Source: an uncultured Bacteroidales bacterium (GTDB lineage: Bacteria > Bacteroidota > Bacteroidia > Bacteroidales > Muribaculaceae). From it: a DNA stretch of 45,288 nucleotides. A program made the position numbers and the translations under genes. Positions 1-45,288 of the stretch are shown in pieces (position 1 is the stretch's first letter; every line of letters starts with the position of its first letter). Location of the stretch: the NCBI GenBank assembly GCA_902760865.1, contig CACWID010000022.1:1-45288 (forward strand), read 5' to 3'. The notes under the pieces are model-generated. The model was not told where the DNA came from. It did no database searches and saw only the letters and a program-made list of their open reading frames with translations.

Positions 1-75
1 ATGTACCAATTTCAATAAAATTTCAATATTCTCCGAAAAAAAAGCATCAAAATGCTTGCCTAACAACTTAGGAAG

Positions 76-197
76 CAATAATTACAAGGCCATCCGGCCA
101 GGAATAATTAACGACAACTGAAACAACTGACATCCACGCTTTATTCTAATTGCTGTCGGCGAATTTTACGGATTAAACAGATTAAGCATCCGCGCTC
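76..197. repeat. Intergenic repeat block, copy 1 (second copy near 1847-1970)
   Basis: A block of about 120 bases starting CAATAATTACAAGGCCATCC and ending near GATTAAGCATCCGC recurs, with a few substitutions and a small indel, at about 1847-1970 on the other side of the BspA-like gene. Neither copy has a convincing reading frame. The two copies lie in the same orientation and so bracket the 485-1657 gene. No gene is seen in 1-484; this block, the tandem 87-base units, a heptad array and a hairpin fill it. Confidence 0.75.
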
Positions 198-201
198 CAT
201 T

Positions 202-407
202 TGCCCGGAACGCGGATGCCTAATTAGTGAAATTTGAATTAATAAGAACGCGGATGCTAATTAGTTTAATTCGCGTAATTCGTAGTTTATAATAATTAGC
301 GTCTTAGCGCCTTGGCGTGGTGCCCGGAACGCGGATGCCTAATTAGTGAAATTTGAATTAATAAGAACGCGGATGCTAATTAGTTTAATTCGCGTAATTC
401 GTAGTTT
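202..407. repeat. Two exact copies of an 87-base GCGGATGC mosaic unit
   Basis: Positions 202-288 and 321-407 are identical as read here, offset by 119 bases. Each unit holds GGAACGCGGATGC, an AT-rich spacer with AATTAGTGAAATTTGAA, a second GAACGCGGATGC, and a tail TTCGCGTAATTCGTAGTTT. The 32 bases between the copies contain a TTAGCGCCTTGGCGTGG word that recurs around 1780-1820, 1983-2005 and 2153-2176. A further GGAGCGCGGATGC lies at 415-427. No open frame is credible. Confidence 0.85.
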
Positions 408-429
408 TTAATCAGGAGCGCGGATGCCT

Positions 430-457
430 CACTAATCTCTAATCACTAATCTCTAAT
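430..457. repeat. Heptanucleotide tandem array, C(A/T)CTAAT x4
   Basis: Four consecutive 7-base units alternate CACTAAT and CTCTAAT with no interruption. The array sits between the mosaic repeat and the hairpin that follows the BspA-like gene. The second mosaic island ends the same way: two units (CACTGAT, CACTAAT) at 2409-2422. Confidence 0.8.
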
Positions 458-459
458 CA

Positions 460-483
460 GCGAGCGAAGCGAGTTTCGCTCGC
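460..483 (-). terminator. Hairpin directly after the BspA-like gene
   Basis: A perfect 9-base stem, GCGAGCGAA paired with TTCGCTCGC around a 6-base loop, lies one base beyond the stop codon of the - strand BspA-like gene. The position suits a transcription terminator. The sequence after the stem on the - strand has no long U-run, so intrinsic termination is an inference. A related GCGAGCGCAGCGAGC word occurs at 2425-2439. Confidence 0.5.
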
Positions 484-484
484 A

Positions 485-1657
485 TCACCAACTGCCCGAG
501 AGCAGGTAATTGATCAGTGCGGTCACGTCGCTGATGTTGATGCCTCCGCTCTGGTTGGCGTCGGCTCCATGCAGGTTGATGCCCGTGCCGTTGTGGCTGA
601 GCAGGAAGTTGATCAGGGCGGTCACGTCGTTGATTTTCACCTGGAAGTCGCCGTTCACGTCACCGCGGATAATAGCTGCGGTGAAATAGCCGGGGTTGCT
701 GGGGCCGCCGTCGATGTGGGCATAGGTCTTGTCCTGAATGTAGGCATTGTAGGTCGTGCCCTTGCCACCCACCAGGCTGGTGCAGCTCGCGAACATTGCT
801 CCTGACTGATCTACGTTCGCCGTGCTCCACCCGCTGCTAGCATAAATAGTGGTCAAATTCGTGCAGTAACAGAACATTGCCCACATGTTGGTCACATTAC
901 TAGTGTTGAAACTACTTAGGTCAAGACTTGTCAAACCAGAGCAGAAACCGAACATGTTGGACATATCGGTCACATTACTGGTGTTGAAGCTACTTAGGTC
1001 AAGACTTGTCAAACCAGAGCAGTCAGCGAACATGCTGTTCATTTTGGTCACGTTGGCCGTGTTGAAGTTGCTTAGGTCAAGGCTCGTCAAACCAGAGCAG
1101 CGTTCAAACATGTATGCCATGTTTGTCACCTTGGACGTGTTGAAGCTGCTCAAGTCAAGGCTCGTCAAACCAGAGCAGCCCTCGAACAAGCCGAACATGT
1201 CGGTCACTTTTGCGGTGTTGAAGTGGCTCAAGTCTAGGCTCGTCAAGCCAGAGCAGCCTTCGAACATGCCATACATGTTGGTCACCTCGCTGGTGTTCAG
1301 GTAGCCAATGCCCGTGATGGATTGAACGTTATTCATGTAAGCAAACCAAATGAAAGTACTCGTCGGGCGGGCGCCGGCGAACGACGGGTCAATGATCACT
1401 CTTGTCGTCGGAAGGGTCCAGGTGTCCATGTCTAATAAATCACGGTACCACCCTGGAACTTCATCATCCAGGTCGTAGGTTGTGCCCGGCCTGGATGAGC
1501 GCAGGTTGTCGTAATAGAACGTCAGCGTCGTGTTCGACGGCGTGTAGCAGGCATAGGCCTCGACGGCCTTCGTGGCCAGTGACGAGAGCATCACCAGCAT
1601 CAGCGTCATGAGCCACCGGCCCATGGATCGCGAGAAAAATCTTGTAGTTTGTTCCAT
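485..1657 (-). CDS. BspA-like surface protein with DUF285 repeats and C-terminal dockerin-like module
   Basis: A secreted protein of 390 residues, probably surface-exposed. It starts with a signal peptide (hydrophobic WLMTLMLVMLSSLATKAVEA within residues 15-34). A central array of 26-residue repeats with the core LTSLDLSSFNTSNVTNM and an invariant CSGL start is the BspA-type leucine-rich (DUF285) repeat. About five full copies and degenerate ends are seen, at roughly residues 115-305. The last 60 residues carry two calcium-loop-like segments, GDVNGDFQVKINDV and GADANQSGGINISDV, each followed by TALINYLL, which is a dockerin type I-like pair. Proteins of this family in Bacteroidales are implicated in adhesion; the ligand here cannot be predicted. 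The repeats are also nearly identical at DNA level (78-base period), so copy number may vary. A second Met at residue 12 is an alternative start. Confidence 0.85.
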   Translation of the reverse strand: MEQTTRFFSRSMGRWLMTLMLVMLSSLATKAVEAYACYTPSNTTLTFYYDNLRSSRPGTTYDLDDEVPGWYRDLLDMDTWTLPTTRVIIDPSFAGARPTSTFIWFAYMNNVQSITGIGYLNTSEVTNMYGMFEGCSGLTSLDLSHFNTAKVTDMFGLFEGCSGLTSLDLSSFNTSKVTNMAYMFERCSGLTSLDLSNFNTANVTKMNSMFADCSGLTSLDLSSFNTSNVTDMSNMFGFCSGLTSLDLSSFNTSNVTNMWAMFCYCTNLTTIYASSGWSTANVDQSGAMFASCTSLVGGKGTTYNAYIQDKTYAHIDGGPSNPGYFTAAIIRGDVNGDFQVKINDVTALINFLLSHNGTGINLHGADANQSGGINISDVTALINYLLSGSW

Positions 1658-1696
1658 AATACATCAATTTTATTTTTGCAGTTAGTAATTACGCCA

Positions 1697-1704
1697 CAAA
1701 TTTA
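1697..1704 (-). promoter_or_regulatory. Possible -7 element of the BspA-like gene
   Basis: On the - strand TAAATTTG matches the Bacteroidetes -7 consensus TAnnTTTG about 40 bases upstream of the start codon at 1657. No good TTTG element lies 19-21 bases further upstream, so the call rests on one element. Confidence 0.4.
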
Positions 1705-1739
1705 GTAAAAAGTTTTTAAACTTTAGACATTAAATACCA

Positions 1740-2422
1740 AATTTTAGACTTTAGACGGCATCCGCACTGTAGGGCCTCGCCTTGGCGTGGCCAATCCTCA
1801 CGCTAAGGCGCTAAGCCGCTAAGAACTAAAAAGAAAACAATAATTACAATAATTACAAGGCCATCCGGACTGCAACGGAATAATTAACGACAACTGAAAC
1901 AACTGACATCCGCACTTTATTCTAATTGCTGTCTGCGAATTTTACGGATTAAACAGATTAAGCATCCGCACTCTTTTACCTCACGCTAAGGCGCAAAGTC
2001 GCTAAGGATATAGGGGGCTGTCGCACTCGGTTTATTTTGCGTGAATTGATCATGAATTAATTAATGATAATTCGCGATAATTCACGTAAAAAAAGCACAA
2101 AACATCCGCGCTCCATTAGACAGGAACGCGGATGCTATCTTAAAAACAACTCTTAGCGCCTTAGCGCCTTAGCGTGGGGCCAGGAACGCGGATGCTAATT
2201 AGTGAAATTTGAAATAATAAGAACGCGGATGCCAATTAGTTTAATTCGCGTAATTCGTAGTTTTTAATAATTAGCGTCTTAGCGTGGGACCAGGAACGCG
2301 GATGCTAATTAGTTCAATTCGCGTAATTCGTAGTTTTTAATTAAGAACGCGGATGCCCTCAGAAAAATCAGACTAATCTGTTGTTTTTAATTAAGAACGA
2401 GGATGCCTCACTGATCACTAAT
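1740..2422. repeat. Large intergenic island of GCGGATGC mosaic repeats
   Basis: The gap between the BspA-like gene and clpC has no credible gene. It contains the second copy of the 76-197 block (about 1847-1970) and six GCGGATGC words: GGAACGCGGATGC at 2123-2135, 2183-2195 and 2293-2305, GAACGCGGATGC at 2221-2232 and 2345-2356, and a variant GAACGAGGATGC at 2395-2406. AATTCGCGTAATTCGTAGTTTTT tails follow some of them, and TTAGCGCCTTAGCGTGG-type words lie between. It ends in two heptads at 2409-2422. The pattern is modular: the same short cassettes are shuffled in different orders. Confidence 0.8.
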
Positions 2423-2515
2423 CGGCGAGCGCAGCGAGCACAATGGCACGGTCTTTGCTAATTGTTGGGGTGACATCAACTGATATTGACAAATAAGAAC
2501 ATAAGAATTATAGCA

Positions 2516-4714
2516 ATGGTAAACAACCAGCACGACAATCAACAACAGTACTGGAGACAGGATATTACGCTGCCTAAGGCAGGTGCCGACTTCCCCGACG
2601 AGGACGACGAGGAGGACGACGATTTGCCCGGTGGCGGTGGTGGCATGTCGGGCGAGGGAGAGGGCGACAATCCCTCCTACCGCGAGACACGACAGCGACG
2701 AAATGTCAGTCGGGGTGACAATTCTTCCACTCCTGTCATCGACAAGTATGGCAAGGACATCACCCGCGAGGCCGCCGAAGGCCGTCTGGACCCCGTCGTG
2801 GGCCGCGAGACCGAAATCGAACGCCTGGCACAGATCCTGAGCCGGCGCAAGAAGAATAACCCCGTGATGATCGGCGAACCCGGTGTGGGCAAGAGCGCCA
2901 TCATCGAGGGTCTGGCCAAGCGCATCGTCGAGCGCAAGGTGGCACGCACCCTGCTCGACAAGCGCATCGTCTCGCTCGACATGGCAGCCATCGTGGCCGG
3001 CACCAAGTACCGCGGCCAGTTTGAGGAGCGTCTCAAGGCCGTCATCGACGAGGTGAGCCAGAACAAGAACGTCATCATGTTCATCGACGAGATCCACAAC
3101 ATCGTGGGCGCCGGCAATGCCAGCGGCTCGATGGATGCCGCCAACCTGCTCAAGCCGGCACTGGCACGCGGCGAGTTCCAATGTATCGGTGCCACCACCC
3201 TTGATGAGTACCGCAAGAGCATCGAGAAGGACGGTGCCCTGGAGCGCCGTTTCCAGAAGGTCCTGGTCGAGCCCACCACGCCCGAGCAGACGCTCGAGAT
3301 CCTGCACCACATCAAGGACATGTACGAGAAGCACCACGGCGTGAGCTACACCGACGAGGCGCTGCGCGCCTGTGTCACCCTGACCGACCGCTACATCAGC
3401 GACCGCTTCTTCCCCGACAAGGCCATCGACGCCATGGACGAGGCGGGATCGCGCGTACATATTACCAAGGTCGATACCCCCAAGGAGATCGAGGACCTGG
3501 AGAAACTCATCGCCGAGGCACAGAAGAACAAGTTTGAAGCCGTCCAGGCACAGAACTTCGAGAGCGCTGCCAGCTACCGCGACCAGCAGGAAAAGCTCAA
3601 GCATGAACTGGCCATCGCCAAGGAGAAATGGGAAGCTGAACTCGACAGCCGCCGCGTGACGGTCAACGAGGGACATATCGCCGAGGTCGTCGCCATGATG
3701 ACCGGCGTGCCCACCCAGCGCATCGCCCAGAGCGAGGGCATCCGCCTGCTGGGCATGACCGATGAGCTGAAGAAGCAGGTCATCGGCCAGGACGAGGCCA
3801 TCGACAAGATTGCCCGCAGCATCCGCCGCAACCGTGCCGGCCTGCGCGACCCCAAGCGCCCCATCGGCTCATTCATGTTCCTGGGACCGACGGGCGTCGG
3901 CAAGACCCTGCTCGCCAAGAAGCTCGCCCAGTTCCTGTTCAACAGCGACGAGGCCCTGATCCGTGTGGACATGAGCGAATATATGGAGAAGTTCAACGTT
4001 TCCCGCCTCGTCGGTGCGCCTCCGGGCTACGTGGGCTATGAGGAGGGCGGACAGCTGACCGAGAAGGTGCGCCGCCACCCCTACAGCGTGGTGCTGCTCG
4101 ACGAGATCGAGAAGGCCCATCCCGACGTGTTCAACATGCTGTTGCAGGTGCTCGACGAGGGTAACCTCACCGACGGTCTGGGACGCAAGGTGGACTTCAA
4201 GAACACGATCATCATTATGACCTCGAACATCGGCACCAGGGAACTGAAGGACTTCGGCGCAGGCGTCGGCTTCAACACCAGCGAGCTGACCAAGGAGCGC
4301 AGTGACTCGGTCATCCGCAAGGCCCTCAACCGCCAGTTCTCGCCCGAGTTCCTGAACCGTGTGGACGACATCGTGACCTTCGGAGCCCTCAACCACGACT
4401 GCATCCTCAAGATTGTCGATATCGAGCTCGCCTCGTTCTACAAGCGCATCGAGGAGAACGGCCTGAAGCTGGAAATCACCGATGCCGCCAAGAATCTGGT
4501 TGCCGACCGTGGCTTTGACATCCAGTACGGTGCCCGCCCGCTGAAGCGCGCCATCCAGAGCGAAATCGAGGACCCCCTGAGCGAGATGCTTCTGCGCGAG
4601 GAGGCCAAGACCGGCGACACCATCGTCATCGACGCCCAGGATGGCAAGATTGTCACCAACATCAAGAAAGCCCGCGCTTCAAAGACAAAGACGGAAACGG
4701 ATACTACGGAATAA
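2516..4714 (+). CDS. clpC: ClpC-type AAA+ unfoldase without the usual N-domain
   Basis: A Hsp100/Clp ATPase of 732 residues that would unfold proteins for ClpP. D1 has Walker A GEPGVGKS near residue 120 and Walker [10 protein letters not shown] near 187. A UVR-like coiled segment lies near 325-363 ([20 protein letters not shown]). D2 has Walker A GPTGVGKT near 457 and Walker [12 protein letters not shown] near 523. The VGF tripeptide in [10 protein letters not shown] sits where ClpC carries its ClpP-binding loop. Usual ClpC proteins are 810-850 residues and begin with a paired Clp-N repeat; here there are only about 75 residues, acidic then glycine-rich ([19 protein letters not shown]). The start at 2516 is preferred over an upstream TTG at 2486, which would only add an AT-encoded tail. 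It may be a dedicated paralog rather than the sole ClpC. Confidence 0.88.
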
Positions 4715-4748
4715 ACATAAATTACCGAGCCTTACACCCAACTACAGA

Positions 4749-4784
4749 TTACGCGAATTATACGAGTTTGTATAATTCGCGTAA
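4749..4784. terminator. Perfect 15-base palindrome between convergent clpC and tamL
   Basis: TTACGCGAATTATAC pairs perfectly with GTATAATTCGCGTAA around the 6-base loop GAGTTT. It lies between two convergent genes, so it could end transcription from both sides. Its right arm runs into GTAATTCGTTGTCTTTAAAA, the tail word of the mosaic repeat family, so it may instead be part of that repeat. Confidence 0.5.
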
Positions 4785-4800
4785 TTCGTTGTCTTTAAAA

Positions 4801-4885
4801 GGAATGCGGATGCCTAATTAGTGAAATTTGAAATAATAAGAACGCGGATGCTAATTAGTTTAATTCGCGTAATTCGTAGTTTTCT
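4801..4885. repeat. Third island of the GCGGATGC mosaic repeat
   Basis: GGAATGCGGATGC at 4801-4813 and GAACGCGGATGC at 4840-4851 are joined by the AATTAGTGAAATTTGAA spacer and followed by TTCGCGTAATTCGTAGTTTT, the same order as the 87-base unit near the left end of the window. The element ends just before the stop codon of tamL. Confidence 0.85.
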
Positions 4886-4893
4886 ATTAAGGG

Positions 4894-7218
4894 CTAGAAC
4901 GGGTAGCCGATGGCGAGGTGGAAGGCGTAGCCCTTCTTGAAGCTGGGGATGTTGAAGTAGCCGCTCTTGCCTGTGTCATAGGGGGCGTGGATGGCGAGAC
5001 CCAAGTCGGCACGCACGACGAGCATCGACATGTCAAAACGCAGGCCGATACCTGTACCCACCGCCAGATCCTTGAAGAAACGATTCATCTTCAACTTACC
5101 ACCTGGACGATTGGGATCATCCTTCAGCAGCCAGATATTGCCGGCATCCAGGAATACCGCACCCTTGAAGTAGCCGAAGATCGGGAAACGGTATTCGGCA
5201 TTGGCCTCGAACTTGAAGGTTCCCGTCTGGTCATAGAAGGGCAAGTTGCTGACAGTGTCTTCATGATGATAACTGCCAGGTCCCAATGTGCGCACATTGA
5301 AGGCCCTCACCGAATTGGAGCCGCCGACATAGAACTGCTCCCTGTACGGCAGCTCGTCACTGTTGCCATAGGCGTGGGCAGCCCCCAGGAACACCCTTGT
5401 CGCCAGGGCCGATTGATGGCCGAATTGGCGCGTCCAGATGACCTGTCCCTGCGCCTTGACGAACTGGGAGAACGGTGTTCCCAGCAATTTCTTGGTACCG
5501 TTGACGCCACACAATGACCAGATGCCTGAGGCGATATTGCCGGCCTCGGTGAAGCTTGCAGTGAAATTGATGTGGTCACGTGGCGTGACGTCGCGGTCAT
5601 AGGTATAGGTGTATTCTATCTTGGGAATAAACACATTCATGAAACTCTGCCTCAGCGCCAGGTTCGTCGAGTCGTTCATGATCGAGTCAAACCGCTCGCT
5701 GGTGCTCAACATGCGGTTATAGGTGAGCTTGAACGGCGTGAGCATGTGGCTGGAGTAACGGTTGGCATGCCATTCCCACGAGGCGGCCAGTGACAGCTGC
5801 GACATCTTGAACCAGTGTGGGCGGTTCATCAGATCGGCACTCAGCGAGAAACGGGTCCAGTTGGTATAACGGCGTGATGGGTACAGGAACTTGGGCGCCA
5901 ACAATCGGGGGATATCCAACTTGGACTCGATACCGAACTCATAGGAGTTGAAATCGGCTCCCTTCACGCCGCTCGAGCCACCGGTCTGCCACTCATAGTC
6001 GCCATAAATGTCAACCGAGAATTTCTCGCCGGCCCCAAAGGCGTTCTTGTGGCTGGCACCGATCTCGACACCCGGGCCGATGTAGCTGTTGCTGGACGTG
6101 CCACGCATCTCGAAGGTCACCTCCCACGGCTTGTCCAGCTGGCAGTTGATGGCAAGGTCAAGCAGACCGTCACCCTCGGGCGTGACGCTGTCCAGCGGCG
6201 TGAGCTGGATGTCCACGGTGCTGAAGATGCCCAGTCGCGACAGGGCCACCTGGGTGCGGTCGATGCTGTTGACGCGGAACACGTTTCCCTTGCGGGCGCG
6301 GATGCATGACGGGATGACATTGTCCTTGATATAGACCGGCTCATACTTGATGAGGGTGCAACGCGGGAATTCGATGGTATCGGGCTCTCCCACTCCATCG
6401 TCGTTGACCACCGTGGCCACGATATCATTGGTGCGGTAACGCATCATGGCGATATTGGGAATATCGTTGGCCTCGATCAGGCGCATGTGTACGATGCCCT
6501 TGTCCTGGACGCTGTCGGCAAGGTACTGGATGTATTCGGGCCTGAAGAAGTAGTAGCCGCGGTTGCGCACGTAGTTGGTGATATCGATGCGCACGGCACT
6601 CAGCGAGTCCAGGCAGTAGCGGCTGCCCGTCTGCAGATAACGGTTGACCCGGGCCAGTGAGTCCACCATCTGAATCAAGGGTTCCTTGCCGCCGATATAC
6701 TCCACGTTGCCGATAGTGTAAGGCTTGTGAACGTTGACGTCGTAGGATATCTTGGCCTTCTTGGGATTGCTGCCGGGATGAAGCGTGTAGGATGCCGAGG
6801 AGGTGAAATAGCCGTTGTTGCGCAGGATGGTATTGATCATGTCCACACGCGCCTGGGGATTCACTCGCCTGATGAGCACCGGCTTGGCGGCGAAGTGCTT
6901 GTACAGCCATCCCTTGAAGCCCGTCGCGTCCTCGTCGATGTTGTTGTAAATCATCAGCCCGAAGGGGAACGGCGTGCGGTAATAGGGCGAGTAGAGCGGA
7001 TTGTTGGGACGGACGTTGATGGCCGTGAAGATGTCGTCCTTCACACCCTCGTCGAGCTTGACACTGTCCTCGTGGTACTTGAGGCGTTTCACTCCCGTGT
7101 AGAGCACATCGCCCTCGCCCAGTTTCTTGGTCGTCGAGCAAGACGTCGCTGTCAATGCGAGCACCGCAGCCAGCACAAGGCTCATCATCAAGTATGTCCT
7201 ATTCATTGCTCTCATCAT
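4894..7218 (-). CDS. tamL: TamL, lipoprotein-type Omp85 assembly protein
   Basis: An outer-membrane Omp85/BamA-superfamily protein of 774 residues, the Bacteroidetes lipoprotein counterpart of TamA. The N-terminus is a lipoprotein signal ending LALTATSC, so Cys27 would be lipidated. POTRA-like segments follow (for example KPYTIGNVEYIG and YVRNRGYYFF), and the C-terminal half is a beta-barrel ending in phenylalanine (FHLAIGYPF), as expected of a beta-signal. The gene overlaps the end of tamB, and the two are clearly co-transcribed in the order tamB-tamL. Starts at 7218, 7215 or 7206 are possible; the last leaves an 8-base overlap and keeps a good signal sequence. The role, by family, is insertion of outer-membrane proteins or envelope lipid transport together with TamB. 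Confidence 0.88.
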   Translation of the reverse strand: MMRAMNRTYLMMSLVLAAVLALTATSCSTTKKLGEGDVLYTGVKRLKYHEDSVKLDEGVKDDIFTAINVRPNNPLYSPYYRTPFPFGLMIYNNIDEDATGFKGWLYKHFAAKPVLIRRVNPQARVDMINTILRNNGYFTSSASYTLHPGSNPKKAKISYDVNVHKPYTIGNVEYIGGKEPLIQMVDSLARVNRYLQTGSRYCLDSLSAVRIDITNYVRNRGYYFFRPEYIQYLADSVQDKGIVHMRLIEANDIPNIAMMRYRTNDIVATVVNDDGVGEPDTIEFPRCTLIKYEPVYIKDNVIPSCIRARKGNVFRVNSIDRTQVALSRLGIFSTVDIQLTPLDSVTPEGDGLLDLAINCQLDKPWEVTFEMRGTSSNSYIGPGVEIGASHKNAFGAGEKFSVDIYGDYEWQTGGSSGVKGADFNSYEFGIESKLDIPRLLAPKFLYPSRRYTNWTRFSLSADLMNRPHWFKMSQLSLAASWEWHANRYSSHMLTPFKLTYNRMLSTSERFDSIMNDSTNLALRQSFMNVFIPKIEYTYTYDRDVTPRDHINFTASFTEAGNIASGIWSLCGVNGTKKLLGTPFSQFVKAQGQVIWTRQFGHQSALATRVFLGAAHAYGNSDELPYREQFYVGGSNSVRAFNVRTLGPGSYHHEDTVSNLPFYDQTGTFKFEANAEYRFPIFGYFKGAVFLDAGNIWLLKDDPNRPGGKLKMNRFFKDLAVGTGIGLRFDMSMLVVRADLGLAIHAPYDTGKSGYFNIPSFKKGYAFHLAIGYPF

Positions 7219-10200
7219 CTTTCTTACGTGTTACAACGGGTTTATTGACATCCTCGCTGTCAAGGGGCACTGTGAACGTGCGATTCTCCTCAACGGCCTC
7301 GGAGATGGCATCGATGGCATTCTCTTGCAGCTTCAGCTCGGCCTTGCGGGCCTTCTCGAGCGAGTCACGCAGCAAGTACTCGCGCGAGTGCTTGAAGGTG
7401 AAGAGGTTCTTCAGGTTGGTGAGCTTGCGCTTGAGCACATAGGCGACACCGGTCTCGGCCACCTTGTCTTCCATCACATTCTTGTAGCTCATGTGGCGGA
7501 AGAGCTTGAAGTAACGGCTGCCGACATTGTTGAGGTAATATTCCAGCGACACTTCGTTGAAGAGATTGCTGGCGATATTCTCTTCCTGGGCAGCGGTCGG
7601 ATTATACTCGCCGCCCACGACAATCCTGAATCGGTCGTTGAACAACGACTTGGCCAGACGGTAGCTATAGCTGGTCTCGGTGCCGGTGCCTCGGGCTCCC
7701 ACATACTGATTGATGCCGAAGGAGAGGTCGATGCCGGGCAGCGTCTGGGCGGCCCAGGCATTGAGCTTGGACTGCAGGAATGAGAAGAGTGCCGAGCTGG
7801 CCGATGCTGTAAAGACGTTGTTGCCACTCTCGTTGGGATCCATATAAGTGTTCGTCAACAGCAGATTGATGGCCCGCTCGGAGCGTTTATTTTCACCCAT
7901 GGTCTGCAGGTCGTTCTGCACATAGGGGTTATTCTCGCAATTGAGGTCAAACTTCAGGTCGATGGCGCTGAGCGTGCCACCCACATGGGCTTCGATCACG
8001 AAGTCCACGGGATCCTTCTGGTTTTTCGCACTGGCTTTCAGGCGCTCGGTGCCATTGAGGTCAAGCTGGGGATTGAGCATATCTCCAGTCCAGGTAATCG
8101 TGCTGCCAGGTGTAATGTTAAAGTTTTTCTGCGAAATCATCGGGGGCGTGTAGCGCAGGTTGCCGCTGGCAATCGTGTAGGTACCCGTCAGGTTGTCCTT
8201 TCCTGCAAAATCAAGGGTATATTTCAGACGGCCACTACCATCAATTGTCGCACGATTCTGGCCGTCCTCCGACAAGTATGCATTAATCTTGGCTCCCTGT
8301 TCCACGGTGATATTCGCCAGGATATTGGTCGCACTGCTGCCCTTGCCGGTCACCAGGACGGCAGTAGCAGCGGGATGTTTGAAGTCGGTGAAGGTCACCA
8401 TGTTCTCGTCTATCGACTTGGAGAGCTGCGAGATATCGTCCTTCATTACATAGGTGATATTGGAGCCTGCCAGCAGCGTGGCATCGGCACGCACGATCAT
8501 GAAGTCTCCGCGCCCCTTGACAGTGGCGTTGATATCGGCAAGACCCTTGCCGAAGATCTGCGTCACTTCATCCTGCTTGCTGTCCATGAACTGAACCTCA
8601 CGGCCGTCGGCCTGCAGGTCGATAACCATGTTGTCCAGATCGCGCAGGTCCACGGTGCCGTTAAGTATCACGGGACTACGGTTAGAACCGATGAGCTTGT
8701 AGTTATTGAAGGTGATGACGTTGTCGTCGATGGGGATGCGGTCGTGGGCAAACTTCAGCGAGCTGCCGTAGCGCGGCAGGTTGAGTGTTGCCGAGTCGGC
8801 AGTGAAGTAGCCGTGGACGTGAGGATTGTCCATCGAGCCGCTCACGGCCAAAGTGCCCATGGCATAGCCTGAAAGCCAGATGTAGTCACCGAGGATGAAC
8901 GCATTGGCACGCGACAGCGGGAAGCGCTCAAAGCTGGCCTCCAGGTTGAGCGGCGTGTCGGCCGTCGCATCGTTGAGCGAGCCGCGCAGGGTTGCCGACC
9001 GCTTGCCGTCAAGGATGAGGTCGGCGGTCAGCGTCGTGGCTGCGGTAGCGGGGTCGAAGTCAAAGTCGGCGTTGAGGGTCACGTCGCCCTCAGGTTTGCC
9101 GTTATAGACAAAGTCCTTGATGTCGATGACGCCGTCGCCATCGGCATTGGTTCCGTCCCAGTTGATATCGACGTTGGCATTCATCGTGCCGCTGGTCTTG
9201 TCAAACATCGGTACGATGCGGGTCCACTCCTCCAGATGCAGGTTGTCGATGTTGAGTTGGATGTTCTCGGTCCCCTCGCCGGGCAGGCGCGTGGTCATCA
9301 GTTCCACACTGCTGCTGTCGCTCTGCAGCTTCAGGTTGGCGTCGAGCATGCGTGTACGGTAATCCAGGTTCACAAAGTTATCCTCGTTGACTGTCCAGTC
9401 GCGATAGCCGATGACCAAATTGTCCTTGCCGAACAGGCGCATTCTCACCTCATCGTCGGTCAATCGTGCATTGCAGCCCAGGCGATACCCCGTCTCGTGC
9501 TTGATGTTCTTCTGATGCAGCATGAAGTCCACCGCCGGGCCCTTCAAGCCGCCCTCGATGTCCACCGTGGCAAACTCGTCCCAAGTGCCGGGTCTGTTGC
9601 CCATGTGGGCGTTGAAGGCGAGATATTGGTTCTGCAGCTCGTTGGCGTGGATGGTGATGGTGTCGATATTGGTCTCGGCGATGCTGATGCCGTGGGCGCG
9701 GCCATCGATATAGATGCTGGTGTCGCGGCTCACCTCGCAGCTGATGTCACGGAAGTCAATCTCCTTTTGCTGCAGGTAGCGCTGCACCAGACCATCGGTT
9801 CCCATGTGCATGTCGAAGTCGAAGTAAGGCATCGGCTCCTTCAACCGCTCCACATCGAGCCAGCGCTCGTTGTACTGGCGCTTGAACTCGTCGGCGGTAT
9901 TGCCGAATTTCTCGGCCAACTTCATCATGCCCATCGGCGAGTTCAGGTGGGCGTAGTTGTCCTCGTTCTCAACCAGAATGCAGGTGATGGACGGGGTACT
10001 GTGGAGCGTGGCGTGAGCCTCGTCGGTCACGAGCTGGCTGCTATCCAGCTGCCAGTCGATGTCACGCAGCGTGAGGTCGGCGTCCCATTCCTGGGTGCGC
10101 AGGTTGATGTCGCCCTCGGCATGCAGCTTGGTCTTGCCGTTGCAGGTGCCGTCGGTCATGCCCAGATGCTGTAGATCCAGGTCGCGCACGTCGCCATCGG

Positions 10201-12118
10201 CAGTGAAGACGTAGTGGTCGTTGCAGATGGTGCCGTGGGCATTGACGTCCAGGTCAGCCCCTCGGTTGGCGCTGGAGGCATAGACGTCGGCATAGCCGCC
10301 GCGCAGCTTGCCACGGGCCCTCAGGTTGCCATAGCGCTGGCCGTTATAGCGCACGCTGGCGAGGTTGACGGTAGCGTCGGTCCACGTCGAGCCACAGTCG
10401 GTGAAGTCAAAGCCATGGCCACGGGCATCGATGCTGCCCGTCAGGTTATTGACGTCATAGTCTGGCAGGAACGACTTGACGGGGAAGTTGTTGAACGTGG
10501 CGTCCACGTCATAGTTCTCGTTGCACACGTCATAGTAGCCGTCGCCACGCAACGTGCCCCCGCCGGTGGAGACGCGCAGGTTGCGGGCCACCCATTTGCA
10601 GCCTTCCTTATTGACCTTGCCGCTCATCTTCATGGGCGGCAGCTTCACGCCATTCAGGCCCAGCATCTTGTTCAGTGCACTGGGGTCACGCAGGTCCACC
10701 TCGGTGTCGAGGTCGGCCTTCATGCGGTCCATGTCGGTGGGATTGTAGATGGTGCCTTTGCCCTTCACGCGGCCCAGGCCGGGCACATCGGCATCCAGCG
10801 AGTGGATGTCAACGCGCTTGTCGTTGCCGCGGGCTTTAGCCTTGATTTTGACAGGTTTGTTGTGCGGCAGGTCCTTCAGCGCCTTTCGGGCCTCAGGCAC
10901 GAGTTTCTCCACCTCGTTGAGGTCGATTTTGCTGTCGGTATCGATAGAGGCTTTGCCGTTGGGCTTGCCGTCAAGCATATCCTGGTCCACATGGGCATCC
11001 ATCTTGATGTCACTGCCCTTGGTCTTGAGCTTCATATCGTTGAGGTCCAAGCCGTTCTTGTTCTTGTCAATGGTGCCGCTGGCATCCTTGACCTGCAGAC
11101 CGCTGCGCTCCTTGCCGCTGAGGTGCTTGACGGGCACCTTGAGGTTGTCGCCGTCCATCTCAAAGTTGTCGATTTCGGCATTGACGTCCTCGACCTCAAT
11201 ATTGTCCGGGTCCAGCGTGGTGCCGGGTTTATTGGGCTTCTTGCCGGTCTGTGAATATTTGCCCTTGCTGTCCTTGACGCGCACCTTGCCTGCATTGACC
11301 TTCCAGGGCTTGTCGTCGCCCTTGTCCTGCTTGGCCTCCTTGGGCATGGGGTGGTCCTTGCTATACTGCTTAGCATCCTTCTCGCTGGGGTGCTCATAGT
11401 TCACGTCGGCCTTATCGACATCGAGTTCACCCACATCGACAGTCTGTTCTCCGGTATCGACTTTCACGTTCTTGGCCTCGGCATGGCCCACCTTGGCATC
11501 AAGCTTATCGATGGTGGGCTTCATGTCCATCTTGAAGTCCATATCGTCGGCAGTGACTTTGTCGGCAGTGACCTTCCAGGGCTTGCTGGGCTCCTTTTCG
11601 GGTTCAGGTTTCTTCTTCTCGGGCTTGTAGCTCATCTTGGCCTTGCCGCCCTTGAGTGAGGCGTTGCCCACATCGACCTTGTTGTTGTTCAGGTCAACCG
11701 AGGCCTTGTCAACCTTGGCTTCATCCAAATCCACGTCCAAGTCAGTAGAGCCGTCCTCGGTCTTGATCTGGCTCTTGGCACCCTTCATCGAGACATTATC
11801 GGCCTCCACCTTCTTGTCCAGCAGGGGGCCGGGCTTGATATTTGCCTTGACCTCATCGGCTTTGAAGAGGGTGTCGCCGTTCTCGTCGATGACCTGAATG
11901 TCGGTCGCCGACACGTCGAGCGGGAAGCGCACGCGCACATCGCCCACGCTGATGTCCTTGCCTGTCTTCTTGCTGGCATACTCGGCGGCGATATCAGCCG
12001 CCTTGTTCTGCACCCAGGGAATATATGCGGCAAACGGCAGTGCGGCCACCACGCCCAACACGCCGGCACTCACCCATCGGGCGAGTTTACTCAACATATT
12101 TCCCTTTTTGCCAAACAT
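7199..12118 (-). CDS. tamB: TamB, envelope-spanning translocation/assembly module protein
   Basis: A very long AsmA/TamB-like protein of 1639 residues. An N-terminal membrane anchor (VSAGVLGVVAALPFAAYIPWV, about residues 16-36) is followed by long beta-strand repeats expected to form a periplasm-spanning groove. The C-terminus is the DUF490/TamB domain (for example GNLRYTPPMISQKNFNI and ARGTGTETSYSYRLAKSLFND). Residues of about 95-400 are unusually rich in Lys and Asp, with repeated DKPWKVNAGKV/SKPWKVTADKV phrases and a Lys-Pro-Glu linker (KKKPEPEKEPSKPWK). Phrases of this kind occur in Bacteroidetes TamB, but the charge density is striking. By family it bridges the inner membrane to TamL and carries lipids or helps outer-membrane protein assembly. 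Confidence 0.9.
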   Translation of the reverse strand: MFGKKGNMLSKLARWVSAGVLGVVAALPFAAYIPWVQNKAADIAAEYASKKTGKDISVGDVRVRFPLDVSATDIQVIDENGDTLFKADEVKANIKPGPLLDKKVEADNVSMKGAKSQIKTEDGSTDLDVDLDEAKVDKASVDLNNNKVDVGNASLKGGKAKMSYKPEKKKPEPEKEPSKPWKVTADKVTADDMDFKMDMKPTIDKLDAKVGHAEAKNVKVDTGEQTVDVGELDVDKADVNYEHPSEKDAKQYSKDHPMPKEAKQDKGDDKPWKVNAGKVRVKDSKGKYSQTGKKPNKPGTTLDPDNIEVEDVNAEIDNFEMDGDNLKVPVKHLSGKERSGLQVKDASGTIDKNKNGLDLNDMKLKTKGSDIKMDAHVDQDMLDGKPNGKASIDTDSKIDLNEVEKLVPEARKALKDLPHNKPVKIKAKARGNDKRVDIHSLDADVPGLGRVKGKGTIYNPTDMDRMKADLDTEVDLRDPSALNKMLGLNGVKLPPMKMSGKVNKEGCKWVARNLRVSTGGGTLRGDGYYDVCNENYDVDATFNNFPVKSFLPDYDVNNLTGSIDARGHGFDFTDCGSTWTDATVNLASVRYNGQRYGNLRARGKLRGGYADVYASSANRGADLDVNAHGTICNDHYVFTADGDVRDLDLQHLGMTDGTCNGKTKLHAEGDINLRTQEWDADLTLRDIDWQLDSSQLVTDEAHATLHSTPSITCILVENEDNYAHLNSPMGMMKLAEKFGNTADEFKRQYNERWLDVERLKEPMPYFDFDMHMGTDGLVQRYLQQKEIDFRDISCEVSRDTSIYIDGRAHGISIAETNIDTITIHANELQNQYLAFNAHMGNRPGTWDEFATVDIEGGLKGPAVDFMLHQKNIKHETGYRLGCNARLTDDEVRMRLFGKDNLVIGYRDWTVNEDNFVNLDYRTRMLDANLKLQSDSSSVELMTTRLPGEGTENIQLNIDNLHLEEWTRIVPMFDKTSGTMNANVDINWDGTNADGDGVIDIKDFVYNGKPEGDVTLNADFDFDPATAATTLTADLILDGKRSATLRGSLNDATADTPLNLEASFERFPLSRANAFILGDYIWLSGYAMGTLAVSGSMDNPHVHGYFTADSATLNLPRYGSSLKFAHDRIPIDDNVITFNNYKLIGSNRSPVILNGTVDLRDLDNMVIDLQADGREVQFMDSKQDEVTQIFGKGLADINATVKGRGDFMIVRADATLLAGSNITYVMKDDISQLSKSIDENMVTFTDFKHPAATAVLVTGKGSSATNILANITVEQGAKINAYLSEDGQNRATIDGSGRLKYTLDFAGKDNLTGTYTIASGNLRYTPPMISQKNFNITPGSTITWTGDMLNPQLDLNGTERLKASAKNQKDPVDFVIEAHVGGTLSAIDLKFDLNCENNPYVQNDLQTMGENKRSERAINLLLTNTYMDPNESGNNVFTASASSALFSFLQSKLNAWAAQTLPGIDLSFGINQYVGARGTGTETSYSYRLAKSLFNDRFRIVVGGEYNPTAAQEENIASNLFNEVSLEYYLNNVGSRYFKLFRHMSYKNVMEDKVAETGVAYVLKRKLTNLKNLFTFKHSREYLLRDSLEKARKAELKLQENAIDAISEAVEENRTFTVPLDSEDVNKPVVTRKKDDESNE

Positions 12119-12160
12119 TTATCGTCAAACTCAACGGGTACAGTACCTCATATTAAACCA

Positions 12161-12191
12161 CAAATTTACTAAAGTTTCGCGAAACAACAAG
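12161..12191 (-). promoter_or_regulatory. Promoter of tamB-tamL
   Basis: On the - strand CTTG, a 19-base spacer and TAAATTTG (12161-12168) form a near match to the Bacteroidetes housekeeping promoter TTTG-N19/20-TAnnTTTG. The start codon of tamB follows about 43 bases downstream. It lies back to back with the promoter of the folate gene. Confidence 0.6.
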
Positions 12192-12228
12192 AATCTTTCG
12201 CGGGATTTGCCATCAAAGGCGAAAAAAT

Positions 12229-12259
12229 CTTGTTGTACATGAAATAAATATTACCTTTG
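12229..12259 (+). promoter_or_regulatory. Promoter of the 5-formyl-THF cyclo-ligase gene
   Basis: CTTG at 12229-12232, a 19-base spacer and TACCTTTG at 12252-12259 match the Bacteroidetes promoter pattern with one mismatch in the upstream element. The ATG lies 41 bases downstream of the -7 element. Confidence 0.6.
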
Positions 12260-12299
12260 CAGCCAGACAACAACAAGAGACACATACAACATTCACGAC

Positions 12300-12872
12300 A
12301 TGACAAAAAAGCAGTTAAGACAACAGATCAAGCAGTTGAAGGCGATGACTCCGGTAGCCTTGAGACACGTAGAGGCCGACATGGTATTCAAGACCATCCA
12401 GACAATGTCGGTGTGGAAACAGGCACAGCACATCTTGTGCTACTGGTCGCTGCCCGACGAATTGCCGACGCACGAGGCTGTCAACCAGTGGCTTGCCGAA
12501 GGCAAGAGCATCTATCTGCCGCGTGTCAAGGGCGACGACCTGGAGATTGTGCCCTACCATGGAGCACTGAGCCTAGACGAGGACAACAAGTTTCACATCG
12601 GCGAACCCGTGGGCGAGGCTGTGGACGCGTCATGCCTGGAGCTGATCATCGTTCCGGCAGTGGCACTCGACGCCAACCGCAACCGCCTGGGCCGCGGAAA
12701 AGGTTTCTACGACCGTCTGCTGAACAGCACCTCATGTCCCACCATCGGTGTCGTGTGCGACTTCCAACTGGTGGATGAAGTCCCCGTCGAGCCCCATGAC
12801 CAACCGCTGGACTGCGTGGTCACGAGCGACGATGTCTATTGCGACGAGACAAAACGGCAACTGTTTAAATAA
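12300..12872 (+). CDS. 5-formyltetrahydrofolate cyclo-ligase
   Basis: Cytosolic enzyme of 190 residues that converts 5-formyl-THF and ATP to 5,10-methenyl-THF, returning stored folate to the one-carbon pool. The family hallmark GRGKGFYDR lies near residues 139-147, after VPAVALDANRNRLG; the N-terminal helix with KKQLRQQIK and the ILCYWSLPDELPT strand also fit. The length is normal for the family. It is divergent from tamB and is followed, after a short heptad-repeat spacer, by an M16 protease in the same direction. That neighbour is functionally unrelated, so any co-transcription looks incidental. Confidence 0.92.
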   Translation: MTKKQLRQQIKQLKAMTPVALRHVEADMVFKTIQTMSVWKQAQHILCYWSLPDELPTHEAVNQWLAEGKSIYLPRVKGDDLEIVPYHGALSLDEDNKFHIGEPVGEAVDASCLELIIVPAVALDANRNRLGRGKGFYDRLLNSTSCPTIGVVCDFQLVDEVPVEPHDQPLDCVVTSDDVYCDETKRQLFK

Positions 12873-12886
12873 GTTGCCAATTGCCG

Positions 12887-12928
12887 CTGACAACTGAAAA
12901 CTGAAAACTGAAAACTGAAAACTAAAAC
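12887..12928. repeat. Heptanucleotide tandem array, CTGAAAA x6, touching a start codon
   Basis: Six 7-base units: CTGACAA, four CTGAAAA and CTAAAAC. The array begins 15 bases after the stop codon of the folate gene and its last base is adjacent to the TTG start codon of the M16 protease, leaving no room for a separate ribosome-binding site. Confidence 0.85.
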
Positions 12929-15727
12929 TTGAGCAGACGAGCTATCATATTGATCATCGCGGTGATGGCGGTGCTGACCGCCGTTGCACGGACCGAACAG
13001 CAGCTGCCGGTGGACCCCGACCTGAGAATCGGACGCCTTGATAACGGATTGACCTACTACATCCGTCACAACAGCCAGCCGCAAGGCCGCGCCGAGTTCT
13101 GGCTGGTTCAGAACACGGGCTCGCTTGTCGAGGAGGATGACGAACGTGGCTTGGCCCACTTCATCGAGCACATCGCGTGGCAAGGAACGCGCAATTTCCC
13201 CGGCATCATGATGGTAGAGGTGTTGCAGAAGGCCGGTGTGTCCTATGGCGGCGACATCAACGCATCGACGGGCTTTGACGACACGCGGTTCCAAATTTCT
13301 AACGTCCCCACCGAGCGCACCGAACTGCTCGACACCGTCCTGCTGATGATGCGGGACCTGATGACGGAACTCAACTTTGACGACCGTGCCATCGAGGAGG
13401 AACGACGCGTCATCGAGGAGGAGTGGCGCATGCATGCCGACCAGATGATGCGCCTCTATGAGAACACCCTGCCCATACTGTTCTCCGGCAGCCGTTATGC
13501 CAGCCGCATCCCCATCGGCGACATGTCGGTTGTGCGCAACGCGACGCGCCCCCAGCTCATCAGTTTCTATCACCGCTGGTATTGTCCACAGCGACAGGCT
13601 GTTGTCATTGTGGGGGATTTTGATGCCGAGCGCATGGAGAAGATGGTCAAGCGCACCTTCGGCACCATTAGCCGGCGTGATAACCCCGACACCGACCCGC
13701 ATCTTGGCGACATCCCCGACCACAACGGAGTGACATACGCCCTGAATACCGACCCCGAGGCGACAGGCACCATGCTCTACCTGATGTTTGAACACAGCCA
13801 GGTGCCTAAGGAACTACGAGGAACGGCTGTTTACCTGCGACACAACGTGTTGACGATGCTCGAGGAGGAACTCTTGAGCAAGCGCATCGACGAGATGACC
13901 AGGATTCAAGGCACACCTTTCAGCTATGGCACGGCCCAGGACAGACGCATGCTCATCACACGCACCCGCGACGCCCTGGCTCTTGCCGCCATGGTCAATG
14001 AGGGACGCTCTCTCGAGGCCCTCGACACGTTGATCACCCTGGCCGCCCGCGTGCAGCAACATGGCTTCACCCCTGCGGAACTGGAGCGTGCCAAGCGCAA
14101 CGTGCGCGCCCAGTTTACCGACTGGCAGTCCGAAGCCGACAAACGCACCAGCCGGGAATATGCCGACGAATACATGGACCACTACGTCAACGGCGGCTAT
14201 ATACCCGGTGTCGTGGCAGAGTCACGGATGCTCATCGAGGAGCTGGACCGAGTCACGCTCGACGAAGTCAACTCCCGCATGCGGCAGGTCATCGGCAAGG
14301 ACAACGTCAGCGTCCTCATCTCTGGACCGCAGACGATGAGCGGCCCCAGCCGCTACCCCACCTCGCGCGACGTGATAGCCCACTTCAACCGCATCATCAA
14401 CACGCCCCAGTCGCCCTATGTCGATATCGTGGCGAGCAATGAGCTACTGGCGTCAGAACCCGCCAGCGGCATCATCATCAACGAGGTGCATGACCCGGCA
14501 ACGGGCATCACCACGATGACCCTGCACAACGGCGCCACCGTCAGGCTGAAGCCGACGACCTTCAAGAACAACGAGGTCCTGTTCAATGCCTTCAGCCTGG
14601 GCGGAGAATGGGCTTTTGGCGATACTGCCGACGTCAACGTTCGGCTCATGGACCAGGTCATCGAGGAGTGCGCCCTGGGCGGGCACACCATCAATCAGCT
14701 GAACAGGATGATGAGCGGCCGTCAGCTGGGCATATCGTTCATACTCAACGATGCCAACGAACAGCTGAGCGGGGGATGCCAGAGCGCTGACCTCGAGTCG
14801 CTGTTGCAGCTGTGCTACCTCTATTTTACTGACGTCACGCTCGACCAGGAGGCCTTCGACGTCCTCAAGACAGGCATCCGCTCACAACTGTCCCAGTCAA
14901 GCAACAACCCCAAGAAAATCTATAGCGACTCCATCGGCAGCACCATCTACATGGGCAATCCCATGTATCGCAGCATCAAGCCCGAGGATGTTGACCGGCT
15001 GGACGGCGAGCGCGTGCTGGAGCTCTACCGGCAACGCGTGGCCAATGCCGGTGATTATACCTTCTCGATAGTGGGCGCGTTCACCATCGATGAGGTGAGA
15101 CCACTCATCTGCAAGTACCTTGCCTCGCTGCCCGACAATGGTGTCCGCGAGACGGGCTATGGCGGCTACCGCCCTGCCATGGCCACAGGCGAGGTAGATA
15201 ACTTCTTCGAAGTCCCCATGCTGGGTCCCAAGACGTCAGTCTATGTCTCTATCATGGGCGACAAGCGATATAGCTATGACGACGAATTCATGATGGACCT
15301 CGTGGGCGAGTCGGTGGGGACCGCACTCTTGACACTGCTGCGCCACGAGAAGCACGGCACCTATGATGTCGGGGCCGACGGCAGCTTGTCGATCTATCAG
15401 AACCGATGGATGGTGAACTATGAGTTTGAGACCAGCACAGCCGACAGGGACAGCATGCTGATATATGCCGACTACGCCGTGAACACCATCTTCTACTATG
15501 GTGTGTCCGAAGAGCTGTTCAAAATGATGAAGGAGAGTGTCAACCTGCAGCATCAGAGTGCCTTACAAACCAACGGCTACTGGATGCACGCGCTGCAGAT
15601 GCGTGCGCTGGGAGTCGATATCATCAGCGGCTTTGACCGCATCTACCCCACCCTGACACTGGATCTGCTCAACAACTACATCCAGGCCCTCAGGCCACAC
15701 ACGAAGCTCCGCATCGTCATGAACTGA
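12929..15727 (+). CDS. Exported M16-family zinc metalloprotease (PqqL-like)
   Basis: A pitrilysin-type protease of 932 residues with the duplicated M16 architecture. The N-terminal half is catalytic: the inverted zinc motif HFIEH lies at residues 77-81, with the distal glutamate about 76 residues later in AIEEERRVIEEEW (near 155-165). The C-terminal half (from about 500) lacks HxxEH and should be the inactive clam-shell partner. A signal peptide (RRAIILIIAVMAVLTAVA) points to export. The start is TTG: the first in-frame ATG (12965) would cut the signal peptide. The upstream leader consists almost wholly of the heptad array. Substrates are unknown; family members degrade peptides and small proteins. 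Confidence 0.9.
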   Translation: MSRRAIILIIAVMAVLTAVARTEQQLPVDPDLRIGRLDNGLTYYIRHNSQPQGRAEFWLVQNTGSLVEEDDERGLAHFIEHIAWQGTRNFPGIMMVEVLQKAGVSYGGDINASTGFDDTRFQISNVPTERTELLDTVLLMMRDLMTELNFDDRAIEEERRVIEEEWRMHADQMMRLYENTLPILFSGSRYASRIPIGDMSVVRNATRPQLISFYHRWYCPQRQAVVIVGDFDAERMEKMVKRTFGTISRRDNPDTDPHLGDIPDHNGVTYALNTDPEATGTMLYLMFEHSQVPKELRGTAVYLRHNVLTMLEEELLSKRIDEMTRIQGTPFSYGTAQDRRMLITRTRDALALAAMVNEGRSLEALDTLITLAARVQQHGFTPAELERAKRNVRAQFTDWQSEADKRTSREYADEYMDHYVNGGYIPGVVAESRMLIEELDRVTLDEVNSRMRQVIGKDNVSVLISGPQTMSGPSRYPTSRDVIAHFNRIINTPQSPYVDIVASNELLASEPASGIIINEVHDPATGITTMTLHNGATVRLKPTTFKNNEVLFNAFSLGGEWAFGDTADVNVRLMDQVIEECALGGHTINQLNRMMSGRQLGISFILNDANEQLSGGCQSADLESLLQLCYLYFTDVTLDQEAFDVLKTGIRSQLSQSSNNPKKIYSDSIGSTIYMGNPMYRSIKPEDVDRLDGERVLELYRQRVANAGDYTFSIVGAFTIDEVRPLICKYLASLPDNGVRETGYGGYRPAMATGEVDNFFEVPMLGPKTSVYVSIMGDKRYSYDDEFMMDLVGESVGTALLTLLRHEKHGTYDVGADGSLSIYQNRWMVNYEFETSTADRDSMLIYADYAVNTIFYYGVSEELFKMMKESVNLQHQSALQTNGYWMHALQMRALGVDIISGFDRIYPTLTLDLLNNYIQALRPHTKLRIVMN

Positions 15728-15782
15728 GCCGCCACCCCGTTGGCGCCTTCAAAGAAATACGGTTTCCCAATCCATCCGCACT

Positions 15783-15863
15783 GTAGAGACGCAAAGTTTT
15801 GCGTCTCAAGTATAGCATATGGTAACGCCCAACGGTGGAAGACGCAAAATTCTGCGTCTCTAC
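15783..15863. repeat. GAGACGC double-hairpin element
   Basis: The 81-base element is bounded by GTAGAGACGCA and its exact reverse complement TGCGTCTCTAC. Inside, GAGACGCAAA (15786-15795) pairs with TTTGCGTCTC (15798-15807), and AGACGCA (15840-15846) pairs with TGCGTCT (15853-15859). A single-hairpin relative occurs at 39254-39275. The structure resembles REP/BIME- or MITE-type palindromic elements; no coding capacity. Confidence 0.75.
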
Positions 15864-16174
15864 TATGCCTCAGATAACGTAGGTTCGACGGAATTATTAT
15901 TTGTCAATCAGTGTGTTAGCAACTGGATGTATGTCAAAATTGCGACACGGTAATATTACCGAGCTATCGCTCGGGAAATTAAACAAATTTTTAAATTAAA
16001 ATTGAAATATTATGATATTAATTAAAATTTTATAATTAGTTTGATTAATTTCCCGCCCGCAGGGCGGTTATAATTCTAGCAATTGATTTATGACACACCC
16101 ACCTGGGGGCACGTTGATGCCCCAAGAGTAAAGTGCTTTGAAGGTGAATCATACTCCTCCGGCGCTACGCGCCA

Positions 16175-16195
16175 CCTCCCCTAACTTAGGGGAGG
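16175..16195. terminator. Perfect palindrome CCTCCCCTAA-C-TTAGGGGAGG
   Basis: Ten-base perfect stem around a single C. It lies between convergent genes, about 75 bases after the stop codon of the FAD oxidoreductase. It may act as a terminator or may be a dispersed palindromic repeat; no U-run follows on the - strand. Confidence 0.45.
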
Positions 16196-16268
16196 AATTG
16201 AGTATCTGCAACATATTTTGGCTTCGCCTAAAGAACCGTCGAACTCACGTTCGATAGATTTGATATTT

Positions 16269-17834
16269 TCATTGACCGAGCGACGTGGCGAGTGCTTCGG
16301 CGCAACGTTCGCCGTCGATAGCACTCGACACAATGCCCCCAGCATAACCGGCTCCCTCGCCACAGGGGTAAAGCCCCTCGAGGGCGACGTGATGCAGCAG
16401 GGCGGCGTCACGCGGAATGCGCACCGGCGAGGACGTACGGGTCTCAACGCCGATCACCGTGGCGTCGTTGGTCAGGAATCCACGAGCATTATTGCCGAAA
16501 AACCTGAAGCCCTTACGCAGACGGTTGGCGACAAATGGCGGCATCCACAAGTCGAGCCTTGACGGCTGTACACCAGGCAGATAGGAAGAAGGCGGGATAT
16601 TGCGCGACGGCTTGCCGTCAACAAAGTCCTTCATGCGCTGGGCCCCGGCAATCAGCGTGTTACCCGCCTCGGCATAAGCCCGCTGTTCCATATCCTGCTG
16701 GAACTTCATCATCGCCAGCACTCCATATTTTTCATACTTCTCGGGCAAATCCTCAGGATGAAGCTCGACGACCATGCCCGAGTTGGCCCAATGCGACCCG
16801 CGGTTGCTGGGAGACATGCCGTTGACGACCAGCCCGTCTGTCTCGCTCACGGCAGGCACGACAAAGCCGCCGGGGCACATGCAGAAGGAGTACACGCCGC
16901 GGTGATCGATCTGGGTGACAAAGTTGTATTCGGCGGCAGGCAGATAGGTACCGCGTCCCAACACGCTGTGGTACTGTATCTGATCGATGATGCGCTGTGG
17001 ATGCTCCAGGCGCACGCCGACGGCTATACCCTTGGCCTCGAGCGTGATGCCACTATCGTGAAGCATCTGATAGACGTCACGGGCCGAGTGCCCTGTGGCC
17101 AGAATGACGGGGCCTTCAAATGTCTGTCCGTTCGCTGTCTCAACTCCAGCGACCTTGCCGTCGGCAACGATCAGACGTGTGACCCGCGTCTGGAAGTGTA
17201 CCTCGCCGCCGCAATCCAGGATGGTCTCACGCATTGCCTTGATGACAGCCGGCAACTTGTCGCTGCCGATGTGGGGATGGGCATCGACGAGGATGTCCTC
17301 GCGGGCTCCATGCTGGACAAAGATACCGAGCACACGCTCCACCGAGCCGCGTTTCTTGCTGCGCGTGTAGAGTTTGCCGTCACTATAGGCACCCGCGCCG
17401 CCTTCGCCGTAGCAGTAGTTGCTCTCTGGGTCCACGATACCCTCTCGCTGAATGCGCGAGGCATCGATGCGGCGCTGCAGGACGTCCTTGCCGCGTTCCA
17501 GCACGATGGGCTTGATGCCCAGCTCGATGAGCCGCAGGGCCGCAAACAAGCCGCCGGGGCCCATGCCGACAACAATGGCCTGACGGTCGCCGCCGACGGG
17601 ATTATACTCGATGGGCGGCACCAGGTAGTCACGGGTCATCGGCTCGTCGATATAGACGCGCACCTTGAGGTTGACCACCACATTGCGTTGGCGGGCATCG
17701 ATGGAGCGTTTCAGGATCCTGATGCCCTGGATGCTCTGGGCGGGTATGTCATTGTGCTTGGCAAGATGCTGTGCTATCTCGGCCGTGCTGGCCGCGGTGC
17801 GCGGAGTGACGCGCAATTGTAGTTCCTTAATCAT
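16269..17834 (-). CDS. FAD-dependent oxidoreductase (COG2509-type)
   Basis: A flavoprotein of 521 residues from the uncharacterised NAD(P)/FAD-dependent dehydrogenase group found widely in Bacteroidetes and Firmicutes. An N-terminal domain of about 80 residues precedes the Rossmann dinucleotide site GMGPGG (residues 90-95), followed by LERGKDVLQRR. Later signatures include YCYGEGGAGAYSDGKL, ILATGHSARDVY and a C-terminal GEGAGYAGGIVSSAIDG that closes the FAD site. The start was set at 17834: the open frame runs further upstream to 18212, but that part overlaps the HAD gene on the other strand, is composition-driven and has no family similarity. Substrate unknown. Confidence 0.88.
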   Translation of the reverse strand: MIKELQLRVTPRTAASTAEIAQHLAKHNDIPAQSIQGIRILKRSIDARQRNVVVNLKVRVYIDEPMTRDYLVPPIEYNPVGGDRQAIVVGMGPGGLFAALRLIELGIKPIVLERGKDVLQRRIDASRIQREGIVDPESNYCYGEGGAGAYSDGKLYTRSKKRGSVERVLGIFVQHGAREDILVDAHPHIGSDKLPAVIKAMRETILDCGGEVHFQTRVTRLIVADGKVAGVETANGQTFEGPVILATGHSARDVYQMLHDSGITLEAKGIAVGVRLEHPQRIIDQIQYHSVLGRGTYLPAAEYNFVTQIDHRGVYSFCMCPGGFVVPAVSETDGLVVNGMSPSNRGSHWANSGMVVELHPEDLPEKYEKYGVLAMMKFQQDMEQRAYAEAGNTLIAGAQRMKDFVDGKPSRNIPPSSYLPGVQPSRLDLWMPPFVANRLRKGFRFFGNNARGFLTNDATVIGVETRTSSPVRIPRDAALLHHVALEGLYPCGEGAGYAGGIVSSAIDGERCAEALATSLGQ

Positions 17835-17885
17835 AGTCGCATGAATATTGTGTCGCAAAATTACTGCAATTTGGGCTATTTTGAC

Positions 17886-17893
17886 TACTTTTG
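17886..17893 (+). promoter_or_regulatory. -7 element upstream of the HAD gene
   Basis: TACTTTTG matches TAnnTTTG 31 bases before the ATG at 17925. No TTTG element sits at the expected 19-21 base distance; one at 17870-17873 is too close. Called on the -7 element alone. Confidence 0.4.
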
Positions 17894-17924
17894 CGGCACG
17901 AAATTCATCACATAACGGCCAAAT

Positions 17925-18572
17925 ATGAGCGAAATGACACAAACAAAGCGCGGTGTACTCTTCGACCTGGACGGCGTGCTGCTCGACAGCGAAGGGCAAT
18001 ACACCATCTTCTGGGACCAGATAGACAAGGAATATCCCACCGGCATCGAGAACTTTGCAACCTATATCAAGGGCTTCCACCTGAGCCACATCCTGGGCTA
18101 CTTTGAGGGCGAAGAGCTGCGACAAGACATCGAGAACCGGTTGTTGGAGTTTGAGCGGGACACTCGTTACGTGTTCTTCCCCTGTGCCCTCGACTTCGTC
18201 AGGCAACTGCACGATGCAGGATTGCCGATGGCCATCGTCACCTCGAGCGACCGCAAGAAGATGATGTCACTCTATCGCCAGCACCCTGATTTTCCAGCCC
18301 TGTTTGACCACATCATCACCGGCGACATGGTCGTCAAGGCCAAGCCCGACCCCTACTGCTATCAACTTGGGGCCCAGATGATAGGCGTGGATATCAAGGA
18401 CTGCATCGTCGTGGAAGATTCACGCAACGGCCTGCTCGCGGGCCGCGCCTCCGGAGCCCGTGTCGTCGGCATCGCCACCACGCTCGACACCGCGGCAGTG
18501 AGCGAGCTGAGCGACCTGACCGTGGCGACCATCGCCGACCTGACCGTCGGGATGCTGCTGGGCGACGAATGA
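17925..18572 (+). CDS. HAD-superfamily phosphatase / phosphomutase-like protein
   Basis: Cytosolic protein of 215 residues in HAD subfamily I with an alpha-helical cap, of the beta-phosphoglucomutase/phosphoglycolate phosphatase type. Motif I is DLDGVLLDS, with nucleophile Asp14 and general acid Asp16. Motif II is VTSSD, motif III the lysine of VKAKPDP, and motif IV VVEDSRNG, with the usual AGRASGARVVGI strand after it. The substrate is probably a sugar or small-metabolite phosphate; sequence alone cannot say which. It is followed by the Fur gene, which has its own promoter, so the two need not be co-transcribed. Confidence 0.88.
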   Translation: MSEMTQTKRGVLFDLDGVLLDSEGQYTIFWDQIDKEYPTGIENFATYIKGFHLSHILGYFEGEELRQDIENRLLEFERDTRYVFFPCALDFVRQLHDAGLPMAIVTSSDRKKMMSLYRQHPDFPALFDHIITGDMVVKAKPDPYCYQLGAQMIGVDIKDCIVVEDSRNGLLAGRASGARVVGIATTLDTAAVSELSDLTVATIADLTVGMLLGDE

Positions 18573-18610
18573 ACTCCACCCGGCTATAAAAACTTTTATT
18601 AGAGCAAATC

Positions 18611-18642
18611 TTTGTCTGATTGCAAAAATCGTTGTACTTTTG
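18611..18642 (+). promoter_or_regulatory. Promoter of the Fur-family gene
   Basis: TTTG at 18611-18614, a 20-base spacer and TACTTTTG at 18635-18642 match the Bacteroidetes housekeeping promoter exactly. The start codon is only 8 bases beyond the -7 element, so the transcript would begin at or very near the ATG. Confidence 0.75.
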
Positions 18643-18650
18643 TCACACCG

Positions 18651-19160
18651 ATGAGAACCGACCCCAACATAGAAGATTTTGCTGACAGTAACAACCCCGT
18701 TGTGCGCAAGTTCAACGAGTATCTGGATGCACATGGCATGCGCAGGACCACCGAGCGCTATGCCATCCTGAACCGCATCCTGAGCATCAACGAGCACTTC
18801 ACCATCGAGGAACTGCAGCAGATGATTGTCGGGGACGGTTTCCACGTGAGCCGCTCGACGGTCTATAATACCATCGAACTGCTCATCGACGCCAAGATGC
18901 TGCGGCGCCACGTCTTCGAGGGCATGCAGGCCCAGTATGAGCGCATCACGATGCCCCACACCCATCTGGTCTGCACCACATGCGGCAAGGTCAAGGAGGT
19001 GAAGGACCCCAACTTTGCGGCCTTCATGAACGCCAGGCGGTTCAATGCCTTCAACACCGACCACTACAGCCTCTACGTCTATGGCACCTGCAGCACCTGT
19101 GCCCGCAAGACCAAGCGCACCCAAGCGAGCGCCGAGGAGAACAAGCAAAAACGTAAATGA
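18651..19160 (+). CDS. Fur-family metal-responsive transcriptional regulator
   Basis: Cytosolic DNA-binding repressor of 169 residues, of the Fur/PerR/Zur family. A winged helix covers about residues 15-85 (MRRTTERYAILNRIL, then the recognition region VSRSTVYNTIELL). The dimerisation/metal domain has MPHTHLVCTTCGKV with Cys108 and Cys111, and a second pair Cys147/Cys150 in YGTCSTC, which together make the structural zinc site. His103 and His105 are candidate metal ligands. Whether iron, zinc or peroxide is sensed cannot be decided. The start was set at 18651 because an upstream TTG at 18612 lies inside the promoter and the next Met would cut helix 1. The mRNA is probably leaderless or nearly so. 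Confidence 0.9.
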   Translation: MRTDPNIEDFADSNNPVVRKFNEYLDAHGMRRTTERYAILNRILSINEHFTIEELQQMIVGDGFHVSRSTVYNTIELLIDAKMLRRHVFEGMQAQYERITMPHTHLVCTTCGKVKEVKDPNFAAFMNARRFNAFNTDHYSLYVYGTCSTCARKTKRTQASAEENKQKRK

Positions 19161-19207
19161 CTTTTAATACAACCTATTAACACTTTTAAAAACCGTTAAG
19201 ATTTATC

Positions 19208-20452
19208 ATGGCTAAAGTAAAACCGTTCCGTGGCGTGAGACCGCCGAAAGAGTATGTAGAAAAAGTAGCTTCCAAGCCCTATGACGTCCTCTCGAGTGAG
19301 GAGGCACGTGCCGAGGCTGGCGACAACGAGATGAGCCTGTACCACATCATTAAGCCCGAAATCGACTTCGAACCCGGCACGGGCGAGCACGAGCCCAAGG
19401 TCTATGACAAGGCCGTCGAGAACTTCAAGAAGTTCCAGGACAAGGGCTGGCTGGTCCAGGATACCCAGGACTGCTACTACATCTATGCACAGACCATGGA
19501 TGGCCGCACACAATACGGATTTGTGGTAGGCGCCAGCGTTGAGGACTACCTCACGGGCCGCATCAAGAAGCATGAGCTCACCCGCCGCGAGAAGGAGGCC
19601 GACCGCATGCACCACATCGAAATCAACAACGCCAACATCGAGCCGGTGTTCCTGGCTTTCCCCGACAACCGCATCCTCGAGGACATCATCGACCGCACCG
19701 CACAGACCGCTCCCGAATATGACTTCGTCAGCGAGGACGGTATCGGCCACACCCTGTGGGTCATCAAGGACAAGGAGACCATCGACACCATCACCCGCGA
19801 GTTCGGCGAGATTCCTTATCTCTACATTGCCGACGGACACCACCGCACCGCTGCCGCTGCCCACGTGGGCGAGGAGAAGGCCAAGGCTGACCCCAACCAC
19901 AACGGCACCGAGGAGTACAACTACCTGCTGGCTGTCTGCTTCCCCCAGTCTCACCTCAAGGTGATGGACTACAACCGCGTGGTTGTTGACCTGAACGGCA
20001 ACACCGAGGAGCAGTTCCTCGAGAAGCTGGGCGAGAAGTTCATCGTCGAGGAGAAGGGCACCGAAATCTACAAGCCCGCCAAGCTCCACAACTTCTCACT
20101 CTACCTGGGTGGCAAGTGGTACTCACTGACCGCCAAGGAGGGCACCTATGACGACAACGATCCCATCGGCGTGCTCGACGTGACCATCTCGAGTGACTAC
20201 ATCCTGCGCGACATCCTGGGCATCACCGACCTGCGCACCGACAAGCGCATCGACTTCGTCGGCGGCATCCGCGGCCTGGGCGAGCTCAAGCGCCGTGTTG
20301 ACAGTGGCGAGATGAAGATGGCCCTGGCCCTCTACCCCGTGACCATGAAGCAGATCATCGACATCGCCGACAGCGGCAAGATCATGCCTCCCAAGGCCAC
20401 CTGGTTCGAGCCCAAACTGCGCTCGGGTCTCATCATCCACAAGCTGGACTAA
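19208..20452 (+). CDS. DUF1015 family protein
   Basis: Conserved protein of 414 residues belonging to DUF1015 (COG4198), found in many anaerobes and with no settled function. It starts AKVKPFRGVRPP, the family's usual opening, and carries the hallmark YIADGHHRTAAAAH near residues 205-220, whose histidines suggest a hydrolase- or kinase-like active site. No signal peptide or membrane segment, so cytosolic. It lies after the Fur gene and is closed by a strong intrinsic terminator, so it is at the end of its transcription unit. In other bacteria this family often neighbours serine biosynthesis genes (serA/serC); none are seen here. Confidence 0.88.
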   Translation: MAKVKPFRGVRPPKEYVEKVASKPYDVLSSEEARAEAGDNEMSLYHIIKPEIDFEPGTGEHEPKVYDKAVENFKKFQDKGWLVQDTQDCYYIYAQTMDGRTQYGFVVGASVEDYLTGRIKKHELTRREKEADRMHHIEINNANIEPVFLAFPDNRILEDIIDRTAQTAPEYDFVSEDGIGHTLWVIKDKETIDTITREFGEIPYLYIADGHHRTAAAAHVGEEKAKADPNHNGTEEYNYLLAVCFPQSHLKVMDYNRVVVDLNGNTEEQFLEKLGEKFIVEEKGTEIYKPAKLHNFSLYLGGKWYSLTAKEGTYDDNDPIGVLDVTISSDYILRDILGITDLRTDKRIDFVGGIRGLGELKRRVDSGEMKMALALYPVTMKQIIDIADSGKIMPPKATWFEPKLRSGLIIHKLD

Positions 20453-20499
20453 GATGACTCATCGGCTCTGGCAACTATTGCCGGGGACTTAAAACTCTT

Positions 20500-20537
20500 A
20501 AAAAGCGTTATCGAGGCAATCGATGACGCTTTTTTTC
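20500..20537 (+). terminator. Intrinsic terminator after the DUF1015 gene
   Basis: AAAAAGCGTTATCGA (20500-20514) pairs with TCGATGACGCTTTTT (20520-20534) in 14 of 15 positions, around loop GGCAA, followed by a T-run. A textbook rho-independent terminator. Confidence 0.9.
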
Positions 20538-20579
20538 GTTTTTTTATTAACAACGTCACATTATATGAAAAAAAATCAC

Positions 20580-20587
20580 TAAATTTG
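20580..20587 (+). promoter_or_regulatory. -7 element upstream of dnaN
   Basis: TAAATTTG matches TAnnTTTG 53 bases before the dnaN ATG and just after the upstream terminator. No TTTG is found at the expected distance, so only this element is called. Confidence 0.45.
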
Positions 20588-20640
20588 TAGGTTAAATAAT
20601 AATACACCAAATCATTAACGATATAAAGAGACATAATTGT

Positions 20641-21759
20641 ATGAAATTCAACGTCCAAAGTAAATTATTGCTCAGTCGCTTGAATGCCGTGAGCAAAGTG
20701 GTTAGCTCCAAGAATGCCTATGCTATTCTTGACAACTTCCTGTTTGAACTGCAAAGCGACCGCATCGTCGTGACCGGCAGCGATATGGAGACACGCCTGA
20801 CGACCAACATCGAGGTCCAGAACGTAGAAGGCGCAGGCAAGTTCGCCCTCGACGTGAAGCGCACCATCAATTCGCTCAAGGAGCTGCCCGACACGGGACT
20901 GACCTTTGAGATCAACGACGAGACGCTGGCCGTTAAAGTGACCTATGTCAACGGTTTCTATGATGCGATGGCCCTGGGTGGCGACGAATACCCCGAGAAG
21001 GCTGCCAGCACCAACGAGGTGCAACACTTCGCACTGCCCGCCAAGAGCATTGCCGCCGGTATCGGCCATACGTTGTTTGCTGTAGGCAACGACGACATGC
21101 ACCCGCAGTTCACCGGCATCTACTGGGACATCAAGCCCGACATGATCGTCTATGTGGCCAGCGATTCCCACAAGCTGGTGCGTTACCGCCAGACCAACAT
21201 CAAGCCCGACTTTGAGCGCTCGTTCATCCTTCCCGCCAAGCCGGCCGGCATCCTTGCCAACATCATTGATGCCAATAGCGAGGAGAACATCAACATCACC
21301 GTCGATGAGAGCAGCGCCACCTTTGAGAACGCTGACTTCCAGCTCTCGTGCCGCTTTATCAACGGCCGTTACCCCAACTATAACTCGGTCATCCCCGAGG
21401 ACAATCCTTACACCATGGCCGTTGACCGCCTGACGCTGCTCAACGCCGTGCGCCGTGTCGCCGTGTTTGCCAACGTCGGCGGACTGGTACGTCTGGACCT
21501 GCATCCCACCCAGGTCGTTCTCACCGCTCAGGATGTTGACCACTCGACCGCTGCCGAGGAGACCATCGCCTGTGAATACAACGGCGAGCCGATGAACATC
21601 GGTTTCAAGAGCGCCGATGTCATCGACGTGGTGAACAACATCGACTGCGAGGGCGTCTTCCTCAAGTTGCTCGACCCCGCCCGTGCAGGTGTGTTTGTCC
21701 CCAGTGAGCAGAAGGCCGGCGAGGACCTCATCGTCCTGCAGATGCCCATGATGATCTAG
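20641..21759 (+). CDS. dnaN: DNA polymerase III beta subunit (sliding clamp)
   Basis: Processivity clamp of 372 residues that encircles DNA as a dimer and tethers the polymerase and partner proteins. The three-domain repeat is intact and full-length. Family features include KFNVQSKLLLSRLNAVSKVVSSKNAYAILDN at the start (positions 2-31), VKRTINSLKELPDTGL, the central SCRFINGRYPNYNSVIP, and the end VPSEQKAGEDLIVLQMPMMI in place of the usual ...PMR(L/M). It heads a run of + strand genes. dnaA and recF are not adjacent, so this need not be near the replication origin. Confidence 0.96.
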   Translation: MKFNVQSKLLLSRLNAVSKVVSSKNAYAILDNFLFELQSDRIVVTGSDMETRLTTNIEVQNVEGAGKFALDVKRTINSLKELPDTGLTFEINDETLAVKVTYVNGFYDAMALGGDEYPEKAASTNEVQHFALPAKSIAAGIGHTLFAVGNDDMHPQFTGIYWDIKPDMIVYVASDSHKLVRYRQTNIKPDFERSFILPAKPAGILANIIDANSEENINITVDESSATFENADFQLSCRFINGRYPNYNSVIPEDNPYTMAVDRLTLLNAVRRVAVFANVGGLVRLDLHPTQVVLTAQDVDHSTAAEETIACEYNGEPMNIGFKSADVIDVVNNIDCEGVFLKLLDPARAGVFVPSEQKAGEDLIVLQMPMMI

Positions 21760-21765
21760 TCAATA

Positions 21766-21800
21766 TTAGTCATTAGTCATTAGTCGCTAGTCTCTAGTCA
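21766..21800. repeat. Heptanucleotide tandem array, TTAGTCA x5
   Basis: Five 7-base units: TTAGTCA, TTAGTCA, TTAGTCG, CTAGTCT, CTAGTCA. A further CTAGTCA at 21756-21762 contains the dnaN stop codon TAG, three bases out of phase with the rest. Confidence 0.85.
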
Positions 21801-21827
21801 AGTTTTATAGGCGTTTGGATTTAGCCC

Positions 21828-21862
21828 CCTAAAGCCTAAAACCTAGAGCCTAAAACCTAATA
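21828..21862. repeat. Heptanucleotide tandem array, CCTAAAA x5
   Basis: Five 7-base units: CCTAAAG, CCTAAAA, CCTAGAG, CCTAAAA, CCTAATA. It ends four bases before the ATG of the exonuclease gene. It is the second heptad array in the same 107-base spacer, with a different word. Confidence 0.85.
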
Positions 21863-21866
21863 AAGC

Positions 21867-22649
21867 ATGGAACTGAATTTGAAACGTCCTCTGGTGGTCT
21901 TTGATCTCGAATCGACGGGACTCAACATCACCGAAGACCGCATCATAGAGCTGTCCTACGTCAAGGTCTATCCTGACGGCCACGAGGAGAGCAAGACTTA
22001 TCGATTCAATCCTGAGAAGGTGATACCGCAACAGGCCATCGACGTGCATCACATCACCAACGAGATGCTCGAGGGCGAGCCCACCTTCAAGCAGCGCGCC
22101 CATGACATCGCACGCGTGTTTGAGGGAAGCGACATCGCCGGCTTCAACAGCAACCACTTCGACATCCCGCTGCTGGCCCAGGAGATGAGCAAGGCCGGAG
22201 TGAACTTCGACCCGTCCCAGCACAAGTTCATCGACGTGCAGACCATCTACCACAAGCGCGAGAAACGAGACCTCGAGGCAGCGTGCATCTTCTACTGCGG
22301 CCACCCGATGGAGAACCACCACTCGGCCGCCGATGATGCCATGACCACGCTCGAGGTCCTCAAGGCCCAGCTGGACCACTATGCCAACGATGCCGAGCCG
22401 CTGGTGAACGATGTGGACTACCTGTCGCAGTACTCGTCACACAACCGCAACGTTGACCTGGCCGGACGCATCATCTACAACGATCAGCAAGTTCCTGTAT
22501 TCAACTTCGGCAAGCACAGGGGCAAGACCGTCGAGGATGTGTTCACCAAGCTTGACCTGGGCTACTACGACTGGATGATGAAGAGCGACTTTGCCGAGAA
22601 CACCAAGCAGGTCATCACCAAGTTGTACATCCAGTTCAAGAAGAAATAG
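21867..22649 (+). CDS. DnaQ-like 3'-5' exonuclease
   Basis: DEDDh exonuclease of 260 residues, related to the DNA polymerase III epsilon subunit. The Exo I motif is VVFDLESTGLN with Asp13 and Glu15, Exo II is AGFNSNHFDIPLL with Asp99, and Exo III is HHSAADDAMTTLEVL with His152 and Asp157, so the catalytic set is complete. A C-terminal part of about 60 residues (VPVFNFGKHRGKTVEDVF, then GYYDWMMKSDF) matches a small domain often appended to such exonucleases. The position after dnaN supports a proofreading or repair role, but epsilon of the replicase cannot be distinguished from a stand-alone exonuclease. Confidence 0.88.
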   Translation: MELNLKRPLVVFDLESTGLNITEDRIIELSYVKVYPDGHEESKTYRFNPEKVIPQQAIDVHHITNEMLEGEPTFKQRAHDIARVFEGSDIAGFNSNHFDIPLLAQEMSKAGVNFDPSQHKFIDVQTIYHKREKRDLEAACIFYCGHPMENHHSAADDAMTTLEVLKAQLDHYANDAEPLVNDVDYLSQYSSHNRNVDLAGRIIYNDQQVPVFNFGKHRGKTVEDVFTKLDLGYYDWMMKSDFAENTKQVITKLYIQFKKK

Positions 22650-22674
22650 GAACCCAGCTTCTCAGTGAATTGTC

Positions 22675-22717
22675 CTGAAAACTGAGAACTGAAAACTGAA
22701 AAACTAAAAACTGACAA
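22675..22717. repeat. Heptanucleotide tandem array, CTGAAAA x6
   Basis: Units CTGAAAA, CTGAGAA, CTGAAAA, an 8-base CTGAAAAA, CTAAAAA and CTGACAA, followed by CTAA and the ATG of coaBC. The word is the same as in the array before the M16 protease 10 kb away. Confidence 0.8.
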
Positions 22718-22721
22718 CTAA

Positions 22722-23930
22722 ATGTTAAAAGGCAAGCATATCATTCTGGGCATCACGGGAGGCATCGCCGCCTACAAGTGCGCCACATTGACGCGGTTGC
22801 TGGTCAAGGCCGGAGCCGAGGTGCAGGTCATCATGACCCCTAACGCCAAGCAGTTCATACAGCCGCTGACGCTCTCGACACTGAGCGGCAAACCCGTCAT
22901 CAGCGAGTTCTTCACCGCCAACACGGGCCAGTGGAACAGCCACGTGGACTTGGGACTGTGGGCCGACGCGCTCATCATCGCACCGGCCACCGCCTCTACC
23001 ATCGGCAAGATGGCTCACGGCGTCGCAGACAATATGCTCGTCACTACCTATCTGTCGGCCAAGGCGCCCGTGTTTGTTGCACCCGCCATGGACCTGGACA
23101 TGATGCGCCACCCGAGCACGGTGCGCAACTTGGAGCTGCTGCGCAGCTACGGCAACCACATCATCGAGCCCGCCGAGGGCGAGCTGGCCAGCCATCTCAT
23201 CGGCAAAGGCCGCATGGAGGAACCGGAAAATATCGTCAAGGTGCTGGATGACTTCTTTGCCGCCGGAGAGGACCTGAGCGGAAAGCGCGTCCTCATCACC
23301 GCCGGCCCCACCGTCGAGAAGATTGACCCCGTGCGCTACATCAGCAATTTCTCGTCAGGCAAGATGGGTTTTGCCCTGGCCGAGGAATGTGCTGCCCGCG
23401 GCGCCCAGGTGACTCTGGTCGCCGGACCGGTAACGCTCCAGGTCAATCATCCCGCCATCGAGCGCATCGACGTCACCACTGCCGTCGAGATGCATGATGC
23501 CGTGATGCAGGCCCTGCCGCAGGCCGATGCCGTCATCCTGTGTGCCGCCGTAGCCGACTACCGCGTCGAGAATGTCGCCGACAAGAAGATCAAGCGCGAA
23601 AAAGATGCCTCACCCGTGCTGCACCTGACGCCCAACCCCGATATCTCCCGCGCTGTGGGTCAAGCCAAGCGAGCCGACCAGGTGAGCGTGGGATTCGCTC
23701 TGGAAACCGACAACGAGAACGTCAACGCACAAAGCAAATTGGACCGTAAAAAATTGAATTTCATCGTTATGAACTCTTTGCGTGACAAGAATGCCGGATT
23801 CCAGGTCGATACCAACAAGGTGACCATCTTCACCGACAAGGGCGAGACCATCGAGGGCGATTGCAAGTCCAAACGCGACGTCGCCCGTGACATTGTTGAT
23901 GTTTTACACAAGTATCTGGTAAACAAATGA
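22722..23930 (+). CDS. coaBC: Phosphopantothenoylcysteine decarboxylase / phosphopantothenate-cysteine ligase
   Basis: Bifunctional cytosolic coenzyme A biosynthesis enzyme of 402 residues. It couples 4'-phosphopantothenate to cysteine (CoaB) and decarboxylates the product to 4'-phosphopantetheine (CoaC, FMN-dependent). CoaC covers about residues 1-180: GITGGIAAYKCATLTRLL, catalytic His in NSHVDLGLWADALIIAPA, and the PAMDLDMM loop (Asp where E. coli has the PxMNxxMW Asn; I believe this is usual in Bacteroidetes). CoaB follows: LITAGPTVEKIDPVRYISN, SSGKMG and DTNKVTIF. The next gene's ATG overlaps the stop by four bases (ATGA). coaE lies 6 kb downstream. Confidence 0.95.
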   Translation: MLKGKHIILGITGGIAAYKCATLTRLLVKAGAEVQVIMTPNAKQFIQPLTLSTLSGKPVISEFFTANTGQWNSHVDLGLWADALIIAPATASTIGKMAHGVADNMLVTTYLSAKAPVFVAPAMDLDMMRHPSTVRNLELLRSYGNHIIEPAEGELASHLIGKGRMEEPENIVKVLDDFFAAGEDLSGKRVLITAGPTVEKIDPVRYISNFSSGKMGFALAEECAARGAQVTLVAGPVTLQVNHPAIERIDVTTAVEMHDAVMQALPQADAVILCAAVADYRVENVADKKIKREKDASPVLHLTPNPDISRAVGQAKRADQVSVGFALETDNENVNAQSKLDRKKLNFIVMNSLRDKNAGFQVDTNKVTIFTDKGETIEGDCKSKRDVARDIVDVLHKYLVNK

Positions 23931-24847
23931 AGAAAATTCTCATGCTGATGCTGGCGACCATGTTGTGCGCCTTCAGCATCCATGCCGACGACGAAGCGAC
24001 CGAGCTGAACTGCGAGGTCGATGTCAACAGCGATAAAATCACCAATGGCAGCAAGGACATTTTCGGCGAGCTCAAGCAGGCGATTACCGACTACATGAAC
24101 ACGACGAAATGGACCAATGCCACCTTTGGCACCAACGAGAAGATCTACTGCAAACTCCTGCTCACGCTCAGCTCGTGGGACGACGCTACGGGACTGATGA
24201 AGGGCGACCTGCAGATTCAGTCACAGCGGCCGGTGTTCAACAGCACCTACACCACGGCACTGATCAACTTCAGGGACACGAAGGTGGATTTCACCTACGA
24301 ACCCGGACAGCAGCTGATATTCTCCGAGATGGAAATGGAAGATAACCTCACGGCCATCCTCAACTTCTGGGCCTATATGATTATCGCCATGGACTTCGAC
24401 TCCTTTGAACTCAATGGGGGTGACCCCTACTACGAGCGGGCAGCCCAGATAGTCCGCCTGGCCCAAAGCTCCGGCGAGAGCGGCTGGAAGGCATTTGAGG
24501 ACAACACCAACCGCAGCGCTGTGCTCAGTGCCTTTACCGACACGCAGACAGCCCCGATCAGGCAGATGCTCTACGACTACCACCGCATGGGACTGGACCA
24601 GATGGTAGTCACCGTGGACAAGGGTCGCTCGACCATCACCCACACGCTGGAGAACCTAGGCAAAATCTATCAAGTGGCGCCCATGTCGGTGTGCCTGACC
24701 ATGTTCAAAGACGCAAAACTCGATGAACTGATCAACATCTACAGCAAGGCCAACACGACCGAGAAAGAATCGGTCTATGAGATGCTTTACCAGGTCTACC
24801 CCAGCGAGACCACACGTCTGGACCAAATCAAGAAGACCGAGAACTAA
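23927..24847 (+). CDS. porD: PorD-like (DUF4835) exported protein
   Basis: Exported protein of 306 residues with a signal peptide (KKILMLMLATMLCAFSIHA). The family start TELNCEVDVNSDKI and the later FSEMEMEDNLTAILNFWAYM and LELNGGDPYY-like segment (FELNGGDPYYERAAQIV) are typical of DUF4835, the family annotated as type IX secretion protein PorD from Porphyromonas gingivalis. Its translation is coupled to coaBC by a 4-base overlap, and recN follows 15 bases later, an order common in Bacteroidales. A direct role in type IX secretion is not established for this genome: no other T9SS gene lies in the window. Confidence 0.85.
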   Translation: MKKILMLMLATMLCAFSIHADDEATELNCEVDVNSDKITNGSKDIFGELKQAITDYMNTTKWTNATFGTNEKIYCKLLLTLSSWDDATGLMKGDLQIQSQRPVFNSTYTTALINFRDTKVDFTYEPGQQLIFSEMEMEDNLTAILNFWAYMIIAMDFDSFELNGGDPYYERAAQIVRLAQSSGESGWKAFEDNTNRSAVLSAFTDTQTAPIRQMLYDYHRMGLDQMVVTVDKGRSTITHTLENLGKIYQVAPMSVCLTMFKDAKLDELINIYSKANTTEKESVYEMLYQVYPSETTRLDQIKKTEN

Positions 24848-24862
24848 CCACAGGGGGATGTC

Positions 24863-26527
24863 ATGATCAAACAACTGCACATCTCCAACTATGCGCTGAT
24901 CGACAAACTCGACATCGGGTTTGACGATGGGCTGACCATCATCACCGGCGAGACCGGTGCGGGCAAGTCCATCATCCTGGGCGCTCTGTCGCTCATTCTG
25001 GGCGAACGCGCCGACAGCAAGACGATACGCGACACATCGGCCAAGACGGTCGTCGAAGCCGTTTTTGACGTCGGCGGCTATGGCTTGGAGCCCTTTTTCA
25101 ACGACAACGATATCGACTGGGACGAGCATGAATGTCTGGTAAGGAGGGAACTCTCCCCCACCGGCCGCTCACGCGCATTCATCAACGACACGCCCGTCGC
25201 GCTCAACGTGCTGCGCGAGTTGGCCACCCGTCTGCTCGACATCCATTCCCAGCACAGCAACATGCTGCTCTCTCAACCGGCGTTCCAGCTATCAATCGTC
25301 GACAGCATTGCCGGCAACGAAGACTTGCTGGGCGACTACCGCAAGTCCTATCAGCAGTATCGTGACGCCCTCAAGCAGCTCGCCGAGACCGAAAAGGCCA
25401 TAGAACAGCTGCGACGCAACGAGGACTACATCCGCTTCCAGCTTGACCAGTTACAGGCCATGCAACTGCAGCCCAACGAGGACAAGCAACTGGAGGCCCT
25501 GCAAAGCAAACTCAGCAACATCACCGAACTCAAGGAGACGCTCTGGAACGTCGAGAATGAACTCAATGGCGAAGAGAACAGCATTCTGGAGCGCATCTCG
25601 GCCATCGCCCAGCATCTGGAAGACGCCGAGCGCAACCTGACCGATGTCGAGGGCATGCCCGAACGGGTGCGCAACGCGCTCATCGAACTCAAGGACATCG
25701 CCCAGAGCGTGAGCTCCATCGTGGACGGACTCAACGACGACCCTGCCGAACTGGCGCGCGTCGATGACCGGCTCAATAACATCTACTCGCTGCAGCGCAA
25801 ACACAATGCCCAGGACGTGAACGAGCTGATCGACATCCAGCATGACTATGAGCGTCAACTGGGCGAGATTGAGCACAACGATGACATCCTCGAGGAACTC
25901 AAGGCCCGCGTCAGCGCTTGCCGGGCCGAGGCCATGGACCTCGCTTCACGACTGTCGGCGAGACGCCATCAGGCAGCCGCCGATTTCGGCCAGGAATTGC
26001 TCAGGATGGCATCGCCGCTGGGCATGAAGAACATTTCGTTCGACGTGGCCTTCAGCGAGACAGACCTCACGGCCAACGGCATCGACAGCGTCGAGTTCAT
26101 GATGGCCTTCAACAAGAACCAGCACCCCATGCCTGTCAAGGACACGGCATCGGGCGGCGAGATATCACGCGTGATGCTGTGCATCAAGACCATCATCGCC
26201 CGGCACATCCAGTTGCCGTCCATCATCTTTGACGAGGTGGACACCGGCGTCAGTGGCGACGTGGCCACAATGATCGGCGAGATGATGGCCGACATCGCAC
26301 GGACCATCCAGGTCATCGCCATTACCCACCTGCCACAAGTGGCCGCCAACGGCGACCATCACCTGCGCGTATTCAAGACCGATAACGAGCAGGAAACGCT
26401 CACCCGCGTCCAGCCCCTCGACGAGCAGGAACACGTGATGGAAATCGCACGCATGCTTAGCGGCAAGGACCTGAACCAGGCCGCCATCGAGAATGCCAAA
26501 TCACTGATCAAACATAAAAAGAAATAA
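24863..26527 (+). CDS. recN: DNA repair protein RecN
   Basis: SMC-like ATPase of 554 residues that acts early in double-strand break repair. Walker A is TGETGAGKSIILGAL near residue 30. A zinc-free coiled coil spans about residues 150-350 with many Glu/Lys/Leu heptads. The ABC signature region is DTASGGEISRVMLCIKTI, Walker B is SIIFDEVDTGVSG, and the switch histidine lies in ITHLPQVAANGDHH. Length and order are normal for the family. It is within the coaBC-porD-recN-rlmB run, with only two bases before rlmB, so polycistronic expression is likely. Confidence 0.96.
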   Translation: MIKQLHISNYALIDKLDIGFDDGLTIITGETGAGKSIILGALSLILGERADSKTIRDTSAKTVVEAVFDVGGYGLEPFFNDNDIDWDEHECLVRRELSPTGRSRAFINDTPVALNVLRELATRLLDIHSQHSNMLLSQPAFQLSIVDSIAGNEDLLGDYRKSYQQYRDALKQLAETEKAIEQLRRNEDYIRFQLDQLQAMQLQPNEDKQLEALQSKLSNITELKETLWNVENELNGEENSILERISAIAQHLEDAERNLTDVEGMPERVRNALIELKDIAQSVSSIVDGLNDDPAELARVDDRLNNIYSLQRKHNAQDVNELIDIQHDYERQLGEIEHNDDILEELKARVSACRAEAMDLASRLSARRHQAAADFGQELLRMASPLGMKNISFDVAFSETDLTANGIDSVEFMMAFNKNQHPMPVKDTASGGEISRVMLCIKTIIARHIQLPSIIFDEVDTGVSGDVATMIGEMMADIARTIQVIAITHLPQVAANGDHHLRVFKTDNEQETLTRVQPLDEQEHVMEIARMLSGKDLNQAAIENAKSLIKHKKK

Positions 26528-26529
26528 TA

Positions 26530-27288
26530 ATGATAGACAAGACACAATACATCTATGGCGTACATGCCGTGCTCGAAGCCATCGATGCCGGCAAAGACAT
26601 CGACAAAATCCTGTTAAGCAAGACGCTCAATGCCGAAACGATGCAGGAAATCACCGAGCGCGCTCGACAGCTGCGTGTGCCGGTGCAGCGCGTCCCGGTG
26701 CAGAAGATCGACCGCATCACACGCCGCAACCACCAGGGAGTACTGGCCATGATGGCGGCGGTGACCTACTATCGCGTCGAGGACCTGGTGCCCCAGCTGT
26801 TCGATGACGGCGAGAATCCCTTCGTCGTCGTTCTCGACGGTGTGACCGACGTGCGCAACTTCGGCGCCGTGGCCCGCACCTGCGAGTGCGCCGGCGTGAG
26901 TGCCATCGTCATCCCCGACCGCGAGAGCGTGAGCGTCAATGCCGATGCCGTCAAGACCTCGGCCGGTGCATTGAACTACCTGCCCGTCTGCCGCGAGCAC
27001 AACCTGGTGAATGCCGTCAGGCTGTTGCGCGACAGCGGTTTCAAGATTGTCGGCACGAGCGACAAGAGCCAGCTGCCCTACACCCGGGGCGACTATACCG
27101 GGCCGGTGGCCATCGTCCTTGGAGCCGAGGACAAGGGCATTTCGCCCGAAATCATGAAGCTGTGCGACACCCAGGTGTTGATCCCTGAGTTCGGCCACAT
27201 CAACTCGCTGAACGTCTCGGTAGCCGGCGGCATCATGATTTACGAGGTGGTGCGACAACGACTCAACGACAACCAGAAAGTGGATTAA
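26530..27288 (+). CDS. rlmB: 23S rRNA 2'-O-ribose methyltransferase RlmB (TrmH/SpoU family)
   Basis: SPOUT-class RNA methyltransferase of 252 residues; by family it methylates G2251 (E. coli numbering) of 23S rRNA. An N-terminal substrate-binding domain (YIYGVHAVLEAI, HQGVLAMMAAVTYY) leads into the knotted domain with motif 1 NFGAVARTCECAG, motif 2 AIVLGAEDKGISPEI and motif 3 IPEFGHINSLNVSVAGGIMIYE. The full family set is present. The paralogous RNA methyltransferases of the same fold cannot be fully excluded, but the N-terminal domain favours RlmB. Confidence 0.9.
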   Translation: MIDKTQYIYGVHAVLEAIDAGKDIDKILLSKTLNAETMQEITERARQLRVPVQRVPVQKIDRITRRNHQGVLAMMAAVTYYRVEDLVPQLFDDGENPFVVVLDGVTDVRNFGAVARTCECAGVSAIVIPDRESVSVNADAVKTSAGALNYLPVCREHNLVNAVRLLRDSGFKIVGTSDKSQLPYTRGDYTGPVAIVLGAEDKGISPEIMKLCDTQVLIPEFGHINSLNVSVAGGIMIYEVVRQRLNDNQKVD

Positions 27289-27299
27289 CCGCCGTTTTG

Positions 27300-27331
27300 T
27301 TTGCTGACACCGCCGTTTTTCAGTAATTTTG
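27300..27331 (+). promoter_or_regulatory. Promoter of nusB
   Basis: TTTG at 27300-27303, a 20-base spacer and TAATTTTG at 27324-27331 match the Bacteroidetes promoter exactly. The nusB ATG lies 20 bases downstream of the -7 element. Confidence 0.75.
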
Positions 27332-27351
27332 CAAGTTCAAAATATGACACT

Positions 27352-28284
27352 ATGATAAATCGAGTATTAATACGCACTAAAGTTGTACAGAATCTGTACT
27401 CCTATGTGCTCACACGCCCCGAGCGCACACTGGGCGACGCCCTCAAGGACCTGGACAAATGCCTTGACAAGACTTATGAGCTGTACCACTACCTGATGCG
27501 CCTGCCCGTGGAGTTGACCCACATCCAGGAAATGCGCCTCGACGAGGCCCGCAACAAGTATATGCCCACCGAGGAGGAGCTGAACCCCAACATGAAGTTT
27601 GTCAACAACCGCCTGGTGAAAGCCCTTGCCGACGATGAGCAGCTGAAGCAGTATGCTTCAGAGCACACCATCACTTGGACCGACGACCCCATCTTCCTGA
27701 GGCTCATCCTGGACAAGGTCATCAAGAGTGACCTCTATGCCGACTATATGGCCGACGAGGAGGACAGCATGACGGCAGACTGCCTGTTGTGGCAGCAGCT
27801 CTTGAAGCAGGTCATCCAGTATGACGAGAACATGTGTGATGCCGTCGAGCAGCGCTCCCTGTTCTGGACAGAGGACGACCTGGAGCTGACGGTGCAGTTT
27901 GTGTGCAAGACCTTCCGCCGCATCGCCGAGGGCGACACCGACGTCATCATGCCCATGTTCAAGGACGAGGAGGACAGCGAGTTCGGTAAGGAGCTGTTCA
28001 AGTCCACGGTCACCCTGATGCCCGAGAACAACGCCCTCATCGACGAACTGGTTCAGGAAAGCCGTTGGGACAAGGACCGCATCGTGATGATGGACCGCAT
28101 CATCATGTGCACCGCCCTGGCCGAGGCTCTGACCTTCGAAAAGATACCGACAGCCGTCACGCTCAACGAGTACATCGAGCTGGCCAAGAACTTCAGCACC
28201 CCCGCCAGCGGCAAGTTTGTCAACGGCATCCTCAACAATGCCATCAAGCAGCTGAAGCGCGTGGGCAAGATTGTCAAGCCCTGA
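27352..28284 (+). CDS. nusB: Transcription antitermination factor NusB (long Bacteroidetes form)
   Basis: NusB of 310 residues, about twice the E. coli length, as is usual in Bacteroidetes, where an extra N-terminal part precedes the RNA-binding domain. It opens MINRVLIRTKVVQNLYSY, a characteristic start, and ends with the conserved NusB C-terminus: RIIMCTALAEALTFEKIPTA, LNEYIELAKNFSTPASGKFVNG. It binds rRNA boxA with NusE/S10 to keep RNA polymerase from terminating in rrn operons. An upstream TTG at 27301 lies inside the promoter and was rejected as the start. It begins the nusB-yajC-YbbR-coaE cluster. Confidence 0.93.
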   Translation: MINRVLIRTKVVQNLYSYVLTRPERTLGDALKDLDKCLDKTYELYHYLMRLPVELTHIQEMRLDEARNKYMPTEEELNPNMKFVNNRLVKALADDEQLKQYASEHTITWTDDPIFLRLILDKVIKSDLYADYMADEEDSMTADCLLWQQLLKQVIQYDENMCDAVEQRSLFWTEDDLELTVQFVCKTFRRIAEGDTDVIMPMFKDEEDSEFGKELFKSTVTLMPENNALIDELVQESRWDKDRIVMMDRIIMCTALAEALTFEKIPTAVTLNEYIELAKNFSTPASGKFVNGILNNAIKQLKRVGKIVKP

Positions 28285-28337
28285 CATCACCCTGACAAAA
28301 AGAATACACATTATTAATAATACAAACAATAACGATT

Positions 28338-28679
28338 ATGCTTAACGTGATTTTATTGCAAGCAGCAAGCGGCGCCGAGTCGCCCGCTGGCGGCGGCATG
28401 ATGAGCCTGCTGATGATTGTGATGCTCATCGCCATTTTCTATTTCTTCATGATTATGCCGCAGCAGAAGAAGCAGAAGAAGATTAACGCCTTCCGCGACA
28501 GCCTCAAGAAGGGCGACAAGGTGATGACCGCCGGTGGTATCTATGGCCGCATCCGCGAGATCAACGACACTTATGCCCTGCTCGAGATCGACAATAACGT
28601 TACCATCAAGATTGACAAGAATTCCATCTATCAGTCGATGCAGGACGTTGCCGAGAGCGGTGCCGACGTCAAGAAGTAA
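28338..28679 (+). CDS. yajC: Preprotein translocase accessory subunit YajC
   Basis: Small inner-membrane protein of 113 residues associated with SecDF. One membrane helix (MSLLMIVMLIAIFYFFMIM, about residues 21-39) is followed directly by PQQKKQKK, the YajC signature, then a short cytosolic SH3-like domain (GDKVMTAGGIYGRI and IKIDKNSIY). Length is normal. It lies between nusB and the YbbR-like gene, the usual Bacteroidales order. Confidence 0.95.
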   Translation: MLNVILLQAASGAESPAGGGMMSLLMIVMLIAIFYFFMIMPQQKKQKKINAFRDSLKKGDKVMTAGGIYGRIREINDTYALLEIDNNVTIKIDKNSIYQSMQDVAESGADVKK

Positions 28680-28722
28680 ATTCCAACTGTAGGACAATCA
28701 ATCGGTTTTCAAGGTTTTTACA

Positions 28723-29685
28723 ATGAAGCTCCTGGACCAGATGCGTGATCGCTTGAGGGAGTCGCCCCGGACGAGGTCGATTCTCCTCTACTTCGGCTTT
28801 GTCATCATTTCGGCGGTATTCTGGAGTTTCCTCACCTTCAACAGTGACGTGCAGCTCGATGTCGAGGTGCCTGTCGAGTTGAGTCTGCCCAACAATGTGC
28901 ACTTGCTCGCCAAGGTGCCCGACACGCTCACCGTCACCGTCAAGGACCGCGGCTACCGGTTCATTTCCTACCTGTTCCACAAGACGCCCAAGCTCACGCT
29001 GCGCTTCAGTGACTACAGCGACGGCAACAGCACATTCAAGATCGACCAGAGCCACCTGAAGAAGGCGCTCGCTCCCATCCTGAACAAGAATGCCGACATC
29101 GTGAGCGTCTTGCCCGAATCCATCAACATCCGCTTTACCGACCTGCCCGGAAAAAAAGTGCCGGTCAAGACCGACATCATCGTGGAACCTCGCGAGGACT
29201 ACACGCAGTTCGGGGCCATGATCAAGAGTCAGGACTCGGTGCTGGTATTCAGCGACGCCAAGACATTGAGCGAGATCAACGAGGTATATACCTACCATGT
29301 CGAGGAAATGGACTTGACCGACACATTGCGCCGCAGGGTCACTATCGCGCCCATCAACGGTGCCGTCGTCGAGCCTCGCTCCATCGACATCATGGTGCCC
29401 ATCGAGAAGCTCAAGCCCAAGTCGCAGGCGGTCAAGATCTCGGTGCGCAACGCGCCGCCGGGCATCAAGATGCTGCTCTTCCCCAGTGACGTGGAGGTCA
29501 ACTTCCTCTCTCCGGCCAGCCGCATCAGCGAGGACGCCGGCATCACGGCCGTAGTCGATTACAATTCGGTGGACTTCAATTCGCATAGCAACAAGGTCTA
29601 TGTCAGCATCGGTGAGATACCTGCCGCTTACCAGAATGTGGAATACGCTCCCGATAGCGTGGAGTATATCATCGAGAAGCACTGA
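28723..29685 (+). CDS. YbbR-like domain membrane protein
   Basis: Protein of 320 residues with one N-terminal membrane segment (TRSILLYFGFVIISAVFWSFL, about residues 18-38) and an extracytoplasmic region made of YbbR-like beta repeats (for example VQLDVEVPVELSLPNNVHL, PDTLTVTVKDRG and VPVKTDIIVEPREDY). YbbR/CdaR proteins in Firmicutes regulate the diadenylate cyclase CdaA. In Bacteroidetes the member next to yajC and coaE is conserved but not characterised, so that role is only a possibility. coaE starts six bases after its stop. Confidence 0.85.
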   Translation: MKLLDQMRDRLRESPRTRSILLYFGFVIISAVFWSFLTFNSDVQLDVEVPVELSLPNNVHLLAKVPDTLTVTVKDRGYRFISYLFHKTPKLTLRFSDYSDGNSTFKIDQSHLKKALAPILNKNADIVSVLPESINIRFTDLPGKKVPVKTDIIVEPREDYTQFGAMIKSQDSVLVFSDAKTLSEINEVYTYHVEEMDLTDTLRRRVTIAPINGAVVEPRSIDIMVPIEKLKPKSQAVKISVRNAPPGIKMLLFPSDVEVNFLSPASRISEDAGITAVVDYNSVDFNSHSNKVYVSIGEIPAAYQNVEYAPDSVEYIIEKH

Positions 29686-29691
29686 TCGGGC

Positions 29692-30273
29692 ATGGAACTG
29701 ATAGCCATCACAGGAGGCATCGGCAGCGGCAAGAGTGTCGTGGCCACTATGGTCAAGGTCATGGGCTTTGACGTCTATGACTGTGATTCGAGGGCGCGTG
29801 CCCTGATGACCGATGATGCCGACGTGAGGCGGCAACTCGTTGACACGTTCGGCGAACAGGTCTATCTCAATGATGGCTCCATCAACCGCCAGTACCTGAG
29901 TGAGGTCGCGTTCAGGGACGACAAGGCCCTGGCACGGCTCAACGCCATCGTCCACCCGGCCACAGCCAGCGACATGAAGCGATGGGCTGCCCGGCAGATG
30001 GCCGACGGAGCGACGGCGGCTTTTGTCGAGACGGCACTGCTGCGCACCGCCGGAATGGACCGCGAGGTGGACCGGGTGTGGCACGTCACCGCCCCCGATG
30101 ATGTCAGGGTCGCCCGGGTGATGGTCCGCAGCGGCCTCTCGGACGGGCAAGTGCGGGAGCGCATGGCAGCCCAGGCCGTCGAGGACAGCATCGCCGATGG
30201 CGAACACATCATCATCAACGACAACAAGGCGGCTGTGCTGCCCCAAGTCATCAGACTGCTGAAAGAAATTTAA
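29692..30273 (+). CDS. coaE: Dephospho-CoA kinase
   Basis: Cytosolic enzyme of 193 residues catalysing the last step of coenzyme A synthesis, 3'-phosphorylation of dephospho-CoA. The P-loop GGIGSGKS lies at residues 8-15; the family's DVYDCDSRARALM (D-x-D substrate loop), LNAIVHPAT, and the lid R-x-x-x-R segment VMVRSGLSDGQVRERMAAQ are present. Length is normal. Together with coaBC upstream, two of the CoA pathway genes are in this window. Confidence 0.94.
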   Translation: MELIAITGGIGSGKSVVATMVKVMGFDVYDCDSRARALMTDDADVRRQLVDTFGEQVYLNDGSINRQYLSEVAFRDDKALARLNAIVHPATASDMKRWAARQMADGATAAFVETALLRTAGMDREVDRVWHVTAPDDVRVARVMVRSGLSDGQVRERMAAQAVEDSIADGEHIIINDNKAAVLPQVIRLLKEI

Positions 30274-30323
30274 TACTACTATAAATCAGAACAACATTTA
30301 AACATCAACATTTTTCATTAATT

Positions 30324-30773
30324 ATGCTGAAGAAAATTTTATCCATTTCGGGACGTCCCGGACTCTACAAACTTGTGACATACGGCAAAAACATGCTTTT
30401 GGTTGAAGGCCTCAACGACGGCAAGCGTTTCCCTGTTCATTCACGCGAGCGCGTGATGTCACTGGGCGACATCTCCATCTTCACCACCGGCGAGGATACA
30501 CCGCTGTCACAGGTGTTTGAGAACATCGGCAAGAAATACGACAACCAGCCTATCGACACCAAGGCATACAGCACCCCCGACCAGATGCACGAGTTCATGG
30601 CCGGCGTGCTTGAGAACTGGGATGCTGACCGCGTCCACAACAGCGACATCAAGAAGGTCATCGCTTGGTACAACATCCTCGTCGGCGCAGGCATCACCGA
30701 CTTCACCACCAAAGAGGAGAAGGATGAAGAGGCCGCTCCCGAAGCACCCGCCGAGGAGACCAAAGAAGAATAA
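30324..30773 (+). CDS. DUF5606 family protein
   Basis: Conserved Bacteroidetes protein of 149 residues with no known function. It opens LKKILSISGRPGLYKLV, typical of DUF5606, with a small beta-rich N-terminal part (NMLLVEGLNDGKRFPVHS), a helical middle and an acidic Ala/Glu/Pro-rich tail (EEKDEEAAPEAPAEETKEE). No signal peptide, so cytosolic. It commonly follows coaE in Bacteroidales, as here. The shared position suggests co-regulation, not a demonstrated link to CoA. Confidence 0.8.
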   Translation: MLKKILSISGRPGLYKLVTYGKNMLLVEGLNDGKRFPVHSRERVMSLGDISIFTTGEDTPLSQVFENIGKKYDNQPIDTKAYSTPDQMHEFMAGVLENWDADRVHNSDIKKVIAWYNILVGAGITDFTTKEEKDEEAAPEAPAEETKEE

Positions 30774-30788
30774 TTTAGCACTCTGCTG

Positions 30789-31424
30789 ATGGCTAAATTC
30801 GGCAAATCGATACTTTATCTGGCAGCGGCGATACTCTTGTCGCTGCCAGTGGTATCGTGCCATAGCACAAAACACAACACACACTCCTATCGCCCCTACC
30901 ATGAGCGCCGCAACCGCGACAAGGCGCCCCATGACAATGCACCGGGATCCAGCAAGGATGACATCAACAGACCTATTCCCGGCGGGAACGGCCTGGTCAG
31001 TGAAGAATGGGCCCGTCTCGATATCAAGCTGGGGCGAAAAGACAACAAGAAACTCTACAAGGAACTGAGGCGCTGGCTGGGCACTCCCTATGCCCATGCG
31101 AGGCACACCTGCGGCGAGGGAACCGACTGCTCGGGCATGGTCATGGAAGTCTATCAGACGGTCTATGACATCAATCTGCACCGCAACTCAGCCAAGATGC
31201 TTGAGGTCAACTGCCGCATCATCGACCTCGACGACCTGCGCGAGGGAGACCTCGTCTTCTTCTGCACCAGCAGCAGCGGTCGCGTTTCCCACGTCGGCAT
31301 CTATCTCAAGGAAAACAAGTTCGTACACGCCTCATCATCCCGTGGCGTCGTCGTTGACGACCTCCGCCAGAACTACTGGGCCACCCACTTCTACGCAGCC
31401 GCCCGCGTTTCTACGGGTCACTAG
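30789..31424 (+). CDS. NlpC/P60 (C40) peptidoglycan hydrolase lipoprotein
   Basis: Exported lipoprotein of 211 residues that should cleave peptide stems of peptidoglycan. The signal ends at the lipobox VVSC, with Cys24 lipidated. A linker (residues 25-85) precedes the NlpC/P60 domain. Catalytic Cys114 lies in GTDCSGMVMEVY, His168 in RVSHVGIYL and a third polar residue is probably His180 in KFVHASSS. YAHARHTCGEGTDCSG and LREGDLVFF are typical. It begins 15 bases after the DUF5606 gene and may be read through from it. Confidence 0.92.
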   Translation: MAKFGKSILYLAAAILLSLPVVSCHSTKHNTHSYRPYHERRNRDKAPHDNAPGSSKDDINRPIPGGNGLVSEEWARLDIKLGRKDNKKLYKELRRWLGTPYAHARHTCGEGTDCSGMVMEVYQTVYDINLHRNSAKMLEVNCRIIDLDDLREGDLVFFCTSSSGRVSHVGIYLKENKFVHASSSRGVVVDDLRQNYWATHFYAAARVSTGH

Positions 31425-31440
31425 CCTTTAATAGATGTCG

Positions 31441-32166
31441 TTATAGTTTAAGGTGTCGCCACAAGGAGCGCGGGACGCGTCTCCACAGGGCGGTCAAGAT
31501 GGCATATCTCCAGTCAATGACTGCGATGTGCCGTTTGCTTTTTATGGCTTTGACGATCTGCCGTGCGACTTTTTCGGGCTTGAGCATCATGGGGTAATGG
31601 AAATCTCCGTTCAGCAGGTCGGTATCAACAAACCCTGGGCGTATATCGGTAAATCGGATTCTTAGCCCGCGGGCATTGGACTGTTGTTCAAGTGCTTGGA
31701 TATAGACATTCTGCATCGCCTTGGTAGCTGAGTAGGATGGTGCAGGGCCAAGTCCCTTGGTTCCTGCAATGCTGCTGATCACGGCAATGTGTCCTTCTCC
31801 CCGTTCGGCAAAGTAGCGGTAGGCTTCACCGACCATTCTGGTAAAGCCCATTCCGTTGGTATTCACGGTGTTGAGCTCGATATCAGGTGTGAGAGTTCGG
31901 TTTTGCTTGCCGACGCCCGAAGAATAGAAAAACAGGTCCATTCCGCCCATGCGTTCAATCAGTGCACGCAATCTTTGTGAAGCATCCTCAGCTGTGACAT
32001 CAATCGTTTCCACCTCTACCCTATCGGGCGCCAACTGTTTGATGACTTGAAGGCGGTCAGCACGCCGTGCTGCTATTCCCAGTTGCCACCCGTCGTCAAG
32101 CAGTAGCTTTGACATTTCCTGCCCCATCCCCGATGAGGCTCCGATGATAATAGCTCTTTTCGCCAT
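31441..32166 (-). CDS. Short-chain dehydrogenase/reductase (SDR)
   Basis: NAD(P)-dependent oxidoreductase of 241 residues. The nucleotide site GASSGMG lies at residues 9-15, and the catalytic Ser132, Tyr145 and Lys149 lie in VISSIAGTKGLGPAPSYSATK. The IAARRADRLQ loop with two arginines suggests NADPH preference. The start at 32166 places the first beta strand at residue 3 as in homologs; an ATG at 32190 would add eight residues and overlap the preceding gene by eight bases. The substrate is unknown. A C-terminal basic stretch (WRRVPRSLWRHLKL) is slightly longer than usual. Confidence 0.87.
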   Translation of the reverse strand: MAKRAIIIGASSGMGQEMSKLLLDDGWQLGIAARRADRLQVIKQLAPDRVEVETIDVTAEDASQRLRALIERMGGMDLFFYSSGVGKQNRTLTPDIELNTVNTNGMGFTRMVGEAYRYFAERGEGHIAVISSIAGTKGLGPAPSYSATKAMQNVYIQALEQQSNARGLRIRFTDIRPGFVDTDLLNGDFHYPMMLKPEKVARQIVKAIKSKRHIAVIDWRYAILTALWRRVPRSLWRHLKL

Positions 32167-32182
32167 AGATTCAGTAAAATGC

Positions 32183-33256
32183 TTATTCAAGAAGTTTCAA
32201 CTGCTGACGGACACTCTCCTCATGGATGGCCTGCATGAGTCGCTCGATGAACTCGGGCATCAGCCCCAAGGACTCGGCCTCGTCAAGGCGGGCCTTAATC
32301 ATGTCCTGATAGCGGGCAGGCTGCACCACGCGCAGGTTCTGGGATTTCTTGAAACGACCTATTTCGCGCGCCACGCTCATGCGCCGTGCCAGCACGGCCA
32401 GTAACTCGTGGTCACAATCGTCAATCTGCTGGCGCAAAAGCATCAGGTCATCATCAACGGGCATACCCGAACGCACAATCAGGCGGTCAAGAATTTCCTT
32501 GAGCATGCCGGGCGTAACCTGCTGGGCGCTGTCACTCAGGGCACTCTCGGGATGGCAATGACTCTCAATCATCAGACCGTCAAAGCCGGTGTCAAGGGCA
32601 ATCTGGGAAAGTTGCTCGACATATTGACGCTTTCCGCCGATGTGGGACGGATCACACAGCAGGGTCATTCCGGGGGCATGACGCCGCAACTCAAAGGGGA
32701 TGTGCCACTGCGGATCGTTGCGGTAGATGTGTTGGCCTGCCGAACTGAAGCCGCGATGAACGGCCCCCAGGCGCGTAATGCCGGCATTGTGGATGCGTTG
32801 CAATGCACCCATCCAGAGTTCAAGGTCAGGATTAACAGGATTCTTCACCAGCACTGTCACCTCATCATGCCCCTTCAGCAGGTCTGCGACATCCTGCATG
32901 GCGAAGGGGTTGGCGCTGGTACGGGCTCCTATCCACAGGATATCGATGCCCGCATCAAGGGCCGCCCTGACATGCTCTACAGTGGCCACCTCGGTCGCCA
33001 CGGCCATGCCCGTCTCGCTCTTGACACGCTGCAGCCATTGCAAGCCGACATCACCCACGCCCTCAAAGCAACCGGGCATGGTGCGCGGCTTCCAGATACC
33101 CGCCCTGAAGACCTTCACACCGATAGCGCTCAACGCCCTGGCAGCATCGAGTGTCTGCAGCTCGGTCTCGGCACTGCATGGACCGGCAATGATGACGGGA
33201 GCGCCGTCATCAATCCCCGGGAACTTCAGTGGCTGTATATCCCGCAATGACTCCAT
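32183..33256 (-). CDS. DAHP synthase fused to chorismate mutase (type II)
   Basis: Bifunctional enzyme of 357 residues. The N-terminal part (about 1-265) is a 3-deoxy-7-phosphoheptulonate synthase that condenses PEP with erythrose-4-phosphate: VIIAGPCSAETE, RAGIWKPRTMPGCFEGVG, LWIGARTSANPFAMQ, HRGFSSAG and LLCDPSHIGG. The C-terminal 85 residues are an AroQ-type chorismate mutase (LRQQIDDCDHELLAVLARRM, VAREIGRFKKSQNL). The fusion links first and branch-point steps of aromatic amino acid synthesis and is the common Bacteroidetes form. Usual partners (prephenate dehydratase, aminotransferase, prephenate dehydrogenase) are absent here; the SDR gene follows after 16 bases. Confidence 0.93.
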   Translation of the reverse strand: MESLRDIQPLKFPGIDDGAPVIIAGPCSAETELQTLDAARALSAIGVKVFRAGIWKPRTMPGCFEGVGDVGLQWLQRVKSETGMAVATEVATVEHVRAALDAGIDILWIGARTSANPFAMQDVADLLKGHDEVTVLVKNPVNPDLELWMGALQRIHNAGITRLGAVHRGFSSAGQHIYRNDPQWHIPFELRRHAPGMTLLCDPSHIGGKRQYVEQLSQIALDTGFDGLMIESHCHPESALSDSAQQVTPGMLKEILDRLIVRSGMPVDDDLMLLRQQIDDCDHELLAVLARRMSVAREIGRFKKSQNLRVVQPARYQDMIKARLDEAESLGLMPEFIERLMQAIHEESVRQQLKLLE

Positions 33257-33283
33257 CTAATAAACGATGATAACATCCAGCCC

Positions 33284-33349
33284 CTCTAGACCATCTAGTA
33301 ACTCTAGAAAATCTAGAAGAACTCCTAACCCCTCACTCCTAACTCCTAA
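33284..33349. repeat. Two adjacent short tandem arrays: 9-base CTAG units, then heptad CTCCTAA x4
   Basis: Positions 33284-33319 read as four 9-base units sharing CTAG (CTCTAGACC, ATCTAGTAA, CTCTAGAAA, ATCTAGAAG). Positions 33322-33349 are four 7-base units (CTCCTAA, CCCCTCA, CTCCTAA, CTCCTAA). They fill most of the 99-base spacer between the - strand genes nadC and DAHP synthase. Confidence 0.75.
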
Positions 33350-33355
33350 CTAAAA

Positions 33356-34204
33356 TCAGCACGCCTTAAAGCTCATGTCAAGCGACTTGATCGAGTGGGT
33401 CAAGGCACCTACCGAGATGTAGTCCACGCCGCACTCGCCATAGGCGCGCAACGTGTCGATGGTAATGCCGCCGCTCGACTCGGTCTCCACCCTGCCGTTG
33501 ATGATTTCCACGGCCTTGCGGGTATTTTCAACTGAGAAATTGTCGAGCATCACGCGGTCCACGCCACCATGGTCGAGCACCTGCTGCAACTCGTCGAAGT
33601 TACGCACCTCGATCTCGATCTTCAGGTCCTTGCCGTTGTCACGGCACCACTGGTGGGCTTTCTCGATGGCAGGCACGATGCCGCCGGCAAAGTCCACATG
33701 ATTGTCCTTGAGCAGGATCATGTCGAACAGGCCGATGCGGTGGTTGCAACCGCCACCAATCTTGACAGCCTCTTTCTCCAGCATGCGCATGCCGGGCGTC
33801 GTCTTGCGGGTGTCGAGAACGCGGGTCTTGAGGCCTTCCAGGCACTTGGCATAGCGTGCCGTGGTCGTTGCCACACCGCTCATGCGCTGCATGATGTTGA
33901 GCATCAGGCGCTCGGTCTGCAACAGCGAGCGCACCTTACCGGTCACGACAAAGGCGATATCGCCAGGCTTGACATGAGCACCGTCACCGATCATCACCTC
34001 CATCTGCAGCTCGGGGTCAAACTTCTCAAACACGCGGCGCGCAATCTCCACGCCGGCCAGAATGCCCTCTTCCTTCACAATCAGGCGCTGCCGTCCCATC
34101 TCTTCGGCAGGAATGCAGCACAAGGTCGTCGCGTCACCGTCACCGATGTCCTCGGCAAATGCCAGGTCGATCAACTCGTCAATCAGTTCTTCTCTTGTTT
34201 TCAT
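33356..34204 (-). CDS. nadC: Nicotinate-nucleotide pyrophosphorylase (quinolinate phosphoribosyltransferase)
   Basis: Cytosolic NAD biosynthesis enzyme of 282 residues: quinolinate + PRPP to nicotinate mononucleotide, CO2 and PPi. The N-terminal open-sandwich part (EDIGDGDATTLCCIP) precedes the barrel with RLMLNIMQRMSGVATTTARY, DTRKTTPGMRMLEKEAVKIGG, NHRIGLFDMILLKDNH and IEIEVRNFDEL. The C-terminal glycine-rich phosphate site is SSGGITIDTLRAYGECGVDYIS. Length is normal. nadA and nadB are not nearby. It has its own promoter, overlapping that of rlmH. Confidence 0.95.
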   Translation of the reverse strand: MKTREELIDELIDLAFAEDIGDGDATTLCCIPAEEMGRQRLIVKEEGILAGVEIARRVFEKFDPELQMEVMIGDGAHVKPGDIAFVVTGKVRSLLQTERLMLNIMQRMSGVATTTARYAKCLEGLKTRVLDTRKTTPGMRMLEKEAVKIGGGCNHRIGLFDMILLKDNHVDFAGGIVPAIEKAHQWCRDNGKDLKIEIEVRNFDELQQVLDHGGVDRVMLDNFSVENTRKAVEIINGRVETESSGGITIDTLRAYGECGVDYISVGALTHSIKSLDMSFKAC

Positions 34205-34235
34205 ATTAATTTTGCATTTAGTGATTTCTCGACCA

Positions 34236-34267
34236 CAAAGTTAGGGAGTTTTCGGCGGATTTGCTAA
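34236..34267 (-). promoter_or_regulatory. Promoter of nadC
   Basis: On the - strand TTAG (34264-34267), a 20-base spacer and TAACTTTG (34236-34243) match the Bacteroidetes promoter with one mismatch. It overlaps the divergent rlmH promoter almost completely. Confidence 0.6.
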
Positions 34268-34272
34268 TTTTG
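34241..34272 (+). promoter_or_regulatory. Promoter of rlmH
   Basis: TTAG at 34241-34244, a 20-base spacer and TAATTTTG at 34265-34272 match the Bacteroidetes promoter with one mismatch. The ATG is 30 bases downstream of the -7 element. Each promoter's upstream element overlaps the -7 element of the other strand. Confidence 0.6.
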
Positions 34273-34302
34273 TGCCAAGAAACATAAAAACATTATCAGA
34301 AA

Positions 34303-34776
34303 ATGAAGATTACGCTAGCTGTCATCGGCAAGACCGAAGTCGGTTTTGTGCGGCAAGGCATCGACGAGTATGTCAAGCGCCTGCAGCACTACGTGTCGTT
34401 CAACATCCAGTACATCGGCGATATCAAGGGCACCCGCAACATGAGCGAGGAGCAGCAGAAGGTCGCCGAGGGTCGCCAGTTGCTGGCCTCGTTGGAGCCC
34501 AGCGACTACATCGTGCTCCTCGACGAGCACGGCACCGAGCGCACCTCGATGGACTACAGCCAGTGGCTGCAGCGACGCATGGCGAGCGGCTGCAAGCGCA
34601 TGGTATTTGTCGTTGGCGGCCCGTACGGGTTCTCTAAGGAAGTCTATGACCGTTCCAACGAGATGATTTCGCTCAGCAAGATGACGTTTCCCCACGAGTT
34701 GGTCCGTCTCATCTTTGTCGAGCAGCTCTACCGCGCATTCACCATCCTGCGGCACGAGCCCTATCACCATGAGTGA
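34303..34776 (+). CDS. rlmH: 23S rRNA pseudouridine-1915 N3-methyltransferase RlmH
   Basis: Small SPOUT methyltransferase of 157 residues acting on 23S rRNA pseudouridine 1915 in the assembled 70S ribosome. The SAM site FVVGGPYGFSKEVYDRS and the C-terminal SKMTFPHELVRLIFVEQLYRA...HEPYHHE are the family signatures. Length is normal. Divergent from nadC. Confidence 0.96.
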   Translation: MKITLAVIGKTEVGFVRQGIDEYVKRLQHYVSFNIQYIGDIKGTRNMSEEQQKVAEGRQLLASLEPSDYIVLLDEHGTERTSMDYSQWLQRRMASGCKRMVFVVGGPYGFSKEVYDRSNEMISLSKMTFPHELVRLIFVEQLYRAFTILRHEPYHHE

Positions 34777-34810
34777 GGTTTTTAGATAAACGGTAAAAGG
34801 AGATTTTGTG

Positions 34811-35938
34811 ATGATGAAAGGGAGATTATATATCTTGATGATATTGCTCTTGGCGGTTGTGATGGCCGAGGCGAAATCCTATTATAACTCGGTGGGCAAC
34901 AACTTCGGCGGACTGTTCCCTCATCCGGGCATGAGGATGCAAGGGCGCTACCGGGGCATTGAGGACAACATGCTCATCGAGGAGAACGCGACCATGGGCA
35001 CGGCCTTCAACCTCGACACCATGCGCGTCAGGAGCGGTGCCTATCGCTACCAGCTGCGCCTTGCCAACCTCAACAACAAGCAGGGCAAGACCGTCTCAGT
35101 CCCGGACCGCATGACCGGCGAGAAGGCCAAAATCACGAGTACTCAATGGGGACTGGTGTTCAATCATGACGGCGCCGGCAATTACTGTGCGGTGCTGCTC
35201 AGCTGCGACAACAGCACCCCCTATAACGACATCACCGACCAGCGCTCGATGCAGGTGTCACTGATAGAGCACCGGGGCAAGACGACAACCGAGCTGGCCA
35301 GCGCCACGCTCACCAAGGGCGTCTCGCTCGAGGACGACCTGAACAACCTGTGCGTCGATGTCGATGAACGCAGCGTCAGCGTCTCGATCGGCAAGAACGA
35401 CCTGCAGTATGTCCTGGAGGCCTCCGTCACCCGTCCGGCAGGAGCGGTGATGGTGGGCTACTTCGTGGGACCCGGTGCACGTGTCGCTGTCGAGCGGGCC
35501 GTGCTCACCATCGGGAATGACAACCAGGTGGAAACGGCCACGCCATGGACCCTCGATGCACTGGACGAGCACTTCGAGACGAGTACCGATCCCGTCGAGG
35601 GCTACTGGCAGTATCTCGACCGCGACATGGAGGACACTTGGCTCAAGCTGGGAGGCCGTTACACCATCGCTGTCGTCAGTGCAGGGGACGGCTACGACAT
35701 CATCTATGTCAGCGGTGCACAGGTCAAGAAATCGCAATGGCAGCCGGGCATGAAGAAAGGGCACATCAAGAAGACCATCTTCAGCGGCAACTATGACCTG
35801 ACTTGGATTGATGCCACCATGGAGCCCATCGACGAGGACGCCTATGCCGCCATCGAGAACGGTGTCATCCTCTCGCTCAATTTCCCCGTTTACAAGAGCC
35901 AGGTTCGGTTTGCAAAAGTGCTTAACCCCGTTGACTAA
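34811..35938 (+). CDS. Exported protein of unknown function
   Basis: Not recognised. A protein of 375 residues with a clear signal peptide (KGRLYILMILLLAVVMAEA). The start at 34811 is supported by AAAAGGAGA at 34795-34803; a GTG at 34808 is less well spaced. The mature part is beta-rich with few hydrophobic helices: RYQLRLANLNNKQGK, QWGLVFNHDGAGNYCAVLL and VMVGYFVGPGARVAVERAVL suggest a lectin/laminin-G-like sandwich (an inference). Then comes a second part with GYWQYLDRDMEDTWLKLGGRYTIAVV and YDLTWIDATMEPI. There is no lipobox and no obvious cell-surface sorting tail. It lies between rlmH and the first outer-membrane paralog; the latter has its own promoter. Confidence 0.75.
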   Translation: MMKGRLYILMILLLAVVMAEAKSYYNSVGNNFGGLFPHPGMRMQGRYRGIEDNMLIEENATMGTAFNLDTMRVRSGAYRYQLRLANLNNKQGKTVSVPDRMTGEKAKITSTQWGLVFNHDGAGNYCAVLLSCDNSTPYNDITDQRSMQVSLIEHRGKTTTELASATLTKGVSLEDDLNNLCVDVDERSVSVSIGKNDLQYVLEASVTRPAGAVMVGYFVGPGARVAVERAVLTIGNDNQVETATPWTLDALDEHFETSTDPVEGYWQYLDRDMEDTWLKLGGRYTIAVVSAGDGYDIIYVSGAQVKKSQWQPGMKKGHIKKTIFSGNYDLTWIDATMEPIDEDAYAAIENGVILSLNFPVYKSQVRFAKVLNPVD

Positions 35939-35948
35939 AAGTTAAATA

Positions 35949-35980
35949 TTTGCTCAAATCAAATAATGTGAGTACTTTTG
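35949..35980 (+). promoter_or_regulatory. Promoter of the first outer-membrane paralog
   Basis: TTTG at 35949-35952, a 20-base spacer and TACTTTTG at 35973-35980 match the Bacteroidetes promoter exactly. The ATG is 40 bases downstream of the -7 element. Confidence 0.75.
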
Positions 35981-36020
35981 CACCCGAATTTTACTAAACC
36001 ATCAAATAATTAGCATTATA

Positions 36021-36794
36021 ATGAAAAAATTAGTACTGATTTTTGCTGCCATGTTCGCTATGGCACAGATAAATGCGGCAACCCCTGAAGCAGCCGTAAA
36101 CAATGACGCTACTAACGCTGAATCCCCCGCGTTGACCGCACCAGTCGATGACGATGACAGTCCTATAGTCCTGCTCGATAAGTCCGACGCCAAGCTTAAC
36201 AAGAACTGGGCTATCTTCACCGACGGTTTCTACCTGGGTTTGGGCATCAAGCACAACTGGGAACCTATCAACAATAGCTTTGAGGTCGGTATCCTCAATC
36301 TTGTCGGACTGAAGTACAACAGCTTGCACGGACAGACCATCACGCTGGGTGCCGGTTTCCATCACCGCTCCTACAGCATGAAGCGCCCCAATATGCTCGT
36401 GCGCAATGCTCAATATGAAGTCGAGACATCGGTTTATCCTTCGACAAACGTCAACGAGATCAAGCACCGCTCGTCCAACCTGAACCAGTGGACCGTGCAG
36501 TTCCCCCTGGTTTTCCGTCAGCGCATCGTGAAGAAGCTTGACATTGCCGTTGCCGGTATCCTGAACTGGAACACCTATGCCCGCGTGGACAACCACTACG
36601 AGTTGAACAAAACCGACTATGACACCCATTACAAGGGGCTCAAGCAGAACAAGGTGAACTTTGACTTCATGGGCAGCCTCACCTGGAATGAGGTGGGTAT
36701 CTACTGCCGCTATAGCCCTGGCAAGTTCTTCAAGGAGGGCTACGGTCCCGAAATCAAGAACACTTGGACCATGGGTCTGATCTTCGGTTTGTAA
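36021..36794 (+). CDS. Putative outer-membrane beta-barrel protein, paralog 1
   Basis: Exported protein of 257 residues with a signal peptide (KKLVLIFAAMFAMAQINA), an acidic mature N-terminus and alternating beta strands. No named family was recognised. It is clearly paralogous to the protein at 38375-39232: both share LNYN/LKYN-S/TLHGQ, SMKRPN/SLKRPN, NWNTYA/NWNVYA, Y-G-IKQNK and the nearly identical end CRYSPxxxFKxGYGPEIKNTW. The C-terminus GLIFGL and strand pattern fit a small outer-membrane barrel. It has its own promoter and an intrinsic terminator, so it is expressed separately from the sigma-factor operon that follows. Confidence 0.75.
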   Translation: MKKLVLIFAAMFAMAQINAATPEAAVNNDATNAESPALTAPVDDDDSPIVLLDKSDAKLNKNWAIFTDGFYLGLGIKHNWEPINNSFEVGILNLVGLKYNSLHGQTITLGAGFHHRSYSMKRPNMLVRNAQYEVETSVYPSTNVNEIKHRSSNLNQWTVQFPLVFRQRIVKKLDIAVAGILNWNTYARVDNHYELNKTDYDTHYKGLKQNKVNFDFMGSLTWNEVGIYCRYSPGKFFKEGYGPEIKNTWTMGLIFGL

Positions 36795-36821
36795 TCATCG
36801 AACGGAGATAACTGACATTAC

Positions 36822-36863
36822 AGACGGAAATTCCCGAAAATGATGGAATTTCCGTCTTTTTTT
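36822..36863 (+). terminator. Intrinsic terminator after paralog 1
   Basis: AGACGGAAATTCC (36822-36834) pairs perfectly with GGAATTTCCGTCT (36845-36857) and is followed by a T-run. It separates the first outer-membrane paralog from the ECF sigma operon. Confidence 0.92.
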
Positions 36864-36922
36864 CATTTTTTTGTTACAAATGACATATCTCTGCGTTTAT
36901 TGAATAGAAACGATGATTAATC

Positions 36923-37426
36923 ATGAAGCAGACTGACCGCATCACTAATGCATTCACAGCCTTGAGGGAGCAGATGCTCTCGCTGGCAGAGCGCATCACG
37001 GGCAACCGTGACGATGCCGCCGATGCGGTACAGGACGCCTTCGTGAAACTGTGGCAACAGCGGGGACGGTATGAGAGCACTAGTCATGCCCAGGGTGCCG
37101 GGATGATGACCGTGCGCACCACCAGCATCGACCTGGCGCGGCGCAACAGCCACCGATCGGATGTCCCCGTCGAGCAAGCCGTTGACACCGTCGAGGAAGT
37201 GACCGATAACGAGCGCAGCTTAGCCTACCAGCAAGTGCGTGCCATCATCGACAACGACCTGTCGGCCAACCAGCGCGCCATCATCGACATGAGAGAGGTG
37301 CAGGGCATGGAGTTTGACGACATTGCCATCCGATTGGGGATGCAACCCGCCACCGTCAGAGTGGAACTGAGCCGCGCCCGCAAGCGCGTACGAGAAATTT
37401 ACCGTAACAGCAGAAAAGAGAGTTGA
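36923..37426 (+). CDS. ECF-type RNA polymerase sigma factor
   Basis: Alternative sigma factor of 167 residues with the two ECF domains. Sigma-2 includes ITGNRDDAADAVQDAFVKLW (about residues 25-44). Sigma-4 includes LSANQRAIIDMREVQGMEFDDIA with helix-turn-helix IRLGMQPATVRVELSRARKR (about 112-160). The spacing and length are normal. The next gene, three bases downstream, has the layout of an anti-sigma protein, so the pair likely forms a membrane-signalled regulon. The targets are unknown; the two flanking outer-membrane paralogs are the obvious candidates. No Bacteroidetes housekeeping promoter was found upstream, which fits autoregulation but does not show it. Confidence 0.9.
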   Translation: MKQTDRITNAFTALREQMLSLAERITGNRDDAADAVQDAFVKLWQQRGRYESTSHAQGAGMMTVRTTSIDLARRNSHRSDVPVEQAVDTVEEVTDNERSLAYQQVRAIIDNDLSANQRAIIDMREVQGMEFDDIAIRLGMQPATVRVELSRARKRVREIYRNSRKES

Positions 37427-37429
37427 ATC

Positions 37430-37891
37430 ATGAACGATTACCAGCACATCAACAGTCAAGAGGAGTTAGAACAACTCATCGACCGATACTTCAACGGCAT
37501 GACGTCAGTCGAGGAAGAGGACGCCTTGAGGTCCTGCCTTGCCCGTTGCCCGTGGAGCAGCCAGGCCATCGACGAGGCGCGGATGGTAATGGGCTACTTT
37601 GCCACCCACAGCGACCGGCACAGACGGCAGACCGCCAAAAGCAGGCGCCAACTGGTCGCAGGCATCGCGGCCTCGATAGCCATCATACTGGCTGTTGGTG
37701 GGTATGCCTTGTGGCATCAGCAACAACCAGGCGACGTGTGCATTGCCTACGTGAACGGGCAGGTCGTGCAGGACAATGACAAGGTGATGGCGCTGGTTGC
37801 CGACGACTTGAGCAAGATGGACAATGCCGCCAATGCCATGACCGACCAACTCTCCAGCCTGGGTGAAGCCTTAGAACTTGACAACGAATAA
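37430..37891 (+). CDS. Putative anti-sigma factor, single-pass membrane protein
   Basis: Protein of 153 residues with a soluble N-terminal part (1-70), one membrane helix (LVAGIAASIAIILAVGGYAL, about residues 75-94) and a short outer part. The N-terminal motif ELEQLIDRYFNGMTSVEEEDALRSCL resembles the start of Bacteroidetes anti-sigma proteins (DRYF-G-TS-EEE-LR). It lacks the FecR-like periplasmic domain, so the signal input is probably different from that of TonB-linked systems. The gene follows the ECF sigma factor by three bases, and the next gene starts within 16 bases. Confidence 0.75.
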   Translation: MNDYQHINSQEELEQLIDRYFNGMTSVEEEDALRSCLARCPWSSQAIDEARMVMGYFATHSDRHRRQTAKSRRQLVAGIAASIAIILAVGGYALWHQQQPGDVCIAYVNGQVVQDNDKVMALVADDLSKMDNAANAMTDQLSSLGEALELDNE

Positions 37892-37907
37892 AAAAATGAC
37901 AACCGAT

Positions 37908-38351
37908 ATGAAACGAATCACTATCATCCTGACCTGCCTGTTGACCACCATGGCAGCCATGGCCCAGACAGGCTTGAACATCAACCGCCTGTTTGACGGA
38001 CGATACAAAAAAGCGGCTGGCGCCACCGAGATCATCGTCACCGGAGTTCAGGCCCGCGAAATCGGATTGACCGTCTATCACAGCCTGAGCGTGACAGACA
38101 AGAACCAGGCCGAACTTGTCGAGGCAATGGTTGTAAAAGACGGTGCGCAGGCTGTCGACAAAGAAGTGGAATACCGCAACGGGCAACTCTATTACGGCTT
38201 CTACACGATGAAAAAGGGTAAACGCGACAACCGTTACATCTTCTACTTGAATCAGAACCTGGCCCGCAAGTCTCCCAAAAACATCGTCACCCTTATCTAT
38301 ATGGAAGGGTTTGCCAGCCAAGAAGAAATCAAGAAACTCATCCGTAAATAA
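37908..38351 (+). CDS. Small exported protein in the ECF sigma operon (DUF6108-like)
   Basis: Protein of 147 residues with a signal peptide (KRITIILTCLLTTMAAMAQ). The mature part is short and beta-rich: NINRLFDGRYKKAAGATEIIVTG, LTVYHSLSV, KEVEYRNGQLYYGFYTM and NIVTLIYMEGFASQEEIKKLI. It resembles a family found next to ECF sigma/anti-sigma pairs in Bacteroides that I believe is catalogued as DUF6108; that name is uncertain. An ATG at 37896 is an alternative start; 37908 gives the better signal peptide. It may be a periplasmic partner or output of the sigma system. Confidence 0.75.
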   Translation: MKRITIILTCLLTTMAAMAQTGLNINRLFDGRYKKAAGATEIIVTGVQAREIGLTVYHSLSVTDKNQAELVEAMVVKDGAQAVDKEVEYRNGQLYYGFYTMKKGKRDNRYIFYLNQNLARKSPKNIVTLIYMEGFASQEEIKKLIRK

Positions 38352-38374
38352 TCACTAAATAAAAACATAAGGAA

Positions 38375-39232
38375 ATGAAAAAGATTGTACTTCTATTCGC
38401 AACAATGCTTGCCATGGCGCAAGCACAGGCCACGGCCCCCGATACAGTGACCGTCATCCAGCAGCCCAGCAAGGTCATCATCACCGAGACGCCGACAGGC
38501 TCACAGGTAAAGGTGATCGGATCAAAGGAAGAAGAGGACTATAGTTACACCTATGAGATGCAACACTCGGGAAACGACACGGTCCACACTACACAGTCCA
38601 CCGACTGGGAGCTGAATCTGCCGTTCATGAAGAGCAGCAACAAGGAGTACCACTGGAGCATCGTTTGTTCTGGATTATACTTCGGAGCCGGACTCGGCAC
38701 TTCCTATGACTTGATCAACAACTGCTTCAACTGGGGTATCCTCAACTTTGCCAGCCTCAATTACAACACCCTGCATGGACAGCAATTCTCAATTGGCGTC
38801 GGCTATGACAACAAGCGTTTCTCGCTCAAGCGCCCCAATTGCTTTGTCATGGACGAAGCGACCAACATTGTGGGCATCGATTCTTATCCCGAGGGAACCG
38901 TTGACCGATCATCAGTCCTCTCGGTCAGGGCCATCCAATTCCCGCTCCAATTCCAGCAGTTTATCGGGAAAAATTTCCACATCACTCTGGGCGGAACCAT
39001 GAACTGGAACGTCTATGCCAAGTGCAACACCCATTATAAGGTCAACAAGACCCACCACGACGTATCTTATCGCGGAATCAAGCAGAACAAGTTGACTTTT
39101 GACGTCTATGGCGCTTTGTCCTACAATCGCTTTGGAGTTTACTGCCGCTACAGTCCCTGTGAAGTGTTCAAGAAGGGCTATGGTCCCGAAATCAAGAACA
39201 CTTGGATGCTGGGCGTTATCATTGGTTTATAA
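38375..39232 (+). CDS. Putative outer-membrane beta-barrel protein, paralog 2
   Basis: Exported protein of 285 residues with a signal peptide (KKIVLLFATMLAMAQAQA). It is paralogous to the 36021-36794 protein over about the last 190 residues, with the same strand order and end (CRYSPCEVFKKGYGPEIKNTW). The N-terminal 85 residues differ and include a Thr/Val-rich section (VTVIQQPSKVIITETPTGSQVKVIG). It is the last gene of the sigma-factor operon, 23 bases after the small exported protein, so unlike paralog 1 it should depend on the sigma operon's transcription. Confidence 0.75.
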   Translation: MKKIVLLFATMLAMAQAQATAPDTVTVIQQPSKVIITETPTGSQVKVIGSKEEEDYSYTYEMQHSGNDTVHTTQSTDWELNLPFMKSSNKEYHWSIVCSGLYFGAGLGTSYDLINNCFNWGILNFASLNYNTLHGQQFSIGVGYDNKRFSLKRPNCFVMDEATNIVGIDSYPEGTVDRSSVLSVRAIQFPLQFQQFIGKNFHITLGGTMNWNVYAKCNTHYKVNKTHHDVSYRGIKQNKLTFDVYGALSYNRFGVYCRYSPCEVFKKGYGPEIKNTWMLGVIIGL

Positions 39233-39253
39233 AGAACATTTCATCCTCTTGTA

Positions 39254-39275
39254 GAGACGCAAAATCTTGCGTCTC
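39254..39275. repeat. GAGACGC hairpin element
   Basis: GAGACGCAA pairs with TTGCGTCTC around AATC. It is a single-hairpin relative of the double element at 15783-15863 and lies just downstream of the outer-membrane paralog 2, where it could also act as a terminator for that operon. Confidence 0.7.
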
Positions 39276-39304
39276 AAGGGGGCACATCAAGTCAAACAAA
39301 ACGA

Positions 39305-39340
39305 TAAGAGTTAGGAGAGAACCACCCCTCCTAACTCTTA
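39305..39340. repeat. Perfect 13-base inverted repeat beside a heptad array
   Basis: TAAGAGTTAGGAG pairs with CTCCTAACTCTTA around a 10-base loop. It lies between convergent genes and can act as a bidirectional terminator. The right arm joins the heptad array without a gap, and its CTCCTAA word is the heptad used at 33322-33349. Confidence 0.7.
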
Positions 39341-39389
39341 CTGTTAACTATTAACTATTAACTATTAACTATTAACTATTAACTGTTAA
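39341..39389. repeat. Heptanucleotide tandem array, CTATTAA x7, touching a stop codon
   Basis: Seven uninterrupted 7-base units: CTGTTAA, five CTATTAA, CTGTTAA. The next base starts the stop codon of the - strand MBL gene (CTA = TAG), which continues the array's phase. It is the longest and most regular heptad array in the window. Confidence 0.9.
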
Positions 39390-40031
39390 CTAAATAAACG
39401 GGTTGCACCGTTTCTCGTCGGCAACGGTGGTTGTGGGGCCATGGCCCGAGGCGATGACGGTCTCGTCGGGCAAGGGAAGTATCTTCTCGCGGATGCTGAT
39501 GATGAGTTGCGCCATGTCGCCGCCCCACAGGTCGGTACGGCCCACGCTGCCGTTGAAAATGGTGTCGCCCGAGATGAGCAGGCCGCTCCCTGCCAGGTAG
39601 AAGGCCAGGCCGCCAGGGCTGTGGCCAGGCACATGCAGCACCTGGATGGTATCCTCGCCGAGGGGGATGATGTCGCCGTCGGCGAGTTCGCGGTCGATGG
39701 TCAACGGTTCGCACTCCACTTTAAGCTGAAATTCCTGAATCTGTTTCGGCAGTTCCAGTCCCAACTGCGCATCCTGAGCGCTGGCACACACGTCGGCCCC
39801 GGTCTTGTCGGCGAGCCAGCGGGTTCCGGTAATGTGGTCGATGTGCATGTGGGTCAACAGGATGTGGGTCACATTCAGTTCTTGTCCTTCTATAAACTTA
39901 GCCACCATCTCGCGCTCGGCCTCACGCATCATGCCGGGGTCAACGACGACGGCCTCACGCGTGGCCTCGTCCCACAGGATATACATGTTCTCGCCAAACG
40001 GGTTGACGGTCATCATTGTCGCATTAATCAT
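39390..40031 (-). CDS. Metallo-beta-lactamase fold hydrolase (glyoxalase II-like)
   Basis: Cytosolic zinc hydrolase of 213 residues. The metal motif LLTHMHIDHITG gives His61, His63, Asp65 and His66. A further ligand His lies in VLHVPGHSPGGLAFY, the bridging Asp in LLISGDTIFN and the last His in IASGHGPTTTV. This is the short MBL form common in bacteria and often annotated hydroxyacylglutathione hydrolase-like; a thioester or S-acyl substrate is possible but not shown. Its ATG overlaps the stop of rsmG (ATGA), so translation is coupled. Confidence 0.88.
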   Translation of the reverse strand: MINATMMTVNPFGENMYILWDEATREAVVVDPGMMREAEREMVAKFIEGQELNVTHILLTHMHIDHITGTRWLADKTGADVCASAQDAQLGLELPKQIQEFQLKVECEPLTIDRELADGDIIPLGEDTIQVLHVPGHSPGGLAFYLAGSGLLISGDTIFNGSVGRTDLWGGDMAQLIISIREKILPLPDETVIASGHGPTTTVADEKRCNPFI

Positions 40032-40648
40032 AACGGCAAATACAATATCTTTTTGGTCTTGAAAAATTCTTCCTTAAAATAATTGGACAACTCGTCGATG
40101 AGCACCTGGTTCTTGAACGGCTGCACCTCGCCCGTCAGGTCACCGCCCTTGAGGCAGATGAGTCCGTTGGGCACGGCATTGCGGTCCTCGCTGTCGATAA
40201 AGCGGCGAACCAGGGGCACCATATCGCCCAAGTCCATCACCGCGCGACTCACCACAAAGTCAAACTTGCCTTTCACCTCCTTGACATCACCGTGCTGGAA
40301 GGTCACGTTCGTCAGGCCGATGCGCTCGGCGATGTCCTGTGCCACCTTGAGTTTCTTGCCGATGCGGTCCACCAGATGGAACGACACCTCAGGGTAATAG
40401 ATGGCCAGCGGGATGCCGGGCAGTCCCCCACCCGTCCCCAGGTCCATCACCCGCGTGCCGGGCGTAAACTTGACGAACTTGACCAGTCCCAGCGAGTGCA
40501 GGATGTGATTCACCTCCAGATTGTCTATGTCCTTACGGGAAATGACGTTGATCTTGGCATTCCACTCGGGGTACAACGTCTCGAGTTGTAAAAACTGCTC
40601 ACGCTGCAACTCGCTCAACTCCGGGAAATATTTCAGTATCTCTTGCAT
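40028..40648 (-). CDS. rsmG: 16S rRNA (guanine527-N7)-methyltransferase RsmG
   Basis: Cytosolic methyltransferase of 206 residues, once called GidB, acting on G527 of 16S rRNA. The SAM site is VMDLGTGGGLPGIPLAI; the N-terminal NVISRKDIDNLEVNHILHSL and the later FDFVVSRAVMDL are family hallmarks. Loss of this enzyme gives low-level streptomycin resistance in other bacteria. It forms a two-gene unit with the MBL hydrolase. Confidence 0.95.
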   Translation of the reverse strand: MQEILKYFPELSELQREQFLQLETLYPEWNAKINVISRKDIDNLEVNHILHSLGLVKFVKFTPGTRVMDLGTGGGLPGIPLAIYYPEVSFHLVDRIGKKLKVAQDIAERIGLTNVTFQHGDVKEVKGKFDFVVSRAVMDLGDMVPLVRRFIDSEDRNAVPNGLICLKGGDLTGEVQPFKNQVLIDELSNYFKEEFFKTKKILYLPL

Positions 40649-40663
40649 TCAATCACTTTTTAC

Positions 40664-40705
40664 CTGTCAACTATTAACTATTCACTGTTAACTATTCACT
40701 GTTAA
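40664..40705. repeat. Heptanucleotide tandem array, CT(A/G)TT(A/C)A x6, touching a stop codon
   Basis: Six 7-base units: CTGTCAA, CTATTAA, CTATTCA, CTGTTAA, CTATTCA, CTGTTAA. It ends at 40705; 40706 starts the stop codon of the DUF3298 lipoprotein (CTA = TAG), again in phase. The other end is 15 bases upstream of the rsmG start, so it fills the spacer between two - strand genes. Confidence 0.88.
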
Positions 40706-41548
40706 CTACTTAACCCTCTCAATAATGCTGCCGTCACACAAGCACGAACTCAAATCGCCATAGGAGACAGTAATCTTGGGCTCGCCCACGGCCTCCACAG
40801 CCAGTTCATTGGGCAGGTAGCTCCAGGTCAAACCGTTGTCCTCAAAATAGAAATTGCGGGTCACCGTGAGGTTCTCAACATTGAAGTAGCCCAGGTCATT
40901 CAACTGCTCATTGCCTTTGGCATTGTTCTGCTTGAGTAACTGCTGTTTAAGCAGCTGGCAGACATCGGCAACGGCATCGTCACGGAACAGGTTAGGCAGG
41001 TCGATATAGGTCTGGGTCTCGACATCAAAGCTGTAGTAGCGATGGGTCACCGAGGTCACCTTGTCGTTCTTCTTGACCACATCGACGCGCTCAAACGTCA
41101 CCACGCCGTTCTTGTTGTAGATAGGGGTCACGCGTGTGCTCGTGACATATTTCAAGGTTGTCTGGTCATCGGCTTCGTCCACTTCATTCTCACTGACGGG
41201 CTCATCCATGAAATCATACTGGTGCATGCTGTTGGAAACGACCTGGCGCATCGCCTCCTGCAGCGACAGCGTGTCTCCCGACTCCAGCACATAGGCCGCA
41301 AAGAGTCGCTGCAGGCTGTCCACCCTGACTCCTTCGCCGGCAGACACCGGATAGTCGATGGTAGCCTCGGCGACAATGGTACACCGCTCGCCATTGCTCA
41401 TCGTGAAAGCCGAATTGTCGTTCAGCTGCTCAGTACCGACAACGATAGCGGGCTTTCCGTCCTTATGTCCTGATTTGGTCTTTCCGCAAGAGCAGAATAA
41501 AACACTGGCAAACAGCAATATAACGAGAGTTGAGACCTTTGTTTTCAT
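40706..41548 (-). CDS. DUF3298 (RsiV-type) lipoprotein
   Basis: Exported lipoprotein of 280 residues. The signal ends ASVLFCSC with Cys21 as the likely lipidated residue, though the lipobox is atypical. The C-terminal part carries the DUF3298 fold: LPNLFRDDAVADVCQLLKQQLL, NFYFEDNGLTWSYLPNELA and GEPKITVSYGDL. DUF3298 forms the outer domain of the Bacillus anti-sigma factor RsiV, which binds lysozyme; no sigma gene is adjacent here, so a direct parallel is only an idea. The start at 41548 is preferred; an ATG at 41596 would place 16 extra residues before the signal peptide. Confidence 0.82.
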   Translation of the reverse strand: MKTKVSTLVILLFASVLFCSCGKTKSGHKDGKPAIVVGTEQLNDNSAFTMSNGERCTIVAEATIDYPVSAGEGVRVDSLQRLFAAYVLESGDTLSLQEAMRQVVSNSMHQYDFMDEPVSENEVDEADDQTTLKYVTSTRVTPIYNKNGVVTFERVDVVKKNDKVTSVTHRYYSFDVETQTYIDLPNLFRDDAVADVCQLLKQQLLKQNNAKGNEQLNDLGYFNVENLTVTRNFYFEDNGLTWSYLPNELAVEAVGEPKITVSYGDLSSCLCDGSIIERVK

Positions 41549-41689
41549 GACGATTTCATTGAGTTGATTGTAATTCATCTCGCTAAGGTAGTACATTTTT
41601 ATTTAAAACAAATAGATGGATTGGATTTTTTTGCCGATATTTGCAGAATAATAGGCTTTTGCCGCTTAATGAAGCAATCATCCAGAACA

Positions 41690-42520
41690 ATGAATATCGG
41701 AGAATACAATCAGCTGCGCATCAACCGCATGGTAGACTTCGGAGCCTACCTCATCGATGACGATACCCACGAGGTGCTGCTCCCCAAGCGTTACCTCACG
41801 AGTGACATGAAGGTGGGTGACACCATCCGTGTCTTTGTCTATAACGACAGCGAGAACCGCCCCGTGGCGACCACCGAGGAGCCCAAGGCCGTCGTCGGTG
41901 ATTTCGCACTCATGCGCGTCAAGGCGGTGAACAAGGTCGGAGCCTTCCTGGACTGGGGGCTGACGGCCAAGGACCTGCTGGTGCCCTTCAGCGAACAGCG
42001 GGTGGACATGCAGGCGGGGCGCAGCTATATCGTGCGCGTCTATCTCGACCCTGCCAGCCAGCGCATCGTCGCCAGCGCCAAGCTCGCCAAGTTCCTGAGC
42101 CTGACCGAGCCCGACTATTATCATCGGCAGCGTGTCGAGGTGCTGGTGGTGCAGCGCAGCGACCTGGGCTACCGCGTCATCGTCAACAATGCCCATTGGG
42201 GACAGATTTACCAAAACGAGACCTATCAGGACGTGAACGTCGGCGACAGGCTGACGGCCTTTGTCAAGCAGGTGCGCCCCGACGGCAAGGTGGATGTCAC
42301 GCTGGCCAAAATAGAAAAGATGCGTGTTGACGATCTCGCCGACCGCATCGAGCAGTACCTCAGGGCCCATGGTGGCGAAATGGCCATCACTGACAAGTCC
42401 AGCCCCGAGGACATCAACAAGACGTTCAACTGCAGCAAGAAGGACTTCAAGAAGGCCCTCGGCCAACTCTACAAGCAACAAAAAGTCACCCTCGGTGACA
42501 ACGTAAAACTGATTGACTGA
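41690..42520 (+). CDS. CvfB-like S1 RNA-binding protein
   Basis: Cytosolic protein of 276 residues of the CvfB/YitL type: several S1-like OB folds and a winged-helix end. The first OB part is RINRMVDFGAYLIDDDTHEVLLP, the second FALMRVKAVNKVGAFLDWGLTAKDLLVPFSEQ, the third lies near LGYRVIVNNAHWGQIY with VGDRLTAFVKQVRPDGKVDVTL, and the C-terminal winged helix is SSPEDINKTFNCSKKDFKKALGQLY. Staphylococcal CvfB affects virulence gene expression by RNA binding; the role in Bacteroidetes is not known. The start at 41690 is preferred; an ATG at 41669 would add seven residues. Divergent from the DUF3298 gene. Confidence 0.87.
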   Translation: MNIGEYNQLRINRMVDFGAYLIDDDTHEVLLPKRYLTSDMKVGDTIRVFVYNDSENRPVATTEEPKAVVGDFALMRVKAVNKVGAFLDWGLTAKDLLVPFSEQRVDMQAGRSYIVRVYLDPASQRIVASAKLAKFLSLTEPDYYHRQRVEVLVVQRSDLGYRVIVNNAHWGQIYQNETYQDVNVGDRLTAFVKQVRPDGKVDVTLAKIEKMRVDDLADRIEQYLRAHGGEMAITDKSSPEDINKTFNCSKKDFKKALGQLYKQQKVTLGDNVKLID

Positions 42521-42543
42521 TAACCTACAACTCAATAGAAAAT

Positions 42544-45123
42544 ATGTTCAGAAACATTGTTGTCGCTATCTTGTCGATAGCATTCATGGCAGCGCTGCCC
42601 GCCACGTCTGCCACCATCGAAGAGTTGAGGACGCCGCCCGTCCAGGGCTTGGACCTCAACAATCAGGAGCTCGAGGCTCTCACATTCCTGTATGCCTATA
42701 TGCCGCTTGCCGACGTGACTGACTATACGGTGCAGTTCCACCTCGAGAACGTGCGCGCCACCCTCGAGGCCCGCGAGCAGATGCCGTGGGGCAAAACGGT
42801 GCCCGACCTGCTCTTCAACCACTTCGTGCTGCCGCTGCGCGTCAATAACGAAGCGCTCGACATGTCGCGTCCCGTCTTTTTCAAGGAGTTGCGTGAGCGC
42901 GTCAAGGGCATGACCATGGAGGAAGCCATTCTCGAGATCAACCACTGGTGCCACGAGCACGTGACCTACCAGCCGAGCGACGCCCGCACACTGTCCCCGC
43001 TGGCATGCATGAACACGGCCATCGGACGATGTGGCGAGGAGTCCACCTTCACCGTCGCCGCCCTGCGCTCTGTCGGCATCCCGGCGCGACAAGTCTATAC
43101 GCCCCGATGGGCCCACACCGATGACAACCACGCGTGGGTCGAGGCATGGGCCGACGGCAAGTGGCACTTCCTGGGTGCCTGTGAGCCCGAAGCGGTGCTC
43201 GACCTGGGATGGTTCAACGCCCCGGCGTCAAGGGCCATGCTGATGCACACGCGCGCCTTCGGCGACTACAATGGTCCCGAGGAGGTGATGCTGCGCACTC
43301 GCAATTTCACCGAAATCAACCTCATCGGCAACTACGCCGCCACAGCCTCGACCCAGGTACAGGTCCTCGACAAGAGCGGCAAGCCCGTCAAGGGAGCAAA
43401 AGTGCAGTTCCGCATCTACAATTACGGCGAGTTCTACCCTGCTGCCACCAAGTATACCGACATCAAGGGCCGGACATCGCTCACGGCCGGCAAGGGCGAC
43501 ATGCTCGTGTGGGCCAGCAAGGACGGCTGGTACGGCTACAGTAAGGTCACCTTCGGCAAGGACGGCAAGGTTGATATCACGCTCAACAAGAATAATAGCC
43601 TCAAGAGCGGCCCGACATACGAGACCTTTGACATCGTACCGCCCGTCGAGAAAGCTGTCATGCCCAAGGTCAGCCCCGAAATGGCCGCTGCCAACAAGGT
43701 GCGCTTTGCCCGTGAGGACTCCATCCGCAAGGCCTATGTAGCTACTTTTATCGACGCCGAGAAGGCCCAATCGATCAATCCTGATGCCGCTGAATATCTG
43801 GTCAAGTCCCGCGGCAATTGGAGGACGATATTGGAGTTTGTCAGCAAGCATGCCGACAATAAAGAGCGTGTGCTCGGAGTGTTGAAGGGCCTGAACGAGA
43901 AAGACATGCGTGACGTGACCATGGCCATCCTGGATGATGCTTATGATGCACGCAGCAACCAGTTGGCCCAGCGCGTGGAATATGAGATGATCACATCGCC
44001 CTTCAAGTGTGAGCTGCAGGATGCCTTCGATGCCGCAACAGCTAGCCAGTTCAAGGCCGACCCGTCACGCCTGGTGGCCTGGGTGCGCGACAACATCTCC
44101 ATTCATCCCGAGGAGAATGCCCTGCACATCGCCCAGACGCCAATGGGCGTGTGGCGCTCCCGCATGACCGACGGCCGCGGACGGGACATCTTCTTTGTTG
44201 ACCTGGCTCGTTCCCTCGATATCGAGTCTCGCATGGATCCCGTGACCGGCAAGGTGCAGTACCGCACCGACGGCGACTGGCAGGATGTGAATTTTGAGAC
44301 CGTGGAGCAGACCAATGCCCAGACGGGCACCTTGAAGCTCCGATACACGCCCACCCGCGTCCTGGATGACCCGAAGTATTACCACCACTTCTCCATCTCC
44401 CGCATTCTCGACGACGGCTCGACCCAGTTGCTGAACTACGACGAGGGGGACTCCGGTCTCGAAGAAGGGTCGTCTTGGAGCAATACCTTCCAGAACGGCA
44501 CGACGCTGGATGCTGGCACCTACATGCTCACCAGCGGCACCCGGGCCGCTAGCGGCAAGGTACTGGTGGCCAACCGCATCTTTACCGTCAAGCCCGGCGA
44601 GACGACGACCATCAACCTGACCATGCGTCAGAGCGACGACATCGTGGCCGTCATCGGCAGCTTCAATTCCGAATCCAAGTTCCAGCTGCTCGACAGCGAG
44701 TTGAAGCCCATCGCAGGAGATGCCGTGAGCATCCTGTCGCAGACGGGGCGCGGCTACTTCATCGTGGGCCTGCTGGGCGTAGGCCAGGAGCCGACCAACC
44801 ATGCCATGCGTGACATCGCTAAGACGAGCGGAGCCATCGACAAGTGGGGCCGCCCGATGGTACTGCTGTTCGAGAACGAGGCCGAGGCCCAGAAATACCG
44901 CCAGGAGAACTTCGGCACCTTGCCAAGCAACATCATCTACGGCATCGACACCGACGGCAGCATACGCCACCAGATTGTCCATGAGATGAAGCTGCAGAGC
45001 GAAACCCAGCTGCCTATCTTCATCCTCGCCGATACCTTCAACCGCGTGCTCTTCTGCTCACAGGGCTACACCATCGGCCTGGGAGAGCAGTTCACCAAGG
45101 TCATCAACAACCTGGACCGATAA
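42544..45123 (+). CDS. Exported transglutaminase-like protein with C-terminal thioredoxin-like domain
   Basis: Protein of 859 residues with a signal peptide (RNIVVAILSIAFMAALPATSA). A transglutaminase-like domain lies at about 125-230: the nucleophile Cys163 in RCGEESTFTVAAL and His196 in DDNHAWVEAW. The third residue, normally Asp, falls in WHFLGACEPE, so Glu may replace it (inference). A carboxypeptidase-regulatory-like beta domain follows (VQVLDKSGKPVKGAKVQF, about 275-355), then a beta-rich stretch and a C-terminal thioredoxin-like fold (about 695-859) without a CxxC pair. Members of this family could act as peptidases or amidases at the envelope. It follows the CvfB-like gene by 23 bases. 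Confidence 0.82.
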   Translation: MFRNIVVAILSIAFMAALPATSATIEELRTPPVQGLDLNNQELEALTFLYAYMPLADVTDYTVQFHLENVRATLEAREQMPWGKTVPDLLFNHFVLPLRVNNEALDMSRPVFFKELRERVKGMTMEEAILEINHWCHEHVTYQPSDARTLSPLACMNTAIGRCGEESTFTVAALRSVGIPARQVYTPRWAHTDDNHAWVEAWADGKWHFLGACEPEAVLDLGWFNAPASRAMLMHTRAFGDYNGPEEVMLRTRNFTEINLIGNYAATASTQVQVLDKSGKPVKGAKVQFRIYNYGEFYPAATKYTDIKGRTSLTAGKGDMLVWASKDGWYGYSKVTFGKDGKVDITLNKNNSLKSGPTYETFDIVPPVEKAVMPKVSPEMAAANKVRFAREDSIRKAYVATFIDAEKAQSINPDAAEYLVKSRGNWRTILEFVSKHADNKERVLGVLKGLNEKDMRDVTMAILDDAYDARSNQLAQRVEYEMITSPFKCELQDAFDAATASQFKADPSRLVAWVRDNISIHPEENALHIAQTPMGVWRSRMTDGRGRDIFFVDLARSLDIESRMDPVTGKVQYRTDGDWQDVNFETVEQTNAQTGTLKLRYTPTRVLDDPKYYHHFSISRILDDGSTQLLNYDEGDSGLEEGSSWSNTFQNGTTLDAGTYMLTSGTRAASGKVLVANRIFTVKPGETTTINLTMRQSDDIVAVIGSFNSESKFQLLDSELKPIAGDAVSILSQTGRGYFIVGLLGVGQEPTNHAMRDIAKTSGAIDKWGRPMVLLFENEAEAQKYRQENFGTLPSNIIYGIDTDGSIRHQIVHEMKLQSETQLPIFILADTFNRVLFCSQGYTIGLGEQFTKVINNLDR

Positions 45124-45190
45124 CCACCAGACGAGGCAAGAACACGTAACTCTTGTAAATAAATGCGTTAGCAACTCCCCCTCTAAGATT

Positions 45191-45288
45191 TGAACTGCAC
45201 CCCAAAAGTTGGACACAAAACTATTGGAGTGCAGTTATTATATGAGACATGATTTTGTAGAAAAGCTAAATGTGGTCCGTTCAATCAC
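45191..45288 (+). mobile_element. Left end of an IS3-like insertion sequence (cut by the window edge)
   Basis: TGAACTGCACCCCAAAAGTT begins a terminal repeat of the kind seen in Bacteroidetes IS3-family elements, and a transposase-like frame starts 25 bases after it. AACTGCACCCC (45193-45203) and GGAGTGCAGTT (45226-45236) form an imperfect inverted repeat (10 of 11) just before the ATG. Only the left end is visible, so the family call is tentative. Confidence 0.6.
45242..45288 (+). CDS. IS transposase OrfA, 5' end only
   Basis: An ATG at 45242 opens a frame reading MRHDFVEKLNVVRSI, which runs off the window. The start resembles the helix-turn-helix OrfA of IS3-family elements. It lies at the expected distance inside the IS end. 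Fifteen residues cannot prove the family. Confidence 0.5.
   Translation, partial: MRHDFVEKLNVVRSI

Follow-up and report, generated by a model that had tools for sequence, protein, structure and literature searches.

What places short tandem repeats with an exact period of seven bases into the gaps between genes, and what sets their words and their orientation? The question is raised by a stretch of 45,288 nucleotides (the window) from an uncultured Bacteroidales bacterium of the gut, for which a preliminary description had listed nine such arrays.

Heptanucleotide arrays in the window and the genome

Eight of the nine sites are reported by Tandem Repeats Finder (score 30), with the period-7 spans of Table 1 (21828-21860 for the array preceding the DnaQ-like exonuclease gene). 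The ninth, at 2409-2422, has just two units, which include one mismatch, and goes unreported at this score; its polarity is that of the other sites, which for this site alone is not significant. With our own simple hexamer-trained gene models all nine stretches are intergenic, as had been stated, the Tandem Repeats Finder spans 39332-39392 and 40669-40714 entering neighbouring genes by a few bases. The remaining open reading frames that overlap some of the sites are antisense, lie in another frame or result from extended starts.

Table 1. Heptanucleotide arrays of the window and associated features. Strands are those on which the array has the TTAG/YAG form.
Feature	Position	Strand	Context
CTAATC(A/T) array	432-458	-	26 nt from 3' end of - strand gene 485-1624
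GCGGATGCC	420-428		distal flank of array 432-458
CACTGAT CACTAAT, two units	2409-2422	-	upstream of + strand gene 2516-4714
GAGGATGCC	2399-2407		precedes two-unit site 2409-2422
CTGAAAA array (on +)	12887-12929	-	precedes start of + strand gene 12965-15727; TTTTCAG form outward on - strand
(A)TTAGTC array	21765-21800	+	5 nt past TAG stop of dnaN (20641-21759); TTAG form, outward
CCTAAAA/CCTAAAG array (on +)	21828-21862	-	directly before ATG (21867) of DnaQ-like exonuclease gene; opposed arm to 21765-21800, word differs
CTGAAAA array (on +)	22675-22719	-	directly before ATG of coaBC (22722)
CTCCTAA array (on +)	33320-33351	-	4 nt from stop of nadC (33356-34204, - strand); outward reading from nadC 3' end GTTAGGAG
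CTATTAA array (on +)	39332-39392	-	in contact with 3' end of - strand MBL-fold hydrolase gene 39390-40031, from whose TAG stop GTTAATA reads outward
CT(A/G)TTAA array (on +)	40669-40714	-	3' end of - strand gene 40706-41596; before rsmG (40028-40648, - strand)
Period-9 array TCTAGANNN, palindromic core	33285-33318		neighbour of array 33320-33351; minor second class

The view that each site has its own word does not hold. CTGAAAA and CTATTAA are each common to two sites of the window, and seven word families, defined with references and array thresholds that we chose on the same data, account for 80 of 83 arrays, the variation within a family being confined to one or two columns. Runs of three G are missing from nearly all unit classes, the exception being minor ACTAGGG units, and TAACTGA is absent from the listed unit classes of this genome (45 of 48).

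The window and 20 further stretches of this genome, 434,874 bases together, contain 29 lag-7 runs of 10 or more matches in 39 kb of noncoding sequence and a single one in 398 kb of coding sequence; 20 dinucleotide shuffles of the noncoding part yield a mean of 0.1 and a maximum of 1. Autocorrelation at lags 5-12, which had been proposed as a check with a peak only at 7 (and 14) as support, reveals the peak at 7 in noncoding sequence (identity 0.299) together with a smaller one at lag 9 (0.291); the identities at lags 14 and 21 are again 0.290 and 0.291, and those at lags 1 (0.313) and 3 (0.304) exceed that at lag 7. Over 834,874 bases, noncoding and coding arrays number 58 and 5 for period 7, 53 and 6 for period 14, 33 and 7 for period 21, and 19 and 1 for period 28, compared with 14 and 7 for period 9, 4 and 1 for period 8, 0 and 0 for period 5, and 0 and 2 for period 6. 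Period-9 arrays are a weaker, minor second class. Four consecutive CTAANNN units give 313 overlapping matches in the 3.35 Mb genome, against 41 for the backward control. Arrays of this kind recur in numerous independent genomes, which makes an assembly artefact less likely. Taken as a whole, the original observation proves even stronger than first stated.

Polarity and mirror order

The informative feature of the arrays, overlooked in the preliminary description, is their polarity: read outward from a gene end, the sequence is (NNNTTAG)n, which gives TTAG-form arrays after a stop and CTAA- or CTGA-form arrays before a start. Among the polar arrays of this genome with a gene on either side, 70 of 75 obey this rule, including 7/7 in convergent gaps, 5/5 in divergent gaps, and 40/42 and 18/21 at the 3' and 5' ends of tandem gaps. 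Restricting the test to arrays at most 20 nt from a gene end sets aside 7 arrays of this genome without polarity, 15 distant and 7 ambiguous ones.

The rule was also examined in 118 loci selected by a CTAA pattern, a choice that is neutral as to orientation, not as to word. Nearly all come from other genera; at least four (L057, L079, L082, L092) are close to the window, belonging to its genus or, for L057, to a genome with 91% dnaQ identity. These loci hold 199 noncoding arrays, of which 41 have no polarity, 76 lie more than 20 nt from a gene end and 6 are ambiguous. Within 20 nt, 71 of 76 unambiguous arrays obey the rule (3' ends 45/48, 5' ends 26/28), and by our own grouping, made from record titles, it is followed by 25/27 arrays in Cyanobacteria, 10/10 in Bacteroidota other than the window's genus, 3/3 in that genus, 14/15 in further phyla and 19/21 in loci for which no title is listed. 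The rule fades with distance, to 20/26 at 21-60 nt and 20/50 beyond 60 nt. When position in the free gap is measured from the gene that the TTAG strand leaves, 55 of 71 arrays fall in the nearest fifth and none in the farthest.

The order of two opposed arrays in one gap can be counted independently of gene calls. It is TTAG then CTAA in 42 of 44 pairs, i.e., 6:0 in the own genome, 2:0 in relatives, 19:2 in the 118 loci and 15:0 among the listed places of one acidobacterial genome; in this genus the ratio is 16:0. The majority words of the two arms are two or three letters apart in 8 of the 16 pairs and one letter apart in the other 8; only 12.6% of random array pairs differ by one letter or none, so paired words are more alike than random ones. 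Matches resembling GGCATCCGC, on either strand, lie on the 3' rather than the 5' side of TTAG-form arrays (10 vs 0 in the own genome, 12 vs 1 in the loci of the genus); in the 118 loci none was found 3' of TTAG arrays and one on the other side. Edge decay and unit divergence reveal no difference between gene-proximal and distal sides; edges decay equally on both, so no direction of growth is visible.

Array-free 5' gap ends show a mild bias in the direction of the rule (78 vs 49). Base-composition skew was considered as a cause of the polarity and rejected, since array-free 3' gap ends are biased oppositely (outward TTAG 38, CTAA 70).

Turnover and known heptamer repeats

Arrays occupy 8 of 339 orthologous gap-by-species cells, most related species having none at the same gaps. 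In the sig-rsmG gap, arrays of several families are present, by eye, in 8 of 24 readable species, and in 10 of the other 16 the gap is 3-9 bp long. At one gap, two species (L201 and L202) differ, by eye, by whole units.

The short tandemly repeated repetitive (STRR) heptanucleotides of cyanobacteria have a 7-nt unit and are intergenic; we know of no general statement on their polarity. The likeness to STRR that had been proposed is borne out: the arrays have an exact tandem 7-nt unit and are dispersed over the intergenic regions of the genome, and arrays of the words AACTCCT and AATGACT, shared with this genome, are found in Nostoc records. STRR belong to another phylum. As to the accompanying remark that such repeats were not known to be described as a system in Bacteroidales, heptamer repeats had already been reported from five Bacteroidetes, including Paludibacter propionicigenes (PMC4679880). 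TAACTGA direct repeats occur in marine Beggiatoaceae, Cyanobacteria and Bacteroidetes and are gained and lost between relatives (MacGregor 2015, PMC4679880). Their placement fits the outward rule in the Guaymas strain, where they are mostly forward and directly before starts, and in Flexibacter litoralis, where 12 of 14 sets precede a start in forward orientation and one, reversed, directly follows a stop; no clear fit is seen for the 22 intergenic sets of Microcystis aeruginosa (6 forward, 8 reverse to the start, 8 between stops) (PMC4679880). That system favours one word, whereas this genome has seven families. The GGGAATC and GGGGA(C/T)T repeats of Xanthomonas and Nostoc, studied as G-quadruplex formers, lie within 0-50 bp of ORFs mostly on the non-coding strand upstream and on the coding strand downstream (PMC4692102), the same mirror placement as that of the TTAG words. 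Their units are G-rich, unlike those of this genome, nearly all of which are without a GGG run, so quadruplexes cannot be the general reason. Heptamer repeats as such are known, as is, since a publication of 2015, the mirror placement of one G-rich heptamer. Among the titles and abstract openings covered by our search, older STRR work being outside its scope, only those of PMC4679880 and PMC4692102 concern the polarity of such repeats.

Origin of the arrays

The arrays are best explained by slippage-type growth of polar insertions, to which we assign a probability of roughly 0.55. They would be heptanucleotide repeats of the STRR kind, small and fast-turning intergenic insertions that grow and shrink in 7-nt steps through slippage-type DNA synthesis. 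Polar units would enter compact gaps between genes with (NNNTTAG)n on the strand that runs out of the gene, either as half-mirror units or, where both sides of the gap become filled, as a mirror unit of TTAG array, short centre and CTAA array, the centre sometimes being GGCATCCGC in this genus. This reading is supported by a period far above chance, the polarity, the mirror order, the turnover and the whole-unit difference between two species. For the heptanucleotide class of long simple sequence repeats, slippage with a 7-nt polymerase contact has been proposed (Mrazek et al. 2007, as cited in PMC4679880). Slippage from random seeds alone does not explain why few families recur genome-wide and across phyla, nor the variation in one or two columns per family and the fixed orientation; the equal edge decay, the fading with distance, Microcystis TAACTGA and the lack of an identified enzyme also count against it.

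Since neither polarity nor position depends on the word family or the gene arrangement, both most likely originate in the making or inserting of DNA, not in a regulator reading a word, and a main regulatory role is not expected. Of the two causes suggested earlier, a shared generating process fits the evidence, whereas a factor reading the spacing gains no support, none having been found that reads the arrays. Selection at the mRNA level, the least probable reading, would have function keep the orientation, with pre-start arrays acting as unstructured A-rich leaders or as S1, Csp or Csr binding sites (MacGregor's proposal) and post-stop arrays as stop-codon back-ups. It accords with the CTGAAAA family, of whose 13 arrays in tandem gaps 11 are forward and 3-60 nt before a start, and with the stop codon seen by inspection on at least one strand of each of the seven reference words, seven not being a multiple of three. 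Yet the polarity holds equally in convergent gaps and in divergent ones, where visual inspection suggests that the arrays are upstream of a promoter-like TAnnTTTG; most of the relatives examined have no array in these gaps; and two TTGTCAG-type arrays following stops contain no stop codon, which rejects back-up as a general reason.

Mobile elements of the MITE/REP type, mobilised by a transposase such as a Y1 (RAYT-type) enzyme, are an unlikely source. Heptamer arrays would be their terminal inverted repeats and single arms their remnants, in agreement with the mirror order, the one-sided GGCATCCGC matches, the folding of two-arm tandem gaps (median z -3.5, n=9, vs -0.75 in array-free gaps, n=60) and a weak correlation between Y1_Tnp matches and array hits in 61 genomes (Spearman 0.29, p 0.02). 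However, terminal repeats are not conserved between arms, whose words often differ, by one to three letters, and among the 118 loci no centre was found 3' of a TTAG array. One genome has 95 array hits and no Y1_Tnp match (G352) and another 3 matches and no array hits (G005); with a correlation no more than weak, a Y1 transposase was rejected as the driver. It is more doubtful still that heptamer arrays in many phyla are scars of telomere-like 3'-end extension, in which the gap breaks, both 3' ends so exposed are lengthened by a polymerase with self-copied 7-nt units (TTAGNNN, 5' to 3' away from each gene) and the ends are joined. The product would be mirror-polar, each arm having its own independent word, in keeping with the 16:0 order, the half of the pairs with words two or three letters apart and a polarity that is alike in all gap types; the stop codon is TAG in 27 of 47 genes abutted by an array and in 88 of 580 other genes, as would be seen if arrays began within it. 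Against such outgrowth stand the closer than random likeness of paired words, the symmetry of the edges, a shared centre that it does not predict and the lack of a candidate enzyme, the reverse-transcriptase family RVT_1 having no match in this genome.

Other candidates were also discarded. The same result for RVT_1 rejects a reverse transcriptase as maker. RNA hairpins fail as a general reason because gaps with a TTAG array alone fold poorly (median z -0.74, n=26; CTAA array alone -2.8, n=9) and many array-free gaps fold too (z below -2 in 24 of 60). An origin from tRNA anticodon loops, which words such as CTGAAAA and CTGTTAA resemble, was given up: of the 9 distinct loops parsed from a sampled quarter of the genome, none was matched by any of the 352 units, a weak test because that quarter holds only part of the tRNA genes.

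The preference of bacterial tandem repeats for seven bases is an old open question. The polarity rule, which is open to testing in any collection of complete genomes, unites the separately described STRR, TAACTGA and GGGAATC repeats. Because it holds near genes across words, gene arrangements and phyla, it narrows how the arrays can arise, and limits the answer to processes that distinguish the interior of a gap from the ends of its genes.

Period and word families

The preliminary description had claimed nine sites with a seven-base period in the window; Tandem Repeats Finder recovers eight of these, the exception being 2409-2422, a repeat of two units. Periods were counted in the window and 40 further stretches (834,874 bases), covering about a quarter of the source genome, which comprises 3.35 Mb in 61 contigs. 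Period 7 is represented by 58 noncoding and 5 coding arrays and is followed by its multiples 14, 21 and 28. Periods 5, 6 and 8 yield 0, 0 and 4 noncoding arrays, respectively, and period 9 yields 14 noncoding and 7 coding arrays. Runs at lag 7 number 29 in the noncoding part of the first 435 kb sampled, compared with a mean of 0.1 in shuffled sequences.

The arrays fall into word families, whose main variation is CTAACT(C/T), CTAATC(A/T), CTAA(A/T/C)(G/A)G, CTGA(A/C)AA, CT(A/G)TTAA, CTAAN(G/A)T and CTAGNGA. At a match of 75% or more, seven reference words that we picked from the same data account for 80 of 83 arrays. Letter variation is concentrated in few columns: the 33 arrays with at least two minor letters contain 56 variable columns in total, whereas random letter placement gave a mean of 89 and a minimum of 77 in 500 draws. 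Slippage that spreads variants within an array can explain this concentration in part. Other repeats and features of the window are collected in the table.

Other repeats and features of the window, with further sites of the period-9 class
Position (nt) or locus	Feature	Details
150-460, 1660-2515, 4715-4893	Long gaps	Built of recurring phrases GGAACGCGGATGCCTAATTAGTG, TAATTCGCGTAATTCGTAG, TTAGCGCCTTAGCG, GCGAGCGAAGCGAG
485-1624	Gene, surface-protein-like	PARCEL repeats (TIGR02167)
883-1297	78-base tandem repeat	Inside the preceding gene
1801-1823, 2152-2174	Two period-8 arrays sharing a long gap, CGCTAAGC and CTTAGCGC	Order CTAA then TTAG, the reverse of the heptamers
33285-33318; loci L005, L012, L020, L021, L022, L023, L028, L032, L042	Period-9 arrays, a second array class	14 noncoding in 835 kb, many with palindromic cores (TCTAGANNN, CTCNGAGAN, CTATAGTGA)
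39260-39392 (-)	Strong hairpin (GAGTTAGGAGGGG...CTCCTAACTC) directly past an array; possibly a terminator	z -5.1 for the stretch including the array

Orientation relative to genes and mirror order

Co-directional gaps provided 66 arrays from the source genome and 8 from its relatives. All 15 arrays of the GAGTTAG family have the GAGTTAG form in sense and start no more than 20 nt before or 14 nt after the stop codon. Of 13 CTGAAAA arrays, 11 have the CTGAAAA form and precede a start by 3-60 nt; the other two are reversed and follow a stop at distances of 3 and 6 nt. The shared rule is that TTAG (or CAG) is located on the strand leaving the gene. This outward rule is obeyed by 70 of 75 arrays in the source genome at any distance, and by 41/42 (3') and 12/13 (5') of the unambiguous arrays within 20 nt of a gene end. 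The same test gives 5/5 and 1/1 in 20 related species, and 45/48 and 26/28 in the 118 loci listed from a pattern scan with a CTAA-type word, nearly all from other genera. With ambiguous arrays included, these loci obey in 74/82 cases within 20 nt, 20/26 at 21-60 nt and 20/50 beyond 60 nt. Since the rule is independent of gene strand, antisense ORFs are not the source of the polarity.

The fraction of free gap separating an array from the gene that its TTAG strand leaves averages 0.12 for the 32 arrays whose top strand reads TTAG and 0.15 for the 39 whose top strand reads CTAA; it is below 0.2 in 55 of these 71 arrays and above 0.8 in none. TAG is the stop codon of 27 of the 47 genes that border directly on an array, versus 88 of 580 other genes. 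At the 3' end of gene 19208-20452 arrays were detected in 2 of 19 species (L200 and L202); inspection by eye adds a short array in L201 and array-like words in L203, L205, L206 and L208. The stop codon of the orthologues is TAG in L201 and L202, and TAA or TGA in L200 and all the others.

The order of opposed arrays can be measured without gene calls. TTAG precedes CTAA in 42 of 44 strict pairs from four sets, the acidobacterial share (15:0) being that among the matches listed only, and looser arrays in the window's genus give 16:0. Within the genus, paired arms have words more alike than random, yet two or three letters apart in half of the pairs. The flanks of TTAG-form arrays were searched for the GGCATCCGC-like motif sometimes found between opposed arms, counting both strands of the motif. 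Matches on the 3' and 5' sides number 10 and 0 in the source genome (83 arrays), 12 and 1 in the genus loci (65 arrays), and 0 and 1 in the 118 loci listed (229 arrays). Because this centre occurs 3' of arrays in the first two sets and never there in the third, it looks like a trait of the window's genus. Hairpin folding is strongest in two-arm tandem gaps (median z -3.5, n=9) and gaps with only a CTAA array (-2.8, n=9); array-free gaps (-0.75, n=60, of which 24 below -2) and gaps with only a TTAG array (-0.74, n=26) fold less.

Turnover and distribution

A comparison of 18 orthologous gaps among as many as 21 species shows arrays in 8 of 339 gap-by-species cells, three of them the window's own. 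The sig-rsmG gap, read by eye, contains arrays of several families in 8 of 24 readable species; in the 16 array-less species it measures 3-9 bp in ten and 1 to about 80 bp in the remainder. CTGAAAA before coaBC is common to the window and the related locus L204, and GTTAACA after the MBL gene to the window, L274, L275 and L284; the same family at one site makes common ancestry with later loss possible at these two positions. Matches to four CTAANNN units range from 0 to 412 per genome in 61 genomes of the genus, 12 having none. The genus also covers the deposited MAGs Muribaculaceae bacterium RGIG2290 (L082), uncultured Prevotellaceae (L092) and Porphyromonadaceae UBA2720 (L079), in which dnaQ is matched at positions identical to those in G025, G006 and G028, genomes of this genus. 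An assignment of the window to Bacteroidales fits.

The scan of species genomes returned at least 118 stretches. Among the matches listed, the 80 with known titles include Cyanobacteria, Bacteroidota, Planctomycetes, Acidobacteria, Verrucomicrobia, Firmicutes and others. With the matched arrays excluded, period 7 is still the commonest noncoding period in the 118 loci listed (62 arrays, the next basic period being 8 with 8), in genomes themselves found by a period-7 pattern. Twenty further genomes, hand-picked from the same class and order and including G250, known for its matches to the reversed control word, yield five noncoding arrays of period 7 over 44.5 kb, three of them in one genome, and at most one at each other period up to 13. 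G250 and G132, other genomes of the phylum, have 27 and 20 matches to the reversed control word CAATTATCAATTATCAA, apparently heptamer arrays with another word.

Origin and precedents

The data show the seven-base period, the word families, the polarity close to gene ends, the mirror order and the differences in array presence from species to species. The arrays would expand by a slippage-type process and may enter as mirror or half-mirror units. Outgrowth, in which broken 3' ends are extended with 7-nt units away from genes and then joined, stays a minority reading, since growth-direction tests on the arrays were negative.

According to MacGregor (2015, PMC4679880), most TAACTGA repeats of the Guaymas strain stand upstream of starts in forward orientation; the repeats are of mixed orientation in a Microcystis sample, and present also in Cyanobacteria and five Bacteroidetes. 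Heptanucleotide elements are mentioned for Geobacter in PMC2700814. The GGGAATC and GGGGATT repeats, as described in PMC4692102, have the same mirror placement as the TTAG words here. The present work is therefore an extension: a mirror rule described earlier for one G-rich word is widened to many TTAG words and phyla.
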